From: Sulfuritalea sp. | GTDB lineage: Bacteria > Pseudomonadota > Gammaproteobacteria > Burkholderiales > Rhodocyclaceae | Assembly (NCBI GenBank): GCA_030696505.1 | Contig: JAUYSD010000068.1 | Coordinates: 1 to 36,736 of the forward strand | Length of the DNA stretch: 36,736 nucleotides | Reading direction: 5' to 3' | Shown here: positions 1 through 36,736 of the stretch, piece by piece | How positions within the stretch are numbered: position 1 is the stretch's first letter | Layout: every line of letters begins with the position of its first letter | Notes under the pieces: generated by a model | Told to the model about the DNA's origin: nothing | What the model saw: the letters and a program-made list of their open reading frames with translations, nothing else | Databases searched by the model: none | Position numbers and translations under genes: made by a program

Positions 1-210
1 CTGGCGCTGCTGGACAACTCGCCGCGCTCGGCACAGGCCCGCGCCGTCACGCCCTGCCAACTAATCGTGTTTTTCCGCGACGATTTCGTTGGACTGCTCG
101 ACACCCATGCCCGCATCGCCTCCAAGATTTCCCGCCAGTTGGCCTGTCACCTGGGCACCCGCATGCGCAACATGGCCCTGGCGGTGGGCGCGCATCAGCA
201 CATGGTCTAG
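1..210 (+). CDS. cyclic-nucleotide-binding-domain protein, C-terminal end (partial)
   Basis: Frame 1 is open from the window edge to a TAG and gives about 69 residues. The stretch with LLDNSPRSAQARA, a Cys, then FFRDDFVGLLDTH is the last beta-roll part of a cAMP/CRP-type effector domain, followed by an alpha helix (IASKISRQLACHLGTRMRN) of the kind that closes such domains. No helix-turn-helix follows before the stop, so the C-terminus is a bare cNMP-binding domain rather than a CRP-like DNA-binding protein. The ligand and any N-terminal partner domain are outside the window. The next gene starts 9 bp downstream, so the two may be co-transcribed. Confidence 0.7.
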   Translation: MALLDNSPRSAQARAVTPCQLIVFFRDDFVGLLDTHARIASKISRQLACHLGTRMRNMALAVGAHQHMV

Positions 211-219
211 TCCCGGCCC

Positions 220-1362
220 GTGAACGGATCCAAACACGCGTCGGCAACTGCGGGATCGGCCCACAACGGCTCCGGCCCGGTGGTCTGGGCCGCGATCATT
301 GCCGCGACCTGCCTGCTGCTGCTGGTGTTCCAGAAGATGCTGTGGCTGGTGGTGCCCTTCCTGCTGGCGCTGATCCTCTACTATTTTCTGTATCCGCCGG
401 TGAAGGCGCTGATCTATCGTGGCATGAGTCGCGATGCGGCGGCAAGCGTCGTCACCCTGGTTTTCCTGGCGTTGCTGGTCATCGTCGGCATCGCGCTGAT
501 GCCGTGGGTGGCCCGGCAGATTGTCGACTGGCAGAACACCGTCGAGCGCTACGCCGAGGGCGGCATGCGGCTGCTCGATGCGTCCTTGCGCGCGCTCGAA
601 GCGCACTGGCCGACCCTGGCCCGCGCCCGCCTCGCCGATACCGTGGCGGCACGCCTGACGCAGGGGGCGGGCAGCGTCGGCGATCATCTGGAGCCGATCG
701 CGATCGGTATCATGGCCTGGACCCCGTCGCTGTTGCTGGCACCCTTCCTGGCGTTTTTCTTTCTGCGCGACGGGCGTCGCTTCAAGCGCTTTCTCAGTGC
801 CGCGGTGCCGAACGCCTTTTTCGAGAAGACGCTGTTCCTGCTGCACGAGATCGACCGCACTTCGCGCGCCTATTTTCAGGGCCTGATCAACCTTACCGTG
901 CTCGATGCACTGACCCTGGCCGCCGGCCTCTGGTTGCTGGGCATTCCCGGCCCCCTGGCGCTGGGGCTGATCTGCGCGGTGCTGGCCTGGGTGCCCTATG
1001 TCGGTTCGATCCTCGGCGGCCTGCTGGTGGTGCTGGTCGCGGCGACCGATTTTCCCGATGCTCCCGGCATGGCTTACTGGGCGGTCGCGCTGTTCATCGG
1101 CGTGCGGCTGCTCGACGACTTCGTGTACATGCCGCTGACCATAGGCAAGAGCCTGGAACTGCATCCGCTGGTCACGGTGCTGATGATTTTCGTCGGCGGC
1201 GCCGTGGCCGGGGTGCCAGGCCTGATGCTGGTGCTGCCGGTGCTGGGGGTGGTGATGGTGATCGGCGAAACCATCGGCCTCATCGTCACCGATCCGCGGC
1301 TGATGGCGCGCCATCGCCACGCCCGCGCCTTGCGCCGGGAACAGGCCAGCAGCGACCTCTAG
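220..1362 (+). CDS. AI-2E family transporter (PerM-like permease)
   Basis: A 380-residue integral membrane protein starting at GTG. Hydrophobic segments begin at about residues 22 and 38, a third at about 78-100, a long soluble stretch spans about 100-170, and four or five further segments fill residues 165-360. The spacing, and motifs such as FFFLRDGRRFKRFL and the Gly/Pro-rich AWVPYVGSILGG and DDFVYMPLTIGKSLELHPL, are typical of the AI-2E/PerM/UPF0118 family. Family members have been linked to autoinducer-2 export or ion/proton exchange; the substrate here cannot be read from sequence. It lies 9 bp behind the cNMP-binding protein and converges on the haemoglobin gene. Confidence 0.88.
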   Translation: MNGSKHASATAGSAHNGSGPVVWAAIIAATCLLLLVFQKMLWLVVPFLLALILYYFLYPPVKALIYRGMSRDAAASVVTLVFLALLVIVGIALMPWVARQIVDWQNTVERYAEGGMRLLDASLRALEAHWPTLARARLADTVAARLTQGAGSVGDHLEPIAIGIMAWTPSLLLAPFLAFFFLRDGRRFKRFLSAAVPNAFFEKTLFLLHEIDRTSRAYFQGLINLTVLDALTLAAGLWLLGIPGPLALGLICAVLAWVPYVGSILGGLLVVLVAATDFPDAPGMAYWAVALFIGVRLLDDFVYMPLTIGKSLELHPLVTVLMIFVGGAVAGVPGLMLVLPVLGVVMVIGETIGLIVTDPRLMARHRHARALRREQASSDL

Positions 1363-1403
1363 CAGCTTGTTGCACCCGCGTATCAAGTCCGACAGGCTGC
1401 TAG
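1359..1403. repeat. inverted repeat between convergent genes
   Basis: CTAGCAGC at 1359-1366 pairs perfectly with GCTGCTAG at 1396-1403 around a 29-base spacer. It overlaps the permease stop codon and ends two bases before the haemoglobin stop. It has no T-run, so it may be a weak bidirectional terminator or the relic of a small repeat element; I cannot decide between these. Confidence 0.35.
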
Positions 1404-1405
1404 CT

Positions 1406-1813
1406 TCAGGGGCGGGTCGGGAAATTCCGGTTGCGTATGTGATACGCCAGTTCGGTGAGCGACTTGTCCAGGCTGGCGCGCAGTTCCTCGTCGGTCACCA
1501 CTTCGGCCAGCGCCAGGCGCATGCACAGCATCCATTGCTCGGCTTCGTCGCTGGCGATCGGGAAGGGCAGATGGCGTGCGCGCAGCCGCGGGTGGCCGAT
1601 CTTCTGGACATACAACTGGGGGCCGCCGAGCCAGCCGGACATGAACATGAACAGCTTTTCTTCGGCGCTGGACAGGTCGGCCTGGTGCAGCTTGCGAATG
1701 CCGTAGGCCTCGGGCAGCGTATCCATGTATTCGTAGAAGAGTCTGACCAGGTGGCGCAGCGCGGGCTCGCCGCCGATGCGGGCATACGGAGTGGGCGTGG
1801 CAGTTTCGTTCAT
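1406..1813 (-). CDS. group II truncated haemoglobin
   Basis: A 135-residue globin of the 2-on-2 fold. Visible family marks are the LFYEYMDTLPE B-helix with the B10 Tyr (Tyr27), FMFMSGWLGGPQLY, then GHPRLRARHLPFPI in which His81 is the expected proximal (F8) haem ligand, and EQWMLCM with the G8 Trp (about 94). Group II globins bind O2 or NO and are mostly tied to NO detoxification or redox stress. The start ATG overlaps the stop of the upstream sensor kinase by 4 bp, so it is probably the third cistron of the OmpR-like/kinase operon and translationally coupled. That coupling suggests the two-component system responds to a stress in which the globin is useful (inference). Confidence 0.9.
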   Translation of the reverse strand: MNETATPTPYARIGGEPALRHLVRLFYEYMDTLPEAYGIRKLHQADLSSAEEKLFMFMSGWLGGPQLYVQKIGHPRLRARHLPFPIASDEAEQWMLCMRLALAEVVTDEELRASLDKSLTELAYHIRNRNFPTRP

Positions 1814-3168
1814 GGCACGGAGCTGGCGGATGTAGTGAGCGGGCACAGGACGAGCCGGGCGATCAGTCCGCCGCCTGGCCGCGGCAGCAGTTCCAGGCGG
1901 CCGTTGTGCGAGCGCGCGATGCGTTCGACGATGGCCAGTCCCAGTCCGGCGCCGGTGGTGTTGGTGCGTGCGGCTTCGAGCCGGGCGAAGGGCCGCTTCA
2001 TGCGCTCGACATCCTGCGGCGGGATGCCGGGGCCGCTGTCGCGCACCTCGATGCCGAATTCGTCGGCGGCAGGGCTCAGGGCCAGTTCCACCGCGGATTC
2101 GCTGCCGGCATAGCGCAGCGCATTGTCGATCAGGTTGCTGACCGCGCGGCGCAACGCCTGCGGTCGCACCGATACGGCGCCGGCAAGAGTTGGCGCTGGC
2201 GATGCGGCGACGGGCGCTGTCAGGTCGACGCGGAAGCCGCGCCGCCGGTATTGCGTGGCGAGGTCCTGCAGCAAGGCCGCGAGGTCCACCGATTGCGACG
2301 GCTCGCCGCCTTCCGAGCGCGCGAAGTCGAGGAACTGGCCGATGGTCTTGTCCATTTCCTCGACGTCGGCCGACATGCCTTCGCGCTGGCTTTCGTCGGC
2401 GGACATTTCGATGCCCATGCGCAGGCGCGTCAGCGGCGTGCGCAGGTCGTGCGAGATGCCGGCCAGGATCAGGGCGCGGTCCTGGTCGATCTGGGCCAGG
2501 TCGGTGCTCATTTGGTTGAAGGCGCGGGCCACCGTCGCCAGTTCGGTCGGGCCGGATTCGTCGAGGCGGGCCGGCGTCTCGCCCGCGCCGACCTGCCGCG
2601 CCGCGTGCTGCAGGGCTTTGAGCGGACGGGTGATGCGGTACACGATGAGCCAGGCGCCGCACAGGGAGAGCAAGAGCGCCGCCACGCCCCAGCCCAGCCA
2701 GCCCAGCGGAAACACGCGCTCGATGCGTTCGCTGGGCAGGGCCAGCCAGTAATTGCCTTCGTCGCTGTCGTCGATGCGAAAACTGACGAACAGGGCGCGT
2801 TCGCCCTCGCGCTCCAGCGTCAGGCGGGTGGCCGGCCCCAGTTGTTGCCTGACGTTCTCTTCGACCAGGTGCAGGAAGGCCCGGTCGGGCAGGGGGGCAA
2901 TGCGATCCGCCGCATCGGCCGGGTAGATGCGGATGCCTTCGCGGTCGGACAAATCGCGCAAGAGTTCGATGCGTGCCTCGGGGCGCGCCGAAACCAGCGC
3001 GGCGCGCGTCAGGTTGGCGACGCTGACCAGGGTCTGCGCCAGTTGCCGGGCGCGCGGTTCGCGTTCATAGCTTCTGAATATGGCGAACCACGCCACCACC
3101 GACAACACCATCAGCAGGGCAAGCAGCAGAAAGGTGCGCCACAGGAGCGAGCGCGGCAACAGTCTCAT
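1810..3168 (-). CDS. EnvZ-type membrane sensor histidine kinase
   Basis: A 452-residue kinase. Transmembrane helices lie at about residues 12-31 and 155-176 and flank a periplasmic sensor of about 120 residues. A HAMP segment (ITRPLKALQHAARQVGAGE, about 179-230) precedes the dimerisation/phosphoacceptor helix with LAGISHDLRTPLTRLR (His240). The ATPase domain shows the N box (NLIDNALRYA), the G1 box (DSGPGIPP) and the G2 box (TGAGLGLAIV). The order and RTPLTRLR are EnvZ-like. It overlaps the response regulator upstream and the globin downstream by 4 bp each. The stretch PVAASPAPTLAG (about 319-330), between the N-box side and the H-box linker, is encoded by one copy of a dispersed 17-23-bp repeat. 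Confidence 0.92.
   Translation of the reverse strand: MRLLPRSLLWRTFLLLALLMVLSVVAWFAIFRSYEREPRARQLAQTLVSVANLTRAALVSARPEARIELLRDLSDREGIRIYPADAADRIAPLPDRAFLHLVEENVRQQLGPATRLTLEREGERALFVSFRIDDSDEGNYWLALPSERIERVFPLGWLGWGVAALLLSLCGAWLIVYRITRPLKALQHAARQVGAGETPARLDESGPTELATVARAFNQMSTDLAQIDQDRALILAGISHDLRTPLTRLRMGIEMSADESQREGMSADVEEMDKTIGQFLDFARSEGGEPSQSVDLAALLQDLATQYRRRGFRVDLTAPVAASPAPTLAGAVSVRPQALRRAVSNLIDNALRYAGSESAVELALSPAADEFGIEVRDSGPGIPPQDVERMKRPFARLEAARTNTTGAGLGLAIVERIARSHNGRLELLPRPGGGLIARLVLCPLTTSASSVP
2180..2202 (+). repeat. dispersed repeat copy 1 (AGAGTTGGCGCTGGCGA core)
   Basis: The core is at 2186-2202. The full 23 bases match 13562-13584 exactly. It lies antisense inside the sensor-kinase gene, in a linker-like Ala/Pro-rich part of the protein. 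The same core, same strand, occurs at 13568, 15647, 25163 (one change) and 31204. Confidence 0.75.
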
Positions 3169-3893
3169 TCGTGTTTCTTGCCGTCGGGAACGAAGACGTA
3201 GCCGAAACCCCAGACGGTCTGGATGTAGCGCGGCTTGCCGGGATCTTCCTCGACCAGCTTGCGCAGGCGCGAGATCTGCACGTCGATGGCGCGGTCGAAA
3301 ACTTCGTATTCGCGGCCGCGCGCCAGTTCCATCAGCTTGTCGCGGCTCATCGGCTGGCGTGGATGCTCCAGCAGCACCCGCAGCAGGCCGAATTCGCCCG
3401 AGGTCAGCAGGGTGCTGGTTTCGTCGCGCTCGAGTTCGCGCGTCGCCAGGTTGATCCGGATCTTGCCGAAGCTCACGGCTTCCTCGGTGATGGCCGGCGC
3501 GCCGGGCGGCGGCGGGGCGGCGCGGCGGCGCAGCACGGCATGGACGCGGGCGACCAGCTCGCGCGGGTTGAAGGGCTTGGGCAGGTAGTCGTCGGCGCCG
3601 ATCTCAAGGCCGACGATGCGATCCACCTCGTCGCCCTTGGCGGTCAGCATGATGATGCTGACCGGGTTGGACTGGCCGCGCAGGCGGCGGCAAATGGCCA
3701 GGCCGTCTTCGCCGGGAAGCATCAGGTCGAGCACGATCAGGTCATACAACTCGCGTTCCAGCGCGCGGTCCATGCCCGGCGCATCGGGTACGGCCTTGAC
3801 CGTGAAACCCTGATCGGACAGATAGCGTTCGAGGAGCTGGCGCAGGCGCAGGTCGTCATCGACGACCAGGATCTTGGCTTTGGTTTCATTCAT
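3165..3893 (-). CDS. OmpR-family response regulator
   Basis: A 242-residue two-domain regulator. The receiver has the acidic pair at residues 12-14 (VVDDD), the phospho-acceptor Asp56 in LIVLDLMLPGEDG and Lys106 in DYLPKPFNPREL. A Pro/Ala linker (RRRAAPPPPGAPA, about 123-135) leads to a winged-helix DNA-binding domain (TSGEFGLLRVLLEHPRQPMSRDKLME, then the recognition helix DRAIDVQISRLRKLVEEDP and the wing IQTVWGFGYVF). Proportions match OmpR (239 aa in E. coli). Two head-to-tail 8-bp repeats lie 44 bp upstream of its start. It leads the regulator-kinase-globin operon. Confidence 0.93.
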   Translation of the reverse strand: MNETKAKILVVDDDLRLRQLLERYLSDQGFTVKAVPDAPGMDRALERELYDLIVLDLMLPGEDGLAICRRLRGQSNPVSIIMLTAKGDEVDRIVGLEIGADDYLPKPFNPRELVARVHAVLRRRAAPPPPGAPAITEEAVSFGKIRINLATRELERDETSTLLTSGEFGLLRVLLEHPRQPMSRDKLMELARGREYEVFDRAIDVQISRLRKLVEEDPGKPRYIQTVWGFGYVFVPDGKKHE

Positions 3894-3936
3894 GGGCTAA
3901 ATCCTAGCTGGATCGCCGGCATCGTGCCAGCGGGCT

Positions 3937-3954
3937 TTACAAACGATTACAAAC
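3937..3954. promoter_or_regulatory. tandem TTACAAAC repeats, candidate OmpR-family operator
   Basis: TTACAAAC occurs at 3937-3944 and again at 3947-3954, head to tail with a 10-bp period. OmpR/PhoB-type winged-helix dimers bind such one-helical-turn direct repeats (family knowledge). The site lies 44 bp upstream of the regulator gene and about 92 bp upstream of the small gene at 4047, so it could serve autoregulation, the divergent gene, or both (inference). TTGACT at 3973-3978 could be a -35 element for the plus-strand gene, but the -10 is weak. Confidence 0.5.
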
Positions 3955-4046
3955 CCGGTCCCACGGCAACAATTGACTTACAGCCGCTGCAGAGAATGCA
4001 AGCGTGCCCGAAAAGCGGCATCGATGCAGCGAACACGGAGGCAATC

Positions 4047-4181
4047 ATGAAAGCGCTATTCTTCGGCATGGCCCTGGCGATCGGACTCGCGTTATGGGGC
4101 GCGGATTCGCCGGCCGCGGTCGATCAGCTGATGGCGGCCAGCCATGTGGCCGGCGAGCAGGTTTACAATATCTTCCGTTGA
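4047..4181 (+). CDS. small 44-aa protein with signal-like N-terminus
   Basis: An ATG preceded by a strong GGAGG five bases upstream encodes 44 residues: MKALFFGMALAIGLALWGADSPA looks like a signal sequence or a single membrane helix, leaving about 20 residues (from AVDQLMAAS). No family is recognised. Its stop TGA overlaps an ATG of the following reading frame, so it appears to be the first cistron of a two-gene unit. The good ribosome-binding site and coupling favour a real gene; function is unknown. Confidence 0.5.
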   Translation: MKALFFGMALAIGLALWGADSPAAVDQLMAASHVAGEQVYNIFR

Positions 4182-4201
4182 TGGATCAATCAGGAGTCGA
4201 T

Positions 4202-4510
4202 GTGAGCTCGAAACGCAGTATCGGATGGGCAGCGCTGGCGGGCGGCTTGTGGCTGCTGGTGGCAGGCGCTGCGGCCCAGGGCCCGCAACGCCTGGGACCG
4301 GGCCGCGATGCCGGCGGCGACGAACCGCAGCGCCTGATGCCCGCCGAACGGCGGCTTGAGCAACTCTCGCCCGACGGCGATGCGCGCGGCCGCGGCCAGC
4401 GTTTGTCGCCCGAAGAACGCCGACAATTGCGCCGCGATGTGCACGATGCGGGGCGCGATCTCTATCCTCACCGGATGTCGGCGGGGCGCCGTGAGCAGCG
4501 CCGCGAATAG
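4202..4510 (+). CDS. small exported protein, Arg/Pro-rich, unknown function
   Basis: I chose the GTG at 4202 because AGGAG lies five bases before it; an in-frame ATG at 4181 would add seven residues without a good site. The 102-residue product has a signal peptide (KRSIGWAALAGGLWLLVAGAAAQ) and a basic, disordered-looking body carrying two related motifs, LMPAERRLEQLSPDGDARG and LSPEERRQLRRDVHDAGRDLYP. From memory, the second motif recurs in uncharacterised small betaproteobacterial periplasmic proteins. The high Arg and Glu content suggests a periplasmic, nucleic-acid- or envelope-interacting polypeptide, but no function can be assigned. A strong terminator follows. Confidence 0.65.
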   Translation: MSSKRSIGWAALAGGLWLLVAGAAAQGPQRLGPGRDAGGDEPQRLMPAERRLEQLSPDGDARGRGQRLSPEERRQLRRDVHDAGRDLYPHRMSAGRREQRRE

Positions 4511-4547
4511 CGGGATTCCATTGCGTCGGCCCGCATAGTTTCCGACC

Positions 4548-4579
4548 ACGCCCCGGCGAGAATTCTCCGGGGCGTTTTT
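4548..4579 (+). terminator. rho-independent terminator
   Basis: CGCCCCGG (4549-4556) pairs with CCGGGGCG (4567-4574) around a 10-base loop, followed by TTTTT (4575-4579). It ends the two-gene unit of small exported proteins and insulates it from the PAS operon promoter 28 bp downstream. Confidence 0.9.
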
Positions 4580-4606
4580 CTATCTGCCTTTGGCCTCGCG
4601 CCCGTC

Positions 4607-4676
4607 AATACCGCCTTTCCGGTATCGAAAATACGGCTGCCGTAGTATTTCCAACTGCATCCATGCCGGATATTTT
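4607..4676 (+). promoter_or_regulatory. tandem-palindrome promoter of the PAS/Hsp20 operon
   Basis: Two 20-bp palindromic sites: AATACC-N8-GGTATC (4607-4626) and AATACG-N8-AGTATT (4630-4649), starts 23 bp apart. Twenty-one bases after the second lies TATTTT (4671-4676), a plausible -10. The PAS gene begins 72 bp further on. The same geometry precedes four other units in this window, so the site probably belongs to a NarL-family activator overlapping the -35 region (inference). Confidence 0.72.
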
Positions 4677-4747
4677 TCGAGTCTGGATATTCCCGCTTGA
4701 TTTGCGGTCCAGTCAGGTGTGGAACGAGCTAAGCAAGGAGGAAAAGC

Positions 4748-5170
4748 ATGGATGGACAAAACGCCATAGCGCGGCAGCAGGCCGGGGCGACACAGGACGT
4801 ATTCCATGCAGCGGCGAACTTCGTGAATCGAGGCGATTATTGCACCCTGATTCTCGATCGCGTGGGCAGGATTCTCAGTTGCGGCACTCCCGCCGAGCGG
4901 ATATTCGGAGCCGGGCAGGTACGCCTGATCGGGCGCCTGATTTCGGATTTCATTGCCGGATTGTTTCTCAACGGAAGCTCGCCGAGCTACTGTGCGAGGT
5001 ACCTCATGTATCTGTGTGCCGACGGCGAATGGCGCAAATTCGAGGCCAAGGATGCCGCCGGACGGGCTTTTACGGTTGAACTGAATCTGGCGCGCATGGC
5101 ATCGGTCAGCCCGGAGCGCGAAATGTTCCTGCTCAACGTGCGCCGCCCCGAACGGAATTCCGGTCACTAG
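4748..5170 (+). CDS. single PAS-domain protein
   Basis: A 140-residue soluble protein behind a good AAGGAGG. Residues about 28-125 look like one PAS fold: DYCTLILDRVGRILSCGTPAERIFG (first strands and the AER helix), a variable helical stretch, then GEWRKFEAKDAAGRAFTVELNLARM for the closing strands. There is no kinase, GGDEF or DNA-binding domain, so it would act as a stand-alone sensor or adaptor. Cys31 and Cys44 lie in the PAS core and Cys72 follows. It is the first gene of a unit that continues with a Cys-rich protein, DUF2934 and Hsp20. It may feed a signal into the multi-PAS kinase encoded at 21243 (inference). Confidence 0.7.
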   Translation: MDGQNAIARQQAGATQDVFHAAANFVNRGDYCTLILDRVGRILSCGTPAERIFGAGQVRLIGRLISDFIAGLFLNGSSPSYCARYLMYLCADGEWRKFEAKDAAGRAFTVELNLARMASVSPEREMFLLNVRRPERNSGH

Positions 5171-5191
5171 TTGCCGGCCGGCATCGCTGCC

Positions 5192-5527
5192 ATGTATTCC
5201 GTGTACCTGAAAAGCACTCCAGGCGGCGCCGGGCCTGCGGCGGCCGATGCCACGGCCACCGACAGGCAGGCTCTGCTGGCTGGGGTGGCGCGGCTGGGGC
5301 GGCTTTGGCTGGAGCGGATTCCTGCGGCCGATCCGCAGCGCGAACATCTGATCCGGATGGACATCCTGGCCGAGAATCTGATGAAGACCGGCGATCATTC
5401 GCCCGCCGCCATGACAACGGCACGGATGCTGTTGTGCGCCAATTGCCGCTATCTCAATGCGGCTCCGGAAAAATGCGTCGGTCAGGCGCTGAATCGATGC
5501 CCGCTGCTGAAGGCGTCTGGGCCATGA
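5192..5527 (+). CDS. small protein with C-terminal Cys cluster, unknown
   Basis: I use ATG 5192 (111 residues); TTG 5171, directly after the PAS stop, is also in frame. The N-terminal half is Ala/Gly-rich and helical (ATDRQALLAGVARLGRLWLERIPAADPQREHLIRMDILAENLM). The C-terminus holds four cysteines in CANCRYLNAAPEKCVGQALNRC, spaced C-x2-C-x10-C-x8-C, which could bind zinc or a redox metal. No family is recognised. Tight linkage to the PAS gene suggests a partner role. Without homologues the coding call rests on the continuous frame, operon position and Cys pattern. Confidence 0.6.
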   Translation: MYSVYLKSTPGGAGPAAADATATDRQALLAGVARLGRLWLERIPAADPQREHLIRMDILAENLMKTGDHSPAAMTTARMLLCANCRYLNAAPEKCVGQALNRCPLLKASGP

Positions 5528-5603
5528 AATTGGCTGGCGCGTCTGATGCCGGCAGACGGCGCTGAAACTCGTCACTCAATCCAGTTTCATTCGGGAGAAG
5601 AAA

Positions 5604-5840
5604 ATGAAAGCCAGAAGCGAACCGGCAGGCAGGATCAGGGGCGGTACGCCAGCAAAACAGGTCCGAGTCGTGGTCAAACCCGATTCGTCAGCGGAAAACT
5701 ACGAGTGTCCGCGGGAACAAATGATCGCCGAAGCCGCCTATTTCCGCGCCGAGCAGCGCGGCTTTGCACCCGGCAACGAGATGTCCGACTGGCTGCAGGC
5801 CGAGGTGGATGTGGAGAGCATCCTGCACAACCTTCACTAG
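5604..5840 (+). CDS. DUF2934 domain protein
   Basis: A 78-residue protein with GGGAGAAG before its ATG. The C-terminal half, REQMIAEAAYFRAEQRGFAPGNEMSDWLQAEVDVESIL, has the signature of DUF2934: an IAxxAYxxAExRGF helix, a short turn and a DWLxAExEV helix. The function of DUF2934 is not established; such small proteins often accompany stress genes in proteobacteria. The N-terminal 35 residues are basic and probably disordered. It lies 76 bp after the Cys-rich gene and 61 bp before Hsp20, within the same promoter-controlled unit. Confidence 0.85.
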   Translation: MKARSEPAGRIRGGTPAKQVRVVVKPDSSAENYECPREQMIAEAAYFRAEQRGFAPGNEMSDWLQAEVDVESILHNLH

Positions 5841-5901
5841 CGGCATGACACGTCGCAGGCCGGACATCCAAACATCGACATTCAATGACAGGAGCACAAT
5901 C

Positions 5902-6348
5902 ATGGCCAACATAACCCGTTTCGATCCGTTCAGCGAAATGACGCGTCTCGATCCATTCGGCGATCTCGACAATCTGTTCAAGGGCTTCATGGTGCGCCCG
6001 GTATTTCAGGGCGCGTCGGCAGCGCCGCAAATGAAACTCGACGTGACGGAAGACGACAAGGCCTACACGGTGAAAGCCGAAATTCCTGGCGTCAGGAAAG
6101 AGGACATCCACATCTCGGTGGACGGCAACCTGGTTTCCATCAGCGCCGAGGTGAAGAAGGAAACGGAGAAGAAGGAAGGTAAGAAGGTGGTACACAGCGA
6201 GCGCTATTTCGGCCAGGTGTCGCGCAGCTTCACGCTCGACAAGGAGGTGGAGCAGGGCGCGGCAAGCGCCAAGTACACCGATGGCGTGCTGGAGGCCGTG
6301 CTGCCCAAGAAGCAGGGCACGGCCGCAAGACAGATCGAGGTGTCCTGA
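5902..6348 (+). CDS. Hsp20 / alpha-crystallin-type small heat-shock protein
   Basis: A 148-residue chaperone starting at an ATG with AGGAG upstream. The N-terminal arm (ITRFDPFSEMTRLDPFGDLDNLFKGF) is typical of class A bacterial small heat-shock proteins. The alpha-crystallin domain spans about residues 42-140, beginning MKLDVTEDDKAYTVKAEIPGVRKEDIHISVDGNLVSI and containing the conserved DGVLEAVLPKK near its end. It holds unfolding proteins without ATP for later refolding. A C-terminal I-x-I/V motif is represented by RQIEVS. It closes the PAS operon and converges on the FAD oxidoreductase gene. Confidence 0.95.
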   Translation: MANITRFDPFSEMTRLDPFGDLDNLFKGFMVRPVFQGASAAPQMKLDVTEDDKAYTVKAEIPGVRKEDIHISVDGNLVSISAEVKKETEKKEGKKVVHSERYFGQVSRSFTLDKEVEQGAASAKYTDGVLEAVLPKKQGTAARQIEVS

Positions 6349-6361
6349 TCGCCGCCTTGCC

Positions 6362-6379
6362 GGCCGCGTGGGTGCGGCC
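6362..6379. other. hairpin between convergent units
   Basis: GGCCGC (6362-6367) and GCGGCC (6374-6379) form a short GC-rich hairpin with a 6-base loop in the 43-bp gap between the Hsp20 and oxidoreductase stop codons. There is no T-run, so termination activity is only possible. Confidence 0.3.
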
Positions 6380-6391
6380 CTGCTGTCGCTG

Positions 6392-7510
6392 TCACGCCAG
6401 TCGCAGGTCGGCTTTCCTCGCGTGGAGAAACCAGCGATCCAGCACGACGTGGCGGGTAAACCAGCGACTGCGCAACAACAACCGCGCCAGGCGCTGGCGC
6501 AGGTCTTTCGCGACGACGATGTCGGCGCCGGCCGCGGGGGAGCCATAGCGTGCCTGCAGACGCTGGCTATAAGCCGCCAGGCGCTCGCGGCGATAGACGC
6601 CGGCCGCCTGCAGGACGGTCGTGGCGGCCATCAGGCCGGATTCGATGGCGGGCCGGATCCCCTCGCCGCTGCGCGGACACGCAAGCCCGGCCGCATCGCC
6701 GACCAGTAGCACGCCGTCGTCCAGCAGTTGGCGATCCGAGCGGCCGTAAAGCAGATAGGCGTGACCATGGAACCGCTCAGCGATATCCGGCGGGATGCGA
6801 CCGCGCTGCCTGAGGAAGTCGCAGAAGCGATCGAGCGCCTCCGGCAGCCGATGAGCCTGCTCCATGCCCAGCCCGATATTCAGAAACCGGCCCTTGCGTA
6901 CGCACCAGCCGTAGCCCGATAAGTCCTTGCAGAAATACAGCTCCGGCATCTCGGGCTTGACCTGGCAGGCGGCAATCTGCGCCGCATCCATCTCGAACTC
7001 GACTTCCTTGGCCGTGACTGCCGATTCGCCGGCGCCGAGTTTCGCCCCCAGGTGCCGGGCGACTGGACAAAAATGCCCGCCGGCGCCGATCAGCAGCGGA
7101 GCGCTGATGGCGTCGTTGATCACCCAGAACTTGTCCTCCCGGCGCACCGACGTCACTGCCTGGCCCAGGGCCAGGCGGGCGTCCGTCCGCCGCAGCAGGT
7201 AGTCGTCGAATTCGCAGCGACGGATGCCGTAGCTGACCGTGTCCGCATACCGGGTGGCCAGTGGATGGCCGTCGATCAAGCCGGTGCGAAAGGCGCTGAT
7301 GGCCTGCAGGGTGCACTGCCGCGCGTAGGCCTGCGGATCGATTTCCAGCGTGCGCAGCACGGCAGGCGTGATCCAGCCGGCGCAGACTTTGTCGCGGGGA
7401 AATTCCGCCTTGTCCATCACCATCACGTCCATGCCGCGGCGCCGCAACTGCCAGGCGCAGGAAGAACCCGCCGGGCCGCCGCCGATGATCAGCGCATCGC
7501 AGGTTTCCAT
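6392..7510 (-). CDS. FAD-dependent oxidoreductase, geranylgeranyl-reductase-like family
   Basis: A 372-residue flavoprotein. The N-terminal dinucleotide-binding motif is ALIIGGGPAGSSCAWQLRRRG (about 6-26), followed by MDKAEFPRDKVCAGWITPAVL, where the conserved Cys/Gly loop of this family lies. The second FAD motif is GVLLVGDAAGLACPRSGEGIRPAIESG (about 266-292). This layout fits the class that includes geranylgeranyl reductases and lipid or tailoring oxidoreductases. It starts 9 bp behind the cyclopropane synthase-like gene, so a joint role in modifying membrane lipid acyl chains is likely (inference). The substrate and whether it reduces or oxidises are not readable. No membrane helix is evident. 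Confidence 0.85.
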   Translation of the reverse strand: METCDALIIGGGPAGSSCAWQLRRRGMDVMVMDKAEFPRDKVCAGWITPAVLRTLEIDPQAYARQCTLQAISAFRTGLIDGHPLATRYADTVSYGIRRCEFDDYLLRRTDARLALGQAVTSVRREDKFWVINDAISAPLLIGAGGHFCPVARHLGAKLGAGESAVTAKEVEFEMDAAQIAACQVKPEMPELYFCKDLSGYGWCVRKGRFLNIGLGMEQAHRLPEALDRFCDFLRQRGRIPPDIAERFHGHAYLLYGRSDRQLLDDGVLLVGDAAGLACPRSGEGIRPAIESGLMAATTVLQAAGVYRRERLAAYSQRLQARYGSPAAGADIVVAKDLRQRLARLLLRSRWFTRHVVLDRWFLHARKADLRLA

Positions 7511-7519
7511 GGCGGTCCT

Positions 7520-8830
7520 TCAGGGAGCATCCCGGGTCCAGGGAATGCGGTTGTCGCGGGAGCGGGCGAACAGCACCTGGAACAGCTGCATGTTGCCTGC
7601 CCTGAAGGCCGCCAGCGAACCCGCCAGGTACAGCCGCCAGGTACGCACCACGGTCGCATCGAACATTTGCTCGACCTCCGCGGCGGCGGCCTCGAAGCGC
7701 TGCAGCCAGTGTTCCAGCGTCTTGGCATAGTGCAGGCGCAGATTCTCGACATCGAGCACGGAAAACCCGCAGGGCTCGAAAATGTTCATCATCTGCGACA
7801 GGCTGGGCGGGCAGGCGGCGGGGAAGATATGGCGCTCGGTCCAGGCGTCCAGGGAACGCGGATAGTCGCGTCCGATGGAATGGATCAGGCCGCGCCCGTG
7901 CCCGGCCAGCACCCGGTCGATCACGCGCCCCAGCTCCAGATATCGTTCGGGGCCGACATGCTCCAGCATGCCGACGGAGACGAAGGCGTCGAACTTGCCG
8001 CGCGCGTTGCGGTAGTCGTCCTCGATGAATTCGACCTGGGTTTCCAGGCCCTCGCGGCGGGCACGTTCCCGCGCAAAAGCCATCTGTTCCCGCGAGATGT
8101 TGTAGGCCTGCACCGATACGCCGCAGTGCCTGGCCATATGCAGCGCCAGTGCGCCCCAGCCGCAGCCGGCCTCGATCACCTTGTCGCCGGGCTGCAAGCG
8201 CAGTTTGCGGCAGATATGCTGCATTTTCGCCGCCTGGGCGTCTTCCAGTCCCATGGTCGGCGTCGGGAAATAGGCGCAGGTGTAGATCATGCGTCGATCG
8301 AGCCACAGCTTGTAGAAATCGTTGCCGAAATCGTAGTGGTGATGAATGTTGTCGCGCGCCTGTTGCAGCGAGTTGCGCCGCGCTTCGAGCAGGGCGCCCA
8401 GCCGTGTGCGCTTGCCGCGGCTGCCGTCGTTCCTGGGCAGGGCGCGATACACCACTTCGAGCAGTTGGGCCAGATCGCCTTGCACCTCGATATGCCCAGA
8501 TGCGTAGAGTTCGCCGAACTTGAGGGCCGGATTGGCCAGCAGTCTGAGCAGGGTGCCGCGGTCATGAATCAAAATTCGCGCTTGCCGCGGGGTGGAGCGA
8601 GGCGGAATTGCGCTCCCGTCCCACAACACGAATTGCACCGCCGGGTTGCCGATGGATTCGAGCATACGCGCCACCAGCACCCGCGCCATGGACGACATCG
8701 CAGCGTCCAGGCCCGGCCGGAACTGCGGGTTTGCCGCGCGCCCGCCGTAAGCCGTCTGCCGGTTGAGGGCGCAGGTAGCACTGTTCGCGCTGTTCGAATC
8801 GGTCGCTGGATTGGTAAGCTGTTGGCTCAT
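7520..8830 (-). CDS. cfa: cyclopropane-fatty-acyl-phospholipid synthase family protein
   Basis: A 436-residue S-adenosylmethionine-dependent enzyme. I start at the ATG preceded by TGGAGGGG; an in-frame ATG at 8911 lies at the predicted transcription start and is unlikely. N-terminal residues 40-140 form the lipid-binding part (LWDGSAIPP, FGELYASGHIEVQGDLAQLL). The catalytic half begins NIHHHYDFGNDFYKLWLD, then the SAM motif VIEAGCGWGALALHMA, YNISREQMAFA, FDAFVSVGMLEHVG and FPAACPPSLSQM. It would add a methylene across double bonds of phospholipid acyl chains, a stationary-phase and acid-stress response in other bacteria. It has its own tandem-palindrome promoter and is followed by an FAD oxidoreductase. 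Confidence 0.9.
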   Translation of the reverse strand: MSQQLTNPATDSNSANSATCALNRQTAYGGRAANPQFRPGLDAAMSSMARVLVARMLESIGNPAVQFVLWDGSAIPPRSTPRQARILIHDRGTLLRLLANPALKFGELYASGHIEVQGDLAQLLEVVYRALPRNDGSRGKRTRLGALLEARRNSLQQARDNIHHHYDFGNDFYKLWLDRRMIYTCAYFPTPTMGLEDAQAAKMQHICRKLRLQPGDKVIEAGCGWGALALHMARHCGVSVQAYNISREQMAFARERARREGLETQVEFIEDDYRNARGKFDAFVSVGMLEHVGPERYLELGRVIDRVLAGHGRGLIHSIGRDYPRSLDAWTERHIFPAACPPSLSQMMNIFEPCGFSVLDVENLRLHYAKTLEHWLQRFEAAAAEVEQMFDATVVRTWRLYLAGSLAAFRAGNMQLFQVLFARSRDNRIPWTRDAP

Positions 8831-8920
8831 AGTTCGCCCCTCCATTTCCTGCGGCTTGTCCGACCTTGCCACTACTGTCTGTGACGACCTACGAGTCATC
8901 GGAGTTCCCATGCCACGCCG

Positions 8921-8990
8921 ATAATAGTCATTCGGCGACAGGCCGGATATACCGTAAGTTCCGTATTGCCCATACCCGTGCGGAGGTAGC
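8921..8990 (-). promoter_or_regulatory. tandem-palindrome promoter of cfa and the FAD oxidoreductase
   Basis: Sites TATACC-N8-CGTATT (8948-8967) and CATACC-N8-GGTAGC (8971-8990) start 23 bp apart. On the minus strand, 21 bases beyond the proximal site, lies TATTAT (plus coordinates 8921-8926) as the -10. The cfa ATG is at 8830, giving a leader of about 85 bases. This is the leftward half of the gene-free 8831-9179 region. An 8-bp inverted repeat, GGTAGCGC (8985-8992) and GCGCTACC (9005-9012), lies between this and the rightward promoter and shares bases with the distal site. Confidence 0.7.
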
Positions 8991-9018
8991 GCCAGCGAAG
9001 TAGGGCGCTACCGGCAGA

Positions 9019-9088
9019 GGTACCCGGTTACGGGTATTTCAAATACTGCGGCGCGGGTATTTGCAGGTCTGCCGAGGCTCCCTAAGCT
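9019..9088 (+). promoter_or_regulatory. tandem-palindrome promoter of the YbhB-to-repair-gene operon
   Basis: Sites GGTACC-N8-GGTATT (9019-9038) and AATACT-N8-GGTATT (9042-9061) start 23 bp apart; 21 bases on lies TAAGCT (9083-9088) as the -10. The 3-bp gap between the two sites creates an incidental GTATTT-C-AAATAC palindrome (9035-9047). The predicted leader to GTG 9180 is about 85 bases, close to those of cfa and the BCAM0308-like gene, which helped choose that start. Confidence 0.7.
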
Positions 9089-9179
9089 GACTTTGGGTCT
9101 TGCGGATCATCTCCGCGATGCGGTCGCAGGATGCCGATCATGCCGGATCCGAACCAACAGCCAGAAAGGAACTCGGCTC

Positions 9180-9770
9180 GTGAACTCCATCGGTCGCGGG
9201 AAGGCCTTGTGCGCAGTCGGCCTGCTCGGCATCATGTTCGCCACGGCTGCCGAATGTGCTTCGTTGCACCCGGATGGCAGGAAGGAAGGCCCGATGTCCC
9301 TTACGCTCAGTTCGACGTCATTTCCGGCTGCGGGCCTGATTCCCGCGCGTTGCACCTGCGATGGTGAGGACATCTCGCCGCAGCTTGTCTGGGCAGGTCT
9401 GCCCGCCGGCACCCAAAGCCTGGTTCTGATCGTCGACGATCCGGACGCGCCGGACCCGGCAGCGCCGACCATGACCTGGGTACACTGGCTCCTTTACAAC
9501 CTTCCGCCTTCCGCCGCTGGCCTGGCCGAGGGCCTTGCGGTCAGGGATCTGCCTGCGGGAACCCGGCAGGGGCTGAACGACTGGCGGCGCACGGGTTACG
9601 GCGGACCCTGCCCACCCATCGGCAGGCATCGCTACGTGCACAAGCTTTTTGCCCTGGATGCGCTGCTGCCTGACCTGAAGCAACCGACCAAGTCTGCGCT
9701 GGAGCGCGCCATGCAAGGCCATGTCCTGGCGCACGCCGAACTGGTCGGCTACTACCAGCGGCGGCCTTGA
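9180..9770 (+). CDS. YbhB/YbcL-family (PEBP, Raf-kinase-inhibitor-like) protein
   Basis: The PEBP-like domain starts at SLTLSSTSFPAAGLIPARCTCDGEDISPQLVWAGLP and contains SLVLIVDDPDAP, the ligand-pocket segment MTWVHWLLYNLPP, and GYGGPCPPIGRHRYVHKLFALD near the end; these are diagnostic. I use GTG 9180 (AAAGGA nine bases upstream), which adds a plausible signal peptide (GKALCAVGLLGIMFATAAECA) and predicts a periplasmic protein like YbcL. The alternative is ATG 9294 with GGAAGG before it, giving a 158-residue cytosolic protein. Biochemical function in bacteria is poorly defined. It leads a long same-strand run; nicotinamidase begins 27 bp after its stop. Confidence 0.85.
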   Translation: MNSIGRGKALCAVGLLGIMFATAAECASLHPDGRKEGPMSLTLSSTSFPAAGLIPARCTCDGEDISPQLVWAGLPAGTQSLVLIVDDPDAPDPAAPTMTWVHWLLYNLPPSAAGLAEGLAVRDLPAGTRQGLNDWRRTGYGGPCPPIGRHRYVHKLFALDALLPDLKQPTKSALERAMQGHVLAHAELVGYYQRRP

Positions 9771-9797
9771 TCCGGCGAGCGGCTGAGGTGCGTGCCC

Positions 9798-10373
9798 GTG
9801 AGTCCTCGACTGCAAGCTGGCGACGCGCTGCTGATCATTGACGTGCAGCGCGATTTCCTGCCGGGCGGCAGCCTGGCGGTGCCGGACGGCGACGCGGTCG
9901 TGGCGCCGCTCAACGCCTGGATTTCCCGCTTCAGCGCCGGGGGTTTGCCGATATTCGCGACCTTCGACCGGCATCCTGCGGACCATTGTTCGTTTCGCGA
10001 CCAGGGCGGTGCGTGGCCGGCGCATTGCATCGCCGGCACGCCGGGGGCAGGTTTTGCCGACGACCTGGCATTGCCCGCCGGTGTTGTGCGGATGGCCAAG
10101 GCCACCGCGAGCCATGCCGATGCCTATTCGGGATTTTCCGGCACTGAGCTGCATCTGCAATTGCAGTGGGCGATGGTGCGCCGGCTGTTTGTCGGCGGGC
10201 TGGCCACCGATTACTGCGTGCTCCAGTCGGTACTGGATGCGCGGCGCCTAGGCTATGAGGTAGTGCTGTTGCGCGATGCGATGCGTGCCGTCGATCTGCG
10301 GGCAGGCGACGGCGAACGGGCCATCGCGACCATGGTCGCTGCCGGCGCCGTCATGGCGGAGGGCCTGCCGTGA
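9798..10373 (+). CDS. pncA: nicotinamidase-like cysteine hydrolase (isochorismatase fold)
   Basis: About 191 residues, from GTG 9798 (GAGG nine bases upstream; GTG 9792 is also in frame). The catalytic triad can be read as Asp in LLIIDVQRDFLPGG, Lys in RMAKATASHADAYSGFSGT and Cys in GLATDYCVLQSVLDA. Metal-binding Asp and His lie in ATFDRHPADHCSF. This pattern is that of PncA-type nicotinamidases, which convert nicotinamide to nicotinate. The next gene, overlapping by 4 bp, is nicotinate phosphoribosyltransferase, the following step of the Preiss-Handler salvage pathway, which strongly supports the assignment over other isochorismatase-fold hydrolases. Confidence 0.88.
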   Translation: MSPRLQAGDALLIIDVQRDFLPGGSLAVPDGDAVVAPLNAWISRFSAGGLPIFATFDRHPADHCSFRDQGGAWPAHCIAGTPGAGFADDLALPAGVVRMAKATASHADAYSGFSGTELHLQLQWAMVRRLFVGGLATDYCVLQSVLDARRLGYEVVLLRDAMRAVDLRAGDGERAIATMVAAGAVMAEGLP

Positions 10374-11710
10374 GGCCGACCGAAGAGAGCGCCCTGCTCA
10401 CCGATCTCTACCAGCTCACCATGCTCCAGGCCTATTTCGACCAGGGCATGGAAGCCACCACGGTGTTCGAATTCTTCGTGCGCAAGTTGCCGCAGCGTCG
10501 CAATTTCCTGGTCGCCGGGGGCCTCGAAATGGCGCTGGATTTTCTCGAAGGGCTGCACTTCAGCGCAGATGAGCTCGACTGGCTGGCCGGCTGCGGCCGC
10601 TTCAGCGCTGCCTTCGTCAAGTCGCTGGTCGGGCTGCGTTTCACCGGCGAGGTGCAGGCGATGGACGAAGGCACGGTGTTCTTCGCCGACGAACCCATCC
10701 TGCGCGTCGTGGCCCCCCTGCGCGAGGCACAACTGGTGGAATCGCGCATCATCAATCTGCTGCAGTTCCAGACCCTGGTCGCCTCGAAGGCAGCGCGGGT
10801 GCGCCTGGCCGCGCGCGACAAGCTGCTGGTCGATTTCGGCCTGCGCCGCGCCCATGGCGCCGAGGCGGCCTTGCTCTCGGCGCGGGCGAGCTTCGTCGCG
10901 GGCTTCGACGGCAGTTCGAACCTGCTGGCCGGCATGCGCTGGGATATCCCTGTGTACGGCACCATGGCGCATTCCTTCGTCCAGACCCACGCCAGCGAAC
11001 TCGCGGCCTTCGAGCATTTCGCCCGCTCCCATCCCGCCGCCACCACGCTGTTGATCGACACCTACGACACCGAAGCCGCGGCGCGTGCGCTGATCCCGCT
11101 GGCGCATCGGCTGCGCGCGGATGGCATCGCTGTCCAGGCGGTGCGCCTCGACAGCGGCGATCTCGACGATCATGCCCATCGTGTGCGCGCCATTCTCGAC
11201 GCCGGCGGCGCCAAGGACATCAAGATATTTGCCAGCGGCAATCTCGACGAATACGCGGTGCAGGCGCTGCTCTACGCCGCCGCACCGATCGACGGCTTCG
11301 GCGTCGGCACGCGCATGAACACCTCCGCCGACCAGCCCTATCTCGACTGCGCCTACAAGCTGCAGGAATACGCCGGCCTCGCACGGCGCAAGCGTTCGGA
11401 GGGCAAGGCGACCTGGCCCGGCCGCAAGCAGGTGTTCCGCCGCGAAGACGGTGCCGGGCAGATGGCGGGTGACACGCTGACGCTGGAGGGCGACCGGCAG
11501 CCGGGCAGGCCGCTGCTCGCCACGGTGATGCGCGGCGGCCGCCGCGTCGAGCCGTCGCCGCTGCTGGCTGCAGTGCGGGCGCATGCGCTGGCGCAACTCG
11601 ATGCGCTGCCGCCGGCGCTGCGCAGCATCGATAACGCCTTTCCCTATGCCGTGGAGGTGGCCGCACCGCTCCGCGACCTGGCGCGGCAGGTGGACCAGCG
11701 GCGCACCTGA
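10370..11710 (+). CDS. pncB: nicotinate phosphoribosyltransferase
   Basis: A 446-residue enzyme whose GTG start overlaps the nicotinamidase stop. Family segments seen are TDLYQLTMLQAYFDQGMEATTVFEFFVRKLP at the N-terminus, VDFGLRRAHG, YGTMAHSFVQTH (His of the phosphorylated-His region), LLIDTYDTEAA, VRLDSGDLDDHA, IFASGNLDEY and DGFGVGTRMNTSADQPYLDCAYKLQEY. It makes nicotinate mononucleotide from nicotinate and PRPP, driven by ATP. The pair with PncA restores NAD from nicotinamide, which is released by NAD-consuming reactions. In this unit it sits upstream of nucleic-acid repair genes. PolX begins 1 bp after its stop. Confidence 0.95.
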   Translation: MRPTEESALLTDLYQLTMLQAYFDQGMEATTVFEFFVRKLPQRRNFLVAGGLEMALDFLEGLHFSADELDWLAGCGRFSAAFVKSLVGLRFTGEVQAMDEGTVFFADEPILRVVAPLREAQLVESRIINLLQFQTLVASKAARVRLAARDKLLVDFGLRRAHGAEAALLSARASFVAGFDGSSNLLAGMRWDIPVYGTMAHSFVQTHASELAAFEHFARSHPAATTLLIDTYDTEAAARALIPLAHRLRADGIAVQAVRLDSGDLDDHAHRVRAILDAGGAKDIKIFASGNLDEYAVQALLYAAAPIDGFGVGTRMNTSADQPYLDCAYKLQEYAGLARRKRSEGKATWPGRKQVFRREDGAGQMAGDTLTLEGDRQPGRPLLATVMRGGRRVEPSPLLAAVRAHALAQLDALPPALRSIDNAFPYAVEVAAPLRDLARQVDQRRT

Positions 11711-11711
11711 G

Positions 11712-13439
11712 ATGCCGACCCACAACGCCGATATCGCGGCGATCTTCACCGAGATCGCCGACCTGCTGGATTTGCAGCAGGCCAACCCGTTCCGCATCCG
11801 TGCCTACCGCAACGCCGCACGCATGGTCGGCGACCTGGGGCGAGAAATCCGCGCCATGGTCGAGCGCGGCGAGGATCTGACCGAGTTGCCGGGCATCGGC
11901 GACGACCTCGCGGGGAAAATGCGCGAGATCGTCGACACGGGCAAATGCCGGGCCCTGCAAAAACTCCAGGCCGAGTTGCCGCCGGCGATCAAGGAACTGC
12001 TGCATGTACCCGGGCTCGGGCCAAAGCGGGTGCGCATGCTCTGGCATGAACTCGACGTGCAGACACTGGAGCAACTGGCGCGTGCCGCCCGCGACGGCCG
12101 CATCCGCGATCTGCCGGGCTTCGGCGCGAAAATCGAGGCGAATATCCTGCAGGCGGTCGAGGCGCACCTGTCCAAGGCGCGGCGCATCAAGCTGGCGACC
12201 GCGGCGCAGTACGCCACGTCCCTGATGGCCTGGCTTTCCGCTGCGACGGGTGTCAGCCGCATCGAACTGGCCGGGAGCTTCCGCCGCTGCCGCGAGACGG
12301 TGGGCGACCTCGACATCCTGGCGGTGGCGGCAGACGGCAGCGCCGTCATGGCGCGCTTCGTCGCCTACGACGAGGTGGCCGAGGTGCTGTCGCAGGGACC
12401 GACGCGCGCCAGTGTGGTCCTGAAATGCGGACTGCAGGTGGATTTGCGCGTGGTCGATGCAGGCGCTTACGGCGCGGCGCTGTGCTATTTCACCGGCTCC
12501 CGCGCGCACAACATCGCACTGCGCCGGCTGGCGCAGGAGCGCGGGCTCAAGCTCAACGAATATGGCGTGTTTCGCGGTCGCGAACGCATCGCCGGTGCCA
12601 GCGAGGAGTCCGTCTATGGCGCGCTGGGCCTGCCCTTCATCGCGCCCGAGCTGCGCGAGGATCGCGGCGAGATCGCGGCGGCGCGCGCCGGGCGACTACC
12701 GCAGTTGGTGCAGTTGGGCGATCTGCGCGGCGACCTGCATGCCCACACCACGGCGACCGACGGCCACCATACGCTGGAACAGATGGCGTTGGCGGCGAAG
12801 GCGCTGGGGCTTTCCTACCTGGCCATCACCGAGCACTCGCGACGCCTGGCAATGGCGCACGGCCTCGATCCGCGCCGGCTCGCCGAACAGTGCGACGCGA
12901 TCGACCGCCTGAACGCAAGGCTGGACGGGATGGTGCTGCTGAAGGGCATCGAGGTGGACATCCTCGAAGATGGCAGTCTCGACCTGCCAGATGCTTCGCT
13001 GGCCAGGCTCGACCTGGTCATCGGCGCCGTGCACAGCCGTTTCGACATGACGCGGGCCAGGCAGACCGCGCGCATCCTGCGCGCCATGGACAACCGCTAC
13101 TTCACGCTGCTCGCGCACCCGACCGGCCGCGTCATCGAGAGCCGCGAGCCCTATGACGTCGATATGCTGCGCGTGATTCGCCATGCGCGGCAGCGCGGCT
13201 GCTTCCTCGAACTAAACGCCCATCCCGAACGCCTCGACCTGCTCGACAGCCATTGCATCATGGCGAAGGAGGAAGGCGTGCTGGTTGCGATCAACTCGGA
13301 CGCCCATGCCCGCGAGGACTTCGCCCACCTGCGGCTGGGCATCGGGCAGGCGCGGCGCGGCTGGCTGGCGGCGGCGGACGTGCTCAACACGCGGCAACTG
13401 CCGGAATTGCGTCGCCTGCTCGCGGGTGTGAGGCGATGA
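11712..13439 (+). CDS. polX: bacterial DNA polymerase X with PHP exonuclease domain
   Basis: A 575-residue protein of usual PolX length. The N-terminal part holds an 8-kDa-like domain and helix-hairpin-helix repeats (LTELPGIGDDLAGKMREI, LLHVPGLGPKRVRML, IRDLPGFGAKIEANIL). The nucleotidyltransferase core shows GSFRRCRETVGDLDILA with the metal-binding Asp pair, and later GLQVDLRVV. The PHP domain begins about residue 337: GDLHAHTTATDGHHTLEQM, AITEHS, LKGIEVDIL, LAHPTGR, ELNAHPERLDL and INSDAH, which should bind metals and give 3'-5' exonuclease or phosphoesterase activity. Role: base-excision or gap repair. The stop overlaps the archease start by 4 bp. Confidence 0.96.
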   Translation: MPTHNADIAAIFTEIADLLDLQQANPFRIRAYRNAARMVGDLGREIRAMVERGEDLTELPGIGDDLAGKMREIVDTGKCRALQKLQAELPPAIKELLHVPGLGPKRVRMLWHELDVQTLEQLARAARDGRIRDLPGFGAKIEANILQAVEAHLSKARRIKLATAAQYATSLMAWLSAATGVSRIELAGSFRRCRETVGDLDILAVAADGSAVMARFVAYDEVAEVLSQGPTRASVVLKCGLQVDLRVVDAGAYGAALCYFTGSRAHNIALRRLAQERGLKLNEYGVFRGRERIAGASEESVYGALGLPFIAPELREDRGEIAAARAGRLPQLVQLGDLRGDLHAHTTATDGHHTLEQMALAAKALGLSYLAITEHSRRLAMAHGLDPRRLAEQCDAIDRLNARLDGMVLLKGIEVDILEDGSLDLPDASLARLDLVIGAVHSRFDMTRARQTARILRAMDNRYFTLLAHPTGRVIESREPYDVDMLRVIRHARQRGCFLELNAHPERLDLLDSHCIMAKEEGVLVAINSDAHAREDFAHLRLGIGQARRGWLAAADVLNTRQLPELRRLLAGVRR

Positions 13440-13873
13440 ACCGGGAACCCCAGTGGGAGACCTTCGCCCACGAGGCTGACGTCGGCGTGCGTGGCCGTGG
13501 CGCGACCCTGGCTGCAGCCTTCGCCGGTGCCGCCACGGCGATGACGGCGGCGATCTGCGATCCGGCAAGAGTTGGCGCTGGCGACACGGTGCACATCGAA
13601 TGCGCGGCGCCGGACAGGGAGACGCTGCTGTTGGATTGGCTCAATGCGCTGGTTTATGAAATGGCGACACGGCACATGCTGTTCTCCCGCTTCGAACTCG
13701 CCATCGAGCCGGGCCAGGCCGGGATGCGGCTGCAGGCCAGCGTCTGGGGCGAGCCGGTGGATGTCGCGCAACATCAGCCCGCGGCCGAGGTCAAAGGTGC
13801 AACATTCTGCGAACTGGCGGTGCGGCAGGAGCCGGACGGGCAGTGGCTGGCGCAGTGCGTGGTCGATGTGTGA
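13436..13873 (+). CDS. archease
   Basis: A 145-residue archease: WETFAHEADVGVRGRGATLAAAFAGAATAM at the N-terminus contains the metal-binding His and Asp of HxADVG; LLLDWLNALVYEMATRHMLFSRFEL and the C-terminal VKGATFCELAVRQEPDGQWLAQCVVDV end with the acidic D-V terminus used in catalysis support. Archease promotes guanylylation and multiple turnover of the RNA ligase RtcB, whose gene starts 7 bp downstream. Residues PARVGAGDT (about 43-51) are encoded by a copy of the dispersed repeat, located in a surface loop before strand VHIECAAP. Confidence 0.93.
   Translation: MNREPQWETFAHEADVGVRGRGATLAAAFAGAATAMTAAICDPARVGAGDTVHIECAAPDRETLLLDWLNALVYEMATRHMLFSRFELAIEPGQAGMRLQASVWGEPVDVAQHQPAAEVKGATFCELAVRQEPDGQWLAQCVVDV
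13562..13584 (+). repeat. dispersed repeat copy 2
   Basis: The core AGAGTTGGCGCTGGCGA is at 13568-13584 and the full 23 bases are identical to 2180-2202. It is read in frame in the archease gene as ARVGAGD. Confidence 0.75.
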
Positions 13874-13880
13874 GGGCGGC

Positions 13881-15323
13881 ATGGACTTGAACAAGCTTAG
13901 TCAGCGCGGTGAATTCGAATGGCTGCTGCCGGCCACGGGGCGCATGCGCGTGCCGGGCGTGATCTTCGCTTCGCGCGAACTGATCGCAGCCATGGACGAA
14001 AAGGTGCGCGAGCAGGTCGCCAACGTCGCCAGCCTGCCCGGCATAGTCGCCGCCTCTTACGCCATGCCCGACGCCCACTGGGGCTACGGCTTCCCGATCG
14101 GCGGCGTCGCCGCCTTCGATGCCGACGCGGGCGGGGTGGTCTCGGCCGGCGGCGTCGGCTTCGACATTTCCTGCGGTGTGCGTACGCTGCACACAGGCTT
14201 GAAGCTCACCGACATCGAGGCGCACAAGGCGCGCCTGGCCGACCGCCTGTTTGCCCGCATCCCCGCCGGTATCGGCAGCACCGGCGGCATCCGCCTCGAC
14301 GCGGCCGGCATGGCGGCGATGCTTCGGGGCGGCGCGCGCTGGGCCGTCGGCGAGGGCTACGGCCTGCATGCCGACCTCCTGCGCATCGAGGAATTCGGCT
14401 GCGTCGCCGGCGCCGACCCGGCCGCCGTGTCGGAGCAGGCACGGCGGCGTCAGCGCGACGAGATGGGCACGCTGGGCTCGGGCAACCATTACCTCGAAGT
14501 GCAGGTGGTCGGCGAAATCTTCGACCCGCTCGCCGCCCGCGCCTACGGCCTGGCGGTCGGCGACGTCGTGGTCAGCCTGCATTGCGGCTCGCGCGGCCTG
14601 GGACACCAGATCGGCACCGACTTCCTGCGCGAGATGGTGCTGGCCGCGCCGGCGGCCGGCATCGCGCTGCCCGATCGCGAACTGGCCTGCGCGCCGCTCA
14701 AGTCGGCGCTCGGACAGCGCTATCTGGGCGCCATGCGCGCGGCCATCAACTGCGCGCTGGCCAATCGCCAGATCCTCACCCATCTGGCGCGGCAGGCCTT
14801 CGCCGAACTGTTTCCCGGCGTGGAGTTGCCGCTGCTCTACGATGTATCGCACAACACCTGCAAGGAAGAAACGCACACGGTGGACGGCCGCAAGCGCCGG
14901 CTGTTCGTGCATCGCAAGGGGGCGACGCGGGCCTTCGGGCCGGGGCACCTCGAACTGCCGCGCGAATACGCAGAGGTCGGGCAACCGGTGCTGATCGGCG
15001 GCAGCATGGGCACGGCTTCCTATGTGCTGGCCGGCGCCGCCGCAGCGGACAGAAATGCGGATCAGCGCGCCTTCGGCTCGGCCTGCCACGGCGCCGGACG
15101 CGCCATGAGCCGCCACGAGGCGGCACGCCGCTGGCATGGCCGCGCCGTGGTCGACGAGCTGGCGGCACGCGGCATCCTGATCCGCAGCGGTAGTTCGCGC
15201 GGCGTCGCCGAGGAAGCGCCGCTGGCCTACAAGGATGTGACGGCCGTGGTCGCTGCCGCCGACCGGGCCGGGCTGGCGCGTAGGGTGGCGCGCCTGGCGC
15301 CGCTGATCTGCGTCAAAGGATGA
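13881..15323 (+). CDS. rtcB: RNA-splicing ligase RtcB
   Basis: A 480-residue RtcB that joins 2',3'-cyclic phosphate (or 3'-phosphate) and 5'-OH RNA ends using GTP and Mn2+. Motifs in order: MPDAHWGYGFPIGGVAAFD, GGVGFDISCGVRTL (metal Cys and Asp), GTLGSGNHYLEVQ, SLHCGSRGLGHQIG, YDVSHNTCKEE, VHRKGATRAFGPGHLE, GSMGTASYVLAG, and FGSACHGAGRAMSR, which carries the His that is guanylylated. GAGG lies just before the ATG. The neighbouring archease makes the complete RNA-repair pair. No RtcA cyclase or RtcR regulator is present, so control probably comes from the promoter at 9019 instead of the sigma54/RtcR scheme (inference). Confidence 0.97.
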   Translation: MDLNKLSQRGEFEWLLPATGRMRVPGVIFASRELIAAMDEKVREQVANVASLPGIVAASYAMPDAHWGYGFPIGGVAAFDADAGGVVSAGGVGFDISCGVRTLHTGLKLTDIEAHKARLADRLFARIPAGIGSTGGIRLDAAGMAAMLRGGARWAVGEGYGLHADLLRIEEFGCVAGADPAAVSEQARRRQRDEMGTLGSGNHYLEVQVVGEIFDPLAARAYGLAVGDVVVSLHCGSRGLGHQIGTDFLREMVLAAPAAGIALPDRELACAPLKSALGQRYLGAMRAAINCALANRQILTHLARQAFAELFPGVELPLLYDVSHNTCKEETHTVDGRKRRLFVHRKGATRAFGPGHLELPREYAEVGQPVLIGGSMGTASYVLAGAAAADRNADQRAFGSACHGAGRAMSRHEAARRWHGRAVVDELAARGILIRSGSSRGVAEEAPLAYKDVTAVVAAADRAGLARRVARLAPLICVKG

Positions 15324-16066
15324 AAGCCATGCCCATGCAATGCTGGCAAACGAGTTGCCGCTGGCTGGCAGTCGCGCTCGCGCTGCTGTCGGCCTTGGCC
15401 GTCGCGGCGGACGACGGCATGAGCACGGAAAGGCGGGCGATGGTCGCCACGGTGGCGGCGATGGCGCGGGATTTTCGTGCCGGCGGCATCGATGCGCGTG
15501 TCCTCGCCGCGCTGGAGCGCCTGCCGCGCCACGAATTCGTGCCTGCGCCGCTGCGCGCCAGCGCCTATGAGAACCGGCCGCTGCCGGTCGGTTACGGCCA
15601 GACGATTTCGCAGCCCTACATCGTCGCCGTGATGACCGATCTATTGAGAGTTGGCGCTGGCGACACGGCGCTGGAGATCGGCACCGGCTCGGGTTATCAG
15701 GCCGCCGTGCTGGCCGAACTCGGCGTCAAGGTGTCGACCATCGAGATCGTCGAGCCGCTGGCCCGGGAAGCCGCGGAGCGGCTGCGGCGGCTGGGTTACG
15801 GCGGCATCGCGACGCGCATCGGCGACGGTTACCATGGCTGGCCCGAGCAGGGCCCGTTCGACGCCATCATGGTCACCGCGGCGGCAAGCCATGTGCCGCC
15901 GCCCCTGCTGCGCCAACTGAAAACCGGCGGCCGCATGGTGATCCCGGTCGGTCCGCCGTTCCAGACGCAACAACTGATGCTGGTGGAAAAGCGCGCCGAC
16001 GGCACGTTGCTGACCCGCCAGTTGATGCCCGTGGTCTTCGTGCCGCTGACCGGCGGCCACGACTGA
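15320..16066 (+). CDS. pcm: protein-L-isoaspartate O-methyltransferase, exported form
   Basis: A 248-residue enzyme overlapping the RtcB stop by 4 bp. Residues 1-30 (CRWLAVALALLSALAVAADD) form a clear signal peptide, so it should act in the periplasm; E. coli Pcm is cytosolic and 208 aa. The catalytic part has LPRHEFVPAPLRASAYENRPLPVGYGQTISQPYIVA, the SAM motif ALEIGTGSGYQAAVL, GDGYHGWPEQGPFDAIMVTAA and LKTGGRMVIPVG, all usual for Pcm. It methylates isoaspartyl residues in aged proteins so that they can revert. The peptide RVGAGDT before the SAM motif is encoded by a dispersed-repeat copy and replaces, without length change, a non-conserved stretch of the family. Confidence 0.93.
   Translation: MKAMPMQCWQTSCRWLAVALALLSALAVAADDGMSTERRAMVATVAAMARDFRAGGIDARVLAALERLPRHEFVPAPLRASAYENRPLPVGYGQTISQPYIVAVMTDLLRVGAGDTALEIGTGSGYQAAVLAELGVKVSTIEIVEPLAREAAERLRRLGYGGIATRIGDGYHGWPEQGPFDAIMVTAAASHVPPPLLRQLKTGGRMVIPVGPPFQTQQLMLVEKRADGTLLTRQLMPVVFVPLTGGHD
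15647..15663 (+). repeat. dispersed repeat copy 3
   Basis: AGAGTTGGCGCTGGCGA, followed by CACGGCG, in frame within pcm as RVGAGDTA. Same strand as the other copies. Confidence 0.75.
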
Positions 16067-16150
16067 GCGCCCCATGCGCCGGAGCGCATGCCGACGGGTA
16101 GTCCCACGCGGGGAGCAGCCGGCACGCGGAGTTGGGAGGAGGGTAGTCCA

Positions 16151-18574
16151 TTGAGCGAACGTCCTCCGCTGGCGGCCGTGGCGGTGCTCTCGGCCGCGGC
16201 GCTGGCCTACGAACTGTTGCTGCTGCGCTTGTTCGCGATCATCCAGTGGCACCTCTTCGCCTACCTGGCGATCAGCGTCGCGCTGCTCGGCATCGGCGCC
16301 GCCGGCAGCCTGGTCACGCTGGCCCGGCGCCGACTGCTGGCGGCCTGGCGGCGCAACTTCGTGCTGGCGGCGACGGGCTTCGCGATCGCCGCCGTGGCTT
16401 GTTTTGCCGTGGCCGAGCGGCTGCCCTTCAATGCCCTGGAGATCGCCTGGAATCCGCGGCAGTTCGCCGTGCTCGCAGCGATCTATGTGCTGTTGTTCCT
16501 GCCCTTCCTGAGTGCGGCCACGGCGCTGTGCATCGCCTACAGCCGCTTCGGCGGCGCGATCGCGCAACTCTACGGCGCCGATATTCTGGGCGCCGGCGTG
16601 GGCAGCCTGGGCCTCTTGGCCGCGCTGTTCTTGCTCCATCCGGCCGAGACGCTGCGCCTGATCTGCGGTCTCGGTCTGGCCGCAGCAGCCATCGCCGCTT
16701 GGCCGGCATCGCGGCGCCTGGGCAGCACCCTGGGGTTGCTCGCACTGGCCGGGCCATGGCTGCTGCCGGCGGCGGCGATCGAACTCGTCAGCTCGGACTA
16801 CAAGGACCTGAGCCAGGCCTTGCGCGTCAAGGAGGCCCGCGTACTGGCGCAGCGCGTGAGTCCGCTGGGGGTCGTGACGGTGGTCGCCAGCCCCCTCGTG
16901 CCGCTGCGCCACGCGCCCGGTCTCAGCCTCAATGCCGGCGACGGACCACCGGCGCAGCTCGGGTTGTTCATCGACGGCCAGACGGCGGGGGCGGTGACGC
17001 GTTTCGATGGCGCCCTGGCGCCGCTGGCCTACCTGACCCATACCACCGCTGCGTTGCCCTATCGCCTGCTGCAGCGGCCGCGGGTGCTGGTGCTCGGCGC
17101 CGGGGCCGGCAGCGACGTGCTGCAGGCTATGGCGCATGGCGCGCGCTGGGTCGATGCGGTGGAAGCGAATAGCCAGATCACGGGCCTGGTGCAGGAAGAA
17201 CTGGCGGATTTTTCCGGGCGACCCTACAGCCGTCCCGACGTGCATTTGCATGCGGCGGAGGCGCGCGGCTTCATTGCGGCGAGCCGCGACGATTTCGATC
17301 TGATCCAGCTGGCGCTGGTCGATGCCTTCGGCGTCAGTGCCGCCGGCCTCGGCGCGCTGAACGAGAGCCATCTTTACACCGTCGAGGCGCTCGACGCCTA
17401 TCTCCAGCGCCTGGCGCCGGGCGGCCTGCTGGCCATCACGCGCTGGGTTTCGCTGCCGCCGCGCGACAGCCTGCGCCTGTTTGCCACCGCCATTGCGGCA
17501 CTCGAACGCCGCGGCGTGGCCGAGCCGGGCCGCTCGCTGGTCATGGTCCGCGGCTGGAACACGGCCACCCTGATGCTGAAGAACGGCGCATTTTCGGCGG
17601 CCGAGATTGCCGCGGTGCGCAGCTTCTGCCGCCAGCATTCGTTCGACATCGTCCATGTCCACGGCATCGCCGCCGCCGAGGCGAACCTCTACAACGTCCA
17701 GGAGCGCGACGACTTCTTCGACGGTACTCGGGCGCTGCTGGGTCCGGCGCGCCAGGACTTCCTCGATCGCTACAAGTTCGAGCTGACGCCGGCCACCGAC
17801 GACCGGCCGTATTTCTTTCATTTCTTCAAATGGTGGACGCTGCCGGAACTGCTGGACCTGCGCAGCCGCGGCGCGCTGCCGCCACTGGATTGGGGCTACC
17901 CGGTGCTGATCATGGCCTTGTGCCAGGCGGTCACGGTGAGCCTGCTGCTGATCCTGCTGCCGCTGGCCCTGGCCGACACGCGACTTGCCTTCGGCGCGGC
18001 GCCGACGGCCCTGCGCCGGCGCGTGCCGGTGTATTTCCTGGCGCTCGGCCTGGGTTTCATGGCCATCGAGATTCCCTTCCTGCAGCGCTTCAGTCTCTTC
18101 CTCAGCCATCCGCTGTATGCCGCCGCCGTGGTGCTGGCGAGCTTCCTGGTTTTCGCGGGGCTCGGCGCGCGTTTCTCGGCCCGCCTGGCGCCGGGTACGC
18201 GCTGGCCCTTTGTCGCGATCGCCGGCATTGCGCTGCTCTACGTCGTCGTGCTGCCGCCCTTGCTCGCGGCGCTGATGGGCCTGGCCCAGGCCTGGAAAAT
18301 CCTGCTGACGGTCCTGCTCGTGGCGCCGCTGGCGTTTTGTCTGGGCATGCCGTTTCCGCTGGGGCTTGCCGCCGTCGCCGGACGCGCCGCGGCGCTGGTG
18401 CCCTGGGCCTGGGGCATCAATGGCTTCGCCTCGGTGGTGGCGACGCTGCTGGCGACACTCTTGGCCATACACTGGGGCCAATCGCTGGTGGTGGTGGCGG
18501 CCGTGCTGCTCTACGGCATCGCCGCCTGGCAGTTTCCGCAACAGGCGCCGGGCGATGCGCCTGGGCCAGCCTGA
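16151..18574 (+). CDS. polytopic membrane protein with spermidine-synthase-like domain
   Basis: I use TTG 16151, seven bases after GGAGGAGGG; ATG 16088 is in frame and would add 21 residues. About 807 residues: six or seven hydrophobic helices at 5-220 (start AAVAVLSAAALAYELLLLRLF), a soluble Rossmann methyltransferase-like domain of the spermidine-synthase type (VLVLGAGAGSDVLQAMAHGARWVDAVEANSQI, HAAEARGFIAA, FDLIQLALVDAFG, ESHLYTVEALDAYLQRLAPGGLLAITRW), and at least six more helices from about residue 590. Such fused proteins are common, but aminopropyl transfer is rarely proven. It ends the repair-gene run, 84 bp after pcm. Confidence 0.85.
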   Translation: MSERPPLAAVAVLSAAALAYELLLLRLFAIIQWHLFAYLAISVALLGIGAAGSLVTLARRRLLAAWRRNFVLAATGFAIAAVACFAVAERLPFNALEIAWNPRQFAVLAAIYVLLFLPFLSAATALCIAYSRFGGAIAQLYGADILGAGVGSLGLLAALFLLHPAETLRLICGLGLAAAAIAAWPASRRLGSTLGLLALAGPWLLPAAAIELVSSDYKDLSQALRVKEARVLAQRVSPLGVVTVVASPLVPLRHAPGLSLNAGDGPPAQLGLFIDGQTAGAVTRFDGALAPLAYLTHTTAALPYRLLQRPRVLVLGAGAGSDVLQAMAHGARWVDAVEANSQITGLVQEELADFSGRPYSRPDVHLHAAEARGFIAASRDDFDLIQLALVDAFGVSAAGLGALNESHLYTVEALDAYLQRLAPGGLLAITRWVSLPPRDSLRLFATAIAALERRGVAEPGRSLVMVRGWNTATLMLKNGAFSAAEIAAVRSFCRQHSFDIVHVHGIAAAEANLYNVQERDDFFDGTRALLGPARQDFLDRYKFELTPATDDRPYFFHFFKWWTLPELLDLRSRGALPPLDWGYPVLIMALCQAVTVSLLLILLPLALADTRLAFGAAPTALRRRVPVYFLALGLGFMAIEIPFLQRFSLFLSHPLYAAAVVLASFLVFAGLGARFSARLAPGTRWPFVAIAGIALLYVVVLPPLLAALMGLAQAWKILLTVLLVAPLAFCLGMPFPLGLAAVAGRAAALVPWAWGINGFASVVATLLATLLAIHWGQSLVVVAAVLLYGIAAWQFPQQAPGDAPGPA

Positions 18575-18586
18575 CGGCCGCCGGCC

Positions 18587-19363
18587 TCAGGATTCAGCGC
18601 CGGCTGCCGCGCAGGCGGCTTGGGCGTCGGCCACGCACTGCTGCATGCGACGCCAGTGCGAGCCTTGCCAGAAGACGCGATGGCAGACATCGCGGCCGGT
18701 GAAATGCTGCTGGCTGTCGCGCACCGACGGCGGCAGGCGGTCCAGCACGGCGGCCTTGTCGATCGGGTGCAGCGGGGCGTTGCAGACCAGGCACAGGCTG
18801 AAAGGCCGGGCGCTGCGCGCCAGGTCGAGGCGGACCATGATCTCGCGCAGTTGCTCGGGCGGGTGCACGGCACGGACATAGCAGCCATGAGTAATGCTGC
18901 GCAGCTTGAGCAGATCGCGGTCGCGCGTGAGCACGATGCGCGCCTCACGGGCGGCGATCTCCGCGATCTCCCGGTCGTGGTAGCCGTTGTCATAGCGCGT
19001 ATCGAAGCCGGCCATGCGCAGCAGGCGGGCCAGTCCGCCCAGATGGGCATCGGCAATGAATTGCGGCGTGCGCAGCGGCCGCTCACGGACACGCAGCAGG
19101 GGCGTGACGTCGAGGGCTTCGAACTTCGGGTAAACCGCGACGCGATCCTGGTCCCGCAGCCGGCGGTCGAAACCGACCGACTCGCCATTGACCAGGATCA
19201 GTTCGACTTCGGTATGCGGCACGCCGAGAGCCTCGATCATGTGCTTGGTGGTCGCGGCCTCGGCGCAGGCTACGCTGAACTCCCGGCGGCGGCGCGCCGG
19301 AGGCAGGAAGTCGTTGAGTTCCTCGTAGAAGTGAAATGTCGCCGTCACCATGGCCTTGCTCAT
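18587..19363 (-). CDS. Mut7-C RNase protein with N-terminal ubiquitin-like domain
   Basis: A 258-residue two-domain protein. Residues about 5-85 form a beta-grasp, ubiquitin-like region (TATFHFYEELNDFLPP, EVELILVNGESVGFDRRLRDQDRVAVYP). Residues about 100-250 are Mut7-C, a PIN-fold RNase: FIADAHLGGLARLLRMAGFDTRYDN, EARIVLTRDRDLL with acidic residues of the PIN core, then a zinc-binding tail CLVCNAPLHPID and DVCHRVFWQGSHWRRM. It probably cleaves or senses RNA. It ends the minus-strand unit that begins with the BCAM0308-like gene and converges on the membrane protein gene. Start: ATG with GGAGG very close (2 bases); ATG five codons on is an alternative. Confidence 0.88.
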   Translation of the reverse strand: MSKAMVTATFHFYEELNDFLPPARRRREFSVACAEAATTKHMIEALGVPHTEVELILVNGESVGFDRRLRDQDRVAVYPKFEALDVTPLLRVRERPLRTPQFIADAHLGGLARLLRMAGFDTRYDNGYHDREIAEIAAREARIVLTRDRDLLKLRSITHGCYVRAVHPPEQLREIMVRLDLARSARPFSLCLVCNAPLHPIDKAAVLDRLPPSVRDSQQHFTGRDVCHRVFWQGSHWRRMQQCVADAQAACAAAGAES

Positions 19364-19414
19364 CGCCTCCGTACCACCGTGACGCCGGGCTGAACCGGTG
19401 GCTTCAGCTCCGGC

Positions 19415-20020
19415 TCAAGCAAGCAGCGCCAACAGATCCAGCAAAAGCTTGCGCGGCAGCCGCAGGCCATGCTCCGCCGCAAGCCGCCGCGCCACCTCGT
19501 CGGCGTCGGCGGGGCGCGGACTCATGGCGCCAATGAGATTGCCGACATCCTCCGCGATCGCCCAAGGATAGATTATCCAGCGCCAGTTCACGACCTTCCG
19601 CGCGTAGTAATCGGGCAGGTAGGGTGAGACGGTCTTGTAATGCAGCACGGCGCTCCGCAGCTCGGCCGGCGCACCGCGGCTGTTCAAGTGCGCCAGCGCG
19701 ACGGCAAAGGTTTCTCCGCTGTCGGCGACATCGTCCACCAGCAGCACGCGGCGTCCGCGCACATCGGCGGCGAGCGGATAGCGCACCTGCGCGCGCTTCG
19801 GTTGCCGCGCCGACTGGTAGTGTTCGATCTTGAAGCTGGTGAGATCCATCTGGCCGAGGAAATCGGACAGGAGGCGTCCGGGCACCCAGCCGCCGCGACC
19901 GATGGCGACGATGATATCGGGCCGGTAGCCGGATTCGGCGATCCCACGCGCCAGCTTGAGCGCGAGCGCGTGCACCGAATTCCAGCTGATGAGCTGGAAA
20001 GGTTCTGGTTTGCTCTGCAT
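19415..20020 (-). CDS. phosphoribosyltransferase (type I PRTase fold)
   Basis: A 201-residue protein. PDIIVAIGRGGWVPGRLLSDFLG is the strand and loop after the hood, and RRVLLVDDVADSGETFAVAL (about 91-110) is the PRPP-binding motif of type I phosphoribosyltransferases. The sequence resembles xanthine/hypoxanthine-type enzymes (VLHYKTVSPYLPDYYARKV, WIIYPWA). It would transfer phosphoribose to a purine base, but orphan members in stress clusters are not characterised, so the substrate is open. It lies 17 bp behind the small membrane protein and 51 bp before the Mut7-C gene. The C-terminal RLPRKLLLDLLALLA is an unusual hydrophobic tail. Confidence 0.88.
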   Translation of the reverse strand: MQSKPEPFQLISWNSVHALALKLARGIAESGYRPDIIVAIGRGGWVPGRLLSDFLGQMDLTSFKIEHYQSARQPKRAQVRYPLAADVRGRRVLLVDDVADSGETFAVALAHLNSRGAPAELRSAVLHYKTVSPYLPDYYARKVVNWRWIIYPWAIAEDVGNLIGAMSPRPADADEVARRLAAEHGLRLPRKLLLDLLALLA

Positions 20021-20037
20021 TCCGCTGCGCCTTCCGC

Positions 20038-20205
20038 TCAGCGCGAATCGCGCTCGCGCAATGCGATGCCGACCAGTTCCAGCAACACGCCGAGCACCAG
20101 CAATGCCAGACCGGTCCAGGTTTCCGGCGCGAGGAACATCGCGATGGCGCCGAACGCGACCAGCAGCAGGGCGACGGAGCGCCGGATCTTAGCGTTCTTC
20201 AGCAT
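20038..20205 (-). CDS. small two-helix membrane protein
   Basis: 55 residues: a basic start (MLKNAKIRRS) and two hydrophobic segments (VALLLVAFGAIAMFLA; TGLALLVLGVLLELVGIAL) ending with a charged tail. It looks like small inner-membrane proteins that are common and unnamed in betaproteobacteria. There is no good ribosome-binding site before its ATG. Instead the ATG lies inside a 21-codon frame with a perfect AGGAGG and 14 bases before that frame's stop, so translation may be coupled. An in-frame ATG at 20247 would add 14 residues. Confidence 0.6.
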   Translation of the reverse strand: MLKNAKIRRSVALLLVAFGAIAMFLAPETWTGLALLVLGVLLELVGIALRERDSR

Positions 20206-20254
20206 GGCGGCAGCCGGGATACAAGGCCTGGTCGAGAGCGATGGCATCGTCCAT
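20189..20254 (-). CDS. possible 21-aa leader peptide
   Basis: ATG 20254 lies nine bases after AGGAGG (plus coordinates 20264-20269), the best ribosome-binding site in this operon, and encodes 21 residues (MDDAIALDQALYPGCRHAEER) to TAA. The frame overlaps the start of the membrane protein gene. It may be a translated leader that opens the downstream start, or a conserved microprotein. It is too short to judge from composition. Confidence 0.4.
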   Translation of the reverse strand: MDDAIALDQALYPGCRHAEER

Positions 20255-20286
20255 GGGCTCAGACCTCCTGTTTGCCGGGCGCGCGG

Positions 20287-20787
20287 TCAGCGCGTCCAGT
20301 GCACACGCAGCAGATTCTCGTCCGGCTTGTAGTGGAATTCAAGCGCACCCTGGTAGGCGTGATGCACTGCATCACCTATGCTGCGGGCGAGATGCACGTC
20401 GGTGGTGGTGACCGTCACGCCGTCGTCCTGCGCTTCCACTGCCATGATGCGCTTGAGCGGGTGTGTCTGCCGTTCGCGTTGCTCTTCGTGATGCACGAGG
20501 CTCATGATCTCCTCGCGGTGGGCGGCGAAGAAGGTTCCCGCCAGACTGACGAAGCCGGCCGGATAGTGGTCCTTGACGCGATGGCAGGCCGGGCAGGTTT
20601 CCCGATGCGCGTCCGGCGGAACTTCGCCCTGGAGCCAGCGTCCCTCGCGGAATATCGCGCCGCAGTCCGGGCAGACTGTCGGTTCGGGCAGCTTGCCCCT
20701 GAGCTTGTATGTATCGTGCGTCTGTTCCTGCAGCAGGCGGTCACGACGGACCGGGTGAAAACCTGGATGAGGGAGGTGGCTGTTCAT
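20287..20787 (-). CDS. BCAM0308-type zinc-ribbon protein
   Basis: A 166-residue soluble protein. Residues 39-42 (CPDC, followed by GAIFREGRWLQG) and about 65-68 (CPACHRVKDHYPAGFV) form a two-CxxC zinc ribbon. The C-terminal half has REEIMSLVHHEEQRERQTHPLKRIMAVEAQDDGVTVTTTDVHLARSIGDAVHHAYQGALEFHY, reminiscent of an Nmd3-like or RNA-binding fold. I recognise it as the family named after Burkholderia cenocepacia BCAM0308, which I recall as part of that organism's low-oxygen-activated region; the molecular role is not known. It is first in a unit with a membrane protein, PRTase and Mut7-C RNase, and has a tandem-palindrome promoter. Confidence 0.8.
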   Translation of the reverse strand: MNSHLPHPGFHPVRRDRLLQEQTHDTYKLRGKLPEPTVCPDCGAIFREGRWLQGEVPPDAHRETCPACHRVKDHYPAGFVSLAGTFFAAHREEIMSLVHHEEQRERQTHPLKRIMAVEAQDDGVTVTTTDVHLARSIGDAVHHAYQGALEFHYKPDENLLRVHWTR

Positions 20788-20879
20788 GATGGTTCCTTTG
20801 TTGGTGGTTCTTCGACAACTCGCGGCACGACGTGATTTCGAGGCGGATGCGCGGTCGGCTGCGGTATTCGGTCAGGTCG

Positions 20880-20948
20880 AGTCTAGGTTTTGCGCCGGAC
20901 CTGTAAATACCAAACGGGTGGTATTCCGGCTAATGGTTTCGGGGTATT
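20880..20948 (-). promoter_or_regulatory. tandem-palindrome promoter of the BCAM0308-type operon
   Basis: The proximal site is a perfect AATACC-N8-GGTATT (20906-20925). The distal site (20929-20948) keeps only the GGTATT half but at exactly the 23-bp register. On the minus strand TAGACT (plus coordinates 20880-20885) lies 20 bases beyond the proximal site as the -10. The operon's first ATG is at 20787. Confidence 0.7.
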
Positions 20949-21242
20949 TCCCGCAGCATGGGCGTCGTCGATAATCTGCGGCCGCGACAGACTCAGTGGG
21001 GTATTGCCATTGCGCGGTATAGTAGGTGCGCTTTCCGCTCCGTTGCTTGCGGCGGCTGGTTGCGATAGGTGCCCTGATTGCGACGCCAGAATAAGGAAAC
21101 CCGTGCTATCCCGGGAAATTGCCAAGAATGCTCCCGCCGGCCGCGCCGTAACTGCGGCGACCGCGGTTCTGCCGCATCGCATTGCGAAGCTGCGGGCGGA
21201 ACCGCGTCAACGCGGCGATGCCTTGCCGCAGGAGCCGAATTC
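20949..21242. other. gene-free leader of the histidine-kinase gene
   Basis: Part of the 455-bp gap 20788-21242. Beyond the operator pair I see only isolated GGTATT/GGTATA half-sites near 21000 and 21017 and a TATAGT (21018-21023) that could be a -10 for the kinase gene without a clear -35. No convincing gene, hairpin with T-run or structured leader was found. Confidence 0.35.
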
Positions 21243-23627
21243 ATGGCTTTGAAGCCGCATCTGCCCAGGGATGGCGATGCTGCTGCCGGGTTGTCGCGCC
21301 GCGTCGACAATCTGCTGCATGAACTGCACGAACAGCGTAGCGAGCTGGAGTTGCGCAACGACGAGTTGCGCCATTCGCAGGCCGACGTGCAGACGGGACT
21401 GGAACGCTATACCGATTTATACGACCTTTCACCAGTCGGCCTGGTCACCCTGGACAGCGACGGAGCGATCGTCCGGGTGAACCTGACCGCGGCGCTGCTG
21501 CTCGGGCGGGAGCGCAGCAGGCTGATCGGCAGTCGCTTTGCGGAGTTCGCAACCGCAGCCGATCGCCCGGGGTTCCACACCTTCCTGCAGAGTGTCCATG
21601 CGGGTGAGGCGAGGCAAAGCTGCGAACTGGAACTGACGATCGACGGGCAACTGTCGCGGACCGTCCAGATCGATGCCACGCTGTCCGCCGACCGCAGGGA
21701 GTGCCGCCTGGTTGTGGCGGACATCAGCGAGCGCAAGCTCGCGGCAGCGATGCTGCTCGAATCGAGCCGGTTCAACGAGCAGGTGATCGCGAACGTGCAG
21801 GAAGGTATCGTGGTCTATGGTCCCGACCTGCGCTATCGGGTGTGGAATACGTATATGGAGATATTCACCGGAATGAAGGCCTGCGACGTTCTCGGGCGCC
21901 ATCCGCGGGATGTCTTCCCTTTCCTTGAGGAGCGCGGCGTATTTGCCAACCTGGAAAGCGCCCTCGCCGGCGGTGTCGCCAAATCCGTCACCTTTCCTTT
22001 CCAGGTCAGGCAAACCGGTCGCGCCGGCTGGGCGCTGGACCGCACCGCGCCGCTGCGCAACGCCAGGGGCGAGATCATCGGCGTGATCGGCACGGTAACC
22101 GACGTCACCGAACAAAGACGTGCGCAGGAAGCCCTGACGGCCTCGACCCAATTTGTCCGCAGCCTGATCGATTCGATGCAGGATGGGTTTTCCGCAGTGG
22201 ACCTCAAGGGTGTGCATCTCGACGTAAACCCGGCGCTGTGCCGCATGACCGGTTTTTCGCGCGAGGAGCTCATCGGCAGCGGCGTGCCCCATCCTTACTG
22301 GCCACCGGAGCAGTACGAGTTCATTCTTGGGGAGTTCCGCCGGGTATCGCAGGGCGAGCTGGGCGAGCTCGAATTGATCTTCATGCGCAGGAACGGCGAG
22401 CGTTTCCCGGTAATGATCACGCCCTCCGCGGTGCGCGACGGGAACGGCCAAATCGTCAGTTACGCGGCCACCGTGAAGGACGTGACCGAGCGCAAGCAGG
22501 CAGAGGAAATCCTCGCGGCTTCCCAGCGGCGCTTCCGGGACATCGTGAATACCACCGATGGCATCGTCTGGGAGGCCGACGCAAAAACCTTCGATTTCAC
22601 CTTCATTAGCCGGCAGGCAGAGCGCCTGCTGGGCTATCCCGTCACGGACTGGTTGCAGCCGGGGTTCTGGGTCAGAAACCTGCATCCCGACGACAAGGAG
22701 TGGGCGCCCGAGTATTGCCTGTCCTGCACCGAGCGTATGATGCCGCACGATTTCGAATACCGCTTCATGGCGCAAGACGGCCGCACGGTCTGGCTGCACG
22801 ACATTGTCACGGTGGTCGAAGAGAACGGCGCACCACGCTGGTTGCGCGGCATCATGGTGGATATCACCCACCGCAAGCAGGCCGAACAGCAGTTGCGCGA
22901 AATGGCCGAAAGCCTTGAATTCAAGGTGGCCGAGCGCACCGCGCAGTTGCGCAGGCTGTCGGCGCAGCTGGCCATGACCGAAGAGCGCGAGCGGCGCAAG
23001 CTGGCGCAGGACCTGCACGACAATCTCGGCCAGCTGCTGGCCGTCATGAAGATCAAGCTCACCTCGATATCCGCCGGCGGGCTGCAGCCCCTGATCGATC
23101 AGGTCGTCGCGCTGGTGGCCCAGGCCGACCAGGCGGCGCGCAACATCACCCAGCAGCTGAGCCCGCCGGTGCTATACACGCTCGGCCTGGTGCCGGCGCT
23201 GCAATGGCTGGCCGAGGACATCGAGCGCGTCTACGGCGTCATGGTCCATGTCGACCACGACGACTGCCGCCGGCGCCTGGTCGAGGAGGTGCAGGCGGTG
23301 CTCTACCGCGCGGCGCGCGAGCTGCTGATCAATGTCGCCAAGCACGCCGGGGTGAGGGATGCCAGCCTTTCCTGCCTGTGCAGCGACAGCCGGCTGATGT
23401 TGGTGGTGAGCGATGCCGGATGCGGTTTCGAGCCGGCGGACCATCTTGGCGCCTGGCCCGGATATCAAAGTTTCGGGCTGCGCTCGATCTACGAACGGAT
23501 TGCCAACATCGGCGGCGAAATGGAAGTTGACAGCAGCCCCGGCAACGGCACCACGATCACCCTGAGCGTGCCCCATTCCATTGGCGATAAGGAGATCTGC
23601 AATGATCCGCATAATGCTTGTCGATGA
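21243..23627 (+). CDS. cytosolic four-PAS NarL-type sensor histidine kinase
   Basis: 794 residues from ATG 21243 (AGGAG nine bases upstream). No membrane helix is present, so the signal is internal. An N-terminal coiled coil (RRVDNLLHELHEQRSELELRNDELRHSQADVQ) is followed by four PAS domains at about 50-165, 175-295, 300-425 and 430-555, each ending in the linker type seen after PAS/PAC units (VVADISERKLA, TVTDVTEQRRA, TVKDVTERKQA, IMVDITHRKQA). The HisKA_3 phosphoacceptor is EERERRKLAQDLHDNLGQLLAVMKIKL, and the ATPase domain has LLINVAKHAGV and SDAGCGFEP. Its gene overlaps the response regulator by 26 bp. It lies among the units bearing the tandem palindromes. Confidence 0.92.
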   Translation: MALKPHLPRDGDAAAGLSRRVDNLLHELHEQRSELELRNDELRHSQADVQTGLERYTDLYDLSPVGLVTLDSDGAIVRVNLTAALLLGRERSRLIGSRFAEFATAADRPGFHTFLQSVHAGEARQSCELELTIDGQLSRTVQIDATLSADRRECRLVVADISERKLAAAMLLESSRFNEQVIANVQEGIVVYGPDLRYRVWNTYMEIFTGMKACDVLGRHPRDVFPFLEERGVFANLESALAGGVAKSVTFPFQVRQTGRAGWALDRTAPLRNARGEIIGVIGTVTDVTEQRRAQEALTASTQFVRSLIDSMQDGFSAVDLKGVHLDVNPALCRMTGFSREELIGSGVPHPYWPPEQYEFILGEFRRVSQGELGELELIFMRRNGERFPVMITPSAVRDGNGQIVSYAATVKDVTERKQAEEILAASQRRFRDIVNTTDGIVWEADAKTFDFTFISRQAERLLGYPVTDWLQPGFWVRNLHPDDKEWAPEYCLSCTERMMPHDFEYRFMAQDGRTVWLHDIVTVVEENGAPRWLRGIMVDITHRKQAEQQLREMAESLEFKVAERTAQLRRLSAQLAMTEERERRKLAQDLHDNLGQLLAVMKIKLTSISAGGLQPLIDQVVALVAQADQAARNITQQLSPPVLYTLGLVPALQWLAEDIERVYGVMVHVDHDDCRRRLVEEVQAVLYRAARELLINVAKHAGVRDASLSCLCSDSRLMLVVSDAGCGFEPADHLGAWPGYQSFGLRSIYERIANIGGEMEVDSSPGNGTTITLSVPHSIGDKEICNDPHNACR

Positions 23628-24246
23628 CCACACGATGGTAAGGGAAGCCTTGCGCGTGGTGCTGGAACAGGACAAGAGCATGGAGGTGGTGGCGGCAGTC
23701 GGCGATGGCGAGACAGCCTTGCAGTTGGCCAACGAACTGGCGCCCACCGTGGTGGTGATGGATGTTGCGCTGCCTGGGCAGTCGGGCATCGAAACCACGC
23801 GGCGCCTGCTGGCCAGGCATCCGCAGATCAAGGTGCTGGCCTTGTCCACCTACCTCGATCGGCGCATCATCCAGCAGATGCTCGATGTCGGTGCCAGCGG
23901 CTATATCGCCAAGTCGGCAGCCGGCGCCGAGCTGAAACAGGGCATACGCAACGTCGTCGCCGGCCGCAGCTACCTGTGCTCAGAGGTCGCCGCGCTGGTC
24001 GCCGACGGCCTGCGCGACCGCCACAGCGCAGGGGGGCATCCGGAGCCCAGTTCCCTGTCGCGGCGCGAAGTGCAGGTGGCCACCCTGCTGGCGGAAGGCA
24101 AGAGCGCGCCCGACATCGCGGCCGAACTGCATATCGCGCCGAGCACGGTCGACGTGCACCGGCGCAACCTGATGCGCAAGCTGGAGTTGCACAATGTGGT
24201 GGAACTGACCCGCTATGCCATTCGCACCGGCCTGGTCCTGCCCTGA
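23602..24246 (+). CDS. NarL/FixJ-family response regulator
   Basis: A 214-residue regulator with AAGGAG before its ATG. Receiver: acidic pair Asp8-Asp9, phospho-acceptor Asp54 in VVVMDVALPGQSG, Ser/Thr in LALSTY and Lys104 in GYIAKSAAGAEL. The C-terminal LuxR-type helix-turn-helix (about 148-207) reads LSRREVQVATLLAEGKSAPDIAAELHIAPSTVDVHRRNLMRKLEL. Dimers of such domains bind short inverted repeats near -35 elements. The nearest candidate target is the perfect AATACC-N8-GGTATT 68 bp after its stop, and four further operator pairs exist in the window. The kinase partner is encoded immediately upstream. Confidence 0.94.
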   Translation: MIRIMLVDDHTMVREALRVVLEQDKSMEVVAAVGDGETALQLANELAPTVVVMDVALPGQSGIETTRRLLARHPQIKVLALSTYLDRRIIQQMLDVGASGYIAKSAAGAELKQGIRNVVAGRSYLCSEVAALVADGLRDRHSAGGHPEPSSLSRREVQVATLLAEGKSAPDIAAELHIAPSTVDVHRRNLMRKLELHNVVELTRYAIRTGLVLP

Positions 24247-24290
24247 GGCAAGCCTCCTCAAGGCATTCGCGCCAGATCGGGCAGGCAAGC

Positions 24291-24359
24291 ATTACCGGGA
24301 CGGCGGTTAGCAAAATACCTGTCTGCCGGTATTGCCAAGCGCTATGGCCTGAATAGAAT
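24291..24359 (+). promoter_or_regulatory. tandem-palindrome promoter of the RHH-like/78-aa unit
   Basis: Sites ATTACC-N8-GGTTAG (24291-24310, weak) and AATACC-N8-GGTATT (24314-24333, perfect) start 23 bp apart; TAGAAT (24354-24359), 20 bases on, is a good -10. The first candidate start codons are TTG 24395 and ATG 24470. Confidence 0.7.
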
Positions 24360-24469
24360 TATCTATCGTCAAAGTTGTCCCCGCGTCGGGCGGCTTGATC
24401 TCCAGATCGTTTCGTTTTCCAGGCAGCCGCGCCGTGCGACGCGGCTCCATAGCCAAGAAAGTTCCTGAA

Positions 24470-24853
24470 ATGCCTGCAGCCAAACCTCCCGCTACTCCCC
24501 GGGCGCTTGTTCCGATCGAAGCTGAATCCGGCACCGCCGGCCGGCGCGTGCGGCTGGCCAAGGTGCTCGCGGCCAGGCCGGCTGCGAGAATTCCGGACAT
24601 GGCCGCACCACTGCCAAGCAAGGCGCAGCAGCATAAATCCGCATCGAAACGCTACAAGCTTCCCGATGACGAAAATGCGCAGCTCGGCGCACTCAAGCAA
24701 CGCCTGCAGGCGCTGGGTGCGGACGTCAAGAAAAGCCAGTTGCTGCGCGCTGGTCTGGCGCTGCTGGTCGCCATGAACGACGCTCAACTGACGCAGGCGA
24801 TGGCGAACATCGGCATCGTCAAGGCTGCATGCCAGCCGCAGCGGGTCAGCTAG
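24470..24853 (+). CDS. basic protein with ribbon-helix-helix-like C-terminus
   Basis: 127 residues from ATG 24470 (weak AAGAAAG upstream; TTG 24395 would add 25 residues). The first 70 residues are Ala/Pro/Lys/Arg-rich and disordered-looking (KPPATPRALVP, RLAKVLAARPAARIPDMAAPLP). Residues about 70-105, ASKRYKLPDDENAQLGALKQRLQALGADVKKSQLLRAGLALL, fit a ribbon-helix-helix DNA-binding core: a short strand, helix, turn, then KKSQLLRAGL for the second helix. It may therefore be a nucleoid or operator-binding protein. It has the tandem-palindrome promoter, so it could be a second-tier regulator in that regulon (inference). Confidence 0.65.
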   Translation: MPAAKPPATPRALVPIEAESGTAGRRVRLAKVLAARPAARIPDMAAPLPSKAQQHKSASKRYKLPDDENAQLGALKQRLQALGADVKKSQLLRAGLALLVAMNDAQLTQAMANIGIVKAACQPQRVS

Positions 24854-24886
24854 AGATTGGCCGGCGAGACAGGCGCGGAGCGCGCG

Positions 24887-25123
24887 ATGGCACAACGGAT
24901 TCCACTACTCAATGAAATCGTCGGCCTGCCGGCGGCGACTGCGCTGGCGGATGTCGCCTGCGCCAGCGAAAGGCGCTTCCAGCTACTGATCGACCAGGCT
25001 TCGCGCGGCGATCCGGATGCCCAGCGCGAGGTGGTCAGGCTGCGGCTGGCTTATCTGAACTGGGCCTACGGCCACCAGATACCCAGGCAACTTTCGGCAC
25101 GCCCTTACGAAACCCGGGTGTAA
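24887..25123 (+). CDS. small hypothetical protein, 78 aa
   Basis: ATG 24887 with GCGGAG six bases upstream, 33 bp after the RHH-like gene. The product is helical (RRFQLLIDQASRGDPDAQREVVRLRLAYLNWAYGHQIPRQ) with no membrane segment or Cys motif of note. The phrase ASRGDPDAQREVVRLRLAYLNW vaguely resembles a Sel1-like repeat but only one unit is present. No family is assigned. The stop lies one base before the duplicated terminator that marks the island's left edge. Confidence 0.6.
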   Translation: MAQRIPLLNEIVGLPAATALADVACASERRFQLLIDQASRGDPDAQREVVRLRLAYLNWAYGHQIPRQLSARPYETRV

Positions 25124-25124
25124 A

Positions 25125-25159
25125 AAACCGCCCCCATGGATTTTCCATGGGGGCGGTTT
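25125..25159. terminator. long perfect hairpin terminator, left copy of the acnB terminator
   Basis: A 16-bp perfect stem (arms 25125-25140 and 25144-25159, containing CCGCCCCCATGGA) with a TTT loop. On the minus strand it is followed by a T-run, on the plus strand by TTT only, so it was built to end minus-strand transcription. No intact minus-strand gene now lies upstream. Its stem, the base run after it and the following sequence match the acnB terminator at 31165-31200. Confidence 0.85.
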
Positions 25160-25162
25160 GAA

Positions 25163-25175
25163 AGTTGGCGCTGGC
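25163..25175 (+). repeat. dispersed repeat copy 4 (shortened)
   Basis: AGTTGGCGCTGGC, then C in place of G. It follows the duplicated terminator at the same distance as copy 5 follows the acnB terminator. Confidence 0.6.
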
Positions 25176-25185
25176 CATACGCCAA

Positions 25186-25262
25186 ATGCGCGCCAGACTT
25201 GCCGAGAATCGCGTGAGCCTTCCTCGTTACGCGATCATCGCATCCATCTTGGGCGGCGGGGC
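25186..25262 (-). pseudogene. decayed acnB 3'-part fragment
   Basis: From ATGCGCGCC (25186-25194) the sequence tracks acnB from 31543 for about 80 bases: ACTTGCCGAG, AGCCTTCCTCGTT, GATCATCG and CATCCATCTTGG recur in order with small changes and indels. Read on the minus strand, pieces of the AcnB peptide survive in two frames (PPKMDAMI and AILGKSGA), so it is frameshifted. About 300 bp of the acnB end are missing; the deletion joins two short ATGCGCGCC-like repeats (31237-31245 and 31543-31553 in the intact copy). Confidence 0.75.
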
Positions 25263-25349
25263 TCTGCATCGGGACGGCGGCATCGTGCCGTCGCCGGGGG
25301 GGAAGGCTTCGTGCTACGATAATTTCATCAAGCGACTGGGTTGATCCCC

Positions 25350-25655
25350 ATGCCAAAGCTGTACGAGTATTTTGGTTTGATCGTCATGTTCTACGCAAAC
25401 GAACACGACCCCGTCCATGTTCATGGCAAGTGCCAGGGGCGCGAATCCCGCGCCGAGATAGTCGTCGTCAACGGCATCGTTACAACGATCCGCTACAGCG
25501 GCGTGGTTGGGCGGCTGCCGCTGGAGACGAACGAAATGCGATACTTCGAGGAAGTCGTTGGCGCGCGGGCTGACGATATCGTCGCCAAGTGGATCGACTT
25601 CTTTGTGCTTCACAAACCTGTCAAGTCGGAGCGCATCACGAGGAGACTGAAATGA
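25350..25655 (+). CDS. DUF4160 protein (putative toxin-antitoxin component)
   Basis: A 101-residue protein. Its start, MPKLYEYFGLIVMFYANEHDPVHVHGKCQGRESRAEIVVVNG, is the DUF4160 signature: a strand, FY-N-EH-P-HVH, then a second strand. The overlap with the next gene is ATGA. DUF4160 and DUF2442 genes occur side by side so often that they are treated as a putative toxin-antitoxin pair; which is toxic is not established to my knowledge. The His-rich HDPVHVHG could bind metal. It is the first plus-strand gene of the island. Confidence 0.88.
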   Translation: MPKLYEYFGLIVMFYANEHDPVHVHGKCQGRESRAEIVVVNGIVTTIRYSGVVGRLPLETNEMRYFEEVVGARADDIVAKWIDFFVLHKPVKSERITRRLK

Positions 25656-25930
25656 ACCCTAGCGTCATCAATATCATTACCGCCGAGCCGGCCGGTGATT
25701 GCCGGATTCGACTGACTTTCGACGATGGCAAGGTGCAACTGGTCGACTTCAAGCCTTTCCTTCAGCGCTCGCAACATCCCGAAATTCGCGCCTATCTCGA
25801 TGAGGCACGCTTCGCTGCCTTTCGCATCGAGTATGGCGAACTGGTGTGGGGCGACTATGAGCTGTGTTTTCCGTTGATCGACCTGTATCGAAACCAGTTG
25901 GACAAGGGCGTGGCGCTGGAGGCGGCGTGA
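25652..25930 (+). CDS. DUF2442 protein (putative toxin-antitoxin partner)
   Basis: A 92-residue protein overlapping the DUF4160 stop by 4 bp. NIITAEPAGDCRIRLTFDDGKVQLVDFKPFLQR and FAAFRIEYGELVWGDYELCFPLIDLYRN show the DUF2442 pattern (two beta hairpins, then GELVW...DLCP-like segment). The coupling and small size fit a module with DUF4160. Both genes are intact, unlike the second toxin-antitoxin pair 100-500 bp downstream on the other strand. Confidence 0.88.
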   Translation: MNPSVINIITAEPAGDCRIRLTFDDGKVQLVDFKPFLQRSQHPEIRAYLDEARFAAFRIEYGELVWGDYELCFPLIDLYRNQLDKGVALEAA

Positions 25931-26024
25931 GGCATGCCCCCAGCGGGCTGACTGCTGTTCCATGATGAAGAGCGCCACCGACGATTTCCCGTCGAGGGCG
26001 TTGTCAAGGGTCGGCACTGATGGT

Positions 26025-26130
26025 ACGGCGCCTGCACCGTCACCGCTGATACAACACGCGGCAGGTCAACGAATCCGGCCTTCGACAAGAAAATCAGCGG
26101 TGAGGTATTGACGACCGCCGCATCAGCCAC
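26025..26130 (-). pseudogene. remnant of a PIN-domain (DUF3368-like) toxin gene
   Basis: GTG 26130, with GGAG eight bases upstream, opens VADAAVVNTSPLIFLSKAGFVDLPRVVSAVTVQAP, the characteristic first strand and helix of DUF3368/PIN toxins (NTSPLIxLxKxG). After about 35 codons the similarity stops, and no frame continues with the remaining acidic PIN residues. The rest of the gene has been deleted or scrambled; 25931-26024 holds nothing recognisable. Confidence 0.7.
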
Positions 26131-26140
26131 GCGCCAACTC

Positions 26141-26410
26141 CTATTGATGGTGTTCGTTATGGATTTCAGCTTCGCGGCGAAAATCGTCAGCGGAGTTGTC
26201 CAGCAGCGTCGCGCCACGCTGCATGGCGTCGAGCAGGAAAGTGGTGCGCAGGACACCAAGCCAACTCGCCGCGACGCCGGAAGTGATGGCACCGTCGCGG
26301 AACAGGTTGAGAGCCGCCTCGCGCTTGACGCGCTCGGCGAACTGCTCGGCGTTTGTGTGCAGGCCGATCAGCAGTTAGGGCGGGCATTCGATCTCGACGA
26401 TGTTGCGTAT
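26141..26410 (-). pseudogene. UPF0175-like antitoxin gene with a lost start and a nonsense codon
   Basis: The frame reads RNIVEIECPP, stop (TAA, plus coordinates 26375-26377), LLIGLHTNAEQFAERVKREAALNLFRDGAITSGVAASWLGVLRTTFLLDAMQRGATLLD and ends at TAG. This is the layout of UPF0175 antitoxins: a short strand, EEFAxxxKxxxALxLF, then GxxxSGxAAxxLGxxRxxFL. A good AAGGAG stands seven bases before ATA where ATG is expected. Two independent lesions mean it is inactive. It begins 32 bp after the ATPase stop on the same strand and precedes the PIN remnant by 10 bp, the usual order of that pair. Confidence 0.75.
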
Positions 26411-26442
26411 GGCGGTGCTCCTTGTGTCGCCTGATCTGAATA

Positions 26443-29379
26443 CTAGCTTTGCCCATCTTGCTGCGCGGCAAGCTGCTCGGCTGTTACGTGATCAAACAAT
26501 ACGCGAGCCTGCAGACTATGGAAACCCGGTCCATTGATGCGCATTCTGCGTACCGTGTTGGATTCGCCGGTAAACTCGGTCTGTCGGCGCGTCCAGCCCA
26601 GCATATAGAGACCGCTGTCGGTTTCTCTCGCCGCATCCAAGGCCCGTTCTTCTTGGTGCAGCAGCAACAGCAACGTAAATGGTCGTGCCGCATGCTCATG
26701 TAGTCGCAATAGTGTGGCGAGAAAGCGCGTCAGTTCACGGAATGTTGGCTGGTCCATCTCCTGAGCGGGATCGTCGAGTAGGAGCCAGGCATGCCGGAAG
26801 CGGCTGTCTACCATGAAGCGGGTAAAGGTCCACGCCAAGCCAAGGACGTGTTGCTCGGCGTTGTTCAATAAGTAGCGGACAAGGGTATTTTCGCCCGCTG
26901 TCAGATAAACGCGCTGGTCGCCACGCCGAATCTCCAGTTGAAAGCTGGGGCGTGCAGGCAGGAGCCATGGCGCGCTGGTCAGGTTGGCGGCAATCTCCCA
27001 CCAGACCCGCTCCAAAGTATTTGGCAAGTGCGCGGTAATAATGCGCTGCGTCAAGTCCTGAAATGACTTCCTGACGGATTCCCAAGCGTCCGGTTCGTCA
27101 CCGATCTGATCGGCTTCCCGCCACTTTGTTGCAATGGCCGTGGAAACGTCCGCAAGTACCTTGGCTTGCCCATCATGGTTCAATTCTGTCGGCTCTGCTG
27201 GCGGTGTTGCCATATGGGCAAGCATGCGCTCGACAACGCCGCGTCTTTCCGGTATTCCCAGCCAAGCGCTTGCATCGAATGGCTGGCCGACCACACGGGA
27301 CAGAATATCGTTCAAGCGATTGCGTGTCGGCTCAGGTACCGGGCACTGGTTCTGGCCGAGCGCCTTGAGCTGTGCTTCGATGGCACGGATTTCCTGCGAG
27401 CGCGTCTGGTATTCCGCGCGAATCTCTCCAAGCTTGACCTCAACCTCGTCGTGCAGTTCCTGTGCCACCTTGCGGATACCGCCACGATCCGTAAGTTGGG
27501 TGGCGCAGGTAGGACACGTGTCGGGATGATCTTTTTCCCATAAGGCGACGTACTGGAGCGTCGATACCAAGTGCTCAAGCCTTTTGCGCGCTGCCTGACC
27601 TTGTGCCTCGATCTTGTTTCTCGCTTCCAGCGTCTCGGCCAGTCGGAGGTTTAGTGGCGCGGCAGAGGAACCGGGTTCGCTGCTCGCAGGGGCAGCGGGG
27701 CGAGCGAGCCATTCGCCCCAAGCGCGAGCTGCTTGCAACAGATCGGGTAATTCGCCAGAGAGATCAGTGGTCTGCTCATTCAATGATTGCAACAAGGTGC
27801 GTGTTTGCACAAGGCGTGTCGCGAAGCTGGTAACGAACGGGCGGAGAGCGTCTGCCATGCTTTTTTCGTTGGTGCTAATCAGGGCGGCCAAGCGGGCAAG
27901 CATCTCGCCTTGGGAACGCAAGGCATTGTCTGTGTCTTCCCATTCTGCAAGCACGGTTTCCGCAATGCGGCCTTCATTGCCGCCGAGCTTTGAGTGCACA
28001 CGCAAATAGTCGAGAAGGCCGGCTGCGGGTCTAGCTAGTGCCTCGGCAAGCTTGCGTTCCCCTATGCGGGCGAAAATGGTATCTCGCTTCTTGGTAATGG
28101 CGTTGAGGCCGAAGTCCTTGTTGAAGGCACTACGCTTGGCGTGGGCCGCGTCGTAGCCGTTGTCGAGGTGATTGGACAGTTCGCGTGAGAGGGTCGAGAA
28201 ACTGCTGGCGACACGCGCAGCCAGTTCGGCGGACGACAGCCGTGCGAATTCCCTGCTTTCCTCCTGATCGCCAACAGCGCCCTCGATACGCGCTATGGCT
28301 GCGTTGGCTTCGTCCAGGTTTCCCACCAGCCGCTGACTGACCGGCAACATGCCGTGGGGGGCGATGGCGATCCGCGGCTCCGCCCCACGCCCACTCCCGT
28401 TCTTCGGGGACAAGTAATTTTGCACATATCCCTTGGCCGACTTTTCCTTAACTACATCCTTGTTATCCAGAAAGCTTTGGAATCTGGTCGACGAACCCTC
28501 TGTGGCGATGGATATAGCCTCGGCCAAGGATGTCTTGCCGGTACCGTTGGGACCGAAGACGATCCATGTACGCGCTTTGTGGTTGCCGCCGCGCCCAGGC
28601 GAGCCATCCAGTTTCAGGCGGCCAATCGAGCGAAAATTCTCGATCTCGATGCTCTTCAATTCCGTGGGAGTTTGCTGTGTCGGAGAGGCTCGCCCTGCCG
28701 CATAGGCATCGGCTTTTCGCTCAATCTCCTCGGCGATGGCCATTTCTGTCGGACGACTGAACCCATTGGCAAAGCCTGCCAGTGCACCGCGAACGTCCTC
28801 ATCGGCACTTTTCCAGTTCTCCACTTCCAATGCGCCGAGGGCAAAGACTTGCCGTGTGGACAAGAGAAGACGGGGCAGGCCATGGCGATCGAGGGCTGCC
28901 CGAACGCTCTCGCCGTTTCCCAAAAAGATGGCGTCGACCGCAACTTCGTCGAAGGCACCACTCTGCTGTCGCGCAAGCATGATGGCGTCTCGCCACTTTG
29001 AATCGAAGTTTGTCGGGACAAGCCAATGCAGGCAAACGCGCCAAGTGCCCAGAGGGTCGTCGCGCGTATCGTCAGGGCTTTCACTACCGCTATATCGTGG
29101 CAACAATTGGGAGCGTAACTTCAGTGCCAAATTGATGTCTTCTGCCACTTGCTCGGTGACAGACGTAGCGTTCTCGGCGAGCGGAAGCAGATATAGAAGG
29201 AGTCCGATTTCACCATCTTCGACCACTCCGGCCGCTCGTTGACCGGCTGTCGCCGAATCGGTCAGGCTGTCACGGGAAACAACCCGCCAACGGGGGCCGC
29301 TATCTTGGTTGAAGCCGATGCATGCAGACGCGTAGCGGTCAATCAGCCATTGCTGGCAGTCGGAGAGGAGCGTGTTCAT
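26443..29379 (-). CDS. Rad50/RecF-like ABC-class ATPase with zinc hook, putative defence protein
   Basis: 978 residues. An N-terminal domain of about 235 residues of unknown fold (LLLYLLPLAENATSVTEQVAEDINLALKLRSQLLP) precedes the ATPase, which opens LKSIEIENFRSIGRLKLDGS with Walker A GPNGTGKT (276-283). Long helical arms at about 350-680 surround CPTC (622-625), a zinc-hook motif as in Rad50. The C-terminal lobe has an ABC-signature-like LLNNAEQHVLGLA (837-849), Walker B LLLDDPAQEMD (866-876) and a His switch at about 908. It is encoded after the SIR2-like gene with a 4-bp overlap. Comparable ATPases partner effectors in PARIS (AriA) and other defence systems. GC is visibly lower than flanking genes. 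Confidence 0.88.
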   Translation of the reverse strand: MNTLLSDCQQWLIDRYASACIGFNQDSGPRWRVVSRDSLTDSATAGQRAAGVVEDGEIGLLLYLLPLAENATSVTEQVAEDINLALKLRSQLLPRYSGSESPDDTRDDPLGTWRVCLHWLVPTNFDSKWRDAIMLARQQSGAFDEVAVDAIFLGNGESVRAALDRHGLPRLLLSTRQVFALGALEVENWKSADEDVRGALAGFANGFSRPTEMAIAEEIERKADAYAAGRASPTQQTPTELKSIEIENFRSIGRLKLDGSPGRGGNHKARTWIVFGPNGTGKTSLAEAISIATEGSSTRFQSFLDNKDVVKEKSAKGYVQNYLSPKNGSGRGAEPRIAIAPHGMLPVSQRLVGNLDEANAAIARIEGAVGDQEESREFARLSSAELAARVASSFSTLSRELSNHLDNGYDAAHAKRSAFNKDFGLNAITKKRDTIFARIGERKLAEALARPAAGLLDYLRVHSKLGGNEGRIAETVLAEWEDTDNALRSQGEMLARLAALISTNEKSMADALRPFVTSFATRLVQTRTLLQSLNEQTTDLSGELPDLLQAARAWGEWLARPAAPASSEPGSSAAPLNLRLAETLEARNKIEAQGQAARKRLEHLVSTLQYVALWEKDHPDTCPTCATQLTDRGGIRKVAQELHDEVEVKLGEIRAEYQTRSQEIRAIEAQLKALGQNQCPVPEPTRNRLNDILSRVVGQPFDASAWLGIPERRGVVERMLAHMATPPAEPTELNHDGQAKVLADVSTAIATKWREADQIGDEPDAWESVRKSFQDLTQRIITAHLPNTLERVWWEIAANLTSAPWLLPARPSFQLEIRRGDQRVYLTAGENTLVRYLLNNAEQHVLGLAWTFTRFMVDSRFRHAWLLLDDPAQEMDQPTFRELTRFLATLLRLHEHAARPFTLLLLLHQEERALDAARETDSGLYMLGWTRRQTEFTGESNTVRRMRINGPGFHSLQARVLFDHVTAEQLAAQQDGQS

Positions 29380-31031
29380 TTGGCCTCCTTCAGTTGATCG
29401 AGTGTGATGAGGGAATAGATGCCTGGCGTGTTGCCTGTTTCTGAAACGGCGCCGAGTCGGGCGACCGGAAAGTGACGGGCCAAGCCAGATGCATAAGCCT
29501 GAGCTAGTGCCTCGGCTTGCTGGGCAAGCAATTGGCGATGATCGCCGAGGGAGCCCAGCAATAGTATTTGCACTTGGTCAATCCCAGCGAATTCTGGCTG
29601 TCGACGCCAATCTTCCAAGAGGGGCTTTATTGCGGCAAGAGTATTGGCCGGCATCGAAGCATCCGCGCCAAAGGGCAGCGGGACCACGAGGTGGCGTGCC
29701 GACGGGCGCCAAAGTGCACCGGGGAAATGCTTGAAGCACCAGACATTGCCCTGTGCCGCCGAGCATAAGAGCCTAACGGCGGCGGCCAAGTCTGGCCGGT
29801 TGCTAAATGGGTCGCCATCTCCATAAGTTTCGAAAGGAACGTGCCAGTCACGCGGGCCGAGGGGGATGTGATGGGGCGCGATCCCATAGAAGATCGTGAT
29901 ACCGGAGATGGCGCAAAGTCGACTCCAGGTTGGCAGGAAGTCGTCGAAGAAGGACAAGAGAGTGTCGTCGTGAGATGGGTTTGGCGCGTTTAGCTCGGCG
30001 GTGATCGCGTCCAGACTCGGCAGTTGATCCGACAACCGTCCGTCGGCCGCCACCTTACGCAATTGCGTGAGCACGTATCGCGCGTAGATCCACGCGAACA
30101 GGCGGTCGGTACCACGATGATCAGCGACCTTGATGAATGCGCCGTCCTTGCTCGCGGTAAATAGCTTGGCAAAATGATCGTGTTGCCAATCGCGATCTAT
30201 TACCGAAAGCCGATCGGTTGAACTCTTGTCGAGATCATCGACGACCTCTTCCAGTCTCCTGCAAAAATAAGGCTCAGATCCACGCCAGCCCGCTACCAGT
30301 AGTGGCCGACCCTTGAGTTCGCTGCGAATGTAGTTATCGACGTCGCTATTGACATGGCCATTCTCGGTCTCGATATCCGAACGAGTAGCGATGAAGACCG
30401 GCTCCTGCGTTGGATTTGTTTCCAGTGCCCGATCAAGATCGCGTCGGCAGCCGTGGGGCTTGAATATTCGAAAAACGTCACTCGCGTTCGCTGAGCCTTG
30501 AGTATTGTGTCCGACGACTACTGCGTAGCGGGTTATCTTTCCAGGCCGGCTTCCCATGGGAGCATTCTGCGAGATGCCGATGGCCTCGAATGCTGCCTCC
30601 AGGAAACAATCCCAGTTGAAACAGAGGATGCCCGCCAAGCGCTGGTCGGCAGCCAAACGTACGATCATGCGATGCCGGATGTAGTTGCGTCCAAGAGGAA
30701 GCTCTACTCGACCCAACCAACGGTCATCGTTGAATAGCGTCAACCAGCGGGCTAGACCAAAACGCAAATGCTCGTCAATTGACGGAGACTTTTTCAGCTC
30801 AGCGAGTTTTGCTTCTGCGGCACAATAGAGACACTGGTGCGGATTTTTGTCAGTGGGCTTGAAGCATGGATCCGGATTGGCGCAAGCTACAGTTTTCTCC
30901 AATGGGAGTCCATCAAGTATTTTGGTCACATCAATTTCCTCAAGCGACAGACCGGCGCCCATCACGAGGAGTGGGGGATGGATGCCGGAAACGACAGAGG
31001 GAAATGCGTGAGGTATGACCATGAATGTCAT
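29376..31031 (-). CDS. SIR2-like protein, putative NAD-consuming defence effector
   Basis: About 551 residues from ATG 31031; other in-frame starts are TTG 31088 and ATG 31022, and no clear ribosome-binding site decides. SIR2 marks are PPLLVMGAGLS (GAG motif, 25-29), ILCFNWDCFLEAAFEA (the N-W/Y-D motif, 139-141), FRIFKPHG (the K-x-HG catalytic His, 193) and LLVAGWRGSEPYFCRRLEE, matching the closing VGYS.SDP.F element. Between the GAG and NWD motifs are four cysteines, C-x5-C-x10-C-x2-C (50, 56, 67, 70), a likely zinc site in an unusual place. The C-terminal 270 residues are unrecognised. SIR2 domains in Thoeris, DSR and SIR2-HerA systems cleave NAD; the same is inferred here. Confidence 0.82.
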   Translation of the reverse strand: MTFMVIPHAFPSVVSGIHPPLLVMGAGLSLEEIDVTKILDGLPLEKTVACANPDPCFKPTDKNPHQCLYCAAEAKLAELKKSPSIDEHLRFGLARWLTLFNDDRWLGRVELPLGRNYIRHRMIVRLAADQRLAGILCFNWDCFLEAAFEAIGISQNAPMGSRPGKITRYAVVVGHNTQGSANASDVFRIFKPHGCRRDLDRALETNPTQEPVFIATRSDIETENGHVNSDVDNYIRSELKGRPLLVAGWRGSEPYFCRRLEEVVDDLDKSSTDRLSVIDRDWQHDHFAKLFTASKDGAFIKVADHRGTDRLFAWIYARYVLTQLRKVAADGRLSDQLPSLDAITAELNAPNPSHDDTLLSFFDDFLPTWSRLCAISGITIFYGIAPHHIPLGPRDWHVPFETYGDGDPFSNRPDLAAAVRLLCSAAQGNVWCFKHFPGALWRPSARHLVVPLPFGADASMPANTLAAIKPLLEDWRRQPEFAGIDQVQILLLGSLGDHRQLLAQQAEALAQAYASGLARHFPVARLGAVSETGNTPGIYSLITLDQLKEAK

Positions 31032-31164
31032 TGTAATGGAAGCGGACGAGGCGCTGTTTTCCAGACGATGAAGAGGATCTTCGGACAAGGCGTTCGCTGC
31101 CGGCTGCTGATGCGAAGGCTGGGGTCCGCAAGTCTGGCTGCGGATGCGTACAAAGCTATCAAGA
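31032..31164. other. short intergenic stretch upstream of the SIR2-like gene
   Basis: Should hold the promoter of the defence operon (minus strand) if translation starts at 31031. I see no clear -35/-10 pair, inverted repeat or leader gene. The stretch ends at the acnB terminator, which closes the island on the right. Confidence 0.3.
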
Positions 31165-31200
31165 AAAACGCCCCCATGGATTTCTCCACGGGGGCGTTTT
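31165..31200 (-). terminator. acnB rho-independent terminator (right copy)
   Basis: Arms 31165-31180 and 31185-31200 form a 16-bp stem with one mismatch around a 4-base loop and are followed by a T-run on the minus strand. It lies 47 bp after the acnB stop. The stem sequence ACGCCCCCATGGA and the following GAAAGTTGGCGCTGGC are shared with 25125-25175. Confidence 0.9.
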
Positions 31201-31203
31201 GAA

Positions 31204-31218
31204 AGTTGGCGCTGGCGA
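31204..31218 (+). repeat. dispersed repeat copy 5
   Basis: AGTTGGCGCTGGCGA, then TACGGCG, immediately after the acnB terminator and before the acnB stop codon. Same strand as the other four copies. Confidence 0.7.
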
Positions 31219-31247
31219 TACGGCGAATTTTTGCCGATGCGCGCCGC

Positions 31248-33845
31248 TTACACCGTCACCGTATCCGCCACTTCCTTGAACTCGGCGATCTGGTCGAAGT
31301 TCATGTAGCGATAAACGTCGGCGGCCTTGGCGTTCACCGTCTGGACCTGCTCCATGTACTCGGCCACGGTCGGGATCTTGCCCATCAGCGCCGTCACCGC
31401 CGCTAGTTCTGCCGAGCTTAGATAAACGCGGGTGTCGATGCCGAGCCGGTTGGGGAAGTTGCGCGTCGAAGTCGACACCGCGGTGCTGCCCTTCCTGATC
31501 TGCGCCTGGTTGCCCATGCACAGGCTGCAGCCGGGCATTTCCATGCGCGCGCCGGACTTGCCGAGGATGGCGTAGTAGCCTTCCTCGTTGAGGATCATGG
31601 CGTCCATCTTGGTCGGCGGGGCGATCCACAGCCGCGTCGGGATGTCGGTCTTGCCTTCGAGCACCTTGCCGGCGGCGCGGAAGTGGCCGATGTTGGTCAT
31701 GCAACTGCCGATGAAGACTTCGTCGATCTTCTCGCCGGCGACTTCGGAGAGCAGCTTGACGTCATCCGGATCGTTGGGGCAGGCCAAGATCGGTTCCTTG
31801 ACGTCGGCCAGGTCGATCTCGATCACGGCGGCGTACTCGGCATCGGCGTCGGGCTGGAGCAGGGTGCCCTTGGCGATCCAGTTCTCCATGGCCTTGACGC
31901 GGCGGCCCAGCGCGCGCTTGTCCTCGTAGCCTTCGGCGATCATCCACTTCATCAGGGTGATGTTGGAGCGCATGTACTCGACGATCGGCTCCTTGTTCAG
32001 GCGCACGGCGCAGCCGGCGGCGGAGCGCTCGGCGGACGCATCGGTCAGTTCGAAGGCCTGTTCCACCTTGAGGTCGGGCAGGCCTTCGATTTCGAGGATG
32101 CGGCCGGAGAAGATGTTCTTCTTGCCCTGCTTGGCGACGGTCAACAGACCTTGCTTGATGGCGTAGAAGGGAATTGCATTGACCAGGTCGCGCAGCGTGA
32201 TGCCGCGCTTGCCGGCCTCCGCGAGCGAGCCCTTGAAGCGCACCAGCACGGATTCGGGCATATCCAGCGGCATCACGCCGGTGGCGGCGGCGAAGGCAAC
32301 CAGGCCCGAGCCTGCGGGAAAGCTGATGCCAATCGGGAAGCGGGTGTGGCTGTCGCCGCCCGTGCCCACCGTGTCGGGCAGCAACATGCGGTTCAGCCAG
32401 CTGTGGATGATGCCGTCGCCAGGCCGCAGGCTGATGCCCCCGCGGTTGCTCATGAACTCGGGCAGTTCATGGTGCATCTTGACGTCTACTTTCTTCGGGT
32501 AGGCTGCCGTGTGGCAGAAGCTCTGCATCACGAGGTCGGCGCTGAATCCCAGGCAGGCCAGGTCCTTGAGCTCGTCGCGCGTCATCGGGCCGGTGGTGTC
32601 CTGCGAGCCAACTGAGGTCATGCGCGGCTCGCAATACGTTCCGGGGCGCACGCCCCGGCCATCGGACAGGCCACAGGCGCGTCCGACCATCTTCTGCGCG
32701 AGCGTGTAGCCGTGCGTGGATTCGGCCGGCGGCGTGGGCAGGCGGAACAGCGTGGAAGGCGGCAGGCCCAGCGCCTCGCGCGCCTTGGCCGTCAGGCCGC
32801 GGCCGATGATCAGGGGAATGCGCCCGCCGGCGCGCACTTCGTCGAACAACACATCGCTCTTGAGCTTGAACTCGGCAATGACCTTGCCGTCTTTCAGGGC
32901 GCGCCCTTCGTAGGGCCGCAGCTCGACCTCATCGCCCATGTTCATCTGGCTGACGTCCAGCTCGATCGGCAGCGCGCCGGCGTCTTCCATGGTGTTGTAG
33001 AAGATGGGGGCGATCTTGCCGCCCAGGCACACGCCGCCGAAGCGCTTGTTGGGCACAAAAGGAATGTCTTCGCCGGTGAACCACAGCACCGAATTGGTGG
33101 CCGACTTGCGGCTCGAACCCGTGCCCACCACGTCGCCGACGTAGGCCACCAGATTACCCTTGGCGCGCAGTGCTTCCATCAGCTTGACCGGACCGCGCTT
33201 GCCTTCTTCCTCGGGGACGATGCCAGGGCGCGGGTTCTTGTGCATGGCCAGCGCATGCAGCGGGATGTCGGGCCGGCTCCAGGCGTCAGGCGCGGGCGAC
33301 AGGTCATCCGTGTTGATTTCGCCCGCCACCTTGAAAATGCTCACGGTGATGCTCTGCGGCACTTCGGGACGGCTGGTGAACCACTCGGCGTCGGCCCAGC
33401 TTTGCAGCACGGCCTTGGCGTTCTCGTTGCCCTTGTCGGCCTTTTCCTTGACGTCATGGAACTGGTCGAACATCAGGAGCGTCTTCTTTAGGCCCTCGGC
33501 CGCGACCTTGCCCACTTCGGCGTCGTCCAGCAGGTCCACCAGCGGGCCTATGTTGTAGCCACCCAGCATGGTGCCCAGCAGCTCGGTGGCCTTTTCGCGG
33601 CTGATGGCCAGACACTTTTCGGTGCCGTGCGCCACAGCTGCAAGGTAGCTGGCCTTGACCTTGGCCGCGTCGTCCACGCCGGCCGGGACACGGTTGGAGA
33701 TCAGGTTGACCAGGAAGTCCGCTTCGCCGGTCGACACGTTCTTGAGCAGGTCGGTCAGCTCGCTGGTCTGTTTGGCCGACAGGGGAAGCGGCGGGATGCC
33801 AAGCGCGGCGCGTTCGGCAACATGTTCAACATAGGCTTGCAGCAT
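31248..33845 (-). CDS. acnB: bifunctional aconitate hydratase 2 / 2-methylisocitrate dehydratase
   Basis: 865 residues, the standard AcnB length. The N-terminus ([31 protein letters not shown]) is the HEAT-like domain, the swivel domain follows ([43 protein letters not shown]), then the catalytic domains ([60 protein letters not shown]). Three cysteines in [12 protein letters not shown] and [13 protein letters not shown] should ligate the 4Fe-4S cluster. It interconverts citrate and isocitrate in the TCA cycle. It is the last gene of a minus-strand operon with mdh. Its 3' end has been partly duplicated at 25186-25262. Confidence 0.97.
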
Positions 33846-33889
33846 GGTTTTCTCCGTACAAAATCAAAATGGCGTCGTTGTGGCCCGTA

Positions 33890-34474
33890 TCAAGGCGCCT
33901 GCCTGGGCGCCACCGGCGGCAGGGGCTCGAGGATGCTGGGCAGGGGGTTGGCTTTCAGCTTCTCGGCGTAGGTCAGCTGTTGCGGGCTCTGGCATTCATC
34001 GGCCAGGCGCTGGCCCATCTTCTGGCTCATGAGCATGGATTTGTTGCCCAGTTGCAGCCACATCGCGCCACGCACGGGGTCTTCCAGGCGGATGGCGCCG
34101 GTGCGGCTTTCCACGGGGTGCATGCGGAAGCGGTGGCCGCGGGTGATGACCATGAACATGCCGTTACGCCGCATCGGGGTGATTCTCACGCTGGCTCCGA
34201 GTTCGCAGGGAATCTCGCCCACATACACTTTCTGTGCCATCTCGAGGTCGGCCTCTGTGAATGTGATGTTGGGGTCGTCGTCGATCTCGGTCGATTCCTC
34301 GACCGCCTTCTGGGCCGAGGGCGCGAGCTTGGGATTGCGGCCGGGCGCGGGCGCCTTGGCAGCGGGCTTGGTGGCGGCGGGTTTGGCAGCCGCAGGCTTT
34401 CCCGGCGCGGCGGTCTGGGCAAACGCCAACGCCGGCAGCGTGGCGATCAGCAGGGTAGCGATGAGGGATTTCAT
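33890..34474 (-). CDS. exported hypothetical protein with Ala/Pro/Lys-rich linker
   Basis: 194 residues. A signal peptide (KSLIATLLIATLPALAFAQ) leads to a low-complexity stretch of AAPGKPAAAKPAATKP type (about 21-45), then a folded-looking part: NITFTEADLEMAQKVYVGEIPCELGASVRITPMRRNGMFMVITRGHRFRMHPVESRTGAIRLEDPVRGAMWLQLGNKSMLM. Two cysteines (PCELG and DECQS) could form a disulfide. I know no named family; similar genes between acnB and CitE-like genes occur in betaproteobacteria, as far as I recall. It lies 44 bp before acnB and 25 bp after the lyase gene, hence in the operon. Confidence 0.8.
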   Translation of the reverse strand: MKSLIATLLIATLPALAFAQTAAPGKPAAAKPAATKPAAKAPAPGRNPKLAPSAQKAVEESTEIDDDPNITFTEADLEMAQKVYVGEIPCELGASVRITPMRRNGMFMVITRGHRFRMHPVESRTGAIRLEDPVRGAMWLQLGNKSMLMSQKMGQRLADECQSPQQLTYAEKLKANPLPSILEPLPPVAPRQAP

Positions 34475-34499
34475 GGATGTCTCCGTTTATTTGGATTGA

Positions 34500-35492
34500 T
34501 CAGGACTGGAACCAGCCCTGCACTTCTTCGGGGAGTTTCCTTCCGGTCCGGTGAGCCCTCTCCAGCACCTGCCAGTAATAGCGGTAGCTCGCCCTGTCCT
34601 CCAGCTTGCCGTCGTGGCTGATCGGCGCCCAGCTTGCACGGACGGCGGCACTTGTAATTTTCGAAGCTGTATCTATCTCACGCTCGCTGGGGGCGAACGC
34701 TTCCAGGATGGGCCGGATCTGGTCCGGGTGGATGCTCCACATGCGTGTGTAACCCAGCTCACAGGACGCACGTCGCGCAGCGCTGCGCATGACGTCCGGC
34801 CTTTTGAACTCAGTAACCACGCAGTGCGAAGGCACCTTGCCGTGCGCGTGGCAGGCAGAGGAGATTTCCAGTTTGGCACGCAGCACCAGTGGGTGGGTGA
34901 ACTGGCCGTCGGCGCCCATGCCTTCGGACGCAATGGCGCCGCCGTGGGCCGAGACAAAGTCCATCAGCCCGAAGCTGATCGTCTGCACGCGCGGGTGCGC
35001 GGCAATCTCGAAAGCGCGGTGCACGGAGGCGGGTGATTCGATGAGCACATGCAGCGGCAGGTCTTTGGCATGGGCCGCGTCCAGCGCCTTGGCGGCGCGG
35101 TCCACATCGGCCACTGTCTCCACCTTGGGCAGCATGATGTGGCAAAGCCTTTGCCCCGCTTTGCCGGCAATGGTGGCGATGTCCTGCTCGAAAGCAGGAT
35201 GGTCCACCGCATGCACCCGCACCGCGATCCGGGCCCTGTCCCCGGCGGTCGTGGCCAGCGCGACCACCAGGGCCGCGTGGTCTGCCTCACCGCCGACCGG
35301 CGCGCCGTCTTCGCAATCGAGCGTGACGTCGAACACGCAGGCGCCGAACTCCTGGGTCATCTCGGCCTGCAATTGCAGGCTTTTTCTCATGCGCGCCTCG
35401 ACGCCACTGTAATGGTCACACACCGGCAACACTGCGGCACTGCCCGCCTGCGCCCCCAGAAGGACTGTGCGTGGGTGTGGACCTGCGCTCAT
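34500..35492 (-). CDS. HpcH/HpaI aldolase / citrate-lyase beta-like CoA ester lyase
   Basis: A 330-residue CitE-like enzyme. I start at the ATG of MSAGPHPRTVLLGAQAG, 11 bp after the mdh stop; the open frame further upstream is antisense-like mdh sequence. The TIM-barrel motifs are ACVFDVTLDCEDGAPVGGEADH (metal-binding Asp/Glu), IMLPKVETVADVD, LHVLIESPASVHRAFEIAAHP and ISFGLMDFVSAHG. Family members cleave malyl-, citramalyl- or citryl-CoA esters; no CitD/CitF partner is present, so a stand-alone lyase or thioesterase acting on a C4-C5 acyl-CoA next to TCA genes is most likely. Confidence 0.87.
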   Translation of the reverse strand: MSAGPHPRTVLLGAQAGSAAVLPVCDHYSGVEARMRKSLQLQAEMTQEFGACVFDVTLDCEDGAPVGGEADHAALVVALATTAGDRARIAVRVHAVDHPAFEQDIATIAGKAGQRLCHIMLPKVETVADVDRAAKALDAAHAKDLPLHVLIESPASVHRAFEIAAHPRVQTISFGLMDFVSAHGGAIASEGMGADGQFTHPLVLRAKLEISSACHAHGKVPSHCVVTEFKRPDVMRSAARRASCELGYTRMWSIHPDQIRPILEAFAPSEREIDTASKITSAAVRASWAPISHDGKLEDRASYRYYWQVLERAHRTGRKLPEEVQGWFQS

Positions 35493-35503
35493 CTGCGGCG
35501 CGC

Positions 35504-36490
35504 TCAGAGCAGGTGCGCGACGCCGGCTTGCTCGTCGGTCAGTTCCTTGAGGGTCTTGTCGATGCGTTCCTGGCTGAAGGCATCGATCTCCAGGCCCTTG
35601 ACGATCTCGTACTTGCCGTCCTTGGTGGTCACGGGGAACCCGAACATCACGTCCTTGGGAATGCCATAGTCGCCGTTGGACGGCACGCCCATGGTGACCC
35701 ACTTGCCGTTGGTGCCCAGCGCCCAGTCGCGCATGTGGTCGATCGCGGCGTTGGCGGCCGAGGCGGCCGACGACAGGCCGCGTGCCTCGATGATGGCGGC
35801 GCCGCGCTTGCCCACGGTGGGCAGGAAGGTGTCGGCATTCCAGACCTGGTCGTTGATCAGGTCCTTGATGCCCTTTCCACCCGCGGTGGCAAAGCGATAG
35901 TCGGCGTACATGGTGGGCGAGTGGTTACCCCAGACGGCCATCTTCTCGATGTCGCCGACGGCAACGCCGGTCTTGGCGGCAACCTGCGACAGCGCGCGGT
36001 TATGGTCCAGGCGAAGCATGGCGGTGAAATTCTCGCGCGGCAGGCCCGGGGCGCTCTTCATGGCGATGTACGCGTTGGTGTTGGCGGGGTTGCCGACCAC
36101 CAGCACCTTGACGTTGCGGCTGGCCACAGCGTCCAGCGCCTTGCCCTGCGCCGTGAAGATGGCGCCGTTGACGGCCAGCAACTCGGCCCGTTCCATTCCG
36201 GGGCCGCGCGGGCGCGAACCGACCAGCAGGGCGTAGTCCGCGTCCTTGAAAGCGACCATCGGGTCGCCGGTGGGGACGACGCCGGCCAGCAGCGGGAAGG
36301 CGCAGTCTTCCAGTTCCATGATTACGCCCTTGAGCGCCTTTTGCGCTTTCTCGTCGGGGATTTCCAGCAATTGCAGGATGACGGGCTGGTCCTTGCCCAG
36401 CATTTCGCCGGAAGCGATGCGAAACAGCAGGGCGTAGCCGATTTGGCCGGCGGCGCCGGTGACGGCAACGCGAACGGGCTTCTTGCTCAT
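35504..36490 (-). CDS. mdh: malate dehydrogenase
   Basis: 328 residues starting at [32 protein letters not shown] (NAD-binding glycine motif), with GGAGA before the ATG. The catalytic and substrate-binding segments are [19 protein letters not shown] (Arg loop), [30 protein letters not shown] (Asp-Arg) and [15 protein letters not shown] (catalytic His). It oxidises malate to oxaloacetate with NAD. The protein has the length and loop sequence of the cytosolic-type bacterial Mdh of betaproteobacteria. It is the first gene of the mdh/CitE-like/exported/acnB operon and diverges from the GntR gene. Confidence 0.97.
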
Positions 36491-36623
36491 GGGGAGATCT
36501 CCGAAAGGAAGGTTGCGGAAGGTTAAAAACAGTGCAAAGCTGCGGTGCCCCGGGGGCAAAACGCGGCCGAAAACAGCCCCTGAGTTTACCCGCGAAAACC
36601 CTATGCAGTCAATTTGTCTTATG

Positions 36624-36635
36624 TCTTATATAAGA
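36624..36635. promoter_or_regulatory. TCTTATATAAGA palindrome, candidate GntR-type operator
   Basis: A perfect 12-bp palindrome in the 165-bp gap between divergent mdh and the GntR-family gene, preceded by a second GTCTTAT (about 36616-36622). It is strikingly A+T-rich in this context. It could be the binding site of the GntR regulator, controlling itself and the TCA operon (inference), or simply promoter elements. Confidence 0.5.
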
Positions 36636-36655
36636 TATGATTCGCCATCCTTCCC

Positions 36656-36736
36656 ATGGCATCCACGCCCCTACTTTCCACTGACAACGCAGGCAGCCTG
36701 GCAGACGCGCAGGCGCCGGCGTTCAGCCCGCTTTAC
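36656..36736 (+). CDS. GntR-family transcriptional regulator, N-terminus (partial)
   Basis: Twenty-seven codons from ATG 36656 to the window edge: MASTPLLSTDNAGSLADA, then QAPAFSPLY. The FSPLY that ends it is the usual opening of a GntR winged helix-turn-helix (FSPLYxQIK). A GntR gene divergent from mdh is a common betaproteobacterial arrangement upstream of the sdh genes. The call rests on one short motif and context, so it is moderate. No obvious ribosome-binding site precedes the ATG. Confidence 0.6.
   Translation, partial: MASTPLLSTDNAGSLADAQAPAFSPLY

Follow-up and report, generated by a model that had tools for sequence, protein, structure and literature searches.

The window analysed here, a stretch of 36,736 nucleotides from Sulfuritalea sp. 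(GenBank assembly GCA_030696505.1, contig JAUYSD010000068.1, positions 1 to 36,736), carries several transcription units together with the genes of a sensor kinase and a response regulator. The first unit, on the forward strand, begins with a 140-aa PAS-like protein (4748..5170; weak PAS/sensory_box match), which is present at most island loci examined, and the same strand continues with a 118-aa protein without a Pfam match (5171..5527) and an Hsp20 of the island type (5902..6348; PF00011). The reverse strand encodes a Cfa-type cyclopropane fatty acid synthase (7520..8911; PF02353), the true start of which is probably at about 8830-8845, given that it aligns only from residues 22 and 28 onward, and, 3' of it, a geranylgeranyl-reductase-family FAD oxidoreductase (6392..7510; TIGR02032, slightly below the cut-off). 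Unit 3, on the forward strand, consists of genes that mostly overlap or lie no more than 25 bp apart, encoding a YbhB/PEBP family protein (9297..9770; PF01161), a PncA-like isochorismatase-family hydrolase (9792..10373; PF00857), the nicotinate phosphoribosyltransferase PncB (10370..11710), a PolX-type polymerase with a PHP domain (11712..13439), archease (13436..13873; PF01951), the RNA ligase RtcB (13866..15323; PF01139), the protein-isoaspartate methyltransferase Pcm (15320..16066; PF01135) and, at its end, a membrane protein with a spermidine-synthase-like part (16178..18574; weak match, far under the cut-off). On the reverse strand follows a unit in the order BCAM0308-family protein (20287..20787; lxa_BCAM0308 equivalog NF040826, 217.6 bits against a cut-off of 100), small protein, phosphoribosyltransferase (19415..20020; PF00156) and Mut7-C/Ub-Mut7C protein (18587..19363). 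The forward strand then carries the gene for a sensor histidine kinase composed of four PAS stretches, HisKA_3 and HATPase (21243..23627), the gene for a NarL/FixJ-type response regulator with a receiver and a LuxR-type HTH domain (23602..24246; PF00072, E 4.9e-25; PF00196 (GerE), E 2.3e-20), and genes for a 152-aa protein without an assigned family, the start of which is uncertain (24395..24853), and an 88-aa conserved small protein (24857..25123).

A sequence-only reading of this DNA had proposed that one promoter design, a pair of 20-bp palindromes whose starts are 23 bp apart, stands ahead of five transcription units. Every one of the five pairs was found, and the proposal of a single design is borne out. 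Pair 1 (4607..4649, forward; sites 4607-4626 and 4630-4649) is followed by the -10 box TATTTT (4671..4676), which begins at offset 24 after GGTA. Pair 2 (8948..8990, reverse) points toward cfa, with TATTAT at offset 24 (8921..8926, reverse), and the divergent pair 3 (9019..9061, forward), which starts 71 bp from it, has TAAGCT at offset 24 (9083..9088, forward). Pair 4 (20906..20948, reverse) points toward the BCAM0308-family gene with TAGACT at offset 23 (20880..20885, reverse). A possible second -10 at this pair, GATAAT, faces the kinase gene at the mirrored offset 24 (20970..20975, forward); it also occurs in genomes G001 and G027. Pair 5 (24291..24333, forward) lies ~45 bp after the regulator stop, pointing away from the regulator, and has TAGAAT at offset 23 (24354..24359, forward). 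All five hexamers are thus those named by the earlier reading, and they begin 23-24 nt past the final GGTA, which equals 20-21 bp past the 20-bp site. Eight of the ten single sites have at most three mismatches from AATACC-N8-GGTATT, and the remaining two (20929 and 24291) are the copies that had been flagged as degenerate.

Two-copy palindromes can arise randomly, and the pairs might in principle be chance matches or a dispersed repeat without regulatory function. In the window, five pairs were found at no more than two mismatches over the 16 core bases, as against none in 100 runs of a first-order Markov simulation. The sequence-only reading had let its claim depend on a genome scan, and in the own genome (a 4.45 Mb draft of 398 contigs, of which the 37 kb window makes up 0.8%) five of the six places at this threshold fall inside the window and the sixth on contig C100 (binomial ~2e-10), so that the pairs are not randomly placed. 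Two further places have exactly three mismatches. The backwards-read control gave five places in the same genome at up to three mismatches and one at up to two; the strict pattern TACC-N8-GGTA-N5-7-TACC-N8-GGTA with zero mismatches had no match there. Many pairs lie upstream of genes, and the conservation limited to the half-sites and the fixed -10 in other genera, both described below, likewise argue against chance, which we consider exceedingly improbable. The description of the regulon as local proved too narrow, since two promoters of the same design occur on other contigs of the genome, one (C100:26091) preceding a PAS-GGDEF-EAL gene and the other (C242:3926) a gene for a 93-aa protein, and others occur in other genera. 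Pairs at up to two mismatches were detected in 19 of 31 genomes of the genus; 8 of 30 genomes outside it have one or two such pairs, which is about the control level. Genus and family denote here the taxon groups used to pick genomes; NCBI places Sulfuritalea in Sterolibacteriaceae.

A sample of 66 pairs from fetched loci and the window, 54 of them non-redundant, allowed the architecture to be described. The count of 66 does not include the pairs L113 (G035) and L114 (G017:C88), and the spacing spectrum, with 67 pairs at 23, is biased because the loci were fetched for having 23-bp pairs. Each pair consists of two NarL-type 16-bp sites, TACC-N8-GGTA, that are unlike each other: the promoter-distal site reads TACCGG-N4-CCGGTA, often followed by GC, and the proximal one AATAC(G/C)-N8-GGTATT, giving the pair consensus TACCGG-N4-CCGGTAGC-NNN-AATAC(G/C)-N8-GGTATT. 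Conservation peaks in the half-sites; the -10 box and two central A/T bases of the distal site are also conserved. Pairs were oriented by the asymmetry of the spacer before any look at the flanks, a rule by which L072 and L100 were probably misoriented (TATGTT at the mirrored offset). The best -10-like hexamer begins 23-25 nt past the pair in 47 of the 54 non-redundant pairs, compared to 8 of 54 on the mirror side, and a strict TAnnnT stands 23-25 nt past the second site in 41.

Taking the -10 boxes as reference, the site centres fall at ~-66.5 (distal) and ~-43.5 (proximal), and a weak -35 hexamer overlaps the proximal site; the activator-like placement over the -35 region suggested earlier is supported. 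The same overlap would also suit repressor operators, with the proximal site keeping polymerase off in the absence of a signal, and at 17-bp spacing 18 of 47 promoters match TTGACA at 3-4 of 6 positions. Against repression, the -10 is strongly conserved and the -35 is weak, with two or fewer matches at 17 bp in the other 29 of 47. Moreover, adjacent sites with the proximal one over -35 are the activator layout of DevR, whose adjacent boxes are bound cooperatively, according to the available part of PMC3029386. We therefore judge repression to be quite unlikely and favour activation.

The -10 was checked independently with model R1, which was built on 52 pairs with the -10 excluded; L082, which has TATATT at the mirrored offset, and L092 had been removed by eye from the 54 pairs beforehand. 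In the window, R1 matches pair 1 at 4608-4652 (E 6.9e-7), and pair 2 is absent from its matches at E 0.01 or better. Seventeen R1 matches in the genus fall outside the 66 pattern pairs, some of them homologues of training promoters, and all 17 have TAnnnT at offset 23-24; in 13 of these held-out matches the single best hexamer lies at the expected -10 offset. Whole-genome R1 scans of more than 40 genomes used stricter filters, by which weak matches were lost. None of the 30 genomes outside the genus gave a match. A scan of 150 family genomes gave matches in 16, four belonging to this genus and 12 to ten others, and none in the remaining 134. From the 51 matches outside the genus, 45 were examined, originating from eight genomes of six genera: TAnnnT is present at 23-25 in 33 (at exactly 24 in 29) and elsewhere in the first 44 offsets only twice, and CAnnnT or GAnnnT stands at exactly 24 in 10 of the 12 that are left.

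The regulator encoded at 23602 had been put forward as the likely binder, and its co-occurrence with the pairs and the pairs adjacent to its gene support this assignment. Its phosphoacceptor aspartate (MD motif, Asp54 by count) is kept in 21 aligned orthologues. The best full-length matches to solved structures are VraR (E 3.3e-30; 5hev aligned full length), DevR (6.6e-26) and NarL. Orthologues at 71% identity or more are present in 19 of the 31 genus genomes. R1 matches were found in all of these 19 and in none of 10 of the 12 others; the two exceptions, with matches and without an orthologue found, are G003 (82% complete) and G009 (81%), the single match of the latter being marginal (E 0.002). 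The hypergeometric probability of this co-occurrence is ~1.5e-6, uncorrected for shared descent. Parsimony on an acnB tree, a single-gene tree of partial sequences covering 27 of the 31 genomes, requires five changes for the regulator state and four for the pair state; the regulator and the pairs could be shared by descent, which counts against a direct relation between them. Of 19 orthologue loci scanned, 16 have a pair whose start follows the regulator gene at a distance of 33-55 bp. At L151 the only pair is ~3.5 kb upstream of the regulator, and no pair was found close to the regulator at L161 (75% identity) or at L162, the locus of G016 (71%); G016 has four R1 matches elsewhere in its genome. 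The recognition-helix segment is identical in 20 of 21 orthologues. Close relatives of the regulator, with 71-99% identity, occur mostly in Sulfuritalea, Rhodocyclales or Rhodocyclaceae MAGs; a few are in records titled otherwise, such as Accumulibacter and Burkholderiaceae.

The kinase frame beside the regulator is variable, being credible in 19 of 21 loci with lengths of 394 to 866 aa, and in ten kinases scanned the number of PAS matches differs and the kinase core is the same, so different sensors may feed one output. In four of the eight genomes examined outside the genus, a pair shares its locus with a regulator homologue (47-71% identity): G465 (71%), G437 (54%), G497 (68%; order pair, kinase, regulator) and G507 (47%; pair, phasin, regulator). 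In the regulator tree, G465 and G497 fall inside the group of the window regulator, and sister lineages, in which genus paralogues are found too, contain G437 and G507; the operator code is thus probably the property of a regulator subfamily.

This relationship also raises the alternative that another NarL-type regulator, a paralogue or a NarL/NarP-like protein, binds the sites and that the island regulator is a mere neighbour. Several paralogues carry a similar recognition helix, VHRRNxMxKL, and may recognise part of the sites; the geometry of the sites is common to NarL proteins in general, and it is a sister-lineage regulator that stands beside the pair in G507 and G437. However, G024 and G035 possess paralogues and have no genome-level R1 match, and G035 shows only a weak match at locus level (E 0.002), ~5 kb from its paralogue, whereas all 19 genomes with the island regulator have pairs, and pairs adjoin it in 16 of 19 loci. 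We consider binding by another regulator unlikely and retain the regulator at 23602 as the putative binder.

Together, regulator and units make up an accessory island that is flanked by ompR and acnB. The gap between these two genes is 718-753 bp in four regulator-less genomes (G008, G018, G025 and G030); in the regulator-less G006 and G019, ompR is not in view at the loci. The comparison covers six regulator-positive genomes in which both flanking genes are visible (the window, G001, G002, G017, G027 and G028), all of which have the kinase and regulator between ompR and acnB, with pairs and island genes. Between the window and G027, the regulators are 99% identical and the acnB proteins 83%, which may reflect transfer of the island or stronger constraint.

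The products of the window units had been read as a macromolecule-repair set. This stands as a description of the window content and fails as a common denominator, since the targets elsewhere differ. A nitroreductase/SagB-like gene (matches below family cut-offs) is present in 8 of the 31 genus genomes (E 1e-30), with a pair ~200 bp upstream in all eight. A BCAM0308-type gene occurs in seven of 31 (E 1e-20), with a pair upstream in six and a 25-bp spacing variant at the seventh locus, and Cfa in three of 31 (E 1e-60), with a pair upstream in each. None of the regulator-less genus genomes has a BCAM0308-type, nitroreductase-like or Cfa gene at E 1e-20, 1e-30 and 1e-60, respectively. The island-type Hsp20 (79-100% identity) is found in ten genomes, nine of them regulator-positive and the tenth G003, which also has a hemerythrin gene behind the same promoter design; the Hsp20 of regulator-less genomes is of a different type (52-57% identity). 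In other genera, pairs with TAnnnT precede Hsp20-Cfa, a PAS-like protein with Hsp20, hemerythrin, rubrerythrin, one phasin, cytochrome b561, a multihaem cytochrome, GGDEF/EAL proteins and the kinase-regulator genes of G497; pairs with CAnnnT at 24 precede two further phasins (one ahead of the G507 regulator) and a cytochrome bd gene, and a pair without a TAnnnT, CAnnnT or GAnnnT box precedes a ferritin. The lxa equivalog BCAM0308 and the hemerythrin, rubrerythrin and nitroreductase-like targets point to low oxygen, and Cfa, Hsp20 and the phasins to stationary phase or energy limitation. The target set would therefore appear to suit a low-oxygen or energy-limitation regulon no less well than macromolecule repair.

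Outside the genus, none of 19 loci of BCAM0308 homologues has a pair upstream. At five of these 19 loci a perfect FNR-like box, TTGA-N6-TCAA, precedes the matched stretch by 106-151 bp; two of the five boxes, both in one genus, are identical. With up to one mismatch allowed, such boxes occur at eight of the 19, as against 13% of control stretches at the same threshold, and the other 11 have none. The boxes are a further pointer to low oxygen, against which the 11 loci lacking them count. FNR boxes were also considered as an explanation for the window and rejected: 14 loose matches (up to two mismatches) are present there, none of them at the pairs.

We conclude, with a probability of roughly three in four, that the pairs are the operators of an accessory two-component system whose regulator binds them and activates a low-oxygen or energy-limitation regulon. 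The pair, its fixed -10, the co-occurrence with the regulator and the island are computed features of these genomes; from comparative data of this kind we infer the identity of the binder, activation over repression, the start sites and the low-oxygen/energy signal. In the proposed mechanism, the multi-PAS kinase (21243) would phosphorylate the NarL/FixJ-type regulator (23602), two dimers of which would occupy the tandem 16-bp sites centred at ~-66.5 and ~-43.5. The proximal dimer, over the weak -35 region, would assist sigma-70 polymerase in initiating from a -10 box that lies 23-25 nt past the proximal site. Such a portable promoter module could drive the island units and a few genes elsewhere, with oxygen or energy shortage as the most likely trigger.

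A wider reading, which we hold tentatively and at somewhat less than even odds, is that of a family-wide dormancy or low-oxygen system in Sulfuritalea and its relatives, in which a NarL-type subfamily with interchangeable PAS heads would act on an island-borne, gene-recruiting cassette; this would combine two unlike operators at exactly 23 bp with a -10 at +24, and the system would be a proteobacterial counterpart of DosR in function. As part of this tentative reading, the cassette would recruit genes including the BCAM0308 type, which in some other bacteria are apparently under FNR-like control. The sequence rule of two NarL-type sites with a 23-bp spacing and a fixed-offset -10 should allow a regulon to be predicted from raw genomes, and it links uncharacterised genes, including the BCAM0308 family, the 140-aa PAS protein and the 152-aa and 93-aa proteins, under one switch. 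If the low-oxygen reading is true, environmental Proteobacteria have independently answered the problem that DosR solves in mycobacteria, and promoter-cassette evolution and the replacement of FNR control become testable.

The control system is not described in the papers found. No description of the pair motif was met among the papers listed in the literature searched, in which coverage of subscription journals is thin, and the available parts of two papers on regulation in related bacteria mention FNR/CRP motifs only. Among the papers listed for the motif letters is one on rosR of Rhizobium.

The closest known systems are the lxa locus, the NarL/NarP promoters and the DosR/DevR regulon. The lxa locus of Burkholderia cenocepacia comprises ~50 genes including six universal stress proteins, according to the accessible text of PMC9733578. 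The window resembles it in its BCAM0308 family equivalog and its block of stress-type genes and differs in having no Usp cluster, no universal stress protein being found among the island proteins scanned (some small ORFs excepted), and in the absence of a pair at the 19 non-genus BCAM0308 loci. A NarL 7-2-7 site, for example TACCCCTAAAGGGGTA, consists of inverted heptamers 2 bp apart with a TACC start and a GGTA end, as given in the part of PMC4549865 available to us. The 16-bp TACC-N8-GGTA core of our sites has the same spacing as this Escherichia coli NarL/NarP arrangement. The NarL heptamer consensus is TACYYMT, from which the sites differ at the inner positions, favouring GG and CC (at positions 5-6, G/C and G); they differ further in that two sites stand 23 bp apart and that the targets are unrelated.

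The closest likeness in mechanism is to DosR/DevR: a NarL-subfamily regulator, at least two adjacent boxes with the proximal one over -35 (here with start sites inferred from the -10), and targets clustering around the regulator genes. A small heat shock protein and a nitroreductase are among the contents in which the system partly resembles DosR/DevR and Streptomyces OsdR, as far as the accessible part of PMC5069765 describes them; the half-site here is TACC/GGTA, unlike the OsdR consensus AGGGCCGATCGGCCCT given in the same text. Unlike operators at a fixed 23 bp and a proteobacterial accessory island are further differences, as is the lack of a universal stress protein among the scanned proteins of the island. 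The Dev box has a G-rich inverted core, and the window sites, TACC-N8-GGTA, do not show it. The sensor kinases DosS and DosT are of the haem-GAF type, in contrast to the window kinase, whose matches comprise four PAS stretches and no GAF domain. Judged by these sequence features, the system probably works like DosR/DevR, while its box sequence and kinase type set it apart from that family.

Divergent transcription units are served by two back-to-back pairs of predicted NarL-type sites at positions 8948-9061 of the window, and the same arrangement was found at three other loci (L090, L069 and L074). The start-to-start distance between such pairs is 71 bp in the window and in genome G027, 73 bp in G007 and 84 bp in G012. 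Pair 4 (20906..20948, minus strand), located upstream of the BCAM0308-family gene, is accompanied by the hexamer GATAAT (20970-20975) at the mirrored offset of 24, as is also the case in G001 and G027. Judged from this hexamer, pair 4 could drive the kinase-regulator genes as well, which would amount to autoregulation. Across 21 loci (the window and L065-L161), the sensor kinases adjoining the conserved regulator vary strongly between genomes in length and in the number of PAS matches.

The stretch that separates the island from acnB contains a pair of genes (26443-31088) encoding an AAA/SMC-like ATPase of 978 aa, with a weak LmuB match in PADLOC (E 2.5e-15), and a SIR2-like partner of 570 aa, for which PADLOC gave no match. 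The two genes possibly constitute a defence system. Part of the ATPase, with 86% identity, is present in G007 (locus L223). A further acnB-like copy, displaying 77% identity, was located at a contig edge of the window's own genome (G000:C68:1-1686), and may mean that the assembly is contaminated or combines more than one strain.

The BCAM0308 promoter of G022 (locus L109, 12457), with sites spaced by 25 bp, not 23 bp, is a natural spacing variant. Outside the genus, BCAM0308-family genes (L286, L287, L289, L291 and L292) each have a TTGA-N6-TCAA box without mismatch, at a distance of 106-151 bp on the upstream side of the matched stretch. This suggests that these genes are under FNR-type control.
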